Below the pieces are notes generated by a model, which did no database searches, was not told the DNA's origin, and saw nothing but the letters and a program-made list of their open reading frames with translations. The position numbers and the translations under genes are program-made. A stretch of DNA of 64,000 nt from an uncultured Eubacteriales bacterium (GTDB lineage: Bacteria > Bacillota > Clostridia > Christensenellales > Aristaeellaceae), in NCBI GenBank assembly GCA_902761755.1, contig CACWLP010000001.1:1-64000 (forward strand), in the 5' to 3' direction. Shown here piece by piece: positions 1 through 64,000 of this stretch (positions are counted from its first letter, which is position 1; every line of letters begins with the position of its first letter).

Positions 1-110
1 GCCGCCTCCCGGGGTGGTCTGTTTGTCGTACTCTTTTTCTCCTCTCTTTTTCTGCAAATTTTTGTCTTCAGGGGCTTGACTTTTTATTCGCAGACTTGAA
101 TCATCAAAGC

Positions 111-140
111 AAAAGGGCGGGGGATCTGCTCCCCCTGCCC
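111..140 (-). terminator. Intrinsic terminator after the methyltransferase gene
   Basis: Read on the minus strand, a GC-rich hairpin (GGGC-AGGGGGA pairing with TCCCCC-GCCC, loop about 5 nt) is followed by TTTTGCTTT. It lies about 35 nt past the stop codon of the methyltransferase gene and would end the leftward cluster. I see no gene in positions 1-110. Confidence 0.7.
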
Positions 141-174
141 ATCATACCACAATCAGCGCGGCCTTGCAACTGCG

Positions 175-933
175 TCACCGGGTGCTTTCCCGGGGCTTTA
201 CCGCCGTCACGTGCCACCGGTCGTCCCCCGTCCGGGGCGGGGACAAACGCATCCGGCCGAAGAAGGCGATCTGGCAGAAGCCCGCCTCCTTCAGCAGCTT
301 TCTCAGCTCCGCCCGTCCGTAAGCCCGCTGGGTCTGCGCTTCCTCCAGGCGGTCGTACGCCCCGTCCGGACGCCGGACGAACAGGGAAAGCGCCATTTGT
401 ACGCAGGCGGTCTTCTCCTGCCAGCGGTTGCGCCAGATATAGGAGATTTTCCCGTCGTCGGAAAACAGCGTATTGTTCCCCAGGGTGTTTTTCAGCTTTT
501 CCGGGGTGGATACGTCGAAGATCAGCGCGCCGCCGGGCCGCAGCGCCGCAAACGCCGCGGCGAAAAACTGCTCCGCCCGCTCCGGCGAGGTGAGGTAATT
601 CACCCCGTCGCAGGTGGCGATCACGCAGTCCGCCCGGCGGGGCAGGCGCATTTGACACATGTCCATCCGCACAAAGGGGATATCCAGCCCGTTAGCCCGG
701 GCTTTTTTCATGGCCTCCTCCAGCATGTCGGCAGACAGGTCGATCCCCGTCATGCGGTAGCCCATCCGGGCCAGGGGCACGGTAAGGCTCCCGGTGCCGC
801 AGGCGCACTCGGCGCACCTGGCGCCCTCGGGCACGCCGCAGCGCCGCATCAGCGCCCGGTAATGCCCGGCCCATTGGGCGTAGGGCACCTCCCGCATCAA
901 TTCGTCGTAGACGTGGGCGAACTGGGTATACAT
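175..933 (-). CDS. Class I SAM-dependent methyltransferase
   Basis: A 252-residue soluble protein with a class I (Rossmann) SAM-methyltransferase fold. Motif I is visible as AECACGTGSLTVPLA (residues about 40-54), followed by the acidic end of strand 2 (GIDLSADMLEEA) and a motif-IV-like strand (ADCVIATCDGVNYL). The C-terminal part (ISYIWRNRWQEKTACVQM) resembles the small-molecule methyltransferases found beside sporulation genes in Clostridia. The substrate cannot be read from the sequence. The start ATG has an AGGAAG ribosome site and overlaps the end of the spore-protein gene by 37 nt, so the two are probably translationally coupled. Length is normal for the family and no defects are seen. 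Confidence 0.85.
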   Translation of the reverse strand: MYTQFAHVYDELMREVPYAQWAGHYRALMRRCGVPEGARCAECACGTGSLTVPLARMGYRMTGIDLSADMLEEAMKKARANGLDIPFVRMDMCQMRLPRRADCVIATCDGVNYLTSPERAEQFFAAAFAALRPGGALIFDVSTPEKLKNTLGNNTLFSDDGKISYIWRNRWQEKTACVQMALSLFVRRPDGAYDRLEEAQTQRAYGRAELRKLLKEAGFCQIAFFGRMRLSPPRTGDDRWHVTAVKPRESTR

Positions 934-1097
934 GCTTCTTCCTTCCGGCGCCGCTTCCGGGCGCCCACCACTCCGCCGATGCGCCCGCTTTCCGCAGTGC
1001 TGAGCCCCGCCCAGCCCACGCTTTCCAGCCTGGGCAGCAAGCCCAGGTCCCGGGCCACCTCGTATTTCAGCCGTTCTTCCTTGGTCAGCGTCCGCAT
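897..1097 (-). CDS. Small acid-soluble spore protein, alpha/beta type
   Basis: A 66-residue protein. The core LKYEVARDLGLL...VGWAGLSTAESGRIGG matches the two conserved blocks of alpha/beta-type SASPs, which coat and protect DNA in dormant spores; the E-S/T-G-R-I-G-G stretch is close to the GPR protease recognition and DNA-contact regions. I chose the inner ATG at 1097 because a GGAGGGGG ribosome site lies 8 nt upstream; the open frame continues to an ATG at 1145 with no such site. The C-terminal tail (CIPSSPTSTTN) is atypical and overlaps the next gene, which may explain its composition. It implies that the organism forms, or recently formed, endospores. Confidence 0.82.
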   Translation of the reverse strand: MRTLTKEERLKYEVARDLGLLPRLESVGWAGLSTAESGRIGGVVGARKRRRKEEACIPSSPTSTTN

Positions 1098-1141
1098 CCC
1101 ATCGCCCCCTCCGGTTTCAAGGATGCCCCGCCGTCGCGTCT

Positions 1142-2209
1142 TCATTCGCTCCGGGTTTCTTCCGCAGTTTCGTCCTCGTCGTCGTCTTCATCCGGCTCGG
1201 CCAGGCCGCGGTTCACCTTCACCCCCGCCAGCCTGGGATTGATGAACCGGTCGAACACCGCGTTGGTGTAGCTGGCCATCACGAACCGGGACAGGGCGTA
1301 CCCCAGCAGGGCATAATAGATCCCCAGGATCAGCGGCGAAATGGCGATGCCCGTGAATTCAAACAGCGCCCCGGCGATCACCGCCGGCACCAGCAGCACC
1401 AGGCGGATCCCCGCGGTCTGGGGCAGGCGGCCCAGGGCCAGGATCAGGCTGTTTTTGATCAGCTGCCCGAAGGTCACCTTATACGTCACCAGCATGGGGT
1501 ACATGAACGTGGCCGCCATGGCCCACACCGCCCCCAGGATCACCATCATCATCTGGGGCACCACGAACAGCAGCCCGCCGGTCTCCGCCTGCTTTCCGTA
1601 AAAATCATAGCCGACATAGAGAATGAAAGGCAGCGCGCCGGTGATGGCCGACACCCCCAGGGCCTGCTTCCAGTTGCCCTTCACCGCGTCCTTGAAATCG
1701 GCCCACATGAAAGCGTGCTCGTCCCGGGCCCAGTTCCGCGTGACGTAGGCAAGGCCCGCCTTCACCGGGCCGGTGATGGCGATGCAGGGGATCATCCACT
1801 GCAGCATCCAGAAGAAAATGGCTTCCCGGTTCTCCTGCTCAAATTTGATCAGCGCCGCCGCCTGGGACTGGGTATCGTCCCCGGCTCCGTAATCCTTCTT
1901 CAGATTCGCAGCCACCTTCGCGGCGCTTTCTTCGGTAAACTGCTCCGTCGTCGAGCCGTATGCCAGATAATTGCCGTAATTGACGTAGATCGTCCGCATA
2001 TCCACAAACATGCTGAACGCCCGGCCCACCACGATCATCAGCGGGATCCACACCACGATGGCCATCAGGTTCAGGCGCATCAGGCCGGAAAAGCGCACCC
2101 GCAGCATTTCCCAGAACAGCTGCCGGCGATTCCGGGGCAGATCCTCCTTCTTGTAATCCCCTTTGCCGCTTTTCCCGTAATAATAATTGTTCATCATTCT
2201 GCCAAACAT
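1142..2209 (-). CDS. DUF624/YesL-like multi-pass membrane protein
   Basis: About 355 residues with five to six hydrophobic segments (near residues 40-60, 125-150, 185-205, 210-240, 265-290 and 290-310). The stretch ITGPVKAGLAYVTRNWARDEHAFMWADF resembles the conserved first block of DUF624/YesL proteins, which often accompany carbohydrate ABC transporters in Firmicutes and have no established biochemical role. An unusual insert of about 70 hydrophilic residues sits between TM1 and TM2, and the tail is strongly acidic (EPDEDDDEDETAEE). I use the ATG at 2209, preceded by GGGGG with 7-nt spacing, rather than the upstream ATG at 2239. The DUF624 assignment is by resemblance only. Confidence 0.65.
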   Translation of the reverse strand: MFGRMMNNYYYGKSGKGDYKKEDLPRNRRQLFWEMLRVRFSGLMRLNLMAIVVWIPLMIVVGRAFSMFVDMRTIYVNYGNYLAYGSTTEQFTEESAAKVAANLKKDYGAGDDTQSQAAALIKFEQENREAIFFWMLQWMIPCIAITGPVKAGLAYVTRNWARDEHAFMWADFKDAVKGNWKQALGVSAITGALPFILYVGYDFYGKQAETGGLLFVVPQMMMVILGAVWAMAATFMYPMLVTYKVTFGQLIKNSLILALGRLPQTAGIRLVLLVPAVIAGALFEFTGIAISPLILGIYYALLGYALSRFVMASYTNAVFDRFINPRLAGVKVNRGLAEPDEDDDEDETAEETRSE

Positions 2210-2245
2210 GCCAAATCCCCCGATCCTGTATGGAATCACGCCTGT

Positions 2246-2274
2246 ATTATAGCATACCGCCGCTCAGTTGAAAA
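2246..2274 (-). promoter_or_regulatory. Sigma-A-like promoter for the DUF624/SASP/methyltransferase cluster
   Basis: On the minus strand a TTTTCA -35 element (2269-2274) is separated by 17 bp from a perfect TATAAT -10 element (2246-2251), about 37 nt upstream of the DUF624 start. It lies between the histidine kinase stop and this gene, so the left cluster can be transcribed independently of the two-component system. Confidence 0.65.
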
Positions 2275-2282
2275 CACCCGCC

Positions 2283-3998
2283 TCAGCCCCCGAAGGGGAT
2301 CACGAAGGAAAATTCGCTGCCCTCTCCCGGCGCGCTGCGCAGATGGATGGTCACGTTCATTTTGCGCAGGATCTCCCGGGCGATGGAAAGGCCCAGGCCG
2401 CTGCCCTTTCCGCTGTGGCTGCGCTCCGCCTGGTGGAAGCGTTCGAAGGCCAGGCGACAGGTTTCCGCATCCATGCCGATGCCGTTGTCCCTTACGAAAA
2501 AGCGCACCCCCGCCGCCGTATCCTCCGCCCCCAGGGTCACGCAGCCTCCCGCCGGGGTATATTTTCTGGCGTTGTCCAGAAAAATGGTGAGCACCTGGGC
2601 CAGCCGGTCCTCGTTGGACAGGACGCAGGGCAGCGCCCCCTCGGGCAGGGCCAGGGAAAACTGCAGCTCCGCCTGCTCGAACAGGCGCCGGTCCCGCCCG
2701 TGGATCTCCTCCAGCAGCTCCCGGGGGTCCACCCGTTCCGTTTCAAAGGCCGCGGGGTTGGCCTGGAGGGAGCTGAGCTCCAGCAGATCGTTCACCAGCC
2801 GGGACAGGCGGGTGGATTCCTCCGCGATGATGCTGTAATAGCGTTCCCGGTCCTTTTCCTCCGTCACCATGCCGTCACGCAGCCCTTCCGCCAGGCCCCG
2901 GATGGAGGAAAGGGGCGTGCGCAGCTCGTGGGAAATATTGGCCACGTAATCCCGGCGGGTGCGCTCCAGGTGCTCCTCCTCCGTCACGTCCCGGATCAAG
3001 GCCACGGTGCCGCGGCTTTCCTTGCCTTCCTCCCGGGGCAGGCGGGATACCGCGCAGTGCAGCACTCTGCCGCCGTCCGGGAACCGCCGGAACCACTGCT
3101 CCTCCCGGCTGTCCTCCCGCAGCGCCGCCATCACCATGCGGTAGCTTTCCGTTTCCCCGTTCCCCAGCAGCCGCCAGGCCGCCGCGTTTTCGTGCAGGAT
3201 GTTGCCGTCGCCGTCGATGGCCAGGATGCCCTCCTGCAGGCCCTCCAGGATCAGCGCCATGGTTTCCTTTTCATATTTCAGATCGCCCATGGCCCGGGCG
3301 ATGGAAAGGCTCATTTCGTTGAGGGCCGCCGCGATCTCCCGGATATCCTTGCCTGGCAGATTTTCAGGCACCGCCGCCCTTTCGCCCCGGGCCACCTGGG
3401 TGGCCATCTGCCGGATGAGGGCGGAGGGCCGGGTGGCCTGCTGGGCCAGCAGGGTGTTGAGCAGAAGCACCAGCGCCGCGGCCAGCAGCATGGAAATGAA
3501 CAGCCGGTTGCGGAAGGACATCGCCGCGCTGTCGAACGCCCGCAGGGTCCGGCCCGCCGCCGCATACCCCCAGGGCGTCCTTTCCGCCTTCACCAGAATC
3601 GTCACGTCGTCCTTTTTCGCCCGGACCGAATCTCCGCCCTCCGGCGGCAGCTCCTCCAGCATCCGCGTCACCGCGTCCGCCGTGAAGTAGTCCTCCGCCC
3701 CCTCCGTGCAGGCCAGCGTCCGGCGCTCCGAATCCGTCAGCAGGTAAAAGCCGTTGTCCACCGAAAGCGGCGGATTCACCATCGCGCTCAGATCCTCCCG
3801 CCCCACGTCCCCCCGGGCGTACCTTTCCAGGATCGTTTTCTCCTCCTCCAGGGCGCCGTCCAGGCTGCTCAGGTGGGCCTTGGCATAAATGTCCCCGAAA
3901 AAATAGCTGCTCAGCGCGAAAAACACCACGCTGATGCCCAGGATCGTCCAGAACATCAGCCACAGCACCCGGGAAAGGGCGGATGAGGATTTATACAT
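2283..3998 (-). CDS. Sensor histidine kinase, PhoR/WalK type
   Basis: A 571-residue membrane kinase. Order: TM1 (about 10-32), extracytoplasmic sensor (about 33-163), TM2 (about 165-187), HAMP (about 188-240), PAS (about 245-340, GILAIDGDGNILHENAAAWRLL), HisKA with phospho-acceptor His357 in NISHELRTPLSS, then HATPase_c with an N box (FLDNARKYT), G1 (VRDNGIGMD) and G2 (KGSGLGLSIA). Its start overlaps the stop of the upstream response-regulator gene by 8 nt, so the two are a translationally coupled pair. Architecture and length match PhoR-like kinases, but the stimulus cannot be inferred. No nearby pst/phoU genes support a phosphate role. Confidence 0.95.
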   Translation of the reverse strand: MYKSSSALSRVLWLMFWTILGISVVFFALSSYFFGDIYAKAHLSSLDGALEEEKTILERYARGDVGREDLSAMVNPPLSVDNGFYLLTDSERRTLACTEGAEDYFTADAVTRMLEELPPEGGDSVRAKKDDVTILVKAERTPWGYAAAGRTLRAFDSAAMSFRNRLFISMLLAAALVLLLNTLLAQQATRPSALIRQMATQVARGERAAVPENLPGKDIREIAAALNEMSLSIARAMGDLKYEKETMALILEGLQEGILAIDGDGNILHENAAAWRLLGNGETESYRMVMAALREDSREEQWFRRFPDGGRVLHCAVSRLPREEGKESRGTVALIRDVTEEEHLERTRRDYVANISHELRTPLSSIRGLAEGLRDGMVTEEKDRERYYSIIAEESTRLSRLVNDLLELSSLQANPAAFETERVDPRELLEEIHGRDRRLFEQAELQFSLALPEGALPCVLSNEDRLAQVLTIFLDNARKYTPAGGCVTLGAEDTAAGVRFFVRDNGIGMDAETCRLAFERFHQAERSHSGKGSGLGLSIAREILRKMNVTIHLRSAPGEGSEFSFVIPFGG

Positions 3999-4689
3999 CT
4001 TCCGTTACCTCGGCCTTGTAGCCCACGCCGTACACCGCCCTGATCTGGATGGAGGTGCCCTCCGGCAGCTTCCGGCGGATGCGCTTGATGCTGGTGTCCA
4101 CCACCCGGGGATCGCCGCTGAAATCAAAGCCCCAGATGTTGTCCAGCAGCTGCTCCCGGGAAAACACCTGCCGGGGATGCCCCGCCATCAGGTGCAGAAT
4201 CTCCACTTCCTTGGGGGACAGGAGCACCATCTCCCCCGCCACCCGCACTTCATAGCATTTCAGATCGATTTCCGTATTCCCCACGGTCAGCTTCCCCTGG
4301 TCGGGGGAGGCGAGCATCTGGTTCATCCGGCGGAAGATCACCTGGATGCGGGATACGATCTCCCGGGGAGAAAAGGGCTTCACGATGTAATCGTCCGCCC
4401 CCAGGGCGAAGCCCAGCAGCTTGTCCACCTCTTCGCCCTTGGCGGTGAGCATGATCACCGGCACCATCGAAACCGCCCGGATATCGGCGCACACCTGGGT
4501 GCCCGAGCGCCCCGGCATCATGATATCCAGGATCACCAGATCCGGCCGCATGCGCTGGAACGCCTCCATCACGTCGTCTCCCCGGAACACGGAATACACC
4601 TCGTAGTCCTCCCGGGTGAGGTAGATGCGCAGGGACTCGTGAATGCCGATTTCGTCGTCCGCGATGAGGATCAGTTTCTTTTTGTTCAT
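3991..4689 (-). CDS. OmpR/PhoB-family response regulator
   Basis: A 232-residue regulator with an N-terminal receiver (acidic pair D11/D12, phospho-acceptor D55 in LVILDIMMP, Lys near 105 in IVKPFSPRE) and a C-terminal winged-helix DNA-binding domain (SPKEVEILHLMAGHPRQVFSR... and the recognition region VVDTSIKRIRRKL). It is the partner of the adjacent histidine kinase. The ATG at 4689 follows a GGAGGAGAGG ribosome site; an upstream in-frame ATG at 4713 lies inside the -10 region and is unlikely to be used. The regulon is unknown, but the divergently transcribed DUF1846 gene shares the intergenic region. Confidence 0.94.
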   Translation of the reverse strand: MNKKKLILIADDEIGIHESLRIYLTREDYEVYSVFRGDDVMEAFQRMRPDLVILDIMMPGRSGTQVCADIRAVSMVPVIMLTAKGEEVDKLLGFALGADDYIVKPFSPREIVSRIQVIFRRMNQMLASPDQGKLTVGNTEIDLKCYEVRVAGEMVLLSPKEVEILHLMAGHPRQVFSREQLLDNIWGFDFSGDPRVVDTSIKRIRRKLPEGTSIQIRAVYGVGYKAEVTEDV

Positions 4690-4714
4690 GGCCGCCTCTC
4701 CTCCGTTCCGCATA

Positions 4715-4744
4715 ATTATACCACGGCATGCGCCCGCCCCGCAA
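4715..4744 (-). promoter_or_regulatory. Promoter of the two-component operon
   Basis: Minus strand: TTGCGG (4739-4744), 18-bp spacer, TATAAT (4715-4720). The -10 is perfect and the -35 keeps the TTG. The start point would fall just upstream of the response-regulator ribosome site. Confidence 0.65.
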
Positions 4745-4803
4745 GTATTGACACGAAGCCGCCCTTTTCGCCGCGTTTGAACAATTTTCGATCAATCCGG
4801 CGC

Positions 4804-4832
4804 TTGTTTCGGGCCGCGGAACATGCTATAAT
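4804..4832 (+). promoter_or_regulatory. Promoter of the DUF1846 gene
   Basis: TTGTTT (4804-4809), 17-bp spacer, perfect TATAAT (4827-4832), ending about 45 nt before the chosen start codon. It is divergent from the two-component promoter, about 60 bp away. Confidence 0.75.
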
Positions 4833-4876
4833 CCTTTTTGTGTGTGATTTTTTTGTACCTGGGGGGGATGAAGGGC

Positions 4877-6358
4877 ATGAAAATCGGGTTTGACCACGAC
4901 AAATACACCGCCATGCAGTCGGAGCACATCCGCCAGCGCATCGCCCAGTTCGGGGGCAAGCTGTACCTGGAGCTGGGAGGCAAGCTGTTTGACGATTACC
5001 ACGCTTCCCGGGTGCTGCCGGGCTTCCGGCCGGACAGCAAGGTCAGCATGCTGCTGAACCTGAAGGACCAGGCGGAGCTGGTGATCGCCATCAACGCCGA
5101 CGACATCGAAAAGAGCAAGGTCCGGGGCGATCTGGGCATCACCTACGACGCGGACGTGCTGCGGCTCATCGACGCTTTCCGCTCCATCGGGCTGTACGTG
5201 GGCAGCGTGGTCATGACCAAATGGCAGGAGCAGCACAACGCCGTGCGCTTCAAAAAACGCCTGGAATCCCTGGGCATCCGGGTATACCGCCATTACCCCA
5301 TCGAGGGCTATCCCTACAGCGTGAAGCTCATCGTTAGCGACGAGGGCTTCGGCCGCAACGAATACATCGAAACCACCCGTCCCCTGGTGCTGGTCACCGC
5401 TCCCGGCCCCGGCAGCGGCAAAATGGCCACCTGCCTCAGCCAGCTGTATCAGGACCGGGCCCGGGGCATCCAGGCCGGCTACGCCAAATTTGAAACCTTC
5501 CCCATCTGGAACCTGCCCCTCAAGCACCCCGTCAACGTGGCCTACGAAGCCGCCACCGCCGACCTGGACGACGTGAACATGATCGACCCGTTCCACCTGG
5601 AGGCGTACGGGGTCACCACCGTGAATTACAACCGGGACATCGAGATCTTCCCCGTCCTCAACGCGCTGTTTGAATACATCTACGGCCAGTCCCCCTATAA
5701 ATCCCCCACGGACATGGGCGTCAACATGGCCGGGAACTGCATCATCGACGACGCGGTGTGCCGGCAGGCCGCCAGCCAGGAGATCATTCGCCGCTATTAC
5801 GCCGCCCGGTGCCTGGTGCGCCAGGGCCACGCGGAAATCAGCGAAGTGGAAAAGCTGGAGCTGCTGCTGCAGAAAATGAATCTGTCCGACGACGACCGCC
5901 CCGTGGTGGGCGCAGCCCGGGCCCGGGCTGCGGAAACCGGCGCCCCCGCGCTGGCCCTCGAGCTGCCCGACGGCCGCATCGTCACCGGCAAGACCACCAA
6001 CCTGCTGGGCCCCTCCGCCGCGCTGCTGCTCAACGCCCTGAAGGCCCTGGGGGGCATTGATAAAGCCCACAAGCTGATCTCCCCCTCCGTGATCGAGCCG
6101 ATCCAGACCCTGAAATGCCAGTATCTGGGCAATCACAACCCCCGGCTGCATTCGGACGAGATCCTGCTGGCCCTGTCTATCTGCGCCGCCACGGACGAAT
6201 CCGCGGCCCAGGCCACGGCCCAGCTGCAGAAGCTGGCGGGGTGCGAGGCCCATTCCACGGTGATCCTGGCCCCGGTGGACGAGAACATTTTCCGCCGCCT
6301 GCGGGTGAACATCACCTGCGATCCCCAGTATCAGACCCATAAGCTGTATCATCCCTGA
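4877..6358 (+). CDS. DUF1846 (UPF0371) family protein
   Basis: About 493 residues beginning MKIGFDHDKYTAMQSEHI, the characteristic N-terminus of DUF1846/UPF0371 proteins, and colinear with that family to the end (ARVLPGFRPDSKVSMLL, LVTAPGPGSGKMATCLSQ, MNMAGNCIIDDAVC-like region). The central GPGSGKMATCLSQLY stretch resembles a nucleotide-binding loop. The family has solved structures but no firmly established reaction. I prefer the ATG at 4877, about 9 nt after a G7 ribosome site; an ATG at 4868 in the same frame is possible. It is a monocistronic gene with its own promoter and no obvious strong terminator. Confidence 0.9.
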   Translation: MKIGFDHDKYTAMQSEHIRQRIAQFGGKLYLELGGKLFDDYHASRVLPGFRPDSKVSMLLNLKDQAELVIAINADDIEKSKVRGDLGITYDADVLRLIDAFRSIGLYVGSVVMTKWQEQHNAVRFKKRLESLGIRVYRHYPIEGYPYSVKLIVSDEGFGRNEYIETTRPLVLVTAPGPGSGKMATCLSQLYQDRARGIQAGYAKFETFPIWNLPLKHPVNVAYEAATADLDDVNMIDPFHLEAYGVTTVNYNRDIEIFPVLNALFEYIYGQSPYKSPTDMGVNMAGNCIIDDAVCRQAASQEIIRRYYAARCLVRQGHAEISEVEKLELLLQKMNLSDDDRPVVGAARARAAETGAPALALELPDGRIVTGKTTNLLGPSAALLLNALKALGGIDKAHKLISPSVIEPIQTLKCQYLGNHNPRLHSDEILLALSICAATDESAAQATAQLQKLAGCEAHSTVILAPVDENIFRRLRVNITCDPQYQTHKLYHP

Positions 6359-6438
6359 CTCCGAAGCGGCGGAGCGCTCCTGCGCGCCCCGCCCTTCTGC
6401 TTTTCCCGGCATACCGGCCCGTCGGCCGGAAAAAAAGA

Positions 6439-6467
6439 TTGTCATACAGTATCTGTTATGGTATAAT
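6439..6467 (+). promoter_or_regulatory. Promoter of the receiver-like/SPFH unit
   Basis: TTGTCA (6439-6444), 17-bp spacer, TATAAT (6462-6467), close to the sigma-A consensus, about 57 nt upstream of the TTG start of the receiver-like gene. It probably also serves the SPFH gene 15 nt downstream of that gene. Confidence 0.8.
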
Positions 6468-6523
6468 TACAAAGCACGCACAGCGGGCAGACGCTGACTG
6501 AACAGGTATGGAGGCGAGGCAAT

Positions 6524-7342
6524 TTGTACAAACTGCTGCTTGTCACGGACCGGACGGACATCCAGGCCATGTTCCGGGATAAGATCAACTGGGCCCGGCT
6601 GGATTGCCGCGCGCCCTATTTCGCCTACGGCCCCCAGGAGGCCATCGACCTGCTGAATTCGAAAGCCATCGACGCCGTGGGCTACCGCCTGGAAAAGCAG
6701 GACGCTTTCCCCCTGACCAAGTTCCTGCGTTACGGCCGGCCCAGCCTGCCCATCTTCGAGGTCAACGACGACCCCCAGAAGCAGATGGTGGCCCTGCGGC
6801 AGCTCACCGCCGTGCTCAACCGCCTGCATTCGGATATTTACGACGACTACTACGACGAGGAAGCCATGCTCACCATCCAGCGGGACGAACTGGTGCACCA
6901 GCTGCTGGCCGGGGAACTGACGGACTGGGAAAGCGTGAAGCGGGAAATGAAGCTGATCCGCTCCCACGTGAGCCTGGATCAGCCCTGCGTGCTGTACGAT
7001 ATCGATATGCCCCAGGGCGAGGTATACCTCTCCGAGCATCGGGGCCACGCCCAGCAGCGGCTGGAAAGCGCGCTGCGCAATAATTTCTTCGGCCGCTACG
7101 TGGAGGGCATCTACTACGCCGTGGCGGTGCTCACCCCCCGGCACATCCGCATCGTCTGCATGCCCATGCACGGCCAGGAAAAGGAAACCCCCGAGGCCAT
7201 GGGCAAGCGCACCGACGCCCACATCGCCGAATCCATCCAGCGCATCAAGGAATTCCTGGATCTGGATATGGAAGTCACCCGCTCCGCCTGGATGGAAAGC
7301 CTGCAGGGGCTGCTGGGCGGGCAGGAGCAATCATCTACCTGA
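6524..7342 (+). CDS. Degenerate response-regulator-like protein (YesN-type N-terminus, no HTH)
   Basis: A 272-residue soluble protein with a TTG start, 9 nt after GGAGG. The first 60 residues (LYKLLLVTDRTDIQAMF...INWARL...ALDLLNSKAIDAV-like) are laid out like the receiver of AraC/YesN response regulators. The acidic pair is replaced by T-D and the phospho-acceptor position falls in AVGYRL, so phosphorylation is unlikely. The middle (DELVHQLLAGEL) resembles the linker region of YesN proteins, but the C-terminal AraC helix-turn-helix is absent: the protein ends in a non-DNA-binding-looking tail. It may be a pseudo-receiver or partner protein; its function is unknown. It is followed after 15 nt by the SPFH gene, suggesting a joint envelope-stress role (inference). 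Confidence 0.6.
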   Translation: MYKLLLVTDRTDIQAMFRDKINWARLDCRAPYFAYGPQEAIDLLNSKAIDAVGYRLEKQDAFPLTKFLRYGRPSLPIFEVNDDPQKQMVALRQLTAVLNRLHSDIYDDYYDEEAMLTIQRDELVHQLLAGELTDWESVKREMKLIRSHVSLDQPCVLYDIDMPQGEVYLSEHRGHAQQRLESALRNNFFGRYVEGIYYAVAVLTPRHIRIVCMPMHGQEKETPEAMGKRTDAHIAESIQRIKEFLDLDMEVTRSAWMESLQGLLGGQEQSST

Positions 7343-7357
7343 TAGGAGGATAACGAA

Positions 7358-8353
7358 ATGGGCATTTTTTCCGTGATCTCCGGCCAGTTCATCGACGTCA
7401 TCGAATGGAAGGATTCCTCCCCCAACACCATGGTGTACCGCTATGACCGGGGCGGCAAGGAAATCATGATGGGCGCGCAGCTCACCGTGCGGGAGAGCCA
7501 GGTGGCCATCATGGTCAACGAAGGCCGCATCGCCGACGTGTTCCAGCCCGGCCGGTACGAGCTGTCCACCCAGAACATGCCCGTCATGACGCTGCTGCAG
7601 TCCTGGAAATACGGGTTCAACAGTCCCTTCAAGGCCGAGGTGTATTTCATCAACACCCGGCAGTTCCTGGATCAGAAATGGGGCACCAGCAGCCCCGTAA
7701 TGATGCGGGACAGCGAATTCGGCATGATCCGCCTGCGGGCCCACGGGGCGTACTCCTTCCGGGTGGCCGATCCCAAGGTGTTCCTCAAGGAGGTCTTCGG
7801 CACCGCCGCGTACATGACCACCGAGGGCGTCACCGGGCAGCTCAAGCGCATCCTGGTTTCCGGCTTCTCCGACGCTGTGGCCCAGAGCAAGATCCCCGCG
7901 CTGGATCTGGCCGCCAATTACGACGAGCTGGGCGAGTTCGCCCTCAAGACCCTGGCGCCCCGCATCGAGAGCCTGGGGCTGAAATTGGAATCCTTCGTGA
8001 TCGAAAACATCTCCCTGCCGGACCAGGTGGAGCAGGCCATGGATCAGCACACCTCCATGAACGTGGTGGGCGATCTGCAGCAGTACGCCCAGTACCAGGC
8101 CGCCACCGCCATCCATGACGCCGCCAACAACCAGAACGGCGCGGCCGGCATGGGCGCGGGCATGGGCGCCGGCGCCATGCTGGGCCAGATGATCAGCCAG
8201 GCCTTCCAGCAGGCCCCCGCCGCCGCCCCGCAGGCGCAGCAGGCCGCCCCCGTGGAATACACCGGCGAAACCAAATACTGCTGCGAATGCGGCCAGAAGA
8301 TCCCCCGCAGCGCCAAGTTCTGCCCCGAATGCGGCACCAAACAGCCCCAGTAA
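7358..8353 (+). CDS. SPFH-domain protein with C-terminal zinc ribbon (YdjI-like)
   Basis: A 331-residue protein. Residues about 20-210 form an SPFH/band-7-like domain (VRESQVAIMVNEGRIADVFQPGRYEL; ALKTLAPRIESLGLKLESFVIENISLP) as in Bacillus YdjI and 'virion core protein'-type sequences. A Gly/Ala/Met/Gln-rich linker (about 255-300) leads to a zinc ribbon, C-x2-C-x11-C-x2-C (CCECGQKIPRSAKFCPECG). There is no N-terminal membrane anchor, so the protein probably binds membranes peripherally or through partners. YdjI works with PspA-type proteins at stressed membranes in Bacillus; no pspA is seen here. The ribosome site is AGGAGG, 6-8 nt from the ATG. An intrinsic terminator follows 15 nt after the stop. 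Confidence 0.85.
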   Translation: MGIFSVISGQFIDVIEWKDSSPNTMVYRYDRGGKEIMMGAQLTVRESQVAIMVNEGRIADVFQPGRYELSTQNMPVMTLLQSWKYGFNSPFKAEVYFINTRQFLDQKWGTSSPVMMRDSEFGMIRLRAHGAYSFRVADPKVFLKEVFGTAAYMTTEGVTGQLKRILVSGFSDAVAQSKIPALDLAANYDELGEFALKTLAPRIESLGLKLESFVIENISLPDQVEQAMDQHTSMNVVGDLQQYAQYQAATAIHDAANNQNGAAGMGAGMGAGAMLGQMISQAFQQAPAAAPQAQQAAPVEYTGETKYCCECGQKIPRSAKFCPECGTKQPQ

Positions 8354-8368
8354 CCAAAAGTATCTCCG

Positions 8369-8395
8369 CCCGTTCCAAAACGGAACGGGTTTTTT
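8369..8395 (+). terminator. Intrinsic terminator after the SPFH gene
   Basis: An 8-bp perfect stem CCCGTTCC/GGAACGGG (8369-8376 and 8382-8389) with a 5-nt loop is followed by TTTTTT. It separates the SPFH unit from mscL. Confidence 0.92.
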
Positions 8396-8426
8396 CTGTT
8401 CTTCGGCGATTTATTCTGTTAAAGTA

Positions 8427-8455
8427 TTGCCCCGTTCCCCCAGATGTGGTATAAT
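8427..8455 (+). promoter_or_regulatory. Promoter of mscL
   Basis: TTGCCC (8427-8432), 17-bp spacer, perfect TATAAT (8450-8455), 42 nt before the mscL ATG. Confidence 0.8.
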
Positions 8456-8497
8456 AGGCCCGGTGTGAAACCACAATAACGAAAGGGATGACAAATC

Positions 8498-8974
8498 ATG
8501 TCCAAGTTCATCAAGGAATTCAAGGAATTCGCCGTCAAGGGCAACGTAGTTGACATGGCGGTCGGCGTCATCATCGGCGGCGCGTTCGGCAAGATCGTCA
8601 CCTCCGTGGTCAACGATCTGTTCATGCCCATCATCGGGCTGGTCACCGGCGGCGCCAACGTCAGCGGCATGTTCGCCCTGCTGGGCAAGGTGCCCGAAGG
8701 CGAAATCGCCCCCAAGTCCATCGAAGAAGCGGCGGAGCGCGGCATCGCCACCTTCAACTACGGCAACTTCATCCAGACCGTCATCGACTTCATCCTCGTG
8801 GCCCTGTGCATTTTCCTGGTGATCAAGGCCATCAACAAGATGAAGAAGAAGGAAGAGCCCGCTCCCGAAAAGGAAGCCCGCAAGTGCCCCTTCTGCTGCT
8901 CTGAAATCGCCGACGACGCCACCCGCTGCCCCCACTGCACCAGCGAGCTGCCCAAGTACGAGCCCGCGAAATAA
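8498..8974 (+). CDS. mscL: Large-conductance mechanosensitive channel MscL with zinc-ribbon tail
   Basis: 158 residues. The N-terminal amphipathic helix and TM1 ([35 protein letters not shown]) and TM2 ([25 protein letters not shown]) are canonical for MscL, the homopentameric channel that opens under membrane tension during hypo-osmotic shock. After the usual charged bundle ([14 protein letters not shown]) there is an added C-terminal zinc ribbon, CPFC...CPHC (residues about 129-150), where many MscLs end. The ribosome site is GAAAGG. The HAD phosphatase gene begins 5 nt after the stop. The tail resembles that of the SPFH protein just upstream. Confidence 0.97.
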
Positions 8975-8979
8975 CCGCC

Positions 8980-9615
8980 ATGCGATACCGTCATTTCTTC
9001 TGGGATTTTGACGGCACGCTGTACGATACCTACGGGCGCATTGCCCGGGCCTTCCTGCGGGGGCTGCATGAACTGGGCGCGGACGCCTCCTACGAGGAGG
9101 TCTACGCCCTGAACAAGCGGTCCAACCTGGAATGTGCCCGGGTTTTTGCTGCCCGGGGCGCGGGGACGGAGGAGGAGCTCCTCGCCGCCTACCGCCGCCA
9201 TTCCGAGGAGGAGCCCATCGACGGCGTGCTCATGTACCCCGGCGCCAGGGACGTGCTGGAAACCGTCTGTCGCCTGGGGGGATGCAATTATCTCTACACC
9301 CACCGGGGCGCCAGCCTGGAAGGCTATCTGCAAAAGGACGGCATCGAAGCGCTGTTCGCGGACCGGATCACCAGCCTGGACGCCTTTCCCCGCAAGCCCG
9401 CCCCGGACGCGCTGAACCACCTGATCGAAAAGCACGGCCTTTCCCGGGGGGACTGCGTGATGATCGGCGACCGGACGATCGACCTGGACGCCGGGAAAAA
9501 CGCGGGTATCGCCTGCGCCCTGTTCGATCCCGACGGCCTCTGCCCCGGGTATGACACCCCGTGGCAGTTCCGCACCATGGAGGAGCTACAAGCTGCCCTG
9601 TGCGGGGAACAATAA
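8980..9615 (+). CDS. HAD-superfamily phosphatase (phosphoglycolate phosphatase-like)
   Basis: 211 residues with all four HAD motifs: I, DFDGTLYDT (nucleophile D and acid/base D near residues 9-11); II, Thr in YTHRG; III, Lys in PRKPAPD; IV, MIGDRTIDLDAG. The helical cap between motif I and II fits subclass IA, as in Gph/PgmB-type enzymes acting on small phosphorylated metabolites. The start lies 5 nt after the mscL stop without a clear Shine-Dalgarno site, so translation is probably coupled to mscL. The substrate is unknown. Confidence 0.85.
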   Translation: MRYRHFFWDFDGTLYDTYGRIARAFLRGLHELGADASYEEVYALNKRSNLECARVFAARGAGTEEELLAAYRRHSEEEPIDGVLMYPGARDVLETVCRLGGCNYLYTHRGASLEGYLQKDGIEALFADRITSLDAFPRKPAPDALNHLIEKHGLSRGDCVMIGDRTIDLDAGKNAGIACALFDPDGLCPGYDTPWQFRTMEELQAALCGEQ

Positions 9616-9623
9616 ATATTTTA

Positions 9624-9676
9624 CGGGGGAAACCGCTCTTTGTAAGCCAAAGAGCGGTTTCCCCCGCGCCCCCCTT
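9624..9676 (+). repeat. Long hairpin repeat with C-rich tail (copy 1)
   Basis: A perfect 19-bp stem (9624-9642 with 9648-9666, loop TAAGC) beginning CGGGGGAAACCGC is followed not by a T run but by CGCCCCCCTTCCGAGAAAGC. The same hairpin and tail recur at 15913 and 22828, with a decayed copy near 12678. It lies 9 nt after the HAD gene stop, so it probably forms the 3' end of that transcript. Confidence 0.75.
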
Positions 9677-9782
9677 CCGAGAAAGCTGTTTTTTTACCTG
9701 TCGTATCTTCCGTCCATTCTATCCTCTACGCAAAGCAATCCACAAACGAGATTTTGCATTTGCCATAATTATTTTCTCCCTG

Positions 9783-9811
9783 TTTACATTTTGCACATTA
9801 TGTGTTAAAAT
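9783..9811 (+). promoter_or_regulatory. Promoter in a non-coding stretch
   Basis: TTTACA (9783-9788), 17-bp spacer, TAAAAT (9806-9811), in a locally AT-rich segment. No convincing ORF follows; a hairpin with a T run lies about 70-100 nt downstream, so this may drive a small RNA. Confidence 0.6.
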
Positions 9812-9817
9812 AGTTAT

Positions 9818-9915
9818 GGGCGGTCACCATGGCATGAGCCGTTCGCGGGTTGTGCGTTTCGGCGGGCAGTCCCGTATAAGTAAGTCATCCGTATGGATGG
9901 CTTGCTTACTTTTTA
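9818..9915 (+). ncRNA. Candidate small structured RNA, about 100 nt
   Basis: Bounded by a good promoter (9783-9811) and a terminator-like hairpin: AAGTAAG and CATCC pair with GGATG and CTTACTT (9878-9911), with a small internal bulge, followed by a T run. The body (GGGCGGTCACCATGGC... to CAGTCCCG) has GC-rich self-complementary blocks in an otherwise AT-rich neighbourhood. I do not recognise a known riboswitch or housekeeping RNA family in it. An open frame crosses it, but its composition and lack of a ribosome site argue against coding. Confidence 0.45.
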
Positions 9916-10025
9916 TACCTTTTTATGCAAATCAATTCACGTTTATTAAGAACCATCAGATCAATATTGAACCCACAAACAGATAAAATTCGATCAGAAA
10001 TGCAAAACACTCAAATTATCCGTAG

Positions 10026-10050
10026 GGGCGGCTATCAGCCGCCCGTTTTT
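10026..10050 (+). terminator. Intrinsic terminator in the non-coding stretch
   Basis: GGGCGGCT (10026-10033), loop ATC, AGCCGCCC (10037-10044), then GTTTTT. There is no gene directly upstream; it may end read-through from the candidate small RNA. Confidence 0.8.
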
Positions 10051-10096
10051 CTTTATGAAAACGCACGTATTTCAGCCCGCAGCAGGAGGGTTATCA

Positions 10097-10138
10097 ATGA
10101 ATAAAGATAACAAATTCTATCTCTTCCCCGCTACTTAA
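10097..10138 (+). CDS. Possible 13-residue peptide ORF
   Basis: ATG at 10097 lies 6 nt after a GGAGGG ribosome site and encodes MNKDNKFYLFPAT before a TAA. Codon use is AT-rich, like its surroundings. It could be a leader or signalling peptide upstream of the XRE regulator, or chance. Between this ORF and the operators I see nothing else. Confidence 0.25.
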   Translation: MNKDNKFYLFPAT

Positions 10139-10192
10139 GATAGATACATCAGGTGTAAACGTCACAATAAAGCTCAATAAGCACAAATACGA

Positions 10193-10230
10193 TAGATATT
10201 ATCTAAATGTCAATAGATAATTTTTATCTA
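10193..10230. promoter_or_regulatory. Two TAGATA...TATCTA palindromic operators
   Basis: Two inverted repeats stand in tandem: TAGATA-T-TATCTA at 10193-10205 and TAGATAATTTTTATCTA at 10214-10230. Half-sites are identical, with 1- and 5-bp gaps, and the centres are 23 bp apart (about two helical turns). They precede the XRE gene by about 45 nt and overlap the expected promoter (TATATT-like -10 near 10233). They are the natural candidates for auto-regulation by that protein. Confidence 0.6.
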
Positions 10231-10275
10231 TGCTATATTCGGGGCAGGATAAAAAGGAGGGGGGGTGAGGCCGGC

Positions 10276-10488
10276 ATGCGGAACAGGATCAGGGATCTGC
10301 GGGAAGACGCCGACCTGACCCAGCAGCAGATCGCCGACCGCATCGGCATCACCCAGCGAAAATACAGCTATCTGGAAACCGGCACGCAGCAGCTCACCGA
10401 TGAGCTGCTGATCAAGCTGGCGAATCACTACAAGGTGAGCATCGATTACCTCCTGTGCCAGACGAACAATCCGAAAAGAAATACATAA
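10276..10488 (+). CDS. XRE-family helix-turn-helix regulator
   Basis: A 70-residue protein that is essentially a single Cro/C1-type HTH: IRDLREDADLTQQQIADRIGITQRKYSYLETGTQQLTDELLIKLANHYKVSIDYLL. Such single-domain regulators usually bind as dimers to palindromes and repress their own promoter. The ATG at 10276 follows GGTGAGG, and AAGGAGG lies further upstream. The twin palindromes immediately upstream support autoregulation. No effector domain and no toxin or phage partner is adjacent. Confidence 0.88.
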   Translation: MRNRIRDLREDADLTQQQIADRIGITQRKYSYLETGTQQLTDELLIKLANHYKVSIDYLLCQTNNPKRNT

Positions 10489-12675
<2,187 letters not shown>

Positions 12676-12677
12676 TG

Positions 12678-12718
12678 AGGGACGCGGTTCCCCCCAGACC
12701 CCCATCCGAGAAAGGCGT
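12678..12718 (+). repeat. Decayed hairpin-tail repeat (copy 2)
   Basis: CGCGGTTCCCCCCAGACCCCC followed by ATCCGAGAAAGGC matches the right arm and tail of the hairpin family seen at 9624, 15913 and 22828, but the left arm is missing. It sits directly after the gyrB stop. Confidence 0.5.
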
Positions 12719-12749
12719 ATCTTTTATTCGTAATAGGAGTTGACTTGCG

Positions 12750-13373
12750 TTGAAGAAGCTTTTATGCGTGTTTCTGTGCCTGATGCTGCTCGTCCCCTCC
12801 GCCCTGGCGGAAGGCATGCCCCGGGCCCTGACGGAGAACGACCCCGCCTATGCCTGGATCTGCGAAAAAAGCACGGAGCTGGCCGCTCTCCTGGACGAGG
12901 CGCTGCGCAGCGACGGCTATCTGTCAATTTATTTCCCGCAGGATCAATTCGGCGGCGAACTGGCCAATCTGCGCAAACACGATTTTTCGCATCCCGCCGC
13001 TGTGGCGGTCCTGCGGGCCGACGACGCGTTTCTTGAGCAGATCGCCGATCAGTACGGCCCCATGCTGAACAGCCTGGGCCTGTCGGAAAGCCTGGAATCC
13101 TCCGTCCGCCGCACCGTCTGGCTGAGCGTCGGCAATCTGCTGATCGGATCGATGGTTTCCGCAGACATGCTGGCGCTGTCCTCGGCCCTGACCTTTTCCG
13201 ACGCCTATATCTGCCCGGATACCATCGACGGCCCCTGCCTCGCCGTGATGCGCTGCGGCGGGTCGTACGCTTTCCTGGCCGTGTTTGTGCCCAACGGGAA
13301 CGGCACAGTCGCCGCCAAAGGGCAGTTCATTCCCGACTGGCTGGCGGAAGTGCTATTAACGCTGCAAAACTGA
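12750..13373 (+). CDS. Exported protein of unknown function between gyrB and gyrA
   Basis: 207 residues starting with TTG, 10 nt after AGGAG. The N-terminus LKKLLCVFLCLMLLVPSALA followed by EG is a clear signal peptide with an A-x-A-like cleavage site; there is no lipobox. The mature part (about 185 residues) is mildly acidic with helix-rich segments (LLDEALRSDGYLSIYF, DAFLEQIADQYGPMLNSLGL) and ends with PDWLAEVLLTLQN. No recognised domain. The leader resembles that of the leucine-rich-repeat protein after gyrA (16019), suggesting inserted exported genes around gyrase. Role unknown. Confidence 0.7.
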   Translation: MKKLLCVFLCLMLLVPSALAEGMPRALTENDPAYAWICEKSTELAALLDEALRSDGYLSIYFPQDQFGGELANLRKHDFSHPAAVAVLRADDAFLEQIADQYGPMLNSLGLSESLESSVRRTVWLSVGNLLIGSMVSADMLALSSALTFSDAYICPDTIDGPCLAVMRCGGSYAFLAVFVPNGNGTVAAKGQFIPDWLAEVLLTLQN

Positions 13374-13433
13374 CCGGGGTGGGAGACCGTAAGCTTTTTC
13401 CCCGCCAACATCCCCAGAAAGGACGTACTTTCC

Positions 13434-15902
<2,469 letters not shown>

Positions 15903-15912
15903 AACCAAGCAG

Positions 15913-15968
15913 GGGGGAACCGCTTTTTGAGGCCAAAAAGCGGTTTCCCCCTGTACCCCCTTCCGAAA
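15913..15968 (+). repeat. Long hairpin repeat with C-rich tail (copy 3)
   Basis: An 18-bp stem with one G-T wobble (15913-15930 with 15935-15952, loop AGGC) has arms built on GGGGGAACCGCTTTTTG. Tail: TGTACCCCCTTCCGAAAAAGC. It begins 10 nt after the gyrA stop. Same family as 9624 and 22828. Confidence 0.75.
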
Positions 15969-16018
15969 AAGCGACTCTGAATTATTCTAGAAGATCTATT
16001 GTCAAAGGAGAATGACGT

Positions 16019-17380
16019 ATGAAAAAGCTGCTTTCCTTGTTTGTTTGCCTCATGCTTCTATATGCAATAGTTCAAAACGCCGGGGCGGAGGAAGCGACGC
16101 CCGAAACGTTCACCTGCGAGGATTACGAATACATCCTGCTGGAGGACGGCACGGCGGAGATCACAAAATATACCGGCAGCACGGAAATCTTGACGATCCC
16201 TGAAACGCTGGACGATCATCCGGTCACAGCGCTTGGCGATCTGGCGTTTTCCGGCTGTCAGGCGCTTACGGGCGTTTCGATTCCCAACATCGTGACATCC
16301 GCCGGGGCCAACCCCTTTGAAAACTGTGAAAGCCTGAAATCTTTTTACGTATCCCCCGATCATCCCACCCTGGCCGTGATCGACGACGTGCTGTTTTCCA
16401 AACCGGACAAGCGGTTGGTCTGTTTCCCCAGGGGGAAAGCCGCTTATGACTACGATCAACTGCTGGAAAGAGTGGACGAAGAGCAACGGCGGCTGGACAG
16501 GTGGCTCGCAGACAGCGAAAAGAGCCCGTCCGTCATTCAAAAGCAAAAGGACATGGTGGAAAAATACCAGGATATGCTGAGCAACGCTTCGCCGAATTTT
16601 TCCTACGCGATCCCCCAGGGGATCCGGATCATCGGCGATTACGCTTTTTCTTCCTGTTTTGGGCTTATCGGCATTGACATTCCGGACAGCGTCACCACCA
16701 TCGGCAATCAGGCATTTTTGGCATGCTCCGGAATTACAGAAATTTCGATCCCAAACAGCGTTACCAGCATCGGAAAGCAGGCGTTCGGCGGCACCCTCCT
16801 GACCAGCATCGTCATTCCGGACAGCGTCACCGTCCTTGAGGAACAGGTGTTTGACGGCTGTTCCCGCCTGACCGACGTTACGATCCCGGACAGCGTCACC
16901 ACCATCGGGGAAGGCGCGTTTATTGCCTGTACCAGGCTGAAGACCGTTACGATCCCGGACAGCGTCACCAGCATCGGGTTTTCGGCATTTGAAAATACCG
17001 GATTGACAAACATCACGATTCCAGAGAGCGTGACCGATCTGGGCGGGCGGGCGTTCTTTAACTGTCGAAAACTGACTTCCATTTCGTTCCCAAACAGCGT
17101 GAGCGTTATTAAGATCTGGACGTTCTGCTGGTGCGAAAGCCTGACCGAAGTGGTGCTTCCTGACGGCGTCACCAGCATCCAAAGAGATGCGTTCGAGGGA
17201 TGCGGTCAGCTACGCAGCATTACGATCCCAGAAAGCGTCACCAGCATCGAAAAAGATGCTTTTGCTAAATGCTTCAAGCTGACGGCGACGGTCTGCCGCG
17301 GAAGCTACGCCGAGGAATACTGTAAGGAGAACGATCTGCAATACACCTATCCCGACGCCCTGGACTGGCTGAACGACTGA
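16019..17380 (+). CDS. Exported leucine-rich-repeat (BspA-like, LRR_5) protein
   Basis: 453 residues. The signal peptide MKKLLSLFVCLMLLYAIVQNAGA ends in A-G-A. The mature protein consists largely of about 23-residue repeats of the BspA/Treponema type (I-P-D-S-V-T-x-I-G-x-x-A-F-x-x-C-x-x-L), at least seven between residues about 60-115 and 200-430, interrupted by a charged helical insert (about residues 140-190, YDYDQLLERVDEEQRRLDRW). Such proteins are surface or secreted binding modules. There is no sortase motif or anchor at the C-terminus, so it is probably secreted. The ribosome site is AAAGGAG. Not obviously co-transcribed with the next gene. Confidence 0.88.
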   Translation: MKKLLSLFVCLMLLYAIVQNAGAEEATPETFTCEDYEYILLEDGTAEITKYTGSTEILTIPETLDDHPVTALGDLAFSGCQALTGVSIPNIVTSAGANPFENCESLKSFYVSPDHPTLAVIDDVLFSKPDKRLVCFPRGKAAYDYDQLLERVDEEQRRLDRWLADSEKSPSVIQKQKDMVEKYQDMLSNASPNFSYAIPQGIRIIGDYAFSSCFGLIGIDIPDSVTTIGNQAFLACSGITEISIPNSVTSIGKQAFGGTLLTSIVIPDSVTVLEEQVFDGCSRLTDVTIPDSVTTIGEGAFIACTRLKTVTIPDSVTSIGFSAFENTGLTNITIPESVTDLGGRAFFNCRKLTSISFPNSVSVIKIWTFCWCESLTEVVLPDGVTSIQRDAFEGCGQLRSITIPESVTSIEKDAFAKCFKLTATVCRGSYAEEYCKENDLQYTYPDALDWLND

Positions 17381-17453
17381 TCTCACGGCTTCATTTTTCC
17401 GTCCTCGTTCCGCACCTCGACACCCTTGAGAAAGGAAGCTCCGCGAAAAACGT

Positions 17454-19055
17454 ATGACCCAGAAACAGAAAACCCTGGTGGGCGGCGTATCCATCCTGGG
17501 GGTGGCCGGCATCATCTGCAAGGTGGTGGGGGTGCTTTACCGCATCCCGCTGACCAATTTTATCACGCAGGACGGCATGGGGGTTTATTCCACCGTCTAC
17601 CCCACCTACAATCTGCTGCTCACCATTTCCTCCGCCGGCCTGCCGGTGGCGATCTCCCGCATGATGGCCCACCATATCACCCGGGAGGACCCGCAGAACG
17701 CCCGGCGCATTTTCCGGGCGGCGCTGAAGATCCTCACAATTCTGGGCGTGGTCACCTCGGTGCTGATGTTCGCCCTGTCCGGTTTGCTTGCCGCATCCCA
17801 TAACGACCCGGACACCCGGCTGGGCTTCATGGCCATCGCTCCCAGCCTGTTTTTCGTGTGCGTCATGAGCGCCTACCGCGGCTTCCTCCAGGGCCAGCGC
17901 AACATGGTGCCCACGGCCATTTCCCAGCTCATCGAGCAGATCGGCCGGGTGTTCGTGGCCCTGCCGCTGGCGATCCTGGGCATGCGTACGGGCGGCATCG
18001 CCTGGGGCGTGGCAGGGGCGCTGCTGGGCTCCACCACGGCGGAGGGCGTGTCCCTGATCTATATGCTCCTCCAGCACCGCCGCAGCGCCCAAATACTGGA
18101 TCGGATGCCCCAGCGGGAAGACGCGGAGCCGCTTTCGGACCGCGCCATCCTCGGGCGCCTGTTCCTGGTGGCGGTGCCCATCACCCTGGGGGCCTGCATC
18201 GTGCCCCTGGCCGGGTTCATCGACAGCCACATGATCCGCCCGCTGATGGAGGGCGCGGGCATCGCCTTTGAGGAGGCCCGCATCCTCTTCGGCGTCTATA
18301 CCGGCCCGGTGATCACCCTGATCAACGTGCCCACCGCCATCGCCATGGCCATGGGCACCAACCTGGTGCCGGATATCGCCTCCGGCCTGGCCCGGGGCGA
18401 CCGGGATTACGTGATCCGGGAAACGGGCATCGGGCTGCGGATGGCCGCGGTGGTGGGCTTTCCCTGCTCCGTGGGCATGAGCCTGCTGGCCAAGCCCATC
18501 CTGTACCTGTGCTACCGCAGCGGCTACGAAGTGCAATACCTCAACGTGGCGGCGGAGCTGCTGCAGATTTCCGCCCTCACCATCGTGCTGTTCACCATGG
18601 TGCAGGCCACCAGCGGCATCCTGCAGGGCGCGGGCAGGCAGCGCATCCCCATGTACACGCTGATCGTCGGCGTGGCCATGAAGATCGCCCTCAACTATAC
18701 CCTGGTGCAGCGGCCGGAAATCAACATCCACGGCGCGCCCTGGGCGTCGCTGCTGTGCTACACCGCCAGCATGATCCCCAATCTGTATTACGTCTGCAAG
18801 TACACCGGCTACCGCTTCAGCGTCCGGGACGTGGTTTTGAAGCCGCTGTTCAGCGCTGCCGTCATGGGCGCGGCGGTCTGGGCCGTATGGCATTATCTGT
18901 TCGGCGATCCCGGGCAGCTGGGCGGGTTCCGGCTGACGGCGGGCATCCTGCTGTGCGTGTTCCTGGGCGTGGTGATCTACGTGCTGATGGCCCTGATCAC
19001 CGGCGCCATCTCCAAGGAAGATCTCCCCGCCAAGGTCAGGAGGTTTTTGAAATGA
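17454..19055 (+). CDS. SpoVB/MurJ-type polysaccharide flippase (MOP superfamily)
   Basis: 533 residues with about 14 predicted membrane segments. The N-terminus (GGVSILGVAGIICKVVGVLYRIPLTNFITQDGMGVYSTVYPTYN in pieces) is typical of the SpoVB/YabM branch of the MOP (MATE-like) flippases that move lipid-linked glycan precursors for spore cortex or cell wall. It lies directly before yabN (MazG): the YabN ATG overlaps this stop codon (ATGA). That order matches the yabM-yabN-yabO region of Bacillus and its clostridial equivalents. The ribosome site is modest (AAAGGAAG far upstream). Whether it acts in sporulation or vegetative wall synthesis cannot be told from sequence. Confidence 0.9.
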   Translation: MTQKQKTLVGGVSILGVAGIICKVVGVLYRIPLTNFITQDGMGVYSTVYPTYNLLLTISSAGLPVAISRMMAHHITREDPQNARRIFRAALKILTILGVVTSVLMFALSGLLAASHNDPDTRLGFMAIAPSLFFVCVMSAYRGFLQGQRNMVPTAISQLIEQIGRVFVALPLAILGMRTGGIAWGVAGALLGSTTAEGVSLIYMLLQHRRSAQILDRMPQREDAEPLSDRAILGRLFLVAVPITLGACIVPLAGFIDSHMIRPLMEGAGIAFEEARILFGVYTGPVITLINVPTAIAMAMGTNLVPDIASGLARGDRDYVIRETGIGLRMAAVVGFPCSVGMSLLAKPILYLCYRSGYEVQYLNVAAELLQISALTIVLFTMVQATSGILQGAGRQRIPMYTLIVGVAMKIALNYTLVQRPEINIHGAPWASLLCYTASMIPNLYYVCKYTGYRFSVRDVVLKPLFSAAVMGAAVWAVWHYLFGDPGQLGGFRLTAGILLCVFLGVVIYVLMALITGAISKEDLPAKVRRFLK

Positions 19056-20500
19056 CCCATCCCATCACCGTGGTTTCCCTGGGCCCGGGCCCGAAGGAAT
19101 ACCTGACCCTGGGGGCCATTGAAACGCTGAAAAGCGCAGAAAAAGTCGTGCTGCGCACCCGGGTGGCCTGCGAGGCCGCGGATTGGCTGGAGCAGCAGGG
19201 CCTCTCCTTTGAAACCCTGGATTTTCTTCACGAGCAGTGCGAGGATTTCGACGCGCTCGTTTCCGCCGCCGCGGAGCATCTGCTTGCCCTGGCGGAAAAA
19301 CAGGAAATCTGCTACGCCGTGTTCGATTTGTCGGCGGACGAAACGGTGAAGGCCCTGGCAAAAAAGGCGCAGATCCGCACCGTGGCCGGCGTGCCCCTGT
19401 CCGCGCCGTACCTGGCCGCCGTCCCCCCGCAGGACAAAATCGAGGTCCAGACCGCCAGCAGCCTGGAGATTACCTCCCTGCAAAATCCCCTTTTGATCCT
19501 GGAATGCGATTCCCGAATGCTGATGGGCCAGTGCAAATTACAGCTGCTGCGCTGGTACGACCCCGATCAGCCGGTATGCTTCTTTCCCCCGTCCTCATCG
19601 GAGGAAAGGCCCTATTTGTCCTCCCATTTGACCATGCCCCTGTATGAAATCGACCGACAGAAGGAATACGACCATACCTGCGCGGTGTTTTTGCCCACCG
19701 TTCCGCTTACGGATCGGAAGCGCTTTGACTTTTTCGATCTGGTGCGGATCATGGATCGCCTGCGGGCCCCGGACGGCTGCCCCTGGGACCGGGAGCAGGA
19801 CCATCACACCCTGCGCAAATACCTCATCGAGGAGGCCTACGAGACAGGCGCCGCCATCGACGAGGAGGACTGGGACCACGTGGCCGAGGAATTGGGCGAC
19901 GTGCTGCTGCAGGTGGTGTTCCAATCCAAGATCGGCAGCCAGACCGGCACCTTCGAGCTTTCCGACGTCACCACCCACATCTGCCGCAAGATGATTCTCC
20001 GCCACCGCCACATTTTCGGCGCGGACCAGTGCGGCACGGCGGAGGAAGTGCTGCGCAACTGGGAAAAGATCAAAAAAGAGGAGCGCGGCTTTTCCACTCA
20101 GGGCGAAGCGCTGCGGGATATCCCCGCCGGCCTGCCGCCCATGGTGCGGGCATACAAAGCCCAGAAAAAGGCCGGGGTGGTGGGCTTCGACTGGGACGGC
20201 CCCGTGCCGGCCTATGAAAAGGTGCGGGAGGAAGTGGCGGAAGCGGAGGCGGAATGGAACGCCCGCGCGCCGGAAAAGCTGGAAGAGGAGATCGGCGATC
20301 TGCTCTTTGCGTGCGTGAACGCCGCCCGGCTTTCCGGGGTGGATCCGGAAGAAGCCCTGCAAAAAGCCACGGAAAAGTTCATTTCCCGCTTCTGCGCCAT
20401 GGAAAAAGCGATTTTACAAGCCGGAAAACGCTTTGAGGACTTGACATTATCGGAAATGGATGTATACTGGAAAGGCAGCAAACAATGCCCCCGGGCATAA
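19052..20500 (+). CDS. mazG: YabN-like tetrapyrrole-methylase-fold/MazG pyrophosphohydrolase
   Basis: 482 residues. The N-terminal part (1-220) has a tetrapyrrole-methylase fold start (ITVVSLGPGPKEYLTLGA), and the C-terminal part (about 225-480) carries two MazG helical bundles: DGCPWDREQDHHTLRKYLIEEAYE followed by EELGDVLLQVVFQ, then EEIGDLLFACVNAAR. The E-E-x-x-E and E-x-x-D metal-binding residues are intact. The family hydrolyses non-canonical nucleoside triphosphates (house-cleaning). The ATG overlaps the flippase stop, with AGGAGG 8 nt upstream. The true start is 19052 even though the frame is open much further upstream. Confidence 0.92.
   Translation: MTHPITVVSLGPGPKEYLTLGAIETLKSAEKVVLRTRVACEAADWLEQQGLSFETLDFLHEQCEDFDALVSAAAEHLLALAEKQEICYAVFDLSADETVKALAKKAQIRTVAGVPLSAPYLAAVPPQDKIEVQTASSLEITSLQNPLLILECDSRMLMGQCKLQLLRWYDPDQPVCFFPPSSSEERPYLSSHLTMPLYEIDRQKEYDHTCAVFLPTVPLTDRKRFDFFDLVRIMDRLRAPDGCPWDREQDHHTLRKYLIEEAYETGAAIDEEDWDHVAEELGDVLLQVVFQSKIGSQTGTFELSDVTTHICRKMILRHRHIFGADQCGTAEEVLRNWEKIKKEERGFSTQGEALRDIPAGLPPMVRAYKAQKKAGVVGFDWDGPVPAYEKVREEVAEAEAEWNARAPEKLEEEIGDLLFACVNAARLSGVDPEEALQKATEKFISRFCAMEKAILQAGKRFEDLTLSEMDVYWKGSKQCPRA
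20441..20468 (+). promoter_or_regulatory. Internal promoter for the HU gene
   Basis: Perfect TTGACA (20441-20446), 16-bp spacer, TATACT (20463-20468), lying inside the last codons of the mazG gene and about 73 nt before the HU ATG. It would allow the abundant HU protein to be made independently of the upstream operon. Confidence 0.75.
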
Positions 20501-20540
20501 GCCCGGCGGCTTGTCATTACAATCAATGGAGGTCATAACA

Positions 20541-20813
20541 ATGAACAAAACCGAATTGGTCGCCGCGCTGGCCGGCAAAGCTGAACTGAGCAAGAAGGAC
20601 GCCGAAAAGGCTCTGAACGCTTTCGTCGAAGTGGTTTCCGACGCCATGAAGGCCGGCGACAAGGTGCAGCTGGTGGGCTTCGGCACTTTTGAGAGCAAGG
20701 ATCGCCCCGCCCGTACCGCCCGGAACCCCCGCACCGGCGAAGCCGTGAAGATCCCCGCCAGCAAGGCCGTTTCCTTCAAGGTGGGCAAGGCCCTCAAGGA
20801 CAGCCTGAAATAA
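20541..20813 (+). CDS. hup: Histone-like DNA-binding protein HU
   Basis: 90 residues: MNKTELVAALAGKAELSKKDAEKALNAF..., with the arm GFGTFESKDRPARTARNPRTGE and the end VSFKVGKALKDSLK, exactly the HU length and layout. It binds and bends DNA non-specifically as a dimer and compacts the nucleoid. The ribosome site is GGAGG, 8 nt from the ATG at 20541. It has its own consensus promoter and a strong terminator, matching high expression. Its location between yabN and rqcP is common in Clostridia. Confidence 0.97.
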   Translation: MNKTELVAALAGKAELSKKDAEKALNAFVEVVSDAMKAGDKVQLVGFGTFESKDRPARTARNPRTGEAVKIPASKAVSFKVGKALKDSLK

Positions 20814-20842
20814 TCCCATTCAGCCGCAGGTTGGCTGCGCGA

Positions 20843-20872
20843 CAGGGGCGGACCAGATCCGCCCCTGTTTTT
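20843..20872 (+). terminator. Intrinsic terminator after HU
   Basis: A 10-bp perfect stem CAGGGGCGGA/TCCGCCCCTG (20843-20852 and 20858-20867) with a 5-nt loop, followed by TTTTT. The rqcP start codon comes 22 nt after it, so some read-through or a further promoter is needed for rqcP. Confidence 0.93.
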
Positions 20873-20893
20873 CAAAAAAGGAGAAATGCACAA

Positions 20894-21169
20894 GTGCGCC
20901 TGGACAAATATCTGAAGGTATCCCGGATCATCAAGCGCCGCACCGTGGCCAAGGAAGCCTGCGACGGCGGCAGGGTCTCCGTCAACGGCAAGGTCTGCAA
21001 GGCCGGGGCCGAGGTCAAGGCCGGGGACGTGATGGAGATCCGCTTCGGCAACCGCCTGGGCCGGTATGAGATCACCGACGTCCGGGAAGTGGTGCGCAAG
21101 GAAAACGCCGCGGAAATGTACCGCGTGCTGGAGGAGAGCCCGGAAATCGCCGCGGCGCGGGGAGAATAA
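20894..21169 (+). CDS. rqcP: S4-domain ribosome quality-control factor RqcP (YabO/Hsp15-like)
   Basis: 91 residues with a GTG start (VRLDKYLKVSRIIKRRTVAKEACDGG), preceded by AGGAG about 10 nt away. It is a single S4 RNA-binding domain, including GRVSVNGKVCKAGAEVKAGD. In Bacillus, RqcP (YabO) assists RqcH in alanine-tail elongation on stalled 50S subunits; the family also includes Hsp15. The position after yabN and hup supports the RqcP identity. The usual next genes (yabP, yabQ, divIC) are not here: a convergent thiT follows instead. Confidence 0.9.
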   Translation: MRLDKYLKVSRIIKRRTVAKEACDGGRVSVNGKVCKAGAEVKAGDVMEIRFGNRLGRYEITDVREVVRKENAAEMYRVLEESPEIAAARGE

Positions 21170-21174
21170 AAAAG

Positions 21175-21202
21175 CGGCTTCCCCGTCGGGGGGAAGCCGC
21201 CT
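21175..21202 (-). terminator. Hairpin between rqcP and thiT
   Basis: GCGGCTTCCCC pairs with GGGGAAGCCGC around a short loop. On the plus strand it is preceded by AAAAAA, which gives a U run on the minus strand, so it works best as the thiT terminator; it may also serve rqcP. Confidence 0.75.
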
Positions 21203-21214
21203 GTGCCCGCAGTT

Positions 21215-21997
21215 TTATTTCGTTTTCATGATTCTCATCACCGGCCTGGCGATCAGCGCCGCCAGCAGCAGGCAGATCAGCGTTTCGGGGATCAGGTAAA
21301 CGCCGTTGTAGACGATGGAATAAAGGATGGGCGAGGAAAATTCCATACTGCCGATCTTCAGCCCGTAATCCAGATATTCATACGCCCACATGATGCCCGC
21401 CAGTATGGCGGAAACGGCACGGCCAAGCACCGCCGCGGGAATGGCAAGATAGAGCCGTTTTTCGTCCTTTTTCCAGGCGATGCCCGCCAGGCCCAGCGCG
21501 GCGAAAGCCAGCAGATAATCAAAGATGAACTGCCACACATTCAGGAACTGAGGATCCTGGAAATACTGCAGCACGCCGTAGGCCAGCCCGGCCAGCAGGC
21601 CGGGGCCGATGCCATAGCAGGCGGAGAACAGCATCAGCGGGAGCATGGAGCCCGGGGTGACGCTGCCGTGGGTGGGCATACGGAAAAGACGGATGCAGCT
21701 GAGCACAAAGGACAGGGCAATGCTCAGCGCCCCCATGGACAGCATTTTGGCATTCCAGCGCTTGCTGGACCGGGAGATGGCGAACAGAATCACCGCGATG
21801 GCCGCCAGCGCCGCCACGGCGATCCACACCCGACCCGGGGTTTCGCCGAATTTTTCCACCAATTCCGCGCTCCAGGTGGGAGACGCTTCAGCCGTTTTCG
21901 CGGCCGCCTCCGTCACCGTGGCCGCTTCCGTCACCGTGGCGATTTCCGTGGCCGTAGCTGCGCTTTCGGCCAGGGCCGATCCGAGAAATGGAAACAT
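21215..21997 (-). CDS. thiT: Thiamine-specific ECF transporter S component ThiT, with repeat-bearing N-terminal extension
   Basis: 260 residues against about 190 for typical ThiT. From about residue 85 on, six membrane segments and the ThiT signature are present (RLFRMPTHGSVTPGSMLPLMLFSACYG in pieces; GVLQYFQDPQF; GIMWAYEYLDYG). ThiT binds thiamine and works with the shared EcfA/A'/T module, not seen in this window. The TPP riboswitch upstream supports the assignment. The first 80 residues are unusual: about three copies of a TVTEAA-type hexapeptide (residues 15-36) and an extra membrane helix (about 57-74). The same hexapeptide occurs in a sugar permease at 32.7 kb. The ATG has GGAGG 10 nt upstream. 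Confidence 0.92.
   Translation of the reverse strand: MFPFLGSALAESAATATEIATVTEAATVTEAAAKTAEASPTWSAELVEKFGETPGRVWIAVAALAAIAVILFAISRSSKRWNAKMLSMGALSIALSFVLSCIRLFRMPTHGSVTPGSMLPLMLFSACYGIGPGLLAGLAYGVLQYFQDPQFLNVWQFIFDYLLAFAALGLAGIAWKKDEKRLYLAIPAAVLGRAVSAILAGIMWAYEYLDYGLKIGSMEFSSPILYSIVYNGVYLIPETLICLLLAALIARPVMRIMKTK
21890..21955 (-). repeat. Hexapeptide-coding repeat in thiT (about 3 copies)
   Basis: 18-bp units of the type GCCACGGTGACGGAAGCG encode (A)TVTEA. The third unit is divergent (TATEIA). The encoded motif is the same as in the permease repeat at 32719-32925, although codons differ. Confidence 0.7.
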
Positions 21998-22037
21998 GTT
22001 GCTTTACCTCCGTTTTCTTTTGTTGCATCCCCGCATG

Positions 22038-22066
22038 CAAAAACCCACGGGCCTTGAGCCCGTGGG
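22038..22066 (-). terminator. Riboswitch-controlled terminator before thiT
   Basis: On the minus strand CCCACGGGC and GCCCGTGGG (9-bp stem, 5-nt loop) are followed by TTTTT, between the TPP aptamer and the thiT ribosome site. This is the expected attenuator: TPP binding should favour termination. Confidence 0.85.
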
Positions 22067-22099
22067 AAACGGTGTGAACGCAGGGCTTTCGCCCGCGCG

Positions 22100-22176
22100 C
22101 CGCTTCCCTTCGGTAGGATGATCTACACAGGTTCCAAGGGTCCTCTCTCAGCCGCCTTGCGCGGCGCCCCCAGCGG
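22100..22176 (-). promoter_or_regulatory. TPP riboswitch (THI box)
   Basis: The minus strand shows the conserved aptamer pieces in order: P1 arm CCGCT, GGGG...GCC, a P2 hairpin, GGCTGAGA, ACCCTTGGAACCTG, then CCGAAGGGAAGCGG closing P1. It binds thiamine pyrophosphate and, with the terminator at 22038-22066, should switch thiT off when TPP is plentiful. Confidence 0.93.
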
Positions 22177-22189
22177 ATGCACGAAACAC

Positions 22190-22217
22190 ATTATAGCACG
22201 CAAGTGCCGTTTGTCAA
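22190..22217 (-). promoter_or_regulatory. Consensus promoter of thiT
   Basis: Minus strand: perfect TTGACA (22212-22217), 16-bp spacer, perfect TATAAT (22190-22195). The -35 overlaps the ribosome site of the divergent nucleotidase gene. Confidence 0.9.
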
Positions 22218-22230
22218 GGAGAATACAGAT

Positions 22231-22815
22231 ATGGAACATCATTTTTTCGCCTACATCAACCGCATGAAATTCATCCAGCGCTGGGGCCTGATGCGCAACA
22301 CCCTGCCGGAAAACGATATGGAGCACGCCCTGCAGGCCGCCATGATCGCCCACGCCATCGCCGTGATGGGCAACGTGCGCTACGGCCGGGAATACAACGC
22401 CGAATACATCATGGCCCTGGCGATGTACCACGACGCCAGCGAGGTGATCACCGGCGATCTGCCCACCCCCATCAAGCACCACAATCCCGCCATCAAGAAC
22501 GAATACAGCAAGCTGGAGGACATCGCCGCCCAGAAGCTGCTTTCCATGCTGCCCCCCGATCTGCGGGATTATTACACCCCCCTCATCGCCCACGACGAAA
22601 CGGCCGAGGCGTGGAAGATCGTCAAGGCGGCGGACCGGATCTGCGCCTACATCAAATGCCTGGAGGAAAAGCAGTACGGCAACCAGGAATTTGAATCCGC
22701 CCGCAAATCCGTGAAAAAATCCCTGGACCAGATCGACCTGCCCGAAGTGCAGGATTTCATCAGCCAATGCCTGCCCGGCTTCGCCATGACCCTGGACGAG
22801 ATTTCGGAGGTGTGA
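22231..22815 (+). CDS. YfbR-like 5'-deoxyribonucleotidase (HD domain)
   Basis: 194 residues, HD-superfamily hydrolase. Metal ligands are recognisable in NDMEHALQAAMIAHAIA and ALAMYHDASEVITGDLPTPIK, the YfbR signature, with a further Asp in KAADRICAYIKC. YfbR removes the 5' phosphate from dNMPs such as dUMP/dAMP. The next gene encodes dUTPase and a purine nucleoside phosphorylase follows, making a small nucleotide-salvage neighbourhood. I start at the ATG 22231 with AAGGAG about 10 nt upstream; the frame extends to 22177 without support. No clear plus-strand promoter was found; it would have to overlap the divergent thiT riboswitch DNA. Confidence 0.88.
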   Translation: MEHHFFAYINRMKFIQRWGLMRNTLPENDMEHALQAAMIAHAIAVMGNVRYGREYNAEYIMALAMYHDASEVITGDLPTPIKHHNPAIKNEYSKLEDIAAQKLLSMLPPDLRDYYTPLIAHDETAEAWKIVKAADRICAYIKCLEEKQYGNQEFESARKSVKKSLDQIDLPEVQDFISQCLPGFAMTLDEISEV

Positions 22816-22827
22816 AGGGAGAATGAT

Positions 22828-22880
22828 CCGGGGGAACCGCTTTTGCGTCAAAAGCGTTTCCCCCGGCCCCCTTTCGAAAA
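22828..22880 (+). repeat. Long hairpin repeat with C-rich tail (copy 4)
   Basis: CCGGGGGAACCGCTTTTG (22828-22845) pairs with CAAAAGC-GTTTCCCCCGG (22849-22866), missing one base in the right arm, then CCCCCTTTCGAAAACCG. It begins 12 nt after the nucleotidase stop. Same family as 9624 and 15913. Confidence 0.75.
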
Positions 22881-22940
22881 CCGTCTGAAACAGGGGGGCA
22901 TATCTATTCAATCTGTTTCGTATCGGAAGAGGTGATTTTG

Positions 22941-23384
22941 ATGCAGGAAAAGGCTCCGCTCACCATCCAGGTGCGCTATCACGCCGACGTTCCGCCCCTG
23001 GAGAAATTGCCCCAGGGGGACTGGATCGACCTGCGGGCCGCCGAAACGGTGGAGATGCGGTCCGGGGAATACCGGCTCATCCCCCTGGGGGTCTCCATGC
23101 GCCTGCCCAGAGGCTATGAAGCCCACGTGGCCCCCCGGTCCTCCACGTTCAAAAAATGGGGCATCCTCATGACCAATTCCATCGGCATTATCGACGAAAG
23201 CTACTGCGGGGACGGCGACCAGTGGTATTTTTCCGCCGTGGCCCTGCGGGATACCAGCATCGAAAAAGGCGACCGGATCTGCCAGTTCCGGATCGTGAAA
23301 AAAATGCCGGACGTGGCCCTGGAAACGGTGGAATTCCTCTCTTCGCCGGACCGGGGCGGCTTCGGCTCCACGGGGGAAAAATGA
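22941..23384 (+). CDS. dut: dUTP diphosphatase (trimeric type)
   Basis: 147 residues with the five dUTPase motifs: DLRA (1), [12 protein letters not shown] (2), [10 protein letters not shown] (3), GDRICQFRI (4) and RGGFGSTG (5, the C-terminal arm that closes over the substrate). It converts dUTP to dUMP and pyrophosphate, keeping uracil out of DNA. The start is ATG 22941 with GAGGTG upstream; a GTG at 22932 is in frame. Its stop overlaps the ATG of the APH-like kinase (ATGA), so the two are coupled. Confidence 0.95.
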
Positions 23385-24175
23385 CGGACTTTTCTTTGCT
23401 GCCTTCCGCGATCCGAGCGCAGGTGGAAGGGCTGCCCTGCACCGAGAACGAAACGGGCATGTCCGGCTCCCGGGTGCTCATCTTCCCGGAAGCCGTGCTG
23501 AAAATCGGAAGGATCAGCCCGCTCACCGAGGGCATGGTGCACGTGATGCGCTTTCTGGAGGGCAGGCTGCCCGCCCCGCGCATCCTCTCGTTTGAGAAGG
23601 ACCGGGATACGGAATACCTGCTGATGACCCGGGTGCCGGGCAGAATGGCCTGCGATCCCGTTTATCTGGATCAGCCGGAGCTATTGCTTTCCCTGCTGGC
23701 AGAGGCCATTCACATGCTGTGGCGGGTGGACGCGGCCGCCTGCCCGGTGAGCCGCTCCCTGGAGGGGGAACTGGCCCACGCCCGGTACAGCCTGGAAAAC
23801 GGGCTGGTGGATTTTTCCCGATGTGAGCCGGAAACCTTCGGCCCCGGCGGGTTTGAGAGCCCGGAAAAGCTGCTGCGCTGGCTGGAGGACAACAAGCCGC
23901 CCCTGGAAACCGCCTTTTCCCATGGCGACTGCTGCCTGCCCAACATCCTGTTTGACGGGAACCGGGTCAGCGGCTTCATCGACCTGGGGGACGCCGGCAT
24001 CGCCGATAAATGGCGGGATCTGGCATTGTGCTACCGCAGCCTCCGGCACAACACCGACGGCCATTACGGGCATGCCGTGCCCGGCTTCAAGCCGGAAAGG
24101 CTGTTCGATTTCCTGGGCGTCCGCCCGGACTGGGACAAGCTGCGCTACTATACCCTGCTGGACGAATTTTTCTGA
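23381..24175 (+). CDS. APH(3')-like aminoglycoside phosphotransferase family kinase
   Basis: 264 residues, the usual size of APH(3') enzymes. The ATP-binding Lys is in EAVLKIG; the catalytic (Brenner) loop reads [13 protein letters not shown] with the H-G-D-x4-N pattern; the metal-binding stretch [22 protein letters not shown] closely resembles APH(3') sequences. All catalytic positions look intact, so kinase activity is likely. The substrate may be an aminoglycoside or another small molecule, since chromosomal relatives are not always resistance factors. It is translationally coupled to dut and followed by deoD 40 nt later, with no mobile-element signs nearby. GC and codon use match the surroundings. 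Confidence 0.82.
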
Positions 24176-24215
24176 TTCTGCTATCCTGGAAACAACAAAA
24201 AAGGAGGGATCCCTC

Positions 24216-24920
24216 ATGCCTACCCTGCACAACACCGCCAGCAAGGGCGATTTCGCCCCCACCGTCCTCATGCCCGGAGATCCCCTGCGGGCCAAATTCA
24301 TCGCCGATACCTACCTGGACCGCGCCGTGCTGGTCAACAACGTCCGGGGCATCCAGGGCTACACCGGGGAATACAAGGGAAAGCGCGTGTCCGTCATGGC
24401 CAGCGGCATGGGCATGCCCTCCATCGGCATCTATTCCTGGGAGCTGTTCACCCAGTACGACGTGCAGAACATCATCCGCGTGGGCTCCGGCGGCATGATC
24501 TCCCCTCGGCTGCGCCTGCGCAGCGTGGTGGCGGGCATGAGCACCTACACCAATTCCAATTTCGGCGCCCAGTTCGGCTTCAAGGGCAATCTGGGGCCGT
24601 GCTGCTCCTATGAGCTGCTGGAAAAGGCCGTGGCCGCCGCCCGGCGGATGGGCGTGGAAATGCCCGTGGGGCCCATCTATTCCACGGATACCTTCTACGA
24701 TCAGAGCGAGGTAAAGCCCACCCAGATCCTCAAGGACCTGGGCGTTCTGTGCGTGGAAATGGAGGCCTACGCCCTGTACCTGACCGCAGCCCGGGCAGGC
24801 AAGAACGCCCTGGCGCTTTTGACCATTTCCGATAACGTCTTTACCGGCGAATGCCTGACGGCCCAGGAGGTACGCGAAACCTTCACCCAGATGATGGAGA
24901 TCGCGCTGGAGATCGCATGA
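24216..24920 (+). CDS. deoD: Purine-nucleoside phosphorylase, DeoD type
   Basis: 234 residues, hexameric (E. coli-type) PNP of the nucleoside phosphorylase family: MPGDPLRAKFIAD, VRGIQGYTGEYKG, SGMGMPSIGIYSWEL, VGSGGMI, MEAYALY (substrate-ribose Glu) and the acid SDNVFTGE. It cleaves purine (deoxy)nucleosides with phosphate to base and (deoxy)ribose-1-phosphate. The ribosome site is AAGGAGG, about 7-8 nt from the ATG. The stop overlaps the DUF523 start (ATGA). Confidence 0.96.
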   Translation: MPTLHNTASKGDFAPTVLMPGDPLRAKFIADTYLDRAVLVNNVRGIQGYTGEYKGKRVSVMASGMGMPSIGIYSWELFTQYDVQNIIRVGSGGMISPRLRLRSVVAGMSTYTNSNFGAQFGFKGNLGPCCSYELLEKAVAAARRMGVEMPVGPIYSTDTFYDQSEVKPTQILKDLGVLCVEMEAYALYLTAARAGKNALALLTISDNVFTGECLTAQEVRETFTQMMEIALEIA

Positions 24921-25357
24921 GGATCCTGATCAGCGCCTGCCTGCTGGGCGTTTCCTGCCGCTACGACGGCAAAAGCCGGGCGTGCCCCGAGGCCGTCCGG
25001 CTTTTGGAAAACCACGAACTGATCCCCGTCTGCCCAGAGCAGCTGGGCGGGCTGCCCACGCCCCGGCCCCCGGCGGAGATCCAAAACGGGCGGGTGGTCA
25101 GCCGGACGGGCGACGACGTTACCGCCGCGTACCGCAGGGGCGCGGAGGAAGCGCTCCGGCTCTGCCGCCTGACGGGGTGCAGCGCCGCGGTGCTCAAGGC
25201 CAACAGCCCTTCCTGCGGCTGCGGGCAGGTGCACGACGGCTCCTTTTCCGGCGCCCTGGTCCCCGGCAGCGGCATCACGGCCCAGCTCCTCAGGGACCAC
25301 GGCGTCCGCGTCCTCACCGAGGAGGATCTGCTCTCTTCCGGCGGCGCCGCTTTCTGA
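24917..25357 (+). CDS. DUF523 family protein
   Basis: 146 residues with the DUF523 hallmarks: ILISACLLGVSCRYDG at the N-terminus, IPVCPEQLGGLPTPR, and KANSPSCGCG. Conserved cysteines suggest a metal- or sulfur-related role, but the function is not established. It is translationally coupled to deoD (4-nt overlap) and ends 1 nt before the stop of the convergent HTH-ParB gene. Confidence 0.88.
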   Translation: MRILISACLLGVSCRYDGKSRACPEAVRLLENHELIPVCPEQLGGLPTPRPPAEIQNGRVVSRTGDDVTAAYRRGAEEALRLCRLTGCSAAVLKANSPSCGCGQVHDGSFSGALVPGSGITAQLLRDHGVRVLTEEDLLSSGGAAF

Positions 25358-25358
25358 T

Positions 25359-26105
25359 TCATCTGCGGATCACCGTGCACCCCTTCACGTACTCCCCGTA
25401 TTTCTCCATGAAATCGTCCAGTTCGGCCTTCTCCGTGATCCACACGATGGCCCAGACCGTATCGATTCCCAGGTTTTCACAGGCCTTGCGGCGGTGGTTC
25501 CCGTCGTTCAGTTCAAATTCCCCTTGGGTGTAATGAACGATGAACGGCGGCATGTCCTCCTCCGTCCGCAGGGCTTTTTCCAGTTCTGCTACCTTATGCT
25601 CCCACCAGTCCCGGTCGATCCGGTATTTCATTTCCGGCTCCGGCCCCGCGCAGCGCCGGAACAAACGCACCGGAAACTGCGCCGGGGCGATATAATACCG
25701 GTCGAACAGCTTGAGCCCGTCCGAAAAGGGGATGTTCCGCCCGTCCTCGTTCAGGTAGAGGTGGATCCAGGCGTCCAGTTTGCCCGCCGCGGCGTACGCC
25801 CTGGCCGAGGACAGGGTGGCGCTGTATTTCAGCATGGCCGTCTCCTTTCTGCTGTACACGATCCGCTTGACGGAATCATAGGACAGCGCGTATTTTTCCA
25901 TCAGATCTTCCATGGATTGACCCGCCGCGAAAAGCGCGCGGATCTCCGCGTTTCTCTCCCGGATGTATCGCTGATAGCCGGAAGTTTCCCCCCAGGCCCG
26001 TCTTTCTTCCCGGGCGGGGATATACACGGCTTCCCCGGATACGTACCGCTGGATCTGCCGCAGCAGCTCTTCCGGGAAGATGTCCTGCGCGTTTCTGTAT
26101 CCCAT
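25359..26105 (-). CDS. Fusion of a CD3324-type HTH domain with a ParB-like domain
   Basis: 248 residues. Residues 1-86 (GYRNAQDIFPEELLRQIQRYVSGEAVYIP...SYDSVKRIVY) match small CD3324/Mor-like HTH proteins, normally about 90 residues long and free-standing. Residues about 160-248 (DMPPFIVHYTQGEFELNDGNHRRKACENLG...VWAIVWITEKAELDDFMEKYG) resemble ParB/sulfiredoxin-type nucleotide-binding domains, including the G-x-H-R-R motif. A linker with Tyr/Arg-rich segments separates them. The ATG at 26105 has an ideal AAAGGAGG site. The function could be DNA-binding regulation with nucleotide control, or nuclease-like; it remains unknown. No partner gene is adjacent. Confidence 0.75.
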   Translation of the reverse strand: MGYRNAQDIFPEELLRQIQRYVSGEAVYIPAREERRAWGETSGYQRYIRERNAEIRALFAAGQSMEDLMEKYALSYDSVKRIVYSRKETAMLKYSATLSSARAYAAAGKLDAWIHLYLNEDGRNIPFSDGLKLFDRYYIAPAQFPVRLFRRCAGPEPEMKYRIDRDWWEHKVAELEKALRTEEDMPPFIVHYTQGEFELNDGNHRRKACENLGIDTVWAIVWITEKAELDDFMEKYGEYVKGCTVIRR

Positions 26106-26192
26106 GTTTCTCCCTCCTTTCAAACAGAATTGTAAGCGATCCGATCCGGAAAAGATATACCGATTTCATTTGGAAGCGTTTTTGACACAGAA

Positions 26193-26234
26193 TGGCGCAG
26201 CCCGCGCAAGAAACAGGCGGGCTGCGCCATTTTT
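26193..26234. terminator. Strong hairpin after the xylanase gene
   Basis: A 13-bp perfect stem TGGCGCAGCCCGC/GCGGGCTGCGCCA (26193-26205 and 26217-26229) with an 11-nt loop. The plus strand continues with TTTTTT; on the minus strand the 3' side reads TTCTGTGTC, a poorer U tract. It is positioned to end the leftward xylanase transcript and protect the HTH-ParB gene from read-through. Confidence 0.75.
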
Positions 26235-26250
26235 TGATTCTGACCGGCTT

Positions 26251-27783
26251 TTATTCCGCGTAGCTGTCCGGGTCGGCCACGGCCCAGAAGGCGGGCTTGG
26301 GGCTCCGGGCGCCATCGAAGATCAGCGGGAAATTCCCGGAACGCCAGCTCAGGCTGTCCGTCAGGCCCCAGATCTGCACGGCCTCGAACTGATCGGCGTA
26401 CTTCCGGGCCAGGCGCATCACCTGGGCGTACAGCAGGGCCTGGGCCTCCAGGCTGGGATCGTCGTTCTTGTCGATGCCCACGTCCAGCTCGCTGATGCGC
26501 AGGCGCAGGCCCAGGGCGGCGATCTGCGCCACGCAGTTTTCAATGGCCCGGATGCCGGGGTAAGTGATGCTGTGGTGCATCTGGAAACCGTAGCCGTCGA
26601 TGTTCCCCTCGGGGATCAGGCTCTCCAGCAGCTTCACGATCTTGACCAGCTTGCTGGACACGGCGGTATTGTAATCGTTGTAATACAGCAGCGTGCCTTC
26701 GGGGGCGTACTTCCGGGCCAGCTCGAAAGCCCGGGCCAGGAAATCGTCGCCCACCACCTTGGTCCAGTTGGAGGGGCGCAGGTAACTCCCGCCGTCGTCG
26801 ATGGCTTCGTTCACCACGTCCCAGCTCACCACCACGCCGGGATAATTTTCATCCATGTATTCCATGACGCCCCGGATGTAGTTTTCCAGCCGCCCCAGCA
26901 TCACTTCCCGGCTTACGTAGGGCTTGGCCGGGTCGTAGCCCTCGTGGAAGAAGGCTTCCGGCGTCTGGCTGTGCCACACCAGCACGTGGCCGTGCACCTT
27001 GATGCCGTTTTCCTTGGCGAAATCCAGCAGGGGCTTGGCCGCGTCGAAATGCACCGCCGCCGCGGTCTCGTCCTCCTGGGCCAGGCGCTTGCTGGCCGCC
27101 ACGTCCAACACCGAATCGGGCTTCAGCTCGTTTTCCGGGGTGAGGATGTTGAACTGCTCCTGCACCAGCGCCAGGGCCGGGCCGCCGTTGCGGATCACGA
27201 ACTGGGGCACGGCGATGCCGATATCGAACTGGCCGGTGTAAATATCCTTGAGGATGGGCAGCTGCACCGCCTCTTCCCCCTCCCTGGGGATCCCGTCCGG
27301 GGCCGCCACTACGAATTTTCTGATGGAATAGCTCAGCGTCGGCGCGCCCTTGGTTTCCACATACAGCACGTAGCTGTCGAAATACGCGGGGGTGTATTCG
27401 CACTGCAAGGTGGTCCAGGCCCCCCGGTTCACCGTGGCGAAGGCCAGGTTTTCATAGGTTTCCTGCCCGTTGAGCTTATGCGCCACGGAAATCATAAAAT
27501 CCGCGCGCTCTATTTCGCTCTGCAGCACCTGCACCCGCAGGGTGTAGCGCACGCCCTCCCTCAAATCGAAATCCCGGCCCGGGGAATGCCAGTCGCTCTC
27601 CCGCCCCTCGATGCGCAGCGCGCCGTTTTCGGCCGTGATCCAGGCGCTGCCCATGCTGCGGGCCACCCAGCCGTCGGGCCCCTGCGAAAAATCAGACGAA
27701 TACACGGTAACGCCCGCCGCCAGCGCGGGCACGCATCCCAGCGCCAGGGCCAGGGCCAGCATCAGGGACAGGATCTTCTTCAT
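26251..27783 (-). CDS. Secreted GH10 endo-beta-1,4-xylanase with N-terminal CBM-like domain
   Basis: 510 residues. Signal peptide 1-22 (LMLALALALGCVPALA). Residues about 27-160 form a CBM22-like beta domain (YSSDFSQGPDGWVARS..., HSPGRDFDL). The GH10 barrel spans about 175-505, with acid/base Glu326 in WDVVNEAIDD, nucleophile Glu432 in RISELDVGID, and typical HGHVLVWHSQTPEAFF and LYYNDYN. It hydrolyses internal xylan bonds outside the cell. The start is ATG 27783, 9 nt after GGGAGG; the ATG at 27792 abuts that site. It is divergent from the sugar-uptake operon, so the two are probably co-induced. There is no cell-wall anchor, so it is probably freely secreted. Confidence 0.95.
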   Translation of the reverse strand: MKKILSLMLALALALGCVPALAAGVTVYSSDFSQGPDGWVARSMGSAWITAENGALRIEGRESDWHSPGRDFDLREGVRYTLRVQVLQSEIERADFMISVAHKLNGQETYENLAFATVNRGAWTTLQCEYTPAYFDSYVLYVETKGAPTLSYSIRKFVVAAPDGIPREGEEAVQLPILKDIYTGQFDIGIAVPQFVIRNGGPALALVQEQFNILTPENELKPDSVLDVAASKRLAQEDETAAAVHFDAAKPLLDFAKENGIKVHGHVLVWHSQTPEAFFHEGYDPAKPYVSREVMLGRLENYIRGVMEYMDENYPGVVVSWDVVNEAIDDGGSYLRPSNWTKVVGDDFLARAFELARKYAPEGTLLYYNDYNTAVSSKLVKIVKLLESLIPEGNIDGYGFQMHHSITYPGIRAIENCVAQIAALGLRLRISELDVGIDKNDDPSLEAQALLYAQVMRLARKYADQFEAVQIWGLTDSLSWRSGNFPLIFDGARSPKPAFWAVADPDSYAE

Positions 27784-27809
27784 ACGCTTCATCCTCCCGT
27801 TTTTCTTCT

Positions 27810-27838
27810 ATTGTACCCGATCCGGCCGGGAATTGCAA
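27810..27838 (-). promoter_or_regulatory. Promoter of the xylanase gene
   Basis: Minus strand: TTGCAA (27833-27838), 17-bp spacer, TACAAT (27810-27815), about 27 nt upstream of the ATG. The -35 sits within the palindrome GGAATTGCAATTCC (27829-27842), a possible operator. Confidence 0.7.
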
Positions 27839-28006
27839 TTCCTTTCCCGAAGAATCGCCCGCCGAATGCGCATTATTAATTGGAAATAACCCGTTTTTGT
27901 TTCCGTCGGTCTTCTCCCCCCTGCGGGATGGAAATTCCACGCGGGAACCGGGCGGACCGAACGGCTTTTCCGGGCCGCCGTTCTGCCGGCCTGAAGCAAT
28001 TTTTCA

Positions 28007-28035
28007 TTGACAGAACGAAAGATTTGAGGTATATT
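28007..28035 (+). promoter_or_regulatory. Promoter of the sugar-uptake operon
   Basis: Perfect TTGACA (28007-28012), 17-bp spacer, TATATT (28030-28035), about 100 nt upstream of the first gene. The leader of about 95 nt shows no structure I recognise. The 27839-28006 segment between the divergent promoters shows no further gene. Confidence 0.8.
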
Positions 28036-28135
28036 TCATAGGGGAAATCACAACTTCGCATCACCATATCATTGGCTCCGAAAGCGGTGGCTGACCAAAC
28101 ACCGCAAATTTCAAATTTGACAGGGGAGTATGCTT

Positions 28136-31100
28136 ATGCAGAAGAAGCGCTTTCGTGACATGGCAGGCCGGTTCTTCGGGAAAAAGTGGGTCCGGTGGCT
28201 GCTGGGCATCGCCGTGGTCGTCGTCGCGATCGTTCTTTTGGCGCGGCTTGGCGGAGACGCGGAGAATTTCTCCGCCAAGTATGAAGGCCAGGATCTGACT
28301 GCGGACGTGGAGGGCGTATCCCGGAGCGAGCTGACTTACGCCAAGTATCTCGCGCAGCCGCAGTATAAGGACGCGCAGGACGCCCATCCGGCGGAGCCCA
28401 TCGTGCTGCCGCTGGATCAGTTCGAGATCCTGCCCTCCGCCGGGGCCAAGGACAAGGACGAAAGCGAGATCGTCCGCATCGAAACCGAAGGCGGCGACAC
28501 CTTCCTGCGTACGGGCGACGGCTCCTTCCTGCAGTGGAAGGTGAGCGTGCCCGAATCCGGCTGGTATAACGTGCAGATCGACTACCGTGCCCTGAGCCCG
28601 GAAAACGGCGGACGCGGCGTGGACATTGAGCGCGCCCTGTATATCGACTACGGCCAGCCCTCCGTGGACGCGGACGGCCAGCCCGTCCTGGACGAAAACG
28701 GCCAGCCGGTGCTGAACCAGAAATCCCCCTTCAGCGGAGCGTCCGAGCTGACGTTCACGCTGCTGTGGCACGATCAGCCCTTTGAAAAGGAAGAGGACCG
28801 CTTCGACAACCAGGGCAACCAGCGCCGGGCCCGGCAGGAAGAGCTTTTCGACTGGCAGAAGGTCGCCTTCCGGGATCCCATGGGCTATGTGGCGGAGCCC
28901 TACCGCTTCTATTTTGAAGCGGGCAAAGAGCATACCGTCGCCCTGCGCGCCGTGAACGAGCCCATGGACATCCGCTCCATCGAGCTGACGGCGCCGCAGA
29001 AATTCAATACCTACGAGCAGTACGTGGCCCAGGTAAAGCAGGAATACCCGGAAAGCGAGCAGGCCGGCACCAGCGACCAGCTGTTGGCCGCCATCCAGGG
29101 CGAGGACGCCGTTCGGCGCTCCTCTCCCTCCCTTTATCCCCGCTACGACCGTTCTTCCTCCGCCACCGAGCCGTACGACGTGTACCACACGATCCTCAAC
29201 TATATCGGCGGCGATGCCTGGAACAACGCCGGCCAGTGGATCGAATGGCAGCTGAACGTGCCGGAAAGCGGCTGGTACGCCATCACCGTCAAGGCCCGCC
29301 AGAACCATCAGCGCGGCGCCATTTCCTGCCGTTCCCTGTACATCGACGGCCAAATCCCCTTCGGGGAGGTTTCCTCCATTTCCTTCAGCTATAACACCGC
29401 CTGGGAAATGCACACCCTCAGCGATCAGGAGGGAAACCCCTACCGCTTCTATCTGTCTGCCGGCGATCACACCATCCGCCTGGAGGCCACATTGGGCGAA
29501 ATGGGCACCATCCTGCAGAATATGGACGATTCCATCTACCGCCTGAACCAGATCTACCGCAAGATCCTGGTGCTCACCGGCGTCAATCCCGACCGTTTCC
29601 GCGATTATAACCTGGAACGCATCTACCCCGAAGTCATCCAGGGCATGGACCTGGAGAGCAAGCGCCTCTACAAGCTGGTGGACGACACCGTGGCCGTGAC
29701 CGGCCAGAAATCGGACCGCATCGCCGTGGCCCAGACCCTGGCCGTCCAGCTGGAAGGCTTCGTCAACCACACCGAGCGCATCACCCAGGCCTTCTCCAAT
29801 TTCAAGGACAACATCACCGCCCTGGGCACCTCCATGCAGAACATGTCCGAAACCAAATTGGACGTGGATCTGATCCTGGTGCACGGCGCCGATTACCAGG
29901 TGCCCAAGGTCAACGACGGGCTGGCCGCCGGCGCCGGAAACGAAGTCCGTTCCCTGGCCGCTTCCTATTCCGTGGATTATGACGCCCTGGGCAATAAATA
30001 CGAGGGCGGCGACGTGCTGGACGTGTGGATCACCACCGGCCGCGATCAGTCCACCATCTTAAAGACCCTGATCGACCAGGACTTCACCCCCAATTTCGGC
30101 GTGAAGGTCAACGTCAAGCTGGTGGTGGCGGATACGCTGCTCACCGCCGTGGTGGCGGGCAACGGCCCGGACGTGGTGCTGTCCGTGGGCTCCTGGTTCC
30201 CGGTGAACTACGCCCTGCGCCACGCCGTGGAGGATATGACCCAGTTCCAAGCCCTGGATTACGAATACAACGGGCATCAGGTGCACGTCAAGAGCTTTGA
30301 GGAGGCCACCGCGCCGGATATTTACGAGCGCAGCGCCCTGGCCCCGTTCCAGTACCGCGACGAGGTGGTGGATCCCACCCACGTGGGCATTTACGGCATC
30401 CCGGAAACGATGAACTTCCCCCTGGTGTTCTATCGCAAGGACGTGCTGGAAGAGCTGGGCATGGCCCCGGAGAGCTGGGATGACCTGAGCGACTGGCACG
30501 CGCTGGAAACCTGGCGCGGCCTGATCGAGCTGCTGCCCACCATCCAGGGCGAAAATATGACGGTGGGCGTGCCCTTCCCCAACATCAATTCCACGGATAC
30601 GTCCGTCCTGAATTCCATGATCTATCAGCAGGGCGGCTCCATCTACGACGAATACAATATCAAGACCATGATCGATACGGAAGAGGGCGTAGCGGCCTTT
30701 AAGCTCTACACCTCCCTGTACAACGATTACGGCCTGCCCACGATCTACGATTTCGTCAGCCGCTTCCGTACCGGCGAAATGCCCATCGGCGTCGCCGACT
30801 ACGGAACGTACAACAACCTCGCCGTTTCCGCCCCCGAAATCCGCGGCCTGTGGGATTTCACCTACTTCCCCGGCACCCTGCGCACCGCCGAGGACGGAAC
30901 GACCTACCTGGACAACACCGTGCATGCCGGCGGCACCTGCTCCATGATCATCAAGACCGACAATGATACGACCCGCCAGAACGCCTGGACGTTCGTCCAA
31001 TGGTGGACCGACGCCCAGACCCAGGTCAATTTCGGCCGGGAAATGGAATCCATCCTGGGCGCCTCCGCCCGCTATACCACGGCCAATAAGAAGGCCATGG

Positions 31101-31465
31101 TGCAGCTGGGCTGGAGCGACAAGCAGCTCAAGGTGCTGCAGGAGCAGATGGCCCACACCCGCGGCTTCCCGGAGATCGCCGGCGGCTACTCCACCACCCG
31201 CCACATGACCAACGCCATCCGCCGCGTCATCAACACCAAGGAAGACGCCCGTGAAACGCTTCTGACCTACTCCAAGACCATCAACGAGGAAATCAAGATC
31301 AAGCGTCAGGAATTCGGGCTGTCCACCAACGCGGAGGAGCTGCGGCAGATCCTGGCCGGCGCCGAGGCCGAATCCCCCGCGCCTCCCGCCGAGGAAACCG
31401 GCGGAGAGACGCCGGACGAAGCGCCGAACGATACACCGAACAAAACGCCCAATGAAAGCCAGTAA
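28136..31465 (+). CDS. Membrane-anchored extracellular solute-binding protein with large N-terminal extension
   Basis: About 1109 residues, over twice the usual solute-binding-protein size. A single hydrophobic segment (about residues 20-38, WLLGIAVVVVAIVLLARL) with basic residues before it acts as signal anchor; there is no lipobox. Residues about 75-470 contain two similar beta-rich modules, each with a WxxxVPESGWY signature (LQWKVSVPESGWYNVQ and IEWQLNVPESGWYAIT), which look like carbohydrate-binding domains. A helical linker (about 480-600) follows, then a family-1 sugar-binding protein domain (about 625-1075: DVWITTGRDQSTILKTLID, AVVAGNGPDVVLSVGSW, YGIPETMNFPLVFYRKDVLEELG). The tail is Pro/Glu-rich. 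First gene of the operon. The start is ATG 28136, 8 nt after GGGGAG. Confidence 0.85.
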   Translation: MQKKRFRDMAGRFFGKKWVRWLLGIAVVVVAIVLLARLGGDAENFSAKYEGQDLTADVEGVSRSELTYAKYLAQPQYKDAQDAHPAEPIVLPLDQFEILPSAGAKDKDESEIVRIETEGGDTFLRTGDGSFLQWKVSVPESGWYNVQIDYRALSPENGGRGVDIERALYIDYGQPSVDADGQPVLDENGQPVLNQKSPFSGASELTFTLLWHDQPFEKEEDRFDNQGNQRRARQEELFDWQKVAFRDPMGYVAEPYRFYFEAGKEHTVALRAVNEPMDIRSIELTAPQKFNTYEQYVAQVKQEYPESEQAGTSDQLLAAIQGEDAVRRSSPSLYPRYDRSSSATEPYDVYHTILNYIGGDAWNNAGQWIEWQLNVPESGWYAITVKARQNHQRGAISCRSLYIDGQIPFGEVSSISFSYNTAWEMHTLSDQEGNPYRFYLSAGDHTIRLEATLGEMGTILQNMDDSIYRLNQIYRKILVLTGVNPDRFRDYNLERIYPEVIQGMDLESKRLYKLVDDTVAVTGQKSDRIAVAQTLAVQLEGFVNHTERITQAFSNFKDNITALGTSMQNMSETKLDVDLILVHGADYQVPKVNDGLAAGAGNEVRSLAASYSVDYDALGNKYEGGDVLDVWITTGRDQSTILKTLIDQDFTPNFGVKVNVKLVVADTLLTAVVAGNGPDVVLSVGSWFPVNYALRHAVEDMTQFQALDYEYNGHQVHVKSFEEATAPDIYERSALAPFQYRDEVVDPTHVGIYGIPETMNFPLVFYRKDVLEELGMAPESWDDLSDWHALETWRGLIELLPTIQGENMTVGVPFPNINSTDTSVLNSMIYQQGGSIYDEYNIKTMIDTEEGVAAFKLYTSLYNDYGLPTIYDFVSRFRTGEMPIGVADYGTYNNLAVSAPEIRGLWDFTYFPGTLRTAEDGTTYLDNTVHAGGTCSMIIKTDNDTTRQNAWTFVQWWTDAQTQVNFGREMESILGASARYTTANKKAMVQLGWSDKQLKVLQEQMAHTRGFPEIAGGYSTTRHMTNAIRRVINTKEDARETLLTYSKTINEEIKIKRQEFGLSTNAEELRQILAGAEAESPAPPAEETGGETPDEAPNDTPNKTPNESQ

Positions 31466-31486
31466 GGGAGAAAGGAGGGAAACCGT

Positions 31487-32425
31487 ATGCAGTCTGTCAG
31501 AACAAGCTACTGGAGCATGAAAAAGGAAAAGTTCATGTACGGGCTCAGGAAAGCCGGCAAGATGAAGGTCTGCTATCTCTTCCTGCTGCCTTATGCCGTG
31601 CTGTTCTTTACCTTCCTCATCCTCCCGATCTGTACGTCCATTTACTACAGTTTCACCTACTACAACATTCTGGAAGCGCCCCGGTTCATCGGCTTCCAGA
31701 ACTACATCAACCTGGTGCTGCAGGATGAGGTGTTCCTCACCGCCATCAAGAACACCTTCGTGATCGCCGTGGTCACGGGCCCCATCGGGTACATCCTCTC
31801 CTTCCTGTTCGCCTGGTTCATCAACGAGCTGCCCCGCTGGCTGCGCACCGTCGCCGTGGTGGTGTTCTACGCCCCGTCCATTGCCGGCGGCGCGTACACC
31901 GTGTTCGCGATCCTCTTCCAGGGCGACAGCTACGGCTGGCTGAACTCCATCCTGCTGCAGTTCGGCTTCATCGACGCCCCCATCCTGTTCCTGCTGGATC
32001 CGCGGTACATCATGACCGTCATCATCATCGTTACCCTGTGGATGAGCATGGGCACCGGCTTCCTTTCCTTCGTGGCCGGCCTCAAGGGCGTGGATCCCAG
32101 CCTGTACGAAGCCGGCTATGTGGACGGCATCCGCAACCGCTGGCAGGAATTGTACTTCATCACCCTGCCGCAGATGAAGCCCATGCTGCTCTTCGGCGCG
32201 GTGATGAGCATCACCTCCGCATTCAACGTATCCGACGTGCCCCGGGCCCTGGCCGGCTATCCCAGCACGGACTACGCGGCCCGCACCATCGTGACCCATC
32301 TGTTCGACTACGGCTTCTCCCGGTTTGAGATGGGCTACGCGTCGGCCATCGCCGTGGTGCTGTTCCTGGCGATGATCCTGTGCAACAAAGCCATTCAGGC
32401 GATGCTGAGGAAGGTGGGCACATGA
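31487..32425 (+). CDS. Sugar ABC transporter permease (MalF/UgpA-like), pair 1
   Basis: 312 residues with six membrane helices and the permease EAA loop (LYEAGYVDGIRNRWQELYFITLPQMKPML), which docks onto the ATPase. N-terminal basic stretch, then FLLPYAVLFFTFLILPICTSIYYSFTYYN, typical of carbohydrate-family-1 permeases. It forms a heterodimer with the following permease. No ATPase gene is in the operon, so a shared MsmX-type ATPase is expected. It starts 21 nt after the solute-binding protein, with AAGGAGG. The stop overlaps the next ATG (ATGA). Confidence 0.93.
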   Translation: MQSVRTSYWSMKKEKFMYGLRKAGKMKVCYLFLLPYAVLFFTFLILPICTSIYYSFTYYNILEAPRFIGFQNYINLVLQDEVFLTAIKNTFVIAVVTGPIGYILSFLFAWFINELPRWLRTVAVVVFYAPSIAGGAYTVFAILFQGDSYGWLNSILLQFGFIDAPILFLLDPRYIMTVIIIVTLWMSMGTGFLSFVAGLKGVDPSLYEAGYVDGIRNRWQELYFITLPQMKPMLLFGAVMSITSAFNVSDVPRALAGYPSTDYAARTIVTHLFDYGFSRFEMGYASAIAVVLFLAMILCNKAIQAMLRKVGT

Positions 32426-34221
32426 GCAAGAAGCAGATCGTAAAATTCGTACAGCCCAAAACCAGCAGCCGCACGGAGCAGCTGCGCTTCCTGGCGCAGC
32501 TGCGGGGCGAGATCGAGGAAGAAAAGCCGAAGCTCAATGTGAAGCGCTTCCTGCTGATCTCCGCCATCGTGATTGCGATCCTGGCGGGCGGGCTGCTTTT
32601 CACCTCCGCAAAAATCAACCAGATCAACCGGCATAACGAGGACGTCATCGCCGCCCAGCGCCTGGCGCAGCAGAATGCGGAGGCAGGCCTCGCCGCGGCG
32701 CCCGACGAAAACGCGCCCACGGAAGCCGCCACGATTACGGAGGCTGCCACCGTTACGGAAGCCGCCGCTGTTACACAGGCCGCTACCGTTACCGAAACCG
32801 CTACGGTTACGGATGCCGCCGCTGTTGCGGAAACCGCTACCGTTACGGAAGCCGCTGCTGTTACAGAGGCTGCTACCATGACGGAAGCCGCCTCGATCAC
32901 AGAAGGCGCGGCGCTGACAGCCACAGAACGCGCGGCGGCCGGAAGCACCGCCGCGGCGGAGAAAACCCCGGAAAGCAAACGGGCGCGGACGTTTGAAATC
33001 ATCCGCATCGTGTTCCTGATGCTGCTCATCGCCTGCGCCATCGCCTTCTATGCCGTGATGAAGCGCCGCCCCGCGGAAGAACGCACCAAAAAACAGGTTT
33101 CCACGATGTGCGTCATCCTGGCGGTGCTGCTGGCGGGCGTGGTCGTCTTCGGCATCCTGGCGGACAGCAGCGAGCCCAAAACCGCCGCCGTTGAAACAGC
33201 GGCCGCAGACACCGGCGAAGAAACCGCCGAAGAGGGCGAAGGCGCCGCCGCGCGCACCGTGGACACGAGCAATCAGATCGACACCAGCATCGCCACCTGG
33301 AACCTGGTGCACTTCCTGCTCATCGTGCTGCTGGTCTGCTACGGGATATTCATGCTGGTCAAGCTGGCGCATCCCAAGCGCCGCAAGCCAAACCGCAGCT
33401 TCTGGGGCGATTTCGGCATCTACTTCATGATGGCGGTCTTCGCCGTGGCGATGGCTTTCCCGCTGGTGTTCAACATCGCCGCGTCCCTCAAGCCCCTGGA
33501 CGAGCTGTTCCGCTTCCCGCCCAAGGTGTTCGCCCAGCATCCCACGCTGGATAACTTCTCGGATTTGTTCGTCACCATGGGCCAGAGCTACGTGCCCTTC
33601 TCCCGTTACCTGACCAACACGGTGCTGATCACCTTCGTGGGCACCTTCGGCCACGTGATCATCGCTTCGATGGCCGCCTTCGTCCTGGCGAAGTATGATT
33701 TCCCGGGCGGGCGCACCTTCTTCTCCATCGTGGTGACGGCCCTGATGTTCTCCGGATACGTGACGGGCATCCCGAACTACGTGATCATGAGCCGTCTGGG
33801 CTTCATCGACACCTACTGGGCCATCATCCTGCCGGCCTTCGCGGCGCCCATCGGCCTGTTCCTGATGAAGCAGTTCATGGAGAGCCTGCCCACGGCGCTG
33901 ATCGAAGCCGCCCATCTGGACGGCGCCGGCGAGTTCCGCATCTTCTGGAGCATCGTGATGCCCAACGTCAAGCCCGCCTGGCTGACGATCATCATTTTCT
34001 CCGTGCAGAGCCTGTGGAACAATAGCGCGTCCATCGTTATCTACACCGAAAAGAACAAGACCCTGGTCTACGCCCTGCAGCAGATCCAGGGAGGCAACGT
34101 CGCCCGTACCGGTCAGGCCGCCGCGGTATCGGTCATCGTCATGATCGTTCCCGTGCTCATTTTCATCCTGTCTCAGAGCCGGATCCTGGAAACCATGGCA
34201 AGCTCCGGCCTGAAAGACTGA
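32422..34221 (+). CDS. Sugar ABC transporter permease (MalG-like) with about 320-residue N-terminal extension
   Basis: 599 residues, about double the family length. The permease core is residues about 330-599, with six helices and the EAA loop LIEAAHLDGAGEFRIFWSIVMPNVKPAW. Before it lie a first membrane helix (about 43-61), a Thr/Glu/Ala hexapeptide repeat block (100-168, TVTEAA type, about 11 copies), two helices (about 192-212 and 229-247), an acidic Ala/Glu linker (about 250-285) and another helix (about 294-314). By alternating topology the repeat block should face the exterior, but this is inference. The reading frame is continuous and the ATG overlaps the previous stop, so this is not a sequencing artefact of fused frames. 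Partner of the upstream permease. Confidence 0.88.
   Translation: MSKKQIVKFVQPKTSSRTEQLRFLAQLRGEIEEEKPKLNVKRFLLISAIVIAILAGGLLFTSAKINQINRHNEDVIAAQRLAQQNAEAGLAAAPDENAPTEAATITEAATVTEAAAVTQAATVTETATVTDAAAVAETATVTEAAAVTEAATMTEAASITEGAALTATERAAAGSTAAAEKTPESKRARTFEIIRIVFLMLLIACAIAFYAVMKRRPAEERTKKQVSTMCVILAVLLAGVVVFGILADSSEPKTAAVETAAADTGEETAEEGEGAAARTVDTSNQIDTSIATWNLVHFLLIVLLVCYGIFMLVKLAHPKRRKPNRSFWGDFGIYFMMAVFAVAMAFPLVFNIAASLKPLDELFRFPPKVFAQHPTLDNFSDLFVTMGQSYVPFSRYLTNTVLITFVGTFGHVIIASMAAFVLAKYDFPGGRTFFSIVVTALMFSGYVTGIPNYVIMSRLGFIDTYWAIILPAFAAPIGLFLMKQFMESLPTALIEAAHLDGAGEFRIFWSIVMPNVKPAWLTIIIFSVQSLWNNSASIVIYTEKNKTLVYALQQIQGGNVARTGQAAAVSVIVMIVPVLIFILSQSRILETMASSGLKD
32719..32925 (+). repeat. Hexapeptide-coding tandem repeat (about 11 copies) in the permease gene
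   Basis: 18-bp units of consensus GCYRCYGTTACGGAAGCC encode A-(A/T)-V-T-E-A variants (TEAATI, TEAATV, TEAAAV, TQAATV, TETATV, TDAAAV, AETATV...). The array looks like slippage-generated expansion with later point changes. Related motif copies occur in ThiT. Confidence 0.85.
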
Positions 34222-34258
34222 CCCGTTTGCGAATCATGAAGACAGGAGGGAAACGAAC

Positions 34259-35920
34259 GTGAAAAAAATGAGAAGGCTGCTGGCAATCCTCGCCGTGCTG
34301 ACCATCCTCGCGCCCATGACCGTGGCGTACGCGGCGGAAGACGGCTATTCCAGCACCTATACCTATAACTACGATTACTGGAGCGAGCTGCGGGAAAGCC
34401 CGGACGCTTACCGCGTCACCGACGTGATTTACAGCTCCTCCCTGGCGCTGGAAAAGGCCATGCGCTCGCCCAAATCCCTGTTCGTCCGGGATCAGGATCT
34501 GTACATCGTGGATACCGGCAACAACCGCATCCTGCAGCTCACCCGGATCGGCACCCGGTTTGACCTGGTGCGCGTGATCGACCAGGTGACCGTCGGCGCG
34601 GACAAGCTGGAGGAATTCATGGCGGCCAGCGACCTGATGAAGAACGAGGACGGCACCTACCTGACCGACGACGACGGCAGCTATTACCTCAAGCCGCCCA
34701 TCGGCAGCGCGGCGGAAAAAGGCCCCATGGTGCTGACCAGCGAAAACGTAACCTACTTCAACAACCCCAACGACGTGTCGGTGGACCCGGACGGAAAAAT
34801 CTACGTGGCCGACCGGGATAACAACCGCGTCATCGTGATGAACAAGGATCTGGAATTCGTTCAGCTGTTCACCAAGCCCAGCGATTCCACCTTCGATCAG
34901 AACCAGGCCTTCCTGCCCAACAAGCTGGTGGTGGACACCTCCGGGCGCGTGTTCGTCCTGGCGAACAATATCAACAAGGGCCTGGTCAAGTTTGAAGCGG
35001 ACGGCACCTTCACCGGCTTCATCGGCGCCAATCCCGTTACCTACAACCTCTGGGATTACATCTGGAAAACCTACTTTATGACCAAGGAGCAGCGCTCCCA
35101 GCAGGCGGCCTTCGTGCCCACCGAATATCAGAACATTTACATCGACAAGGAAGGCTTCATCTACGCGACGAACACCTCCTTCAGCGAATACGACCTGCTG
35201 TGGGACAACGCCAAGCCCATCCGCCGCATCAACGCGGTGGGCCAGGATATCCTGGTCAAAAACGACCGGTATCCCCCCATCGGCGATCTGGAATGGGTGG
35301 AACAGTCCTCCGACCACGGGCCCTCGAAGTTCTACGACATCACCGTGCTGGACAACGACATGTACATGGCCATCGACCAGACCCGCGGCCGCGTGTTCGG
35401 CTACGATCCCCAGGGCATCATGCTCTGGTCCTTCGGCACCACCGGCGTCAACGCCGAAGGCGTCTTTACCCGCGCCAATTCCATCGAGCATATGGGCACG
35501 GACCTGCTGGTACTGGACGAGCTGGACTGCAGCGTGACGGTATTCGCCCCCACGGAATACGGCAATCTGATCTACCAGGCGTCCGAGCAGTACCTGCGGG
35601 GGGATTACGACGGCTCCGCCGAAACGTGGGAAAAGGTGCTGCAGCTCAACGCGAACTACAACCTGGCGTTCATCGGCATCGGCCGCTCCAAGATGCGCGC
35701 CGAGGAATACGAGGAGGCCATGGCCCTGTTCAAGATGGCCCACGACCGGGACAATTACGGCCGGGCGTTCCGCTACTACCGGAAGATCTGGGTGGAAAAG
35801 AACATCCTGTGGGTCGTGCTGATCATCGCGGTGCTGGTGGTATTCTCCTTCGTCCGGAAGACGATCCGAAAAGTAAAATGGGAGGTGGCAGCGTATGAGC
35901 ATAACAAAGTCGTTAAATGA
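34259..35920 (+). CDS. Exported NHL-repeat protein with C-terminal membrane anchor
   Basis: 553 residues. GTG start 8 nt after GGAGGG. The N-terminal signal peptide ends at MTVAYAA. The mature part has NHL/beta-propeller repeats: SPKSLFVRDQDLYIVDTGNNRILQL, NNPNDVSVDPDGKIYVADRDNNRVIVMN, LPNKLVVDTSGRVFVLANN and later degenerate blades (to about residue 430). A TPR-like pair follows (YLRGDYDGSAETWEKVLQLNANYNLAFIGIGRSKM in pieces), then one transmembrane helix (ILWVVLIIAVLVVFSFV, about 522-538) and a short basic cytoplasmic tail. It is probably a surface scaffold or binding protein partnering the ABC components. It overlaps the next gene by 26 nt. Confidence 0.8.
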   Translation: MKKMRRLLAILAVLTILAPMTVAYAAEDGYSSTYTYNYDYWSELRESPDAYRVTDVIYSSSLALEKAMRSPKSLFVRDQDLYIVDTGNNRILQLTRIGTRFDLVRVIDQVTVGADKLEEFMAASDLMKNEDGTYLTDDDGSYYLKPPIGSAAEKGPMVLTSENVTYFNNPNDVSVDPDGKIYVADRDNNRVIVMNKDLEFVQLFTKPSDSTFDQNQAFLPNKLVVDTSGRVFVLANNINKGLVKFEADGTFTGFIGANPVTYNLWDYIWKTYFMTKEQRSQQAAFVPTEYQNIYIDKEGFIYATNTSFSEYDLLWDNAKPIRRINAVGQDILVKNDRYPPIGDLEWVEQSSDHGPSKFYDITVLDNDMYMAIDQTRGRVFGYDPQGIMLWSFGTTGVNAEGVFTRANSIEHMGTDLLVLDELDCSVTVFAPTEYGNLIYQASEQYLRGDYDGSAETWEKVLQLNANYNLAFIGIGRSKMRAEEYEEAMALFKMAHDRDNYGRAFRYYRKIWVEKNILWVVLIIAVLVVFSFVRKTIRKVKWEVAAYEHNKVVK

Positions 35921-36578
35921 CGCCGTTGCCCGCAGGGAACATCCGCGTCTGCGCCGCTATAAAGAGACGCTTTTATACGCCAAGTACGTGATCTTCCATC
36001 CCTTTGACGGGTTCTGGGATCTGGTGCATGAAAAGCGGGGCTCCCTGGCGGCGGCGCACACCTTCGTGCTGCTGTTCCTGCTGACCTACGTGCTCAAGCT
36101 CATGTACACCAGCTTCCAGTTCATCACCACGGCGATCCAGTACATCAATATCTACGAGCGCTGGGCGTCGCTGCTGCTGCCCTTCCTGGTCCTGTGCCTG
36201 GCAAACTGGAGCCTTTCCACTTTGTTCGACGGCAAGGGCCGCTTCAAGGACATCTACATGGCCATGAGCTACGCGCTGGTGCCCTACATCATCATTCAGC
36301 TGCCGCTGATCCTGATCAGCAACGTGCTGGCGTTCGACGAGGGCGCCTTCTACACGGTGCTGATGAGCATTTCGGAACTCTGGTGCCTCTTCCTGGCCTT
36401 CGTGGGCCTGATGGAGGTGCATGATTTCGGCCCGGGAAAAACGCTCGTTTCCATCGTGGCCACGGTGTTCGGCGCCATGGTGATTCTGTTCCTGCTGCTG
36501 GTATTCTTCAGCCTTCTCAGCGATGCATTCGGCTATTTCACTTCAATGTATCGTGAGATCGTGTTCCGGCTCAGTTGA
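35895..36578 (+). CDS. Yip1-domain membrane protein
   Basis: 227 residues with five membrane helices (about 52-72, 90-112, 123-148, 152-172 and 190-212) and the Yip1 pattern: N-terminal FHPFDGFWDLVHEKRGS, the first helix, then LANWSLSTLFDGKGRFKDIYMAMSYALVP. Yip1-like proteins recur beside NHL and DUF5696 genes in Firmicute sugar operons, as far as I recall; their role is unknown. The ATG follows GGGAGGTGG. It overlaps the preceding gene. Confidence 0.82.
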   Translation: MSITKSLNDAVARREHPRLRRYKETLLYAKYVIFHPFDGFWDLVHEKRGSLAAAHTFVLLFLLTYVLKLMYTSFQFITTAIQYINIYERWASLLLPFLVLCLANWSLSTLFDGKGRFKDIYMAMSYALVPYIIIQLPLILISNVLAFDEGAFYTVLMSISELWCLFLAFVGLMEVHDFGPGKTLVSIVATVFGAMVILFLLLVFFSLLSDAFGYFTSMYREIVFRLS

Positions 36579-36592
36579 GGAGGTGGCGTAAA

Positions 36593-39500
36593 GTGAAAAA
36601 GGAAAACGGCGCTCCCAAAAAGCGCGTGAAAAAATCCGTCATCATCAAACGCGTCATCGCCGCCGTGCTGACGCTGGCGATCCTGGGCGGGCTGTATTAC
36701 CTGGGCACGAAGCTGTGGCCCGCGGAAAGCAAGAATGAACAGGAAGAAAGCAGGATCCGCCGGAATTCGTACGATACCACCACCAAGGACAAGAAAATGT
36801 CCAACGAGTATCTCGAATTCACCATGTACCCCACCACCAGCCACTTTACCCTGAAGGAAAAGAAAACGGGCCGCATCTGGATGTCCAACCCGGACGCCGA
36901 TAAAGGCGGCGTCGCCAGCGACCCGGGCAAGGTGGCCATCGGCTCCTCCCAGCTCAACGATATGCGTTCCACGCTGATCGTGTCCTACTCCGCCTCATCG
37001 GCAGACAAGGATCTGAACAACTGGGAATACTCCATCGACAAGCAGGCCTATGTGATCGAGGAAGTCAAGAACGACGAGGACGTGACCACCGAGATCCGCG
37101 TCCTCTACACCATCGGTCAGATCCAGGGCATCGCCACCATCCCCCAGGTGCTGACCAACGAGCGCTACGACGAGATCCTCACCCGTATCAAGAATTCTCC
37201 GGACGGTAAAACCGCACGTCTGGACAAAGCCTTCACCCCGAACTACGAGAATGCCCAGACGATCCGCGAAATGGCGCTGTCCACCCGTCTGGAGCTGCGT
37301 CAGCTGGCGGCCCACGTGCTGCGCCTGTCCGTCACCATGGACACCCTGGAGCAGGAGGAAAACCTTTGGATCCAGAAGCTCATCGACGATTTGGAGACCG
37401 CCTCCATCATCCCCTATCAGCGGGAGGCCGTCCAGGCCGTTATCGACGAGCACGCAGAGGCGCTGAAGGACCTGGAATCCTTCGCCGAGTGGGCGCTGTC
37501 GGAGGACGAGGAAGAGCGCAAGCAGGCGTCCGAGCTGCTGAACGCCCGAATCAAGGAGCTGGACGACAACCCCGGCGACATGCCCGAAGAGGAAGCGGAA
37601 GCCGCCATCGAATGGATGACCGACCTCAAGGGAATGATCGAGCGTCCCAACGTGGAGCCAGTGGATCTGGAGGCCCTGGCCGCCACCATCACCTCGAATC
37701 CCAATCACTTCTTCGGCGAAGAGGAAGAGGCTGCAGCCGAAAAAATGGAGCCGATCCTGGCCCTGGTCCAATCCGAAGAATACGAGGATAAAAAGACCGC
37801 TGCGGAGCAGATCAGGGAGTTCGTTTCCGAGGCCGAGCTTTCCAAGGAAAAGAACAAGTGGATCGCCGAATTGGCCGATGCGCTGGATGCCTCCGGCGGC
37901 GAGGGGTATGACAACACCGCCGTCAAAGGCATGATCGAGGAAGCCGACGCGGAGCCGGCGCGGAAGGAACTGCTGGACCGCGCGTTCCGCAGAGCGAAAT
38001 TCATGCGCGCCGAAGCGAAGGAAAACATCCTCAAGGCCCTCAAGGGCGACGAGAAGGTGCAGGGCATCGACTACACCGACGAGGAATATCTCCGGGACGC
38101 CCAGTGGGCGCTGTCCGGGGATTCGGACTCTTCCATCCGCTTCGACATCACGGTGGTCTACCGGCTGGACGGCCCCGACCTCATTGTGGAAGTCCCCTAC
38201 GACGAGATCAAATATAATGAAGACGCCCCCATCACTTACCTGAATATCCTGCCCATGTTCGGGGCGGTAGGCGGCACCAACGGGGAATACGAGGACGGAT
38301 TCCTCTTCGTTCCCGAAGGCGGCGGCGCGCTGATCCGCTACAACAACGGAAAGCTCCAGCAGAACAGCTACATCGCAAACCTGTACGGCTGGGATTACGC
38401 CTCCAAGCGTCCCGAAGTGCTGAACGAAACGAAGATCACCTTCCCCGTCTTCGGCCTGACCAGCAAAGGCGGCTCCTTCATCTGCATCATCGAGGAAGGC
38501 GCTTCCTACGCCAGCATCAAGGCGGACATCAACGGTAAGCCCGGCACCAACACCGCCTTCCACCCCAACAGCTTCAATACCGTCAGCGCCAAATACCGCG
38601 TGCTGCATTCCGACCAGTACAACGTATCCGACAAAACGCCCAGCATGGTGCTGATGTATGAAAAGTCCATGCCGAAGAATACCGTCAGGCAGCGCTACCG
38701 CTTCCTCAACAGCGACAGCTACGTGGACATGGCCAGCGCTTACGGCGATTATCTGCGGGACAACCATCCGGAGCTGCAGGCCAGCGACGCTTCCGAGGAA
38801 ATGCCGGTTTCCGTGGAGCTGGTGGGCGCCATCGACAAGCGCGTCGTGACCGCCGGGCTGCCGGTGCAGCGCGTGCTGGCCACCACCACCTTCAGCGAAA
38901 TGAAAACCGTCATTGACGATCTGGTTTCCCAGGGCGTCAAGGAGATCAGCGTCCGGGCTTCCGGCTGGTGCAACGGCGGCATCCGGCAGCACGTGCTCAC
39001 CAGCGTCAACGTGGAAGGCGTGCTGGGCGGCGCCCAGGGCATGAAGGACCTGATCGCCTACGCGAAGGAAAAGGGCGTGCGCCTCTACTTCGACGGCATC
39101 ACTGCCTTCGCCTACGATACCAAGCTCTTCCAGGGCTTCACGCCCCGGGCCAACGCGGCGCGGTTCACCACCCGCGAGATCGTGGAGATCACGCCGTATT
39201 CCAAGGTCTATTACACGGAAGACAACGATCAGGCCGTTTATTACCTCACCCGCCCCGACTACGCCCAGCAGAACGCCTCCAACCTGATCAAGGCGCTCCA
39301 GGACAAGGGCGCCTACGGCGTGGCGTTCCGGGATATCGGCCATCTGCTCAGCGGCAACTACGATCCCCGGGATACCACCACCCGCGAAGAAGTCAAGGCG
39401 ATGAACATCGATACGATGCAGCAGGCGCGGGACAGCGGCGAAAGCATCATGATCCGCGACGGCTTTGATTTCGCTCTCCCCTATGCCGATATCGTCACCG

Positions 39501-41383
39501 ATATGGATCTGAGCGGCGTCAGCTATTCCCTGCTGGACGCCACGGTGCCCTTCTACCAGATCGCCATTCACGGCTCCCTGGATTACACGGGCCCCTCCCT
39601 CAACCTCTCCAGCGACTGGCACACCGATTTCCTCCGCTGCGTGGAATACGGCGCCGGGCTGAACTTCACCTTCCTCTACGAAGACGCCAAGATCCTGCAG
39701 GATACGATGCACACCGCATACTACGGGACCAGCTACGGCGCCTGGCGTCAGGAAGCCATCGACACCATCACCCGGTATCAGCGGGAAATGGCCGGGCTCA
39801 ACCGTTCGCGGATCACGGGCCACATGGCGCTGCCGCTGAACGTCACCAAAACCACGTACGCCGACGGCACGGACGTTTACGTCAACTACGGCAGCGACGA
39901 TTACACCCTGGACGACGGAAACGTGGTTCCCGCCCGCGACTATCTGTTGGTCCGCGAGCAGGAGGGCGTTGCCGACGCGAAGATCCAGGCAGTCTTTGAG
40001 CCCAACGGCGCCCGCAGTCTCGTCAACTTCACCGCCGTCTCCCTGACCGCGGGCGATACCGTCCTCCGGCCCTGCACCACCGTGCGCCTCCAGGACGGCG
40101 AGGTCTTCGACGTGATTTTCGCCGACGCGCTGGAAAGCGATCCGGCGGAAGGGCAGCACACCCGCGTGTACGTGAACGCTTCCGACGAGGCGGTTTCCGT
40201 CAGCGGCGGCCTGGAAATCCCGGCCCGGAGCTACCGCTGGGCCACGGACGATACCCAGGCCGAAGCGATCTTCCTGCCGGACGGCAGCCGCATGTATGTC
40301 AACTACGGCGATGCCGCCATCAACTACGGCTATACCTTCAAGGAAGACGGCAACGTCGACAAGGCGGCCGTCCTCAATGCCGGCACCTATGTGCGCATCC
40401 GGGACGAGCAGAACGTGGACGCCATGATCCTGGCGGACGGCACGGTGCTGCTGGTCAACTGCACGGATGAAGCCCTGACGGTGAACGGCGAAACCGTGCC
40501 CGCCAAGGGCTGGATCAAATCCGAAAATCCCGATCCGGTGCAGGTGATCTTCCGCGCGGACGGCAGCCGCATGTACCTGAACCGCACGGAAGCCGATCTG
40601 AAACCCGGCACCCGCACGGTGGGCGCGCTGAACTGGCTGCCCGTCAGCGGCGACCAGGCCCTGGATCTGCTGCTGACCGGCGAAGGGAACCGCGTCTGGG
40701 TGAACGCTTCCGACGCGGCGATCACCGCAGGAAATACGGAGATCCCCGCCCACAGCAGCGTGCTGGAGCCCACGGAAGCCGGCGTCACGGTGGTCTTCCT
40801 GCCGGACGGCAGCCGCATGTACGCCAACTTCACCGACGCCCTGGTGAAAACCGACAACACCAACAGCCGCAACACCGGCGCCGGCAACTACCAGCTTGTG
40901 ACCGCGGAGATCGATCTGGACGTGCTGGTGCTGCCGGACGGCGATCTGTGGGTCAACAGCACCGACAAGGAAATCCGGGTCGGAGACATCGCCATCCCCG
41001 CCAAGGGCACGGCCAAAACGGAGAATGCCGACGGGACGGCCGAGGTCATCCTCCTTGCGGACGGCACGCGGCGCTACGTCAACCACGGCACCACGCCGCT
41101 GGCCATCAACGGCGTCAACGTGCAGGGCATGTGCTGGGCGCCGGACAGCGCCGCCATCGGCGATGCCCCGCTGCCCGATGGCCTGGAAAAAGTGATCTTC
41201 TACAACCTCAGCGACGCGGACGTGCCGTTCGGCGCCGTCACGGTCCCCGCCGGGCAAATCCTGATCCCGGATCCGGTCACGGAGCCGGAGCTGGCGGCGG
41301 AAGAGCCGGCAGCCGAAACACCGGCAGCGGAGACACCGGCCGATCAAGCGTCAGGAACAGAGGAAGGAGGGGATAAAAAATGA
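36593..41383 (+). CDS. Giant membrane-anchored DUF5696 protein with C-terminal repeat modules
   Basis: 1596 residues. GTG start after GAGGAGG. One N-terminal anchor (about residues 20-40, VIAAVLTLAILGGLYYLGTKL). The next region (EYLEFTMYPTTSHFTLKEKKTGRIWMSNPD) matches the start of DUF5696 proteins. A helical, highly charged insert (about 205-500) follows, then a barrel-like catalytic-looking domain (about 530-1090; LYFDGITAFAYDTK, FRDIGHLLSGNYDP, IMIRDGFDFALPYADIVTDMDLSG), and from about 1090 to 1560 tandem modules of 50-60 residues with the repeating motif LPDGSRMYVNY / ADGT..VN.T, ending in a Glu/Ala/Pro tail. The middle domain resembles glycoside-hydrolase barrels (inference). Cell-surface exposed. 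Its stop overlaps the next ATG. Confidence 0.8.
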   Translation: MKKENGAPKKRVKKSVIIKRVIAAVLTLAILGGLYYLGTKLWPAESKNEQEESRIRRNSYDTTTKDKKMSNEYLEFTMYPTTSHFTLKEKKTGRIWMSNPDADKGGVASDPGKVAIGSSQLNDMRSTLIVSYSASSADKDLNNWEYSIDKQAYVIEEVKNDEDVTTEIRVLYTIGQIQGIATIPQVLTNERYDEILTRIKNSPDGKTARLDKAFTPNYENAQTIREMALSTRLELRQLAAHVLRLSVTMDTLEQEENLWIQKLIDDLETASIIPYQREAVQAVIDEHAEALKDLESFAEWALSEDEEERKQASELLNARIKELDDNPGDMPEEEAEAAIEWMTDLKGMIERPNVEPVDLEALAATITSNPNHFFGEEEEAAAEKMEPILALVQSEEYEDKKTAAEQIREFVSEAELSKEKNKWIAELADALDASGGEGYDNTAVKGMIEEADAEPARKELLDRAFRRAKFMRAEAKENILKALKGDEKVQGIDYTDEEYLRDAQWALSGDSDSSIRFDITVVYRLDGPDLIVEVPYDEIKYNEDAPITYLNILPMFGAVGGTNGEYEDGFLFVPEGGGALIRYNNGKLQQNSYIANLYGWDYASKRPEVLNETKITFPVFGLTSKGGSFICIIEEGASYASIKADINGKPGTNTAFHPNSFNTVSAKYRVLHSDQYNVSDKTPSMVLMYEKSMPKNTVRQRYRFLNSDSYVDMASAYGDYLRDNHPELQASDASEEMPVSVELVGAIDKRVVTAGLPVQRVLATTTFSEMKTVIDDLVSQGVKEISVRASGWCNGGIRQHVLTSVNVEGVLGGAQGMKDLIAYAKEKGVRLYFDGITAFAYDTKLFQGFTPRANAARFTTREIVEITPYSKVYYTEDNDQAVYYLTRPDYAQQNASNLIKALQDKGAYGVAFRDIGHLLSGNYDPRDTTTREEVKAMNIDTMQQARDSGESIMIRDGFDFALPYADIVTDMDLSGVSYSLLDATVPFYQIAIHGSLDYTGPSLNLSSDWHTDFLRCVEYGAGLNFTFLYEDAKILQDTMHTAYYGTSYGAWRQEAIDTITRYQREMAGLNRSRITGHMALPLNVTKTTYADGTDVYVNYGSDDYTLDDGNVVPARDYLLVREQEGVADAKIQAVFEPNGARSLVNFTAVSLTAGDTVLRPCTTVRLQDGEVFDVIFADALESDPAEGQHTRVYVNASDEAVSVSGGLEIPARSYRWATDDTQAEAIFLPDGSRMYVNYGDAAINYGYTFKEDGNVDKAAVLNAGTYVRIRDEQNVDAMILADGTVLLVNCTDEALTVNGETVPAKGWIKSENPDPVQVIFRADGSRMYLNRTEADLKPGTRTVGALNWLPVSGDQALDLLLTGEGNRVWVNASDAAITAGNTEIPAHSSVLEPTEAGVTVVFLPDGSRMYANFTDALVKTDNTNSRNTGAGNYQLVTAEIDLDVLVLPDGDLWVNSTDKEIRVGDIAIPAKGTAKTENADGTAEVILLADGTRRYVNHGTTPLAINGVNVQGMCWAPDSAAIGDAPLPDGLEKVIFYNLSDADVPFGAVTVPAGQILIPDPVTEPELAAEEPAAETPAAETPADQASGTEEGGDKK

Positions 41384-42354
41384 GCAGAAAGAAAAGAGAC
41401 AGAAACGAACGCTGGAGCCTGAGCGAATCCGTATCGGCCCTGATTCCCATCAATGAGAATTACGACACCATGCGTTCCCGCAACGCCCGCACCGGCGTGC
41501 TCTTCGTCCTTCCGTTCATCCTGGGCTTCCTGATCTTCATGCTCAAGCCCATGATCCAGTCCGTCTGGATGAGCCTCAACAAGGTGGTGCTGGTGCCCGG
41601 CCAGGGCTATCAGCTCACCTGGAACAACTTTGAAAACTACAAATACGCCATGGGCGTGGACCCGTACTTCAACCAGTATCTGGTGGAGGAGGTCGGGCGC
41701 ATGGCCGTAAACGCCATCGCCACCCTGGTGCTGGCCTTCGTGGTGGCGGTCATTCTGAACCAGAAGTTCAAGGGCCGCACCGTGGCGCGCGCCATCTTCT
41801 TCCTGCCGGTGATCCTGGCCTCCGGCGTGCTGCCCGGCGTGGAAAGCCAGCTGACCTACAACATGCTGCAGGGCGTATCCGATGAGATCGCCGCCCAGTC
41901 GGGCATCAACATTTCCGGCGCTTTGCAGGATCTTCTGATGGTTTCCGGCGTGGGCAGCGGCGTGTTCGACGTGCTGTTCCAGATGATCGACGCCATTTAC
42001 GACATCGTCATGGCCAGCGGCATCCAGATCATCGTGTTCCTCTCCGGCCTGTCCGCCATCTCTCCCTCCCTGTACGAGGCGGCGGACGTGGAAGGGTGCA
42101 CGGCCTGGGAAGCCTTCTGGAAAATCACCTTCCCCATGGTCAGCCCTCTGCTGCTGGTGAACGCCATCTACACCATCATCGACTTCTTCATGAAAAACAA
42201 CAACAAAGTCATGGAGTGGATCAACACCCAGTTTACCCGCACCCGGTACGGCGAAAGCACGGCGGAAAGCTGGATCTACTTCGGCGTGGCGCTGGCCTTC
42301 ATCGGCATCGCGTCCTTCATTATCAACAGGGTGGTGAAGCAGTATGACACTTAA
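41380..42354 (+). CDS. Sugar ABC transporter permease (MalF-like), pair 2
   Basis: 324 residues with six membrane helices and the EAA loop LYEAADVEGCTAWEAFWKITFPMVSPLLL. An unusually large periplasmic segment lies between helices 3 and 4 (about residues 145-205, QGVSDEIAAQSGINISGALQDL). Second permease pair of the operon, coupled to both neighbours (4-nt overlap upstream, 11-nt overlap downstream). It presumably pairs with the next gene and takes substrate from the last solute-binding protein. Confidence 0.93.
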   Translation: MSRKKRDRNERWSLSESVSALIPINENYDTMRSRNARTGVLFVLPFILGFLIFMLKPMIQSVWMSLNKVVLVPGQGYQLTWNNFENYKYAMGVDPYFNQYLVEEVGRMAVNAIATLVLAFVVAVILNQKFKGRTVARAIFFLPVILASGVLPGVESQLTYNMLQGVSDEIAAQSGINISGALQDLLMVSGVGSGVFDVLFQMIDAIYDIVMASGIQIIVFLSGLSAISPSLYEAADVEGCTAWEAFWKITFPMVSPLLLVNAIYTIIDFFMKNNNKVMEWINTQFTRTRYGESTAESWIYFGVALAFIGIASFIINRVVKQYDT

Positions 42355-43351
42355 GGCAGAAGCGCTCCCGCGCAGCGACAAACGCTCCGCCAACAAAAAG
42401 AGCGGCGGTTATCTGTTCAAATCCGGCGTCAAGCGCTGGACGGTCTCCATCGTCCGCGGGCTGCTGGTGTTCGGACTGTGCTTCATGATCATCCAGCCCA
42501 TGCTGACCCGCTTCGGCACCAGCCTGATGCAGGAAAAGGACCTGTACGATTCCACCATCGTGCTGCTGCCCCGGAACGTGACGCTGGAGAATTACTCCAT
42601 CGTGTTCGATCTGACCAATTTCCCCCGGTCGCTGATCAACACGGCATGGACGTCGCTGATCGTCAGCATCCTGCAGGTGATCGCCTGCACCCTGGTGGGC
42701 TACGGCTTCGCCCGGTATGAGTTCCCGCTCAAGCGGTTCTGGTTCGCCTGCGTGGTGCTCACCATCGTGGTCCCGCCCCAGACCATCGCCACCCCGCTGT
42801 ACATGTACTTCCGCTACTTCGATATCTTCGGCATCTTCAAAACCTTCAACGGAGAGCCGCTGAACCTGCTGAGCAACCTGACCCCCTACCTGCTCATGAG
42901 CGCCACCTGCATGGGCCTCAAGGACGGCTTGTACATCTACATGCTGCGGCAGTACTTCAAGGGCATTCCCAAATCCCTGGAGGAAGCGGCGTACGTGGAC
43001 GGCTGCTCCACCTTGCGCACCTTCACCACCATCATGCTGCCGGACGCCCTGCCCACGGTGCTCAGCTGCTTCCTGTTCTCCTTCGTATGGCAGTGGACGG
43101 ACCTGTTCTACACCCGCAATTTCATCAGCAAAACCATGGTGGTCTACTCCACCGAGCTCTCCTCCATCCTCACCCGTATGAGCCGCTACTTCTCCCAGGA
43201 CGCCGAGAAGGCCATCATCGTGCCTCCGGCCCGTCAGCAGCAGCTGGTGTCCATCGGCGTGCTGATCTGCTGCATCCCGCTGGTGATTCTTTACATTTTC
43301 ACACAGAGAACTTTTGTGGAAAGTATTGCAATGTCCGGCTCAAAGGAGTAA
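42344..43351 (+). CDS. Sugar ABC transporter permease (MalG-like), pair 2
   Basis: 335 residues with six membrane helices; EAA loop LEEAAYVDGCSTLRTFTTIMLPDALPTVL; ends IAMSGSKE, a usual ending for these permeases. Here the family length is normal, in contrast to the enlarged permease of pair 1. ATPase missing, as for the first pair. The stop is followed by a 107-nt gap with two hairpins and then the solute-binding protein gene. Confidence 0.93.
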   Translation: MTLKAEALPRSDKRSANKKSGGYLFKSGVKRWTVSIVRGLLVFGLCFMIIQPMLTRFGTSLMQEKDLYDSTIVLLPRNVTLENYSIVFDLTNFPRSLINTAWTSLIVSILQVIACTLVGYGFARYEFPLKRFWFACVVLTIVVPPQTIATPLYMYFRYFDIFGIFKTFNGEPLNLLSNLTPYLLMSATCMGLKDGLYIYMLRQYFKGIPKSLEEAAYVDGCSTLRTFTTIMLPDALPTVLSCFLFSFVWQWTDLFYTRNFISKTMVVYSTELSSILTRMSRYFSQDAEKAIIVPPARQQQLVSIGVLICCIPLVILYIFTQRTFVESIAMSGSKE

Positions 43352-43358
43352 AATAGGG

Positions 43359-43432
43359 GTGGAGATATCCGGTATCCACCGGATGAAAAACCGAATCTAT
43401 GCATGCACCCGGTCCTCTGGACGGTGGATGCG
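43359..43432 (+). promoter_or_regulatory. Two intercistronic hairpins before the last solute-binding protein gene
   Basis: Hairpin 1: GGTGGA (43359-43364) with TCCACC (43376-43381). Hairpin 2: GCATGCACC (43402-43410) with GGTGGATGC (43424-43432), enclosing GTCC-TCT-GGAC. Neither is followed by a T run. They probably stabilise or define the 5' end of a processed, abundant solute-binding-protein mRNA, as seen in other binding-protein operons (inference). Confidence 0.55.
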
Positions 43433-43458
43433 TGGAAAATAAAAAGGAGGAACCCAAT

Positions 43459-44814
43459 ATGAAGAAACTGGTTTCCCTGTTCCTGGTGCTGGCGATGCTG
43501 CTGGTCAGCGTTGCTGCGCTGGCGGAAGCTCCGGAAGGCTATCCGGAAGTCCGCGAAGGCGTTGACTTCGGCGGTGCTGACATTTACATCCTCGACTACT
43601 GGTCTGGCGATGTGGGCAGCGACGCCCGCGCCGAGGATCCCACCGAAGAGCAGGCTGCGCTGTATGCGTACCGCGATTGGCTGAATGAGACCTACAACTG
43701 CCATATCGTGCAGAAGCAGGGCGGCGACTGGGGCTCCCAGATCACCGAATTCACCAACTTCGTGGCCGCTCCCGATGGCAGCTATCGCCTCTACATCCTG
43801 GAGCCCGGCTCTGTGGCCAACGCCATCAAGGCCGGCGCCCGCGCCTGGGACGATCTGGTTGACCTGAGCGCCGAGAAGTGGAACAAGCAGGACCTGGGCT
43901 TCACCACCAAGCAGGGCAAGGCCTACGGCGTCTATGCTGGCGAAGCTGAACCCCGTCAGTGCCTGTACTTCAACAAGAAGGTTCTGGAAGATGCCGGCAT
44001 CGACTGGAACGAGATCTACGACATGCAGGAAGCTGGCACCTGGACCTGGGATGCCCTGGTGGAACTGCTGGCGAAGCTGACCCGTGACACCGATGGCGAC
44101 GGTATCAACGATATCTACGGCATCATCGGCGACAACACCGACTTCCTCATCATCTCCGTGTTCTCCAACGGCGGCGCTTTCTTCGCTCTGGATGACGAAG
44201 GCAAGCTGCAGCCCGTCATGAACAGCGACGTGGCCATGGAAGCTCTGACCTGGGCCAAGGAAACCTGGCTGAACTACGGTGCTCCCCAGCCCGCAGACGC
44301 CAACTGGGATTGGTACAAGAATGCTTGGAAGCAGGGCTACTGCGGCTTCTATATGTACCAGACCTACGGCGGATTCAACGACAATTCCGAAATGGCTGAC
44401 ATGGCCGATCAGTGGGGCTGCGTTGCGTTCCCCATCGGCCCCAAGGGCAACACGTATGTGCACGTTGTGTCCGATAACATCACCCTGATCCCTGACGTGT
44501 ATGACGACCAGACCGCTGCGAACCTGGCCTTCATCTACGACATGTGGACCAACCCCACCCCCGGCTATGACGATGAGAATGCCTGGGTTGGCAACAAGCT
44601 GAACTACACCGATGACCGCGCTGTGTACGAGACCTATGCCATGCTGCGTGAAGCGGATCATTCCGCCTTCAACATGACCCTGGCCATGGGCACCAACAAC
44701 GACATCATCGGCAACGGCTTCCTGTGGAACATCTACGGCAACGATCCCGCTGCGCTGATCGAAGCCCAGATGCCCGTTTGGGAAGGCCTGTGCAACGAGT
44801 TCAACGGCGACTGA
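43459..44814 (+). CDS. ABC transporter sugar-binding protein
   Basis: 451 residues. Signal peptide MKKLVSLFLVLAMLLVSVAALA with an A-x-A-type site and no lipobox cysteine, so the mature protein is either free or held by partners. Family-1 extracellular solute-binding layout: VDFGGADIYILDYWSGDVGSD, LYFNKKVLEDAGIDWNEI, GTWTWDALVELLAKLTRDTDGDGINDIYG and EMADMADQWGCVAFPIGPKG. AAGGAGG lies 8 nt before the ATG at 43459. Codon use leans to GCT, GGT and GTT compared with the GCC/GGC-dominated neighbours, a sign of high expression. Last gene of the operon, followed by a strong terminator. Confidence 0.93.
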   Translation: MKKLVSLFLVLAMLLVSVAALAEAPEGYPEVREGVDFGGADIYILDYWSGDVGSDARAEDPTEEQAALYAYRDWLNETYNCHIVQKQGGDWGSQITEFTNFVAAPDGSYRLYILEPGSVANAIKAGARAWDDLVDLSAEKWNKQDLGFTTKQGKAYGVYAGEAEPRQCLYFNKKVLEDAGIDWNEIYDMQEAGTWTWDALVELLAKLTRDTDGDGINDIYGIIGDNTDFLIISVFSNGGAFFALDDEGKLQPVMNSDVAMEALTWAKETWLNYGAPQPADANWDWYKNAWKQGYCGFYMYQTYGGFNDNSEMADMADQWGCVAFPIGPKGNTYVHVVSDNITLIPDVYDDQTAANLAFIYDMWTNPTPGYDDENAWVGNKLNYTDDRAVYETYAMLREADHSAFNMTLAMGTNNDIIGNGFLWNIYGNDPAALIEAQMPVWEGLCNEFNGD

Positions 44815-44836
44815 TTCAATCCCTGAACAAAGCAAG

Positions 44837-44864
44837 GCCCCCGGAGCAATCCGGGGGCTTTTTT
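44837..44864 (+). terminator. Intrinsic terminator of the sugar-uptake operon
   Basis: GCCCCCGGA (44837-44845), GCAA tetraloop, TCCGGGGGC (44850-44858), then TTTTTT. It ends the nine-gene transcript. Confidence 0.95.
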
Positions 44865-44910
44865 CTGTGATAAAAACTGCTGCGGAAGGGCAGATGGATG
44901 ACCTTCGGGA

Positions 44911-46152
44911 TCAGAATTGGATCCGCCACACCGCCGCATCGTGGGCGGGCAGCAGGGCGCTCAGGCGCCTTCCCGTTTTTCCGGTCCACAATTCCGTCGC
45001 CATCCGGACCGGGCGGCCCGGATCCGGCACGGCCACGCGGCGCTTTTTTTCCGACAGATTGAACGCCGCGGCGTAGCAGCCCGCGCCGTCCCTCCGCGGG
45101 GCGATCCACACCGCCTCGTCCTCCGCCGTCCGCAGGGGATGGGCGCACCAGCTTTCCTTTTCTATCTCCAGTAGCGCTCCGTTGGTGAGCAGCGAAAGGG
45201 TGAACGGATCGTTCTTCGTCATGTCCCCGCCCATCATGAGGGGCGAGCGCATCATACACCAAAGGGTCATCATCGTGCGCTGCTCGGCGGGGGTGAAGCG
45301 GGTCCATTTTCCTTCCTCCCCGGGATAGCACAGCCGCAGGGCTCCCAGGGGCAGCATATCCGCATCCGGCCAATGGCCCGGCCCGGCGTGGACGCACCAT
45401 TTTTCCGCCCGCTCGAACATGGCCTTCAGCAGCCGCCAGTCATCCCAGAAATCATCGGTGATCCGCCAGAGATTGGCGTATTGCTTCAGATGCTCCGCCT
45501 GCTCCAGGGGCGCGGGGCCGGGCGACAAACTGAGCACGATCTCCCGCCCGCATCGGCGGCAGGCCTCGGAAATGATTTCGATTTCCCTTCGGCAGCGGGG
45601 ATATTCCCGGGCGATATCGTCGCATTTGACGTAATCCACGCCCCAGTCCGCATACAGGCGGAAAATGCTGTCATAATACGCCTTCGCCGCGGGCTCCTCC
45701 GCCCGGGTGCCGTACATGTCCGGGTTCCACAGGCAGATGGAATTGGGGTCCGCCGCCTGGGCGCAGGTGTACGGGCTGTCCAGAATGGGCAGCTTCCGGT
45801 GGGCCGCCGTCCGGGGCAGCCCCCGCATGATATGGATGCCGAATTTCAGCCCCAGGCCGTGGACGTAATCCGCCAGGGGCCCGAAGCCCTTCCCCCCGGC
45901 GCTGCTGGGAAAGCGGTTCTCCGCCGGCAGCAATCGGCCGTATCCGTCCATGGTGAGATCGGAGAACGGCTCGTAGGCGTGGGACGCCGCCGTGGGCTGA
46001 TACCACTGGATATCCACCACCACGTATTCCCAGCCGTATTCCTTCAAATGCTCCGCCATGTACGCCGCGTTGCGGCGCACTGTATCCTCCGTCACCGCCG
46101 CACCCCAGCAATCCCAGCTGTTCCACCCCATGGGCGGATATTGCGCAATCAT
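44911..46152 (-). CDS. GH27 alpha-galactosidase-like glycoside hydrolase
   Basis: 413 residues, no signal peptide, so cytoplasmic. The GH27 N-terminus PPMGWNSWDCWG is clear. Nucleophile Asp178 lies in VDYVKCDD, and the acid/base Asp is about 234 in WRITDDFWDDW. A C-terminal beta-sandwich (about 320-413) ends RRLSALLPAHDAAVWRIQF. The family includes alpha-galactosidase and alpha-N-acetylgalactosaminidase, among other specificities, so the exact substrate is open. The WNPDMYG region suggests it belongs to the bacterial branch. It lies 22 nt downstream of the DUF3795 gene on the minus strand, converging on the sugar-uptake operon. It likely trims imported oligosaccharides. Confidence 0.9.
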   Translation of the reverse strand: MIAQYPPMGWNSWDCWGAAVTEDTVRRNAAYMAEHLKEYGWEYVVVDIQWYQPTAASHAYEPFSDLTMDGYGRLLPAENRFPSSAGGKGFGPLADYVHGLGLKFGIHIMRGLPRTAAHRKLPILDSPYTCAQAADPNSICLWNPDMYGTRAEEPAAKAYYDSIFRLYADWGVDYVKCDDIAREYPRCRREIEIISEACRRCGREIVLSLSPGPAPLEQAEHLKQYANLWRITDDFWDDWRLLKAMFERAEKWCVHAGPGHWPDADMLPLGALRLCYPGEEGKWTRFTPAEQRTMMTLWCMMRSPLMMGGDMTKNDPFTLSLLTNGALLEIEKESWCAHPLRTAEDEAVWIAPRRDGAGCYAAAFNLSEKKRRVAVPDPGRPVRMATELWTGKTGRRLSALLPAHDAAVWRIQF

Positions 46153-46174
46153 GGTTTCCGCCTTTCCGCCGCGG

Positions 46175-46576
46175 TCATTCCCTGCGGCCCGTGTGAATAA
46201 AAGCGATCAGCGCTTCGATGTCGTCAAAATCGTCGTAATCCCCCATAACGCCCTGCCGGTGGTAAACGATGCCGGCCTTTTCATTGGCCTCCAGCCGGTC
46301 CAGCAGCGCTTCCAGGCCGTACCGGCGCACATACTCGTTGAACCCCCGGGGCTTGATCTTTTCGGCAAACAGCCCCTTCCGGCATTCGGTTTCGCCGCAT
46401 TCCCAGCAGCCCGCCAGGCCCTTTGCAATGCCGCACTTCCGGTTTTCGCACCAGTTAGCGTCCTTGCACCAGGAAAGCTCCGCAAAGCCGTCCCGGTGGC
46501 AGCCCTTGCACTGCACGTTTTCAGAGCACAGGCAGCACGCCAGCCCGCACCGGGCGATCCCCAATTCCCGTTTCAT
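46175..46576 (-). CDS. DUF3795 cysteine-rich protein
   Basis: 133 residues. The first half is rich in cysteines in a regular pattern (ARCGLACCLCSENVQCKGC..., WCKDANWCENRKCGIAKGLAGCWECGETEC), which is the DUF3795 signature and suggests metal or Fe-S binding. The C-terminal half has a charged helix (YGLEALLDRLEANEKAG) and no cysteines. Function not established. It lies between the GH94 and GH27 genes, after the GH94 terminator. The AGGGAGGATG motif places the ribosome site close to the ATG at 46576. Confidence 0.85.
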   Translation of the reverse strand: MKRELGIARCGLACCLCSENVQCKGCHRDGFAELSWCKDANWCENRKCGIAKGLAGCWECGETECRKGLFAEKIKPRGFNEYVRRYGLEALLDRLEANEKAGIVYHRQGVMGDYDDFDDIEALIAFIHTGRRE

Positions 46577-46590
46577 GTTTCATCCTCCCT

Positions 46591-46625
46591 AAAATCGCGG
46601 GGGAACCGGATCCCGGCTCCCCCGC
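46591..46625 (-). terminator. Intrinsic terminator after the GH94 gene
   Basis: On the minus strand GCGGGGGAGCCGG pairs with CCGGTTCCCCCGC (one G-T pair) and is followed by GATTTTAG. The arms share GGGGGAACCGG with the plus-strand hairpin repeats. Confidence 0.8.
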
Positions 46626-46642
46626 AGGCTTATCCTCTGAAA

Positions 46643-49039
46643 TTACATCACCACGGTGATTTCGTCGCCGTCCCGGATCATATCGTCGGTGAGTACGGCG
46701 CTGCCCGCCGCCTTGCCGTTCACCAGCAGCTTCTGCACGCCGCCTTCGTGATGGGCGCTGTTGTCCACCACGATGTGGAGGCGCTTGCCCCGGAAGGTCT
46801 TGTCCATGGTGAAGCCGTCCCATTCGGCGGGGATAGCGGGCGAAATGCACAGCCCCTCCGGCGTGGGCCGCAGCCCCAGGATGCCCTCCACCATGCCCAC
46901 CATGACGGTGGAGGCGGTGCCGGTGAGCCAGTGCACGTGGGCGCGGCCCGGCTGGGGCGTTTCATGGCCCTCGATGAACTGGGAATGCACATAGGGCTCC
47001 ACCTCGCGGATCTCCGCCCGGTCGTTGTACGCGGAGGGGCAGCTCTCCTTGAAGTATTCAAAGGCCCGCCCGCCGTGTCCCAGCAGCGCTTCGGCCAGGA
47101 TCGCCCAGCCCTGGGGCTGGCAGAAGATGCCGCCGTTTTCCTTGGTGGTGGGGTTGAACAGCTTCATGAACGCGGTTTCAAAATAGTGCTTCTTATAGCA
47201 GGGGGCCATGAGCTCGATGCCGTTTTCGGTATTCAGCAGCCGGTGGACGGATTCCATGCTCTTTTCCGCCTGCTCCGGCGTGGCGCCCCGGGAAATGACG
47301 CCCCAGGCCTGGGGATTGAGCCACATGGCGGCCTCGGGATCCTTCTTGCTGCCGATGACCGCGCCGTCCTGGGTGTAGCCCCGGAGGAACCGGTCGTCCT
47401 CCCAGAAGAAATCGTTGATCTTCTGCAGCTGCTCCGCCGCCTTCTCCGTGAGCCACTGGCTGTATTCTTTGTATTCCGCCGTCTTGGGCAGCAGTTCGTT
47501 CAGCAGGTTCATGGCGTAATAGAACTGGAAGGCCACGAAGCTGCTCTCCCCCTGGGCGCCCAGCTGCAAGCAGTCGTTCCAGTCGGCATGGAGGCCGGCG
47601 GGCATGCCGTGGTGGCCCAGGTGGTGCATGGTAAAGTCGATGGCGCGCCGGAGATGCTCGATCACGGTGCCCTCGTCGTAATCCGCGAAGGGAATCACTT
47701 CATTCAGGAAATCCTTGTCGCCGGTCTCCGCCACGTACTTATACACCGTGGGGAACAGCCACATGGCGTCGTCCGCCCGGTAATGGGGATGGCCGGTGGA
47801 TTTCACGTAGCTGTCCTGCTCCGGGGTGTCCTCATGGCCGGCGTTGTGGGTGAATTTCACCAGCGGCAGGCCCGCGCCGTGATGCACCTGGGCGGAGAGC
47901 ATGAAGCGGATGCGCTCCTTGGCCATGGCGGGATCCAGATGGATGATGCCCTGGATGTCCTGCACGGTGTCCCGGTAGCCGTAGCCGTTGCGCTCGCCGC
48001 AGTAGACCAGGCTGGCGGCGCGGGACCAAACGAAGGTGGTGAAGCACTGGAAGGCGTTCCAGGTGTTCACCATGGTGTTCAGGTCTTCGTCCGGGGTGTT
48101 CACGTTCAGGCCGTTCAGCTTGCCGTGCCAGTAAGCGATCAGTTCCTTCCATTCGGCGTCCACGGTTTTTTCCACGTCGGCGTACCGGTCGATGAGCTTC
48201 CGGGCCTCCCGGGTGCCCTTCTGGGCCAGGATGAAGGCCACGGATTTGCTTTCGCCGGGGGCCAGCTCGATCACGGTATGCAGCGCGCCGCAGGGGTTGC
48301 CGTTGAAATTCAGGCTGTCGTCCAGTTTCCCGTCCGCCACGCCCTTGGGGGCGTTGAACCGGCTGGTGCCCAGGAACCTTTCCCGCCGCCCGGTGTAGCT
48401 CGCCACCGGCGCCCCGGCCAGGCCGAAGAACCGCTCCCGGCCGTTTTCCCCGTCCTCGTTCACGTTGCAGAACTGGTTGATCTTCTGGATGATGTGATCC
48501 CCGTGGAATTCGGTGACGGTGATGAACTGGGTGTACTGCAGGTTCACCAGATCCTGGGTATAGAAGGATTCGGTGGTGAGCTCGCAGTAGCCGAACACGC
48601 CGATCTTCCGCTTCTTTTCGCCGGTGTTCTTCACCTCCAGCCGCCACACCTCGTGGGTGGCGTCCATGGGCACGTAATAGAGGGCTTTGCTTTCAATGCC
48701 CCTGTATTCGGATTCGATCTGGGTGTAGGAAGTGCCGTGGCGGGTGATGGTTTTGTATTCGTCCAGCGGCTTTTCCACCGGCCGCCAGGAGGCGGACCAG
48801 AAATCCCCCGTATCCTCGTCCCGGAGGTAAATATACCGGCCCGGCTCGTCGAACTGATTGAAGGTATAGCGCAGGATGCGCCCCGCCGCGCCGGACTTGA
48901 CGAAGCTGTAGCCGCCGGCGTTCTGGGTGACGATGGCGCCGTAGGCGGGCGAGCCCAGATAGTTGGCCCAGGGCATGGGCGTGCGGGGATCGGTGATCAC
49001 GTATTCGCGCTTGGGGTTATCGAAGTATCCGAATTGCAT
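46643..49039 (-). CDS. GH94 disaccharide phosphorylase (cellobiose/chitobiose-phosphorylase-like)
   Basis: 798 residues, the usual length for GH94. Starts MQFGYFDNPKREYVITDP, with AGGYSF and GRYIYLRDEDTGDFWSASW as in this family. The (alpha/alpha)6 barrel carries HADWNDCLQLG (Asp486/Asp489 region), the catalytic acid motif, and the phosphate-binding TGTAST near residue 725. It cleaves a beta-linked disaccharide with inorganic phosphate to sugar-1-phosphate, saving ATP. Cellobiose, cellobionate, N,N'-diacetylchitobiose and others are known substrates; context with a GH10 enzyme favours a plant-wall product, but the specificity is not decided. No signal peptide. The ribosome site is GAGGAGG. 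Confidence 0.92.
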   Translation of the reverse strand: MQFGYFDNPKREYVITDPRTPMPWANYLGSPAYGAIVTQNAGGYSFVKSGAAGRILRYTFNQFDEPGRYIYLRDEDTGDFWSASWRPVEKPLDEYKTITRHGTSYTQIESEYRGIESKALYYVPMDATHEVWRLEVKNTGEKKRKIGVFGYCELTTESFYTQDLVNLQYTQFITVTEFHGDHIIQKINQFCNVNEDGENGRERFFGLAGAPVASYTGRRERFLGTSRFNAPKGVADGKLDDSLNFNGNPCGALHTVIELAPGESKSVAFILAQKGTREARKLIDRYADVEKTVDAEWKELIAYWHGKLNGLNVNTPDEDLNTMVNTWNAFQCFTTFVWSRAASLVYCGERNGYGYRDTVQDIQGIIHLDPAMAKERIRFMLSAQVHHGAGLPLVKFTHNAGHEDTPEQDSYVKSTGHPHYRADDAMWLFPTVYKYVAETGDKDFLNEVIPFADYDEGTVIEHLRRAIDFTMHHLGHHGMPAGLHADWNDCLQLGAQGESSFVAFQFYYAMNLLNELLPKTAEYKEYSQWLTEKAAEQLQKINDFFWEDDRFLRGYTQDGAVIGSKKDPEAAMWLNPQAWGVISRGATPEQAEKSMESVHRLLNTENGIELMAPCYKKHYFETAFMKLFNPTTKENGGIFCQPQGWAILAEALLGHGGRAFEYFKESCPSAYNDRAEIREVEPYVHSQFIEGHETPQPGRAHVHWLTGTASTVMVGMVEGILGLRPTPEGLCISPAIPAEWDGFTMDKTFRGKRLHIVVDNSAHHEGGVQKLLVNGKAAGSAVLTDDMIRDGDEITVVM

Positions 49040-49241
49040 GTGGGGATTCCTCCTCTTTCGTCGTTACCGGAATTTGCTAAATTCTATATTCGTCGCCGCA
49101 CCGTCATTGTCCTGTCCGGAAAAAAGAAAAACCTGCGCCGATTTTTTGAATTCATAAACCCGGCGCCGGCAATCCGTGCCGGGAGGCAATCCGGTGAATT
49201 ACTTATAGTTTTTATCTATTACTTGTTATCTATCATTCGTA

Positions 49242-49271
49242 TTGGACAATAATATACTTTATCGGTAGAAT
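49242..49271 (+). promoter_or_regulatory. Probable metY promoter
   Basis: TTGGAC (49242-49247), 18-bp spacer, TAGAAT (49266-49271), in an AT-rich pocket (49195-49285). The spacer contains TATACTTTATCGG, a plausible site for the Rrf2-type regulator encoded nearby (inference). Positions 49040-49195, between the GH94 start and this pocket, show only a CCGGCGCCGG-type palindromic patch near 49160-49185. Confidence 0.5.
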
Positions 49272-49300
49272 TATTGCAGAAAAGAAAGGAGGGCTCACGG

Positions 49301-49405
49301 ATGACGAAACAAAGCGCCCGGGACGCATGCGGCCGCGTTTTTGTGCCCGCTCTGCTGAGCCGGAACCGAATGTGCGGCGCCGCCAACCGGCAGAGCCGAA
49401 GCTGA
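49301..49405 (+). CDS. Upstream leader ORF of metY (34 residues)
   Basis: ATG at 49301, 7 nt after an ideal AAAGGAGGG site, encodes a 34-residue basic peptide (MTKQSARDACGRVFVPALL then SRNRMCGAANRQSRS) ending with TGA. It lies wholly between the metY promoter and metY, contains two Cys codons and one internal Met codon, and is followed by a CCCGGAT-AGA-ATCCGGG hairpin. This arrangement suggests a regulatory leader peptide sensing cysteine or methionine supply. Not known to me as a named family. Confidence 0.5.
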   Translation: MTKQSARDACGRVFVPALLSRNRMCGAANRQSRS

Positions 49406-49477
49406 ACGAACCCTGCATTCCCGGATAGAATCCGGGCAGCGCCGCAGACAAACGAATTTGAAAAGGAGCATGAACAT

Positions 49478-50782
49478 ATGTCTGATATTAAAAATTCCGC
49501 CAGCTGGTCTTTTGAAACCAAGCAGCTTCACATCGGCCAGGAGCAGGCTGATCCGGCCACCGACGCCCGCGCCGTTCCGATTTATGCGACGGCCTCCTAT
49601 GTGTTCCACAGCAGCGACCACGCCGCGGACCGCTTCGGCCTGCGGGATGCCGGCAACATATACGGCCGGCTGACTAACCCGACCCAGGGCGTATTTGAAG
49701 CCCGCATCGCCGCCCTGGAAAACGGCAGCGCGGCGCTGGCGGTGGCGTCCGGCGCGGCGGCCATCGCCTATACCTTCCAGGCGCTGGCCAAGGCCGGCGA
49801 GCACATCGTCGCCTCCAAGACCATCTACGGCGGCACCTTCAACCTGCTGGCCCACACGCTGCCCCTGACCAGCGGCGTCACCACCACCTTTGTGGACCCG
49901 GATGCGGACGGCTCTTTTGAGGCGGCCATTCAGCCCAACACCAAGGCGATCTTCATTGAGACGCTGGGCAACCCCAACTCCAACATCGTGGACATCGAAG
50001 CCATCGCCTTCATCGCCCATAAGCACGGCCTGCCCCTGGTGGTGGATAACACCTTCGCCACGCCCTATCTGGTTCGCCCCATCGACTATGGCGCGGACAT
50101 CGTGGTGCACTCCGCCACCAAGTTTATCGGCGGTCACGGCACGGCCATCGGCGGCGTGATCGTGGAAGGCGGCAAGTTCGACTGGAAGGCCGGCGGGAAA
50201 TATCCATGGATCGCCGATCCCAACCCCAGCTATCACGGCGTATCCTTCTATGACGCGGTAGGTCCGGCCGCCTTTGTCACCTACATCCGCGCCATCCTCC
50301 TGCGGGATACCGGGTCCACCCTGTCTCCCTTCCACGCCTTCCTTTTCCTGCAGGGGCTGGAAACCCTGTCCCTCCGGGTGGAGCGCCATGTAGAAAACGC
50401 CCTGAAAATCGTGGATTACCTGGCGAAGCATCCCCAGGTGGAAGCGGTGCATCATCCGGCGCTGGAAAGCGAGCCCAGCCATGCGCTCTATCAAAAGTAT
50501 TTCCCCAACGGCGGCGGCAGCATCTTCACCTTCGAGGTCAAAGGCGACAGCGACACCGCCAAGAAGTTCATCGACAATCTGGCCATCTTCTCCCTGCTGG
50601 CCAACGTGGCGGACGTAAAATCCCTGGTGATCCACCCCTACACCACCACCCACAGCCAGCTGACAGACGAAGAGCTGCTGGATCAGGGCATCAAACCCAA
50701 CACCATCCGCCTGTCCATCGGCACGGAGAACGTGAAGGATCTGATCGCCGCACTAAGCGCAGCCTTTGAAGCGATCCAGTAA
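49478..50782 (+). CDS. metY: O-acetylhomoserine sulfhydrylase (Cys/Met metabolism PLP enzyme)
   Basis: 434 residues, the length of MetY rather than MetB/MetC (about 380-400). PLP-binding Lys lies in VVHSATKFIGGHGTAIGG, with the preceding DNTFATPYLVRPIDYGADI. The N-terminal SWSFETKQLHIGQEQADPATDARAVPIYATASYVF and the insertion around DWKAGGKYPWIADPNPSYHG are typical of O-acetylhomoserine (thiol)-lyase. It makes homocysteine from O-acetylhomoserine and sulfide. The ribosome site is AAAAGGAG. It is preceded by a leader ORF and faces a convergent Rrf2 regulator gene, a known type of partner for sulfur genes. Confidence 0.95.
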   Translation: MSDIKNSASWSFETKQLHIGQEQADPATDARAVPIYATASYVFHSSDHAADRFGLRDAGNIYGRLTNPTQGVFEARIAALENGSAALAVASGAAAIAYTFQALAKAGEHIVASKTIYGGTFNLLAHTLPLTSGVTTTFVDPDADGSFEAAIQPNTKAIFIETLGNPNSNIVDIEAIAFIAHKHGLPLVVDNTFATPYLVRPIDYGADIVVHSATKFIGGHGTAIGGVIVEGGKFDWKAGGKYPWIADPNPSYHGVSFYDAVGPAAFVTYIRAILLRDTGSTLSPFHAFLFLQGLETLSLRVERHVENALKIVDYLAKHPQVEAVHHPALESEPSHALYQKYFPNGGGSIFTFEVKGDSDTAKKFIDNLAIFSLLANVADVKSLVIHPYTTTHSQLTDEELLDQGIKPNTIRLSIGTENVKDLIAALSAAFEAIQ

Positions 50783-50845
50783 GACGCTTTGTAACTGTCC
50801 GGTTGCATGATACAGCAGGGGCCTCCGCGGCCTCTGAACCTCACG

Positions 50846-51058
50846 GGGGCTGTTGCACAGCCCCTTCGATCAAATGGATCCTCCATTTGATCGACTTAAA
50901 ACGCCTTTTCCTTTCGTCCCTGCGGGACTCCCGGGCGAAAAAAAGGCGCAAGGAAAGCATTTTTGCTCTCGCAGGGCATGCTCTGCTTTAGCAAAAATGC
51001 TCCTCGCAGCGCTCAGGTCGCTGCTGCGGATTCCGCTTGGAGGGGCTGCGGCCCCTCC
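50846..51058. repeat. Block of nested hairpins, non-coding
   Basis: Five perfect or near-perfect hairpins stand in a row: GGGGCTG/CAGCCCC (50846-50864), GATCAAATGGA/TCCATTTGATC (50868-50892), CGCCTTTT/AAAAGGCG (50902-50948) enclosing TTTCG/CGAAA and TCCC/GGGA, GCATTTTTGCT/AGCAAAAATGC (50957-51000) enclosing GCAG/CTGC, and GGAGGGGC/GCCCCTCC (51039-51058). No ORF of substance runs through it. It may be a palindromic mobile-element remnant or a structured RNA. Confidence 0.65.
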
Positions 51059-51136
51059 AAACCGCCCCGGGGTTTTCTTTTTTCCCGGTATTCACTGTTG
51101 CTCATTCTTCTATGAGAACCAATATCCCTGTAAACA

Positions 51137-51175
51137 AAGAGGATGTTGCAGATTGGCTTTACGCAACATCCCCTT
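51137..51175. terminator. Long hairpin between metY and the Rrf2 gene
   Basis: AAAGAGGATGTTGC (from 51137) pairs with GCAACATCCCCTTT (to 51175), with one mismatch and a 13-nt loop. On the minus strand it is followed by a CTTTGTTTAC tract, so it can terminate the Rrf2 transcript. Positions 51059-51136 hold a T-rich patch (GGGGTTTTCTTTTTT) that may help end metY. Confidence 0.55.
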
Positions 51176-51210
51176 TGCAGTTTCACTTCATCAATCGAAA
51201 AACAGAATGA

Positions 51211-51651
51211 TCAGTCCGGCATGTTTTCATATTCCGGCTGCGGCGGCGCCTGATCGATCAGGCTTTGCAGCGTGATGCCGCCCAGGTAATCGGCCACCAC
51301 CCTGTCCAGGTCCGTCCACATGGACAGCGTCATGCAGAAGGAACACCGATCGCATAAATTCGGGCTGGTTTCCAGACATTGAACCGGCGCAAGGGAGCCT
51401 TCCATGGTTTTCAGCACCTTCAGAACGGTCACATCCCCGGCATCGGGGACCAGGCGGTATCCTCCCTGACGGCCCCGCGCTGCCAGCAGCAGCCCGGCCT
51501 GGCTGAGCTGCATCCCGATCTGATCCCCGTATTTTCTGGAAATCCGCTGCCGCCTTGCAATATCCTTCATGGGCACATACCCGTTTCCCTGGTGCAGGGC
51601 AATATCCAGCAGAATCCGCACGGCATAGCGCCCCCGCGTCGAGATCTTCAT
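51211..51651 (-). CDS. Rrf2-family transcriptional regulator
   Basis: 146 residues. Winged helix at the N-terminus (MKISTRGRYAVRILLDIALHQGNGYVPMKDIARRQRISRKYGDQIG in pieces), with the GRQGGYRL wing. The C-terminal part has cysteines in PVQCLETSPNLCDRCSFC, as in Fe-S-binding (IscR-like) members; CymR-type members usually lack them. Given the convergent metY gene, it probably controls sulfur or Fe-S metabolism. The start is ATG 51651 with AAGGAGGGG; the open frame upstream to 51690 overlaps mutS2. It has its own promoter. Confidence 0.9.
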   Translation of the reverse strand: MKISTRGRYAVRILLDIALHQGNGYVPMKDIARRQRISRKYGDQIGMQLSQAGLLLAARGRQGGYRLVPDAGDVTVLKVLKTMEGSLAPVQCLETSPNLCDRCSFCMTLSMWTDLDRVVADYLGGITLQSLIDQAPPQPEYENMPD

Positions 51652-51672
51652 GGAACCCCTCCTTCGGCCCCT

Positions 51673-51701
51673 ATTGTACAGTATTTTCACGGATGAATCA
51701 A
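51673..51701 (-). promoter_or_regulatory. Promoter of the Rrf2 gene
   Basis: Minus strand: TTGATT (51696-51701), 17-bp spacer, TACAAT (51673-51678), overlapping the last codons of the upstream mutS2-like gene. Confidence 0.7.
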
Positions 51702-53621
51702 CTTGCTGCTTTCCTCCGGCCCTTCCTTCCCCTCCCGCAGCACCACTTCCGCGTCCGCGTCGTATCTGCGGGCAATGGTGTGGGCTGCTTTGCGGTTCTC
51801 CACGGTATCGAACACGATGGAAAAATCGTAATCCGGCGGGTACAATTCCGCGGCGGGCACCAGCAGCTTCAGCCGGTTGTGGCGCACGGTGAGCTTCCGC
51901 CCCTGCAGCTGGATCACCACGTTGCCCATCTCATCCGCGGGCCGGTATACGATGGCGGTCTTCTTTTCCGGCAGCAGCTGCACGCTGTCCCCCATGCTGA
52001 AGCGCTGGAAATCGCCTTCTTTCTTCGTTTGCAGGCGCTGCAGCCGGCTCCCGGGCACGCCCATGGGCCGGCGCCGCGTTTCCGGCGCGGACTGGGGTCC
52101 GTGATCGGCCACCTGCCGGGCGCGGCTGAGCAGCCCGGGGTCCATGCCCAGGCGGCGGGCGATCTCAATGGCGCAGCTTTCCCCGCTCATCCCCATTTCC
52201 AGCCGGTACAGGGGCCGGAGGGATTGCTGATCGAAGGCCATCCGGGCGGAGATCACGCCCTCCGTCTGCTCCGCCCACTGCTTGATCTGGGGGTCGTGGG
52301 TGGTCACCAGGAAAAAGCACCGCCGCCGGAGCAGCTCCTCCAGCACCGCCGCCGCCAGGCCGGAGCCCTCCGCCGGGTCCGTGCCGCTGCCCAGTTCGTC
52401 CAGCAGCACCAGGCTGTCCCGGCTGCATTCCCGCAGAATGCGGATCACATTGGTCATGTGGCCGGAAAAAGTGGACAGGTTCTGGCTGATGCTCTGGCTG
52501 TCGCCGATATCGCAGAGCACCCGGTCCATCATGCCGATCACCGTGCCCTCCCCGCAGGGGATATGCAGCCCGCTTTGGGCCATCAGCGTCAATAGCCCGG
52601 TGGTTTTGAGGCACACGGTCTTGCCCCCGGTGTTGGGGCCGGTGACGGCGATGCCGGCGTCCGGCAGCGAAAGCGTCAGGTTCAGCGGCACGCAGGCAGC
52701 CGGATCCAGCAGCGGATGCCGGGCGTCCCGGAGGCAGATGCGCCTTTCCGCAGTGAGCTCCACGGGCCGGGCGTCCATTTCCACGCTCAGCTTGGCCCTG
52801 GCGAAGAGGATATCCATTTCCGTCATCACCCGGATGGCGCTGCGCAGCGCGCTTTCCTCCGCGGCCACCCGGTCGCTGAGGGCCCAGAGGATGCGCCGCT
52901 CCTCCGCGTCGATGTCGATCAGCAGCGCTTCCAGCGCCTGCCGCAGCGACTGCACGGCGTTGGGCTCCATAAACACGGTGCCTCCCTTGGCGGAGGATTC
53001 CACCGCCCGCCCCGGAAACGCGCTTTGATAACGCTTCTGCACGGGGAGGACGTACGCCCCGCCGCGCTGGGTGATATAGCTGTCGGCCAGTTCCTTTTTA
53101 TGGCGCAACAGGATCTGATTGAGCTTCTCCCGGATCTCCTGCTCCCCGCGCTCCCGCTGGCGGCGCAGGGCCTTGAGGGCAGGGGATGCGTCGTCCAGGA
53201 TCACTTCCTCCCGAACGGAGCGGACGATCTCCTCCTCCAGCCCGCTCAGATCGGGCAATTCCGTATGCCAGGACGCGATGCCGGCGCTGAGCAGCCGGGC
53301 GTCCTGCAAATACCGGCGCAGGCGGCGGACCGCCGCGCAGAACCGCGCCGCGGCGGTGAGCTGCGCGGGCGGCAGCATGCCGCCCTGAACGGCCTGAAGA
53401 AGGCTCTCTTCCGTGCCTTCCGTTTCGGCGAGGGGCGGCGTCCCCGCGTTTTCCAGCACGGTCCGCGCCGCGGTGGTTTCCTCCATCCGGGCCCGGCAGA
53501 GGCCCTCGTTCAGGATGGGCGCTGTCTCCGCCAGGCGGCGGCGCGCAGATTGGGAAACGGCCTGATCTTGCAGCCGTTGGATGATTTTGTCAAATTCCAG
53601 GGTGATCCAGTCCTTGTTCAT
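51687..53621 (-). CDS. MutS2-family ATPase lacking the Smr nuclease domain
   Basis: 644 residues against about 780 for full MutS2. The N-terminus (MNKDWITLEFDKIIQRLQDQAVSQSARR) is MutS2-like. Coiled-coil/lever segments follow, then the ABC ATPase: Walker A GPNTGGKTVCLKTT, Walker B LVLLDELGSGTDPAEG, and the ISQNLSTFSGHM signature. After the ATPase comes a KOW/SH3-like segment (MGDSVQLLPEKKTAIVYRPADEMGNVVIQLQGRKLTVRHNRL in pieces), and the protein ends soon after with no Smr domain (no D-L-H-G or G-x-G motif). MutS2 resolves branched DNA or rescues collided ribosomes; without Smr it would lack the nuclease. Start ATG 53621 after GAGGG. Confidence 0.85.
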   Translation of the reverse strand: MNKDWITLEFDKIIQRLQDQAVSQSARRRLAETAPILNEGLCRARMEETTAARTVLENAGTPPLAETEGTEESLLQAVQGGMLPPAQLTAAARFCAAVRRLRRYLQDARLLSAGIASWHTELPDLSGLEEEIVRSVREEVILDDASPALKALRRQRERGEQEIREKLNQILLRHKKELADSYITQRGGAYVLPVQKRYQSAFPGRAVESSAKGGTVFMEPNAVQSLRQALEALLIDIDAEERRILWALSDRVAAEESALRSAIRVMTEMDILFARAKLSVEMDARPVELTAERRICLRDARHPLLDPAACVPLNLTLSLPDAGIAVTGPNTGGKTVCLKTTGLLTLMAQSGLHIPCGEGTVIGMMDRVLCDIGDSQSISQNLSTFSGHMTNVIRILRECSRDSLVLLDELGSGTDPAEGSGLAAAVLEELLRRRCFFLVTTHDPQIKQWAEQTEGVISARMAFDQQSLRPLYRLEMGMSGESCAIEIARRLGMDPGLLSRARQVADHGPQSAPETRRRPMGVPGSRLQRLQTKKEGDFQRFSMGDSVQLLPEKKTAIVYRPADEMGNVVIQLQGRKLTVRHNRLKLLVPAAELYPPDYDFSIVFDTVENRKAAHTIARRYDADAEVVLREGKEGPEESSKLIHP

Positions 53622-53741
53622 GCTGATCCCTCGTTTGCGTTTTTGATCGACATGATGAAGGATCGGGGACGGCGGCGGGAAGAGGGCAAACAAAAAAGTG
53701 CCCGGCATCAGGTCCGTACCGCGCCATGACGTCAGAAAACA

Positions 53742-53767
53742 AGCGGTCATGTCACCGCTGCTTTTTG
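53742..53767. terminator. Short hairpin in the mutS2 leader
   Basis: AGCGGT (53742-53747), loop CATGTC, ACCGCT (53754-53759). The plus strand continues GCTTTTTG and the minus strand TGTTTTC, so it could act in either direction. It lies inside the leader of about 225 nt between the consensus promoter and the mutS2-like start, where a premature-termination control is possible. Positions 53881-53970 show no gene. Confidence 0.4.
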
Positions 53768-53851
53768 TTCGTCATGATCCCCGTTACTGAACCGATTCCA
53801 AACACTGCCTCCCCAGCGCCGCCCGCTCTGGTCGGGCTCGCTGTCGGTTTG

Positions 53852-53880
53852 ATTATAGCGCGGCGTCCCGGGTTTGTCAA
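53852..53880 (-). promoter_or_regulatory. Consensus promoter of the mutS2-like gene
   Basis: Minus strand: perfect TTGACA (53875-53880), 17-bp spacer, perfect TATAAT (53852-53857). The transcript would have an untranslated leader of about 225 nt before the ATG at 53621. Confidence 0.9.
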
Positions 53881-53970
53881 TCCCGCATCCGCAGGCACGG
53901 AAGCGTCACAGCTTTTTGGCAAAACAAATGATCCGGTTAGCTTCGCAAAAGTTTCTTTCCCAAGCCGCCC

Positions 53971-54010
53971 AAAACGAAACCGGCCCGGGGCTGGTCTTCG
54001 CCCCGGGCCG
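53971..54010 (-). terminator. Intrinsic terminator after transketolase
   Basis: Minus strand: CGGCCCGGGGC pairs with GCCCCGGGCCG (54000-54010 with 53981-53991), 8-nt loop, followed by GTTTCGTTTT. It lies 13 nt after the tkt stop. Confidence 0.9.
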
Positions 54011-54023
54011 ATGATGGATTTCC

Positions 54024-56000
54024 TTACTTGCCCAGCACTTCCTTGACGGTCTGCACCGCGTTTTCCACAGTGAAGCCGAATTCCCGGAACAGGACCGCGT
54101 AGGGGGCGGAAGCGCCGTAATGGTCGATGCCGATGACCTTGCCGTCCAGGCCGGTGAAGCGGTACCAGGGCATGGTGGCGCCGGCTTCCATGGCCACCCG
54201 GGCACGGACCGCGGCGGGGATGACCTTTTCCTGATATTCCTTGGGCTGCTTTAAGAACAGCTCCATGCAGGGCATGGAAACCACCCGGGCGTCGATGCCG
54301 TCGGCCTTAAGCGCTTCCTTCGCGCCCATCATCTGCTCCACCTCGGAGCCGGAAGCCATCAGCAGCACGTCCGGCGTTTCCTTCTCGGAATCGGCAAGGA
54401 TATAGCCGCCCTTCATGGCCTCGCAGCCGCTGTTTTCGTACTGGGGCAGGTTCTGCCGGGTGAGGATCAGGCAGGTGGGCAGCCCGGCGGTCAGGGCCGT
54501 GAGCCAGCCGGCAGTGGTTTCCTTGCCGTCGGCGGGGCGGAACACCAGCAGATCCGGGATAGCCCGGAGGCCCGCCAGCTGCTCGATGGGCTCGTGGGTG
54601 GCGCCGTCCTCGCCCACGCCGATGGAATCGTGGGTGAACACAAAGGTGACGGGCAACTTCATGATGGCCGCCATGCGGACGGCGTGCTTCATGTAATCGC
54701 TGAACACGAAGAACGTGCCGCAGAACACCCGGAGCCCGCCGTGGAGGGCGATGGCGTTGCAGATGGCGCCCATGGCGTGCTCGCGGACGCCGAAGTGCAG
54801 GTTGCGGCCGGCCCGGTTCTGGGCGGAATAATCGCCGCCGTCCTTGATGTAGGTCTTATTGGAGGGGGCCAGGTCGGCGCTGCCGCCCACCAGGTTGGGC
54901 AGCAGCTTGGCCAGGCGGTTGATCATTTCGCCGGAGGTGGCGCGGGTGGCGATCTTGCCTTCCCACTGCCAGAGGGCGTCGTTAAGCGCCACGTCGTCGG
55001 TCAGTTCGGGATTGTGCCACTGCTCCCATTCCGCGGCCAGATCGGGATATTCCTTGCAGTACGCGGCGAACATTTCGTCCCAGGCCTTTTCCGCCGCTTC
55101 GTTCTTCTTCATTTCCTCTTCCACGTGGGCGTACACCTCGGGCAGCACGCAGAAGCTGTCGGCGGGCATGCCCAGGTTTTTCTTGGTTTCCGCCACGTTC
55201 TCTTCGCCCAGGGGCTCGCCGTGGGCGGAGGGCTTGCCTTCCTTGGCGGGGCAGCCAAAGCCGATCTTGGTGGGGCAGACGATCAGGGTGGGCCGCGGAT
55301 CCTTCTTGCCGTCCTCGATGGCGGCGCACACGGCGTCCACGTCGTTGCCGTCCTTCAGGCGGATCACCTGCCAGCCGTAGGCCTCGAACCGCTTGCCCAC
55401 GTCTTCCTTGAAGGCGATATCGGTATTGCCTTCGATGGAGATTTCATTGTCGTCGTACAGCAGCGTCAGCTTGCCCAGTTCCAGGGTGCCGGCCAGGGAG
55501 GCCGCTTCGCTGGCGATGCCCTCCATCATGCAGCCGTCACCGCAGAAGGCGTACACCCGATGATCCACCACCGGGAAGCCGGGGCGGTTGAAATGGGCGG
55601 CCATCATGGTTTCGGCGATGGCGAAGCCCACGGCGTTGGCCACGCCCTGGCCCAGGGGGCCGGAGGTGGTTTCCACGCCCACGGTGTGGCGGTATTCGGG
55701 ATGGCCGGGGGTCTTGCTGCCCCACTGACGGAACTGCTTCATATCGTCCATGGTGAGGCCGTAGCCGGTCAGGTGCAGCATGGTATAGATCAAAGAGCTG
55801 GCATGGCCGGAAGAAAGGACGAACCGGTCCCTGTCCTTCCAGGCGGGATCCTTGGGATTGTGCTTCATTTCCTTGATCCACACGGCGTAGGCCATGGGCG
55901 CCATGCCCATGGGAGCGCCGGGATGGCCGCTCTTGGCCTTCTGCACGGTGTCCGCCGCCAGGGTGCGGATGTTGTTGATGGTTTTCTGCCGGATGTCCAT
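54024..56000 (-). CDS. tkt: Transketolase
   Basis: 659 residues, full length. Thiamine-diphosphate domain: SGHPGAPMGMAPMAYAVW, GPLGQGVANAVGFAIAE and GDGCMMEGIASEAASLAG with the downstream N for metal binding; pyrimidine domain TFVFTHDSIGVGEDGATHEPIEQLAGLRAIP; C-terminal domain ends YAVLFREFGFTVENAVQTVKEVLGK in outline. It moves two-carbon units between pentose and other sugar phosphates, feeding xylan-derived pentoses into central metabolism. The start is ATG 56000 with GGGAGG upstream. It follows the phosphohexomutase by 31 nt and probably belongs to the same transcript. Confidence 0.97.
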   Translation of the reverse strand: MDIRQKTINNIRTLAADTVQKAKSGHPGAPMGMAPMAYAVWIKEMKHNPKDPAWKDRDRFVLSSGHASSLIYTMLHLTGYGLTMDDMKQFRQWGSKTPGHPEYRHTVGVETTSGPLGQGVANAVGFAIAETMMAAHFNRPGFPVVDHRVYAFCGDGCMMEGIASEAASLAGTLELGKLTLLYDDNEISIEGNTDIAFKEDVGKRFEAYGWQVIRLKDGNDVDAVCAAIEDGKKDPRPTLIVCPTKIGFGCPAKEGKPSAHGEPLGEENVAETKKNLGMPADSFCVLPEVYAHVEEEMKKNEAAEKAWDEMFAAYCKEYPDLAAEWEQWHNPELTDDVALNDALWQWEGKIATRATSGEMINRLAKLLPNLVGGSADLAPSNKTYIKDGGDYSAQNRAGRNLHFGVREHAMGAICNAIALHGGLRVFCGTFFVFSDYMKHAVRMAAIMKLPVTFVFTHDSIGVGEDGATHEPIEQLAGLRAIPDLLVFRPADGKETTAGWLTALTAGLPTCLILTRQNLPQYENSGCEAMKGGYILADSEKETPDVLLMASGSEVEQMMGAKEALKADGIDARVVSMPCMELFLKQPKEYQEKVIPAAVRARVAMEAGATMPWYRFTGLDGKVIGIDHYGASAPYAVLFREFGFTVENAVQTVKEVLGK

Positions 56001-56031
56001 GATGTTTTCCTCCCTGTATAATAATCTTTCG

Positions 56032-57537
56032 TTATGCCTGCACAAATTCTTCCAGACGGCTCAGGTTCACGCCCTCCGCGCCGGACAGCACGCCCAGCAG
56101 CGCCGATGCCATTTCATGCACGCCGCCTTCCACGTCGCTTTCGATGTTCAGCGGCAGCACCGGATCGTGCACGCTCAGGCGCAGCAGGAACCAGCCGTTG
56201 TTGGCGCCGTCCTGCAAATCGAAGGAGATACGCACGCCCTCCCGGTTGTCCGGGGCGATGTGCCAGCCCGGGGCGAAGGCCGCGTGATCCATCACCTTTT
56301 CGATGGCCGCCCGGCCGGCAGCGTGGAAATCCTCATCGTCGATGGTGAGGCGCAGCTCCACGCTCTCCTTGGGCTCCTTCAGATCCGCGATCAGCTCGCC
56401 CAGCTCCCGGCCTTCCTGTTTCATGCGCATGGCCTCGCAGATCAGCACCGTCACAAGATACGTTCCGTCGTCCAGGAAATGGTTTTCCCGCAGGGCGGCG
56501 TGGCCGCTGGTCTCGATGGCCAGGGGGCAGTCGATGCCCGCCTCGTTCAGGCGGATGGCCTCGTTGATCACGTTGCGGTAGCCCCGCTTATAGCGGTAAT
56601 GCTCGCCGCCCCATTCCATGATGAACTGATGAAGGCCGGTGGAGGTGACCGAATCGGTGACGATGGTCAGCCCCGGCTTTTTATCCAGCAGCACGGCGCT
56701 GATCAGGGCGATGAGCCGGTTGCGGTCGATCTGCCGGCCGGTGCGGTCTACGATGGCGGCGCGGTCGCAGTCGGCGTCGAAGAGCACGCCCATGTCCGCG
56801 CCGTATTTCTTTACCGCGTCGGTCACGGCGGCGACAGCCCGGGGATCGTCCGGGCTGGGAACGTGATTGGGGAACGCGCCGTCCGGCGTCAGGAACTGGC
56901 TGCCCTCCACCCAGGCACCCAGATCATCCAGCATATCCCTGAAAAAACCGCCCACGCCGTTGCCGGCGTCCACCAGCACGTGCAGGCCCAGCAGGGGCTT
57001 TTGCACGTCGGTATTCAGCTTCCCGCGGATCAGGCCCTTCATCTGCTCGCAGTACACAGGCATGAAATCCCTTTTCACGACGGGGCCCGCGTCCCCCAGC
57101 AGGGGCGAATCGCCGCCGGCGATCTCCAGGATCCCGTCCAGATCGGCCTTTTCGATGCCGCCCGCCTGGGTGAAAAACTTCATGCCGTTGTACTCGGAGG
57201 AAAAATGATCCGCCGTGATCATCACGCCGCCGTCGCAGGCAAAGCCCTCGGTGATCAGGCTCATGTACAGGGCCGGGGTGGTGCACATGCCGTAGCATTC
57301 CACCTGGGCCCCCGCCTGATGGCACCCCTCCGCGCAGGCGTCCAGCAGCGCTTCCCCGGTGAGGCGGCAATCCCGCCCGAGGGCGATCCGCGGGTTGGGC
57401 ACGCCCCTGCCCCGCAGCCATGTCACAAACGCCGCGCCGATCCGGGCGGCTGCCGCCGCCGTCAGGGGCGCGCCGTCCCCCATCGCCCGTCCGCGTACAT
57501 CCGTGCCGCTCCTGAGGGTGCGCAAGTCCCAGCTCAT
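56032..57537 (-). CDS. Phosphohexomutase-family protein with altered active-site serine
   Basis: 501 residues, alpha-D-phosphohexomutase fold in four domains. The N-terminus LRSGTDVRG is canonical (phosphomannomutase/phosphoglucomutase type). The metal loop reads FDADCDRAA (canonical D-G-D-x-D-R) and the sugar loop AIETSGHAAL. The phosphoserine loop, however, reads MITADHFSSEYNG, where the family has T-A-S-H-N-P: Asp110 stands at the catalytic Ser position (codon GAT at 57208-57210 on the plus strand). It may use an aspartyl phosphate, have a different reaction, or be inactive. ATG 57537 has GGGAGG and overlaps the DUF2461 stop (ATGA). Confidence 0.85.
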   Translation of the reverse strand: MSWDLRTLRSGTDVRGRAMGDGAPLTAAAAARIGAAFVTWLRGRGVPNPRIALGRDCRLTGEALLDACAEGCHQAGAQVECYGMCTTPALYMSLITEGFACDGGVMITADHFSSEYNGMKFFTQAGGIEKADLDGILEIAGGDSPLLGDAGPVVKRDFMPVYCEQMKGLIRGKLNTDVQKPLLGLHVLVDAGNGVGGFFRDMLDDLGAWVEGSQFLTPDGAFPNHVPSPDDPRAVAAVTDAVKKYGADMGVLFDADCDRAAIVDRTGRQIDRNRLIALISAVLLDKKPGLTIVTDSVTSTGLHQFIMEWGGEHYRYKRGYRNVINEAIRLNEAGIDCPLAIETSGHAALRENHFLDDGTYLVTVLICEAMRMKQEGRELGELIADLKEPKESVELRLTIDDEDFHAAGRAAIEKVMDHAAFAPGWHIAPDNREGVRISFDLQDGANNGWFLLRLSVHDPVLPLNIESDVEGGVHEMASALLGVLSGAEGVNLSRLEEFVQA

Positions 57538-58238
57538 ACGTTTCCTCCCTGTTCGTCCATTTTTTCCATCGCGTCCTCCACGCAGCCCCGGAAAATCCAG
57601 TACAGCGGGGCCAGCGCCCGGTAATCCTCCATCACCCGGTCCACGATCCCCGGCGACTGAAGCCACTCCATTTTCGCGCCCAGCCGCTCGGCGTACACCT
57701 GCTTTTTCAGATACCAGGGGATCAGCGCTTCCGGCAGCCCAGCCGGGGGCTGCATTTTCTTCCATTCCTGGCCGGCAAGCACGAAATTTCGCTGTTTCAG
57801 CACCGGCAGGATCCGCAGGAAATCATCCGGGCAGGCGGCCATCCGCCGGCGCATGGCGTCCATGATCTCCCGGGTCTCGCCCCAGATGCCCACGCCCCAG
57901 TTCACGTGATCCGCCCCGGCCTCGAACCAGTAGAAGGGCGTGCCGTCGTTGGGCCGGCCGCTCTGCCGGAAGGAGACCCACAGATGATCCCGGTAAGGGG
58001 ATTTGTCCTTTGAGAAGCGGGTATCCCGGTTGATGCGGCTTAAGCACTTGGCGGGCCGCACCTCCATGTCCTCCGCGATCTGCTGCATGCCCGGGCCCAT
58101 GGCGCCGATGAACGCATAGAAGGGATCCCGTACCGCGCGGTAATATCTTTCCCGGTTGGCGTCCATAAAAGATTTGTCGTTATGAAACCGCAAATCCAGA
58201 AAGAAAGGGATCATTTCCTTTCCGAAGCCTTGAAACAC
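57534..58238 (-). CDS. DUF2461 family protein
   Basis: 234 residues with the DUF2461 pattern: FFLDLRFHNDKSFMDANRERYYR at the N-terminus, SRINRDTRFSKDKSPYRDHLWVSF in the first third, then ADHVNWGVGIWGE. The family has no known biochemical function. GTG start after GGGAGG (7 nt). First gene of a three-gene unit with the phosphohexomutase (ATGA overlap) and transketolase. Confidence 0.9.
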   Translation of the reverse strand: MFQGFGKEMIPFFLDLRFHNDKSFMDANRERYYRAVRDPFYAFIGAMGPGMQQIAEDMEVRPAKCLSRINRDTRFSKDKSPYRDHLWVSFRQSGRPNDGTPFYWFEAGADHVNWGVGIWGETREIMDAMRRRMAACPDDFLRILPVLKQRNFVLAGQEWKKMQPPAGLPEALIPWYLKKQVYAERLGAKMEWLQSPGIVDRVMEDYRALAPLYWIFRGCVEDAMEKMDEQGGNV

Positions 58239-58271
58239 GCGCTTTCCTCCCGAGCAAAATTACACGGCTAT

Positions 58272-58300
58272 ATTATATACGATTCTTGGGTTTTGTTCAA
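58272..58300 (-). promoter_or_regulatory. Promoter of the DUF2461-phosphohexomutase-tkt unit
   Basis: Minus strand: TTGAAC (58295-58300), 17-bp spacer, TATAAT (58272-58277), about 33 nt upstream of the GTG start. Confidence 0.8.
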
Positions 58301-58335
58301 CTGCTTTCCATCGCAAAAACAGCCGCTTTTTCCGC

Positions 58336-58364
58336 AAAAAACCGCCGGAGAGCATCCGGCGGCG
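58336..58364 (-). terminator. Intrinsic terminator after the flavokinase gene
   Basis: Minus strand: CCGCCGGA / TCCGGCGG (8-bp core, 5-nt loop) followed by TTTTTTG. It ends the riboflavin unit 7-10 nt after the flavokinase stop. Confidence 0.92.
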
Positions 58365-58370
58365 TTTGAT

Positions 58371-58781
58371 TCACATTCCGTTCCCGCCCAGCAGCCGCCG
58401 GGCCTCCTCCGCGTCCTTTTCCACCTGGGCCTCCACTTCCCGCAGGGAAGCCATTTTCCGGGTGGGCCGCAGAAACGCGTACAGCGACACCGTGATTTCC
58501 CGGCCGTAGAGATCGCCGGAAAAGCCGGGCAGGAAGGTTTCCACCGTGGGGACGGGATCGGCGGTCAAGGTAGGCCGCAGGCCCACGTTGGTGACCCCCA
58601 GGTATTCCCTGTCCCCCACCCGCACCCGGGCGGCGTACACTCCGAAGGGCGGCAGCGCCGCGCCGGGGGGCACGGGCAGGTTGGCCGTGGGCATCCCCAC
58701 GGTGCGCCCGTTGCCCCGGCCGTGGATCACGGGACCGGAAAGCACGTACAGCGGACGTTCGTTACGTATGGGAGCATCCAT
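58371..58781 (-). CDS. Stand-alone riboflavin kinase (flavokinase) domain
   Basis: 136 residues matching the C-terminal half of bifunctional RibF: GPVIHGRGNGRTVGMPTANLP (phosphate-binding G-R-G/T-x-x-P-T-A-N motif), FGVYAARVRVG, GVTNVGLRPTL, VETFLPGFSGDLYG and VSLYAFLRPTRKMASL. It phosphorylates riboflavin to FMN; the N-terminal FAD-synthetase domain is absent. It starts 4 nt after the ribU stop and shares the FMN-riboswitch-controlled transcript, so imported riboflavin is trapped as FMN. Confidence 0.93.
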   Translation of the reverse strand: MDAPIRNERPLYVLSGPVIHGRGNGRTVGMPTANLPVPPGAALPPFGVYAARVRVGDREYLGVTNVGLRPTLTADPVPTVETFLPGFSGDLYGREITVSLYAFLRPTRKMASLREVEAQVEKDAEEARRLLGGNGM

Positions 58782-58785
58782 TTCT

Positions 58786-59439
58786 TCAGATCGTTCCTCT
58801 CAGCCGCATCACCAGCAGCACGCAGCCCACCAGCAGCACTGCGCCCAGCACCATCATGGCCGGATCCATCTTCAGCTCCGTTTTCTTGGGCTGGTCCGCC
58901 CCGGTGAGGATACGGGCCTTGCGCAGCGCGGTGATCAGCGGCTTGTAGATCAGCAGCGTGATTCCCGTGTTCAGCCCGCCCTTGAGCAGGTTAAAGGGCA
59001 GGAAGGTGGGCAGCAGCATGCCCGCCACCGCCTCCCGGGGGGTGCCCGTGTAGATGGGCGTGACGATGTAATTCCACAGCAGCATCATCGCCGCCATGAC
59101 CGCCGTGCCGCACAGCAGGCCCGCCACCGCGCCGTCTGCCGTGCGCTTTTTCCGGTAGATCGCCGCCGCCGTGCAAGCGTAGGCGCAGCTGGAAACCACG
59201 TTCATCAGCAGCCCCCAGGGGCCCGTATCGCTGATGGTGACCATTTCGATCACCGACGAAATGACCGAAATGATCGCCGCGGACATCGGCCCCATCATCA
59301 GCCCGCCCAGCACGATGACCACGTCCTTGGGCTCGTACTTGAGGAAGAGCACCACCGGAATGCGGATCAGCGCCACCGCCAGCACGGCCAGGGCGCAGAA
59401 CATGCCGATCAGGGTGATTTTCCCGGTTTTGCTGTTCAT
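58786..59439 (-). CDS. ribU: Riboflavin ECF transporter S component RibU
   Basis: 217 residues with six membrane segments. RibU features: the N-terminal ITLIGMFCALAVLAVALIRIPVVLFLKYEPKDVVIVLGG, with the L-x-Y-x-x-x-D-V-x-x-x-x-x-G pattern, and FLPFNLLKGGLNTGITLLIYKPL. It binds riboflavin and docks with the common ECF energizing module. An extra hydrophobic segment at the C-terminus (MMVLGAVLLVGCVLLVMRL) is slightly unusual. The start is ATG 59439, 7 nt after GGAGGG; the frame reading further upstream overlaps the riboswitch terminator. The FMN riboswitch upstream confirms riboflavin specificity. Confidence 0.95.
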   Translation of the reverse strand: MNSKTGKITLIGMFCALAVLAVALIRIPVVLFLKYEPKDVVIVLGGLMMGPMSAAIISVISSVIEMVTISDTGPWGLLMNVVSSCAYACTAAAIYRKKRTADGAVAGLLCGTAVMAAMMLLWNYIVTPIYTGTPREAVAGMLLPTFLPFNLLKGGLNTGITLLIYKPLITALRKARILTGADQPKKTELKMDPAMMVLGAVLLVGCVLLVMRLRGTI

Positions 59440-59461
59440 GTGTTTTCCCTCCGTCTTCATC

Positions 59462-59502
59462 AAAAAATCCCCTGAAAGCACCGCGTTGATCTTTCAGGGG
59501 AT
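59462..59502 (-). terminator. FMN-riboswitch terminator
   Basis: Minus strand: ATCCCCTGAAAG / CTTTCAGGGGAT (12-bp stem, 12-nt loop) followed by TTTTTT, between the FMN aptamer and the ribU ribosome site. Confidence 0.92.
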
Positions 59503-59533
59503 CAGAGACTGCCGTATTTGAGGCTTCCCTGTC

Positions 59534-59681
59534 CATCTTCTTTCATCCAGACTTGCCGCGCGCTGCGCGCCGCGGCTTACTGTCGGTGCCGGAATGCTCA
59601 CCGGCTCTGCCCCTCCGGAAAAACGGAATGGGGCTCGCGGACTTTACCGCCGATCGGGATTTCCACCCTGCCCTGAAGATG
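59534..59681 (-). promoter_or_regulatory. FMN riboswitch (RFN element)
   Basis: Minus strand shows the RFN blocks in order: P1 arm CATCTTC, AGGGCAGGGTGGAAATCCC, GGCGGTAAAGTCCGCGAGCC, a variable GC-rich arm, GAGCCGGTGAGCATTCCGGC, CCGACAGT, a second variable arm, GTCTGGATG and GAAGATG closing P1. FMN binding should favour the terminator at 59462-59502 and shut off ribU and the flavokinase. Confidence 0.96.
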
Positions 59682-59706
59682 CGCCGTTCATTCAGTTGTC
59701 GGTCTT

Positions 59707-59735
59707 ATTATAATGCGATCCCGCCCCGCCGTCAA
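59707..59735 (-). promoter_or_regulatory. Promoter of the FMN-riboswitch unit
   Basis: Minus strand: TTGACG (59730-59735), 17-bp spacer, perfect TATAAT (59707-59712), about 25 nt before the aptamer. Confidence 0.88.
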
Positions 59736-59744
59736 GCCCTTCCG

Positions 59745-61268
59745 TCAGGGCGAAACCAGATCCGCGTTGGGCAGGAAATCCCCGGGCAGGTAGATGTGGC
59801 CCGCCAGGGAATCCGGCTGCTCGCCCTGAACGAAGAAGGCGGCCTTTTTGACCCCCTGCAGCTCGCACAGGGTGTTCACCAGGGCGTAGATCATCTGCTT
59901 TTCCGCCGCGGCGTCCATGCCTTCGCAAAGGGCCGGCCACTGCTCGGAAAAATTCAGCACCAGGGCCTGATCCGCATAGCTGACCCCCAGCAGGTCCGCC
60001 GGGCGCAGGCCCTGGGGCAGCACGGTCCGCAGGCCCGATACGCTGTCGAAGGGCTGGGGCCCCAGCAGCAGCTGCTGCACCAGCGCCCGGGCGCTGTACG
60101 CCTCGTAGAAGGGCACGGGCCGCAGCACCCGGGCCAGCCTTCCGTTCCCGTCCGAAAAATACAGCGCGCACTCGGCCAGCAGGAAGCCGGAAAAATCCCG
60201 CCGCCGCATCAGCCCGTCCGTAAACCGGATCTGCTCTCCCGCGCCGGAATAGGTGCCGGACGGCGTCAGAGAGGTGATGCGTTCATTGCCGATGGTAACC
60301 TCGATGCCGTCCAACCCAGGCAGGAAGGTGGTGAACGTATACGTCATGGCCGCCATCATCACGGACCGGGTGATCCCCGCGTCGATGAGCGCGGAATTCA
60401 TTTCCTCCCGGAAGTGCAGCGAAAGCCGCCGCACGCCCCCGCCTTCCTCCAGCACGGGGCTGTCCAGCAGCATTTCCCGCAGCCGGGGACAGGCGGGCGC
60501 GTTGGGCAGCTTTTCCGCCCCGGCCCCGATGGCCTCCAGCAGCGTCACCGCCATGCCGGGCAGATCCTGGCTGGAAAAGGACAGCGTGCGCCCTTCGCAC
60601 AGGATGCCCTTGCCCGCCGGTGCCGGGAAATACACCGCCGCCGCAAAGGACCGCCGGCCCGCCGTGGCGGGCGCGCCCGCCCGGGCCCACAGGGTGGAAA
60701 GATCCTCCCGGGTGTTGGGCTGGAAGGCCCCCGCCGGCAGGGTGGAGGCCACGTTCAGCCCCGGCTGCACCCCGGCGATGAGCACGTTCACATATTGCAG
60801 ATCCCCGAACTGGCACAGGGTATTGGCCAGGGCCTGGCCCACCATATACAGCTGCTCATGGGACAGCCGCAGCGCCGAAGCCCCCAGGCTCACCGTGGCC
60901 ACCTGGCCGGACACCTCCACCGCGTCCGTGCCCGACAGCGTCAGCGTCACGTCGCCGCCCACGGCCTGGGCCGCCCCCGCGGAGGGCTGGGACAGGAGCA
61001 TTTCGCACAGCGTCTGGGCGTTATGCCGGGAGGCGGAAAACTGCGCCTTCACCGGATAAGCCAGCAGCTGGGTGCCCTCCAGGGAAGGCAGATACAGCAG
61101 CACCGTCTGCTCGTAGCCCTGGTTCATATCGTTTTCCGGCGCCTCGTAGCGTTTTTCCGCCGGCGGCAGCGTCATCTGCGGCCCGGGGGCCTTCTCCTGG
61201 CCCACGCAGCCGGACAAAAGCAGCACCGCCGCCATCAGGCAGCCCAGGCGTTTCCAGCGTCGATCCAT
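59745..61268 (-). CDS. GerMN-domain lipoprotein (first of two)
   Basis: 507 residues. Lipoprotein signal with lipobox LLSGC (Cys about 21). Two GerMN-type domains are recognisable, around residues 50-190 (TVLLYLPSLEGTQLLAYPVKAQF...LGASALRLSHEQLYMVGQALANTLCQF) and 365-500 (CALYFSDGNGRLARVLRPVPF...LNFSEQWPALCEGMDAAAEKQMIYALVNTLCEL), separated by a less conserved block. GerMN domains occur in spore-germination and sporulation lipoproteins (GerM) and in LpqB. It is anchored on the outer face of the membrane. It lies 14 nt downstream of the second GerMN gene, so they are co-transcribed. Overlaps the FMN-unit promoter region only marginally. Confidence 0.85.
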   Translation of the reverse strand: MDRRWKRLGCLMAAVLLLSGCVGQEKAPGPQMTLPPAEKRYEAPENDMNQGYEQTVLLYLPSLEGTQLLAYPVKAQFSASRHNAQTLCEMLLSQPSAGAAQAVGGDVTLTLSGTDAVEVSGQVATVSLGASALRLSHEQLYMVGQALANTLCQFGDLQYVNVLIAGVQPGLNVASTLPAGAFQPNTREDLSTLWARAGAPATAGRRSFAAAVYFPAPAGKGILCEGRTLSFSSQDLPGMAVTLLEAIGAGAEKLPNAPACPRLREMLLDSPVLEEGGGVRRLSLHFREEMNSALIDAGITRSVMMAAMTYTFTTFLPGLDGIEVTIGNERITSLTPSGTYSGAGEQIRFTDGLMRRRDFSGFLLAECALYFSDGNGRLARVLRPVPFYEAYSARALVQQLLLGPQPFDSVSGLRTVLPQGLRPADLLGVSYADQALVLNFSEQWPALCEGMDAAAEKQMIYALVNTLCELQGVKKAAFFVQGEQPDSLAGHIYLPGDFLPNADLVSP

Positions 61269-61282
61269 TTCCGCTCCATCCC

Positions 61283-62242
61283 TCAGTCCTGATTCATCAT
61301 GGTTGCAAGCTCGTCATACCCGATCTTCCACAATCCGTCCTCCCGCCGCATCCGCAGGGGATAGCCCCCGATCTCCCGGTCGCCCGCCTCGCCCATCAGC
61401 GTCAGCTCCGCGCTGACCACGGCGCTCTGCCCGTCCGGGCTCACGCTGCCCGGGCTCACGGAAAAGCTGACCAGGGTGCCGCCGTCCGCAAAGGCGTCGC
61501 AGGCGGCCTGCTCCCGGGGACGGGCATCGTCCCGGGCCGTCAGATCGTACAGCGCGGCCCAATCCTGCCGCTGCCATGCGTTCAGGATCAGCTCGGCGGT
61601 GTTGTGGGGGGTCAGCAGCCTGTCCTCCCGCCGGGTCAGGGGCGGCAGAAGCGTTTCGTCCCCGCTCTGGTCCAGAAATCCCGCGGTGAGCCGCAGGGAT
61701 TTCCCCTGGTCCACCCCCCGGTACACCAGCACCTGCACCCGGGCGCACATCCCGGCTTCGGTGAGGGTGGCGCTCAGGGCGTCCAGGCACATCTGCCGGC
61801 GCAGCGCGCCCTCCGTTTTATCGGCGGCGTCCTGCCCCTCGTCGGCATACCGGCCCATCATGGCTTCATTGAAGGTCACGAACAGGGTGTCCCCCTGGCT
61901 CAGGGTGGAAAGCACCTCCGTGCCGGGCGGGAACAGGCCGTCCAGGGCGGACGATGCGCCGGAAGGCCCGTCCAGCAGCGCCTGCACCAGAGCGTGCTCC
62001 GGCGCTTCGTTCCTTCCCACCTCCACCTGCCGCGTCTGAGGCGCCAGGTAGCCCGTGGTCCCGTAGCGGAAATACAGCACGGCGGTGAACCCCGAAGCGG
62101 ACAGCCCGCCCGTATCGGCGCTGATCAGCACCGTATCCTCCACGGGCTGCGGCTTTTCCTCCTCCTGGGGCGGCGGCGCGCCGCAGCCGGACAGAAGCGC
62201 CGCGCACAGGATCAAAAGCGCCCAGCGGCGCGCGCCCTTCAT
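61283..62242 (-). CDS. GerMN-domain lipoprotein (second)
   Basis: 319 residues from ATG 62242. Lipobox LLSGC near residue 19. One GerMN domain (about residues 40-190: TAVLYFRYGTTGYLAPQTRQVEV...ALVQALLDGPSG...LFVTFNEAMMGRYADE) is followed by a C-terminal domain (about 205-319; ELILNAWQRQDWAALYDLTA...GYPLRMRREDGLWKIGYDEL) that resembles NTF2-like lipoprotein domains. The ATG overlaps the stop of the DUF6062 gene (ATGA), so expression is coupled. Together with its neighbour it suggests an envelope or spore-coat role. Confidence 0.82.
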   Translation of the reverse strand: MKGARRWALLILCAALLSGCGAPPPQEEEKPQPVEDTVLISADTGGLSASGFTAVLYFRYGTTGYLAPQTRQVEVGRNEAPEHALVQALLDGPSGASSALDGLFPPGTEVLSTLSQGDTLFVTFNEAMMGRYADEGQDAADKTEGALRRQMCLDALSATLTEAGMCARVQVLVYRGVDQGKSLRLTAGFLDQSGDETLLPPLTRREDRLLTPHNTAELILNAWQRQDWAALYDLTARDDARPREQAACDAFADGGTLVSFSVSPGSVSPDGQSAVVSAELTLMGEAGDREIGGYPLRMRREDGLWKIGYDELATMMNQD

Positions 62243-62994
62243 TGCGGCCAGGGCTCCTCGCCCAGGCACCAGCCCCGCAGCTTGTTCACCGTGCGCTCCA
62301 GGCTGCCCCGGCTGTCGCCCCAGGGCTTATCGGCGTTGCGGTAATCGAATTTCAGGGTAAAGCCCTCCAGATCTTTTTCCATTTTGGTCAGGCTCTTTTC
62401 CACCGCGGCGCACAGATCCGAAGCGAAGCGGCGGTACATATCGGGCTTCATTTCCTCCCCCGCCATCTGCAGAAGCAGCGCCATGTCCTTCAGGCATACG
62501 CCCTTGGACTGGGCAAAGGCCCGGCGGAAAGCGTCGTCCGTTTCATAGAGATGCAGCAGGGTATAGGCGTAGCGGTTGGTGTTTTCCTCCACCGACCGGC
62601 ACAGGATGCACGTGCCCGTCAGCTCCCGGATCTTCTCCGCCGCCGCCGCGCCGGGAGCGCCGCCCTCCGCCCGGCGGAACAGGGAAGGCTTTTTCCCCTC
62701 CCCGGCCTTCGCTTCCTCCAGAATGGGGGCCAGGCGGCGCATGGTTTCCTTCAGATGCGAGTGCATCATCAGCGCGTGGCCCAGGCGGTTCTTCTTGGCG
62801 TAGAGCATTCCCTGGTGCTTCGGGCAGAAGCCCAGGGCGTTCACCTGGATCCGGGTGTCCGGCTCCATCACCGACGCGCCCAGATACCTGTCCACGTCCA
62901 CCTGCTCGTTATGCCGCCGCAGGGCGCACAGGGGACATTCGCCCTCCAGCTTCACCGCGTCCCACACAGGGATGGTATCCAAATGGTATCGCAT
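62239..62994 (-). CDS. DUF6062 family protein
   Basis: 251 residues, cytoplasmic. Starts MRYHLDTIPVWDAVKLEGECPLCALRR, the DUF6062 signature, with paired cysteines (CPLC, GFCPKH, CILC) that suggest metal binding. The C-terminal part has KFDYRNADKPWGDSRGSLERTVNKLRGW. Function unknown. The ATG at 62994 has an ideal AAAGGAGGG site; the frame stays open far upstream but without support. It heads the two GerMN genes. The 63-bp divergent gap to the SPOR-domain gene holds no promoter I can identify. Confidence 0.85.
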   Translation of the reverse strand: MRYHLDTIPVWDAVKLEGECPLCALRRHNEQVDVDRYLGASVMEPDTRIQVNALGFCPKHQGMLYAKKNRLGHALMMHSHLKETMRRLAPILEEAKAGEGKKPSLFRRAEGGAPGAAAAEKIRELTGTCILCRSVEENTNRYAYTLLHLYETDDAFRRAFAQSKGVCLKDMALLLQMAGEEMKPDMYRRFASDLCAAVEKSLTKMEKDLEGFTLKFDYRNADKPWGDSRGSLERTVNKLRGWCLGEEPWPQ

Positions 62995-63057
62995 AGGCCC
63001 TCCTTTGGAATAACGGGGCGCTCCCGGGCATATCCTTGCCTGAAAGGGGGCGGGAAA

Positions 63058-63876
63058 ATGCGCGCAGGGCGCTTGCAGACGCGGCGTTACCGGGTCCGCC
63101 GGACCCGCCGCAGGGTATTCCTGGTGCTGGCGCTGCTGGGCGCCGGGGCGTTTTTCCTGGCCCGCAGCCCCGTATTTCCCCGGCTGCAGGCCTACTTCAT
63201 CTCCCTGCTGCCCGGCGCTCCCGTCTCCCCGTACGAGGGGGAAATAACGGCCCGGGAAGCGGCCCTGCCCGGCGGGCAGTGGTACGCCCTGTCCCTGGGC
63301 ACGTACCGGGACGCCGCCGCGGCCCGGCAGGCTGCGGACAGCTTCCGCGCCCGAGGCGCGGGGGGATACCCGGATGGGGAAAACCGCCTGCTGGCGGCGG
63401 CCTATCCCGCCCGGGCGGACGCCCAGCAGGTGCAGAAGCGATTGCTGGCCAATCATGGCCTGGAAACGGCGCAGACGGAGATCGCCTGGCCGGAAATCCG
63501 CTTCCGCCTCACCGGGCGAAAGGATCAGCTGGACGCCGTGGAGGACGCCCTGCGCATCTTTTCCCAGACGGCGGAGCAGCTGTTTTCCCTTTCCTCCGGG
63601 CTGGATAAAAGGACGTTGGACGAATCCGCCGCCCGGCAGGCCCTCGCCTCCTGGCGGGACACCCTTTCCGCCCAGGCGGCGCGCCTGGACGAATGCTTCG
63701 GGGGCGCCGCTCCAAAGCCGGCGGAGCAGCTGCGCGGCCATATCGCATTCCTTGCGGACGCGCTGGCCGAAGCGCTGAACGAACAGGGAAGCGTGCGGCT
63801 GGGGGCGCAGATCAAATACTGCCATCTGGCCGCGCTGTGCCGCCTGCAAGCCTGGGCAGATACCCTGGCGGAATGA
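63058..63876 (+). CDS. Membrane-anchored SPOR-domain-like protein
   Basis: 272 residues. A very basic N-terminus (RRYRVRRTRRR) leads to one membrane helix (VFLVLALLGAGAFFLA, about 20-35). Residues about 70-145 form a SPOR-like repeat (GGQWYALSLGTYRDAAAARQAADSFRARGAGGYPDGENRLLAAAYPARADAQQVQKRLL in pieces), a peptidoglycan-binding fold. The rest is a helical region (AVEDALRIFSQTAEQLFSLSSGLDKR). Similar proteins in Clostridia are thought to act at the division or sporulation septum. The ribosome site is AAAGGGGG. Convergent with the partial gene at the window end. Confidence 0.78.
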   Translation: MRAGRLQTRRYRVRRTRRRVFLVLALLGAGAFFLARSPVFPRLQAYFISLLPGAPVSPYEGEITAREAALPGGQWYALSLGTYRDAAAARQAADSFRARGAGGYPDGENRLLAAAYPARADAQQVQKRLLANHGLETAQTEIAWPEIRFRLTGRKDQLDAVEDALRIFSQTAEQLFSLSSGLDKRTLDESAARQALASWRDTLSAQAARLDECFGGAAPKPAEQLRGHIAFLADALAEALNEQGSVRLGAQIKYCHLAALCRLQAWADTLAE

Positions 63877-64000
63877 TCACCGTCCCACGGCGGGCCTCTC
63901 CGGAGGATTGCACCGGGGGCAGCGCACCAGGTTTTTGTACTCCTGGCTGTTGATCAGATCGAAGGAGAAGCTGGACAGCGGCCAATAGCGCTCGTCCACC
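63877..64000 (-). CDS. 3' end of an unidentified gene (partial)
   Basis: A minus-strand frame enters from the window edge and stops at TGA (63879-63877). It encodes 40 C-terminal residues beginning VDERYWPLSSFSFDLINSQE and ending NLVRCPRCNPPERPAVGR. The composition (aromatic, charged, C-P-R-C) looks like true coding sequence, and the neighbour on the plus strand stops 1 nt before it. Too short to assign. Confidence 0.55.
   Translation of the reverse strand, partial: VDERYWPLSSFSFDLINSQEYKNLVRCPRCNPPERPAVGR

Follow-up and report, generated by a model that had tools for sequence, protein, structure and literature searches.

The nine genes at 28136-44814 of the window, the 64,000-nucleotide stretch of gut-bacterial DNA analysed here, appear to represent one instance of a conserved oligosaccharide importer that is built of two modules and served by a shared ATPase. 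Its second module would carry, on a propeller-TPR-Yip1 scaffold, a surface receptor descended from a glycosidase. We give this reading a probability of about 0.48. Comparison of the sequences indicates that the cassette recurs in related bacteria and is no local oddity. If the reading is true, it would provide a defined and testable answer to how monoderm gut bacteria, which to our knowledge are without the outer-membrane SusCD machinery, hold large glycans and feed ABC importers; this answer would rest on the recurrent cassette, with its propeller-Yip1 fusion in the membrane and its GH129-like barrel turned to a new use. A literature search, with most subscription papers outside its scope, found no published description of the cassette or of DUF5696, nor any of a joint role for the NHL, Yip1 and DUF5696 proteins, in agreement with the original prediction, which had called this role undescribed.

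Operon Organization

All nine ORFs lie on the + strand in the order solute-binding protein (SBP), permease, permease, NHL, Yip1, DUF5696, permease, permease, SBP, separated by short gaps or overlaps (successively +21, -4, +37, -26, +14, -4, -11 and +47 bases), and all their Pfam families score above the curated cut-offs. The tightly spaced, same-strand gene order that had been predicted is thus borne out by the ORF coordinates and the Pfam matches. We refer to the anchored SBP and its permease pair as the A module, and to the NHL, Yip1 and DUF5696 genes with the other permease pair, and often an SBP, as the B module. The features are the following:

26251..27792, - strand: GH10 xylanase with CBM4_9, flanking, outside the operon (Pfam, 2.4e-78)
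28007..28035, + strand: promoter-like site, TTGACA-17-TATATT (consensus scan, 11/12)
28136..31465, + strand: anchored solute-binding protein, A module, 1109 aa (SBP_bac_8, 5.6e-19)
31487..32425, + strand: permease A1, 312 aa (PF00528, 1.3e-11; EAA loop EAGYVDG)
32422..34221, + strand: permease A2, 599 aa (PF00528 at 429-603 of the 613-aa reading; EAAHLDG)
34259..35920, + strand: NHL beta-propeller and TPR protein, 553 aa (PF01436, 2.2e-13; TPR sub-threshold)
35895..36578, + strand: Yip1-domain membrane protein, 227 aa (PF04893, 1.5e-15)
36593..41383, + strand: DUF5696 protein, 1596 aa (PF18952, 2e-182)
41380..42354, + strand: permease B1, 324 aa (PF00528, 4.3e-7; EAADVEG)
42344..43351, + strand: permease B2, 335 aa (PF00528, 9.3e-14; EAAYVDG)
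43459..44814, + strand: second solute-binding protein, B module, 451 aa (PF01547, 2.4e-10)
44834..44861, + strand: terminator-like hairpin (12 pairs, 8 GC, T tail)
44911..46152, - strand: GH27-type alpha-galactosidase, flanking, outside the operon (Melibiase_2, 1.2e-25)
46643..49039, - strand: GH94 phosphorylase, flanking, outside the operon (Pfam, 3.9e-146)

Shine-Dalgarno-like sequences precede most of the nine starts. The ORF of the last SBP opens at 43399, with no such sequence seen before it, and the likelier start is the ATG at 43459, located behind AGGAGG, which makes the preceding gap 107 bases. Regarding DUF5696, the likeliest start is the GTG at 36593, agreeing with the predicted length of 1596 aa; an alternative TTG lies upstream at 36575, and residue numbers below are counted from it. 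The absence of an ATPase among the nine products was confirmed, and a terminator-like hairpin follows the last gene as expected. As for the single promoter also predicted, a high-scoring promoter-like site does precede the first gene, but "one" is left unproven by a second, weaker site (43326-43354, 9/12) ahead of the last SBP. Promoter-like matches across the region are at chance level (5 vs 5.5 in shuffles), so that the site at 28007-28035 rests on its position and score and not on number.

The AlphaFold model of the 1109-aa SBP (pLDDT 83.8) predicts an N-terminal TM helix, two beta-sandwich (CBM35-like) domains, a helical stalk and an SBP domain whose fold matches that of oligosaccharide SBPs, in keeping with the surface anchoring that had been foreseen. 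CBM_35 was detected in 4/14 aligned N-terminal parts of A-module SBPs, the window copy being below the cut-off; set A6 comprised 54 of the 65 SBP_A ORFs. Both window SBPs are above the cut-off for PF13416/PF01547, and a lipobox on the last one, mixed among relatives, was not seen in the window copy. In permease A2, the permease part is preceded by Ala/Thr/Glu repeats and, by hydropathy, three additional hydrophobic segments. The NHL protein has an N-terminal signal and a C-terminal TM segment (hydrophobic at 7-25 and 514-532 by hydropathy), and the profile of its relatives matches both propellers and TPRs. The Yip1 match scores 57.9 bits vs a cut-off of 28.6.

A Conserved Set of Two Separable Modules

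The original prediction proposed to look for conserved co-occurrence of NHL, Yip1 and DUF5696 genes with dual permease pairs, and the set proved to be a conserved unit among relatives. Indeed, in each of the 43 relative loci where the DUF5696 ORF is long, it is accompanied by NHL, by Yip1 and by the second permease pair, a count that excludes L037, whose DUF5696 ORF is cut by the contig, and L031-L036, which have GH129-like matches and no cassette. NHL and Yip1 are separate in 31 of these loci and form a single fused protein in 12. Of the 80 top-ranking loci from named genomes, 56 show the complete nine-gene order, the other 24 being loci that reach the locus end (18), are without the last SBP only (4), have the last SBP on the opposite strand (1) or have split ORFs (1); set A3 used 60 of 80 loci. 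In one draw of 299 genomes, full-length DUF5696 was found in 26 of the 298 other genomes, all 26 of which also have an NHL-Yip1 protein and an anchored binding-protein domain; these searches scored the best few candidates per genome, and copy numbers are hence lower bounds. Fourteen families retain the gene set, and its conservation across other families is, judged by these comparisons, beyond chance.

The A module (SBP and permease pair) occurs alone in L202, and the B module alone in L093, L094, L099, L205, L206 and L215, as well as in L214, where only 2.7 kb remains to the contig end. Since each module is found alone, the NHL, Yip1 and DUF5696 proteins belong with the second permease pair. 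One extracellular assembly feeding both permease pairs, as initially proposed, was therefore not borne out, and service of both pairs by DUF5696 is disfavoured.

DUF5696 as a Distant Glycosidase Relative

The window DUF5696 protein (608 bits vs a cut-off of 25.6) is modelled as a TM anchor followed by a beta-sandwich with a helical insert, a GH129-like barrel and C-terminal beta repeats. With the model, which covers residues 60-1200 (pLDDT 85.4), Foldseek returned 8rzk (1.4e-23) and 5wzq (1.8e-19), and the beta-sandwich, TIM barrel and C-terminal beta domain of GH129 are all present in it. A DUF5696 profile also matched PDB sequences significantly (4e-11); phmmer with the window protein against PDB sequences gave no match. 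Besides DUF5696, Pfam reported for the window protein no GH129 match and only a sub-threshold EcoEI_R_C (E up to 1), and PF11308 (GH129) had 0 matches in 199 genomes, with G000 and the controls equally at 0, so this search is uninformative on absence. By predicted fold and profile, DUF5696 is a GH129-like barrel and a distant glycosidase relative, which gives the family a structural identity. Most relatives' DUF5696 ORFs have ~720-980 aa; the giant window protein is a local elaboration, and the idea that its size matters to the system is unsupported.

Energy Coupling and Neighboring Genes

Both window permease pairs contain the EAA coupling loop, as do the permeases of relatives (108/108, 109/110, 112/121 and 118/119; 447/458 in total). 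An orphan UgpC-type ATPase is encoded elsewhere in the window's genome, with no permease within its 12 kb according to a profile search. A motif scan of 130 relative loci, among them the six cassette-less loci L031-L036, found no MalK/UgpC-sized ATPase; ugpC adjoins the Paenibacillus cassette. The predicted use of a shared MsmX-like ATPase fits the EAA loops and the orphan ATPase, which would be its partner here.

The enzymes adjoining cassettes differ between loci, the cassette core being constant. Xylan, glucan or galactomannan as the substrate is thus a guess, and the flanking GH10, GH27 and GH94 enzymes are unsupported as substrate markers. When the 25 commonest families of each set were compared, eight CAZy-type Pfam families had at least 2 members among 84 neighbour ORFs and none among 100 control ORFs, the latter coming from 14 genomes that do not include the neighbour-yielding G097, G137 and G156. 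LacI regulators were not enriched beside cassettes (5/84 vs 3/100 control ORFs). Neighbour set A4 used all 84 ORFs, neighbour set A5 75 of 91 selected ORFs and control set A9 100 of 103. The Paenibacillus cassette adjoins flavin oxidoreductases and not glycosidases, and the ligand of such cassettes may hence not always be a sugar.

Proposed Mechanism and Alternatives

We propose that the membrane-anchored SBP, which has two CBM-like domains, would hand its ligand, presumably a glycan, to permease pair A. Permease pair B would work with a membrane scaffold made of the extracellular NHL propeller, the TPR, the TM segment and the Yip1 domain, and with the surface-anchored, GH129-derived DUF5696 barrel, which may bind glycan near the B permease as a receptor rather than an enzyme and deliver it onward, frequently alongside a separate SBP. 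An ATPase encoded elsewhere, likeliest the orphan UgpC/MsmX-type one, would power both pairs. More tentatively, and with considerable doubt, the B module may represent a distinct importer class, widespread in Bacillota and unrecognised, in which a permease pair is fed by a membrane-tethered glycosidase-derived receptor on an NHL-TPR-Yip1 scaffold, a classical SBP being optional.

Alternatively, and at least within the window's clade, DUF5696 might be an active exo-alpha-glycosidase on the cell surface that belongs to a new family related to GH129 and removes side groups ahead of product import by the B transporter. We consider this less likely; in its favour are the fold and profile matches to active GH129-type enzymes. 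Residues were counted in 129 DUF5696-type ORFs (>500 aa and >30 bits; L035, at 17 bits, excluded) and mapped by remote alignment, without superposed coordinates. In this alignment, D920 corresponds to NagBb D435. The window protein retains D920, D962 and D965, and D840, R919 and D920 are kept in 80/80 proteins of its close clade, which makes an active enzyme possible in that clade. D920 with an acid (Asp/Glu) at 961, 962 or 965 occurs in 80/80 close proteins, 15/24 relatives and 5/5 GH129-like proteins, but in only 5/20 wider-phylum proteins, several of which share one genome or genus; the other 15 are without any such acid pair despite a retained gene set, and classical catalysis is thus probably not the shared function. 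The pair is rarer still when the acid must fall in columns 961/962, equivalent to NagBb E478, which we take to be the acid/base residue (53/80 close, 9/24 relatives, 4/20 phylum), and Asp at the NagBb D322 and D330 equivalents is found in only 5/129 and 7/129. On the enzyme's side, the Zobellia paper equates NagBb D435 with Asp486 of DagB; DagB needs Glu531, 45 residues further on, and this spacing is that of D920 to D965.

A sensor made of NHL-Yip1 and DUF5696, gating or regulating the transporters upon surface glycans from outside the transport path, seems improbable. Its propeller-TPR-TM-Yip1 architecture is receptor-like, and a histidine kinase and a response regulator lie upstream of the Butyrivibrio cassette; however, Pfam found no signalling domain in the three window proteins, kinase families are absent from the 25 commonest neighbour families, and DUF5696 accompanies the permease B pair in every one of the 43 loci. 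This constant link, shared by NHL and Yip1, together with the co-occurrence in 26 genomes and the retention in 14 families, weighs likewise against two ordinary, independent sugar importers under a common promoter, with the three extra proteins devoted to another envelope task such as membrane or wall organisation. The separate occurrence of the A and B modules speaks for such an arrangement, as does the description of Yip1-domain proteins elsewhere as Golgi and trafficking proteins; we rate it slightly below the sensor. Under the receptor-fed importer that we prefer, the cassette hints at what a Yip1-domain protein may do in bacteria.

Relation to Known Systems

With CUT1 importers of the B. 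subtilis type, which share an MsmX/UgpC ATPase, the cassette has in common an SBP, EAA-loop permease pairs, an operon without ATPase and an orphan UgpC-type ATPase; it differs by its two permease pairs per operon, by CBM-like domains on an anchored SBP and by the constant NHL-Yip1-DUF5696 set. Multitask ATPases are described for CUT1-type carbohydrate ABC importers in PMC7658222 and PMC5730181. DUF5696 resembles GH129 and GH129-like enzymes (NagBb of Bifidobacterium bifidum; DagB/ZGAL_3152 of Zobellia, for which its authors proposed a new family) in three-part architecture, fold and profile match, and departs from them by the missing Pfam GH129 match, the absence of the acid pair from 15/20 wider-phylum proteins, the membrane anchor and the constant link to a permease pair. 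As in Gram-positive polysaccharide utilisation loci, a transporter adjoins glycoside hydrolases and sometimes regulators, whereas here the core is constant and the adjoining enzymes vary. We know of no described locus of that kind with the cassette's accessory proteins. In the SusCD systems of Bacteroidetes, a surface glycan receptor stands beside a dedicated transporter, a comparison of working principle only: the cassette has ABC permeases and not a TonB-dependent channel, and no SusC or SusD Pfam match was found among the nine products. A copy borne on plasmid pNP243 of Butyrivibrio fibrisolvens D1 provides a named strain in which the cassette is testable.

Organization of the nine-gene run

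The nine open reading frames lie on the strand, at the positions and in the order originally predicted, all nine proteins score above the curated Pfam cut-offs of the families assigned to them and, as had been claimed, none of them is an ATPase.

28007-28035, promoter-like site, 5' boundary of the run
28136-44814, forward strand, nine-gene cassette: anchored solute-binding protein (SBP), permeases A1 and A2, NHL, Yip1, DUF5696, permeases B1 and B2, last SBP
44834-44861, strong hairpin, 3' boundary of the run

Successive genes are spaced by +21, -4, +37, -26, +14, -4, -11 and +47 bases, the last value referring to the frame opening at 43399, and most start codons are preceded by a Shine-Dalgarno-like sequence. 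The most likely starts are GTG 36593 for DUF5696 (1596 aa) and ATG 43459 for the last binding protein. Regarding the single promoter and terminator proposed for the run, candidate sites are found at both ends, but the support for the promoter is positional, since such sites show no excess over shuffled sequence and a weaker one also precedes the last gene. Genes for GH10, GH27 and GH94 proteins flank the operon on the opposite strand.

Conservation of the gene set

The genome, 2.2 Mb in 46 contigs, is 73% complete, and the window covers the initial 64 kb of contig 1. Among this genome and 59 relatives, DUF5696 is matched in 40/60 at E 0.001 and in 36/60 above the cut-off, and the identical gene order recurs in the ~20 kb read around selected matches, phylum-wide too. 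The co-occurrence of NHL, Yip1 and DUF5696 with dual permease pairs, suggested as a check of the original prediction, holds throughout for the second pair: the 43 loci with a DUF5696 frame >600 aa (L038-L060 and L090-L109) all carry NHL, both permease B genes and Yip1 (31 separate, 12 fused to NHL), and 37 carry the anchored binding protein. It is absent from L093, L094 and L099, although 3.9 to 5.8 kb of sequence ahead of NHL was covered, while L049, L098 and L109 are limited by contig ends; three loci (L055, L059, L105) keep the genes in altered order.

A scan of named genomes gave 476 stretches encoding a relative, the best 80 of which are records of Clostridia, Clostridiales or Christensenellaceae, many with titles naming ruminant or other herbivore gut samples. 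All nine genes occur in order in 56 of these best 80, and 18 of the other 24 start or stop at a locus end. Only the last binding protein is missing in L114, L117, L140 and L156 (at least 5 kb read downstream); it is on the opposite strand in one locus, and another locus (L166) has split frames. Within a single draw of 299 genomes that included the window's own, 26 others, from 11 families, have full-length DUF5696, and eight more have weak, partial matches only. All 26 encode the NHL-Yip1 protein, and in all of them the anchored binding protein is matched in its N-terminal part, which the contig cuts in G158. NHL without DUF5696 occurs in one genome (G289) and the binding protein without DUF5696 in two (G159, G202), on contigs of 8.5, 3.8 and 4.3 kb, each site running into the contig end; in a further four genomes the binding-protein domain is matched only weakly and over a shorter length. 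The gene set is thus real and conserved, and, as far as the literature was searched, no published description of it was found. We class it with CUT1-type importers, as a variant whose mechanism we infer, and neither as GH129 nor as an established new system.

Two separable modules

In genome G118, the anchored SBP and permease A pair (A module) stand on their own at L202:8880-13882, four units of NHL-Yip1, DUF5696, permease B pair and SBP (B modules; L093, L094, L205, L206) lack the A module, and L203, L204 and L207 are full cassettes. G097 likewise has B units without A (L099, L215 and L214, the last only 2.7 kb from a contig end), L099 having an additional, lower-scoring permease pair farther away. 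The cassette is therefore composed of two separable modules, NHL, Yip1 and DUF5696 belonging with the second permease pair, and the proposal of a single assembly feeding both pairs is not supported as it stood. The lone A module of G118, beside four A-less units, might serve several B modules. Five SBP_B-like frames in a row behind the L092 cassette (10498-16638) read as if binding proteins had multiplied behind one transporter.

Predicted transport components

The first binding protein is predicted by AlphaFold (pLDDT 83.8) to have a transmembrane helix at its N-terminus, a pair of beta-sandwich domains and a helical stalk, as well as an SBP domain, which resembles oligosaccharide binders. 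Its N-terminal profile matches (6e-8) a stretch of cycloisomaltooligosaccharide glucanotransferase that we take to be CBM35. With a limit of 0.01, Pfam CBM_35 is matched in 4/14 members (best 7.5e-7), and in the window's own protein below cut-off only. In the NHL protein, a signal is combined with a propeller, TPR and, at the C-terminus, a transmembrane segment. The EAA coupling loop is present in 4/4 window permeases and 447/458 relative permeases. Permease A2 is extended at its N-terminus (32422-33400) by a long part that contains TEAATVTEA-type repeats and adds three hydrophobic segments; of the 113 A2 frames read, half have 329-433 aa.

Scanned for motifs, 130 relative loci, six of them lacking the cassette, gave no MalK-size ATPase and two larger ABC-type frames. 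The window's genome encodes five ATPases with a MalK OB domain, one of which (378 aa) exceeds the NCBIfam UgpC cut-off; a profile search of the 12 kb read around it found no permease. Multitask ATPases of the UgpC/MalK kind are described in two papers (PMC7658222, PMC5730181).

DUF5696 and GH129-type enzymes

The DUF5696 model (residues 60-1200, numbered from TTG 36575; pLDDT 85.4) best matches GH129-type enzymes in the PDB (8rzk, 1.4e-23; NagBb 5wzq, 1.8e-19), followed by GH101 and GH36. Since a profile built from 23 DUF5696 proteins recovers the same chains by sequence (4e-11, 4.6e-9), the two groups are homologous, beyond mere likeness of fold.

In the alignment, D920 corresponds to NagBb D435, and E478, the acid/base residue of NagBb, falls beside D962. 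According to a carrageenan paper, NagBb Asp435 equals the conserved Asp486 of DagB, mutants of DagB at Asp202, Asp486, Glu517 and Glu531 are inactive, and its authors propose to remove DagB from GH129 (PMC5698469). D920 is accompanied by an acid at 961, 962 or 965 in 80/80 close, 15/24 relative and 5/20 phylum proteins, and in 5/5 GH129-like proteins; D920 as such, with or without such an acid, is present in 9/20 phylum proteins, and W798 and E1024 are each present in 20/20. GH129-type catalysis is probably not kept across cassettes although the gene set is; with the acid pair lost in most phylum proteins, a binding or structural role appears the more likely shared function, and activity may persist in the clade of the window and in some other clades.

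The DUF5696 protein is enlarged in the window and in a few relatives (G009, G013, L111-L113); in the window the extra size comes from an inserted helical part and from beta repeats at the C-terminus. The L113 frame (10013-17632; 2540 aa) exceeds that of the window, and one in L208 (1906 aa) touches the edge of the stretch read. L033, L034 and L036, from relatives' genomes, encode 613-660 aa proteins with NagBb-type motifs, likely GH129 enzymes; an ordinary permease pair lies near the gene in L034 and L036.

Genomic neighbourhood and ligand

Among the 25 commonest Pfam families of 84 neighbour frames of phylum-wide cassettes are GH26 (4), alginate lyase and CBM35 (3 each), and GH42, apiosidase, GH3, GH43 and WbsX (2 each); GH43 (4) and GH10 (2) recur among 75 neighbours in closer relatives. 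By comparison, no CAZy-type family has two members in 100 control frames from 14 of the same genomes, among the 25 families listed (one alpha-amylase is among them). LacI counts are 5/84 against 3/100. B-only units have GH106, apiosidase, GH31 and WbsX among their neighbours. This recurrence relative to control favours glycans as ligands, but the neighbour families vary and the Paenibacillus setting differs. A BspA-type leucine-rich repeat protein (PF13306, 6e-82) adjoins gyrA in the window at 16019-17380.

Two annotated plasmids carry the cassette. On pNP243 of Butyrivibrio fibrisolvens D1, GH43 precedes the cassette, with genes for a histidine kinase and a response regulator farther upstream. 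In Paenibacillus cellulosilyticus, ugpC immediately precedes the cassette; the genes that follow encode flavin oxidoreductases and binding proteins, a hint that the ligand there may be modified or not a sugar. In the stretch after this cassette (L201:19778-31226) are four LLM flavin oxidoreductases along with other reductases and additional binding proteins.
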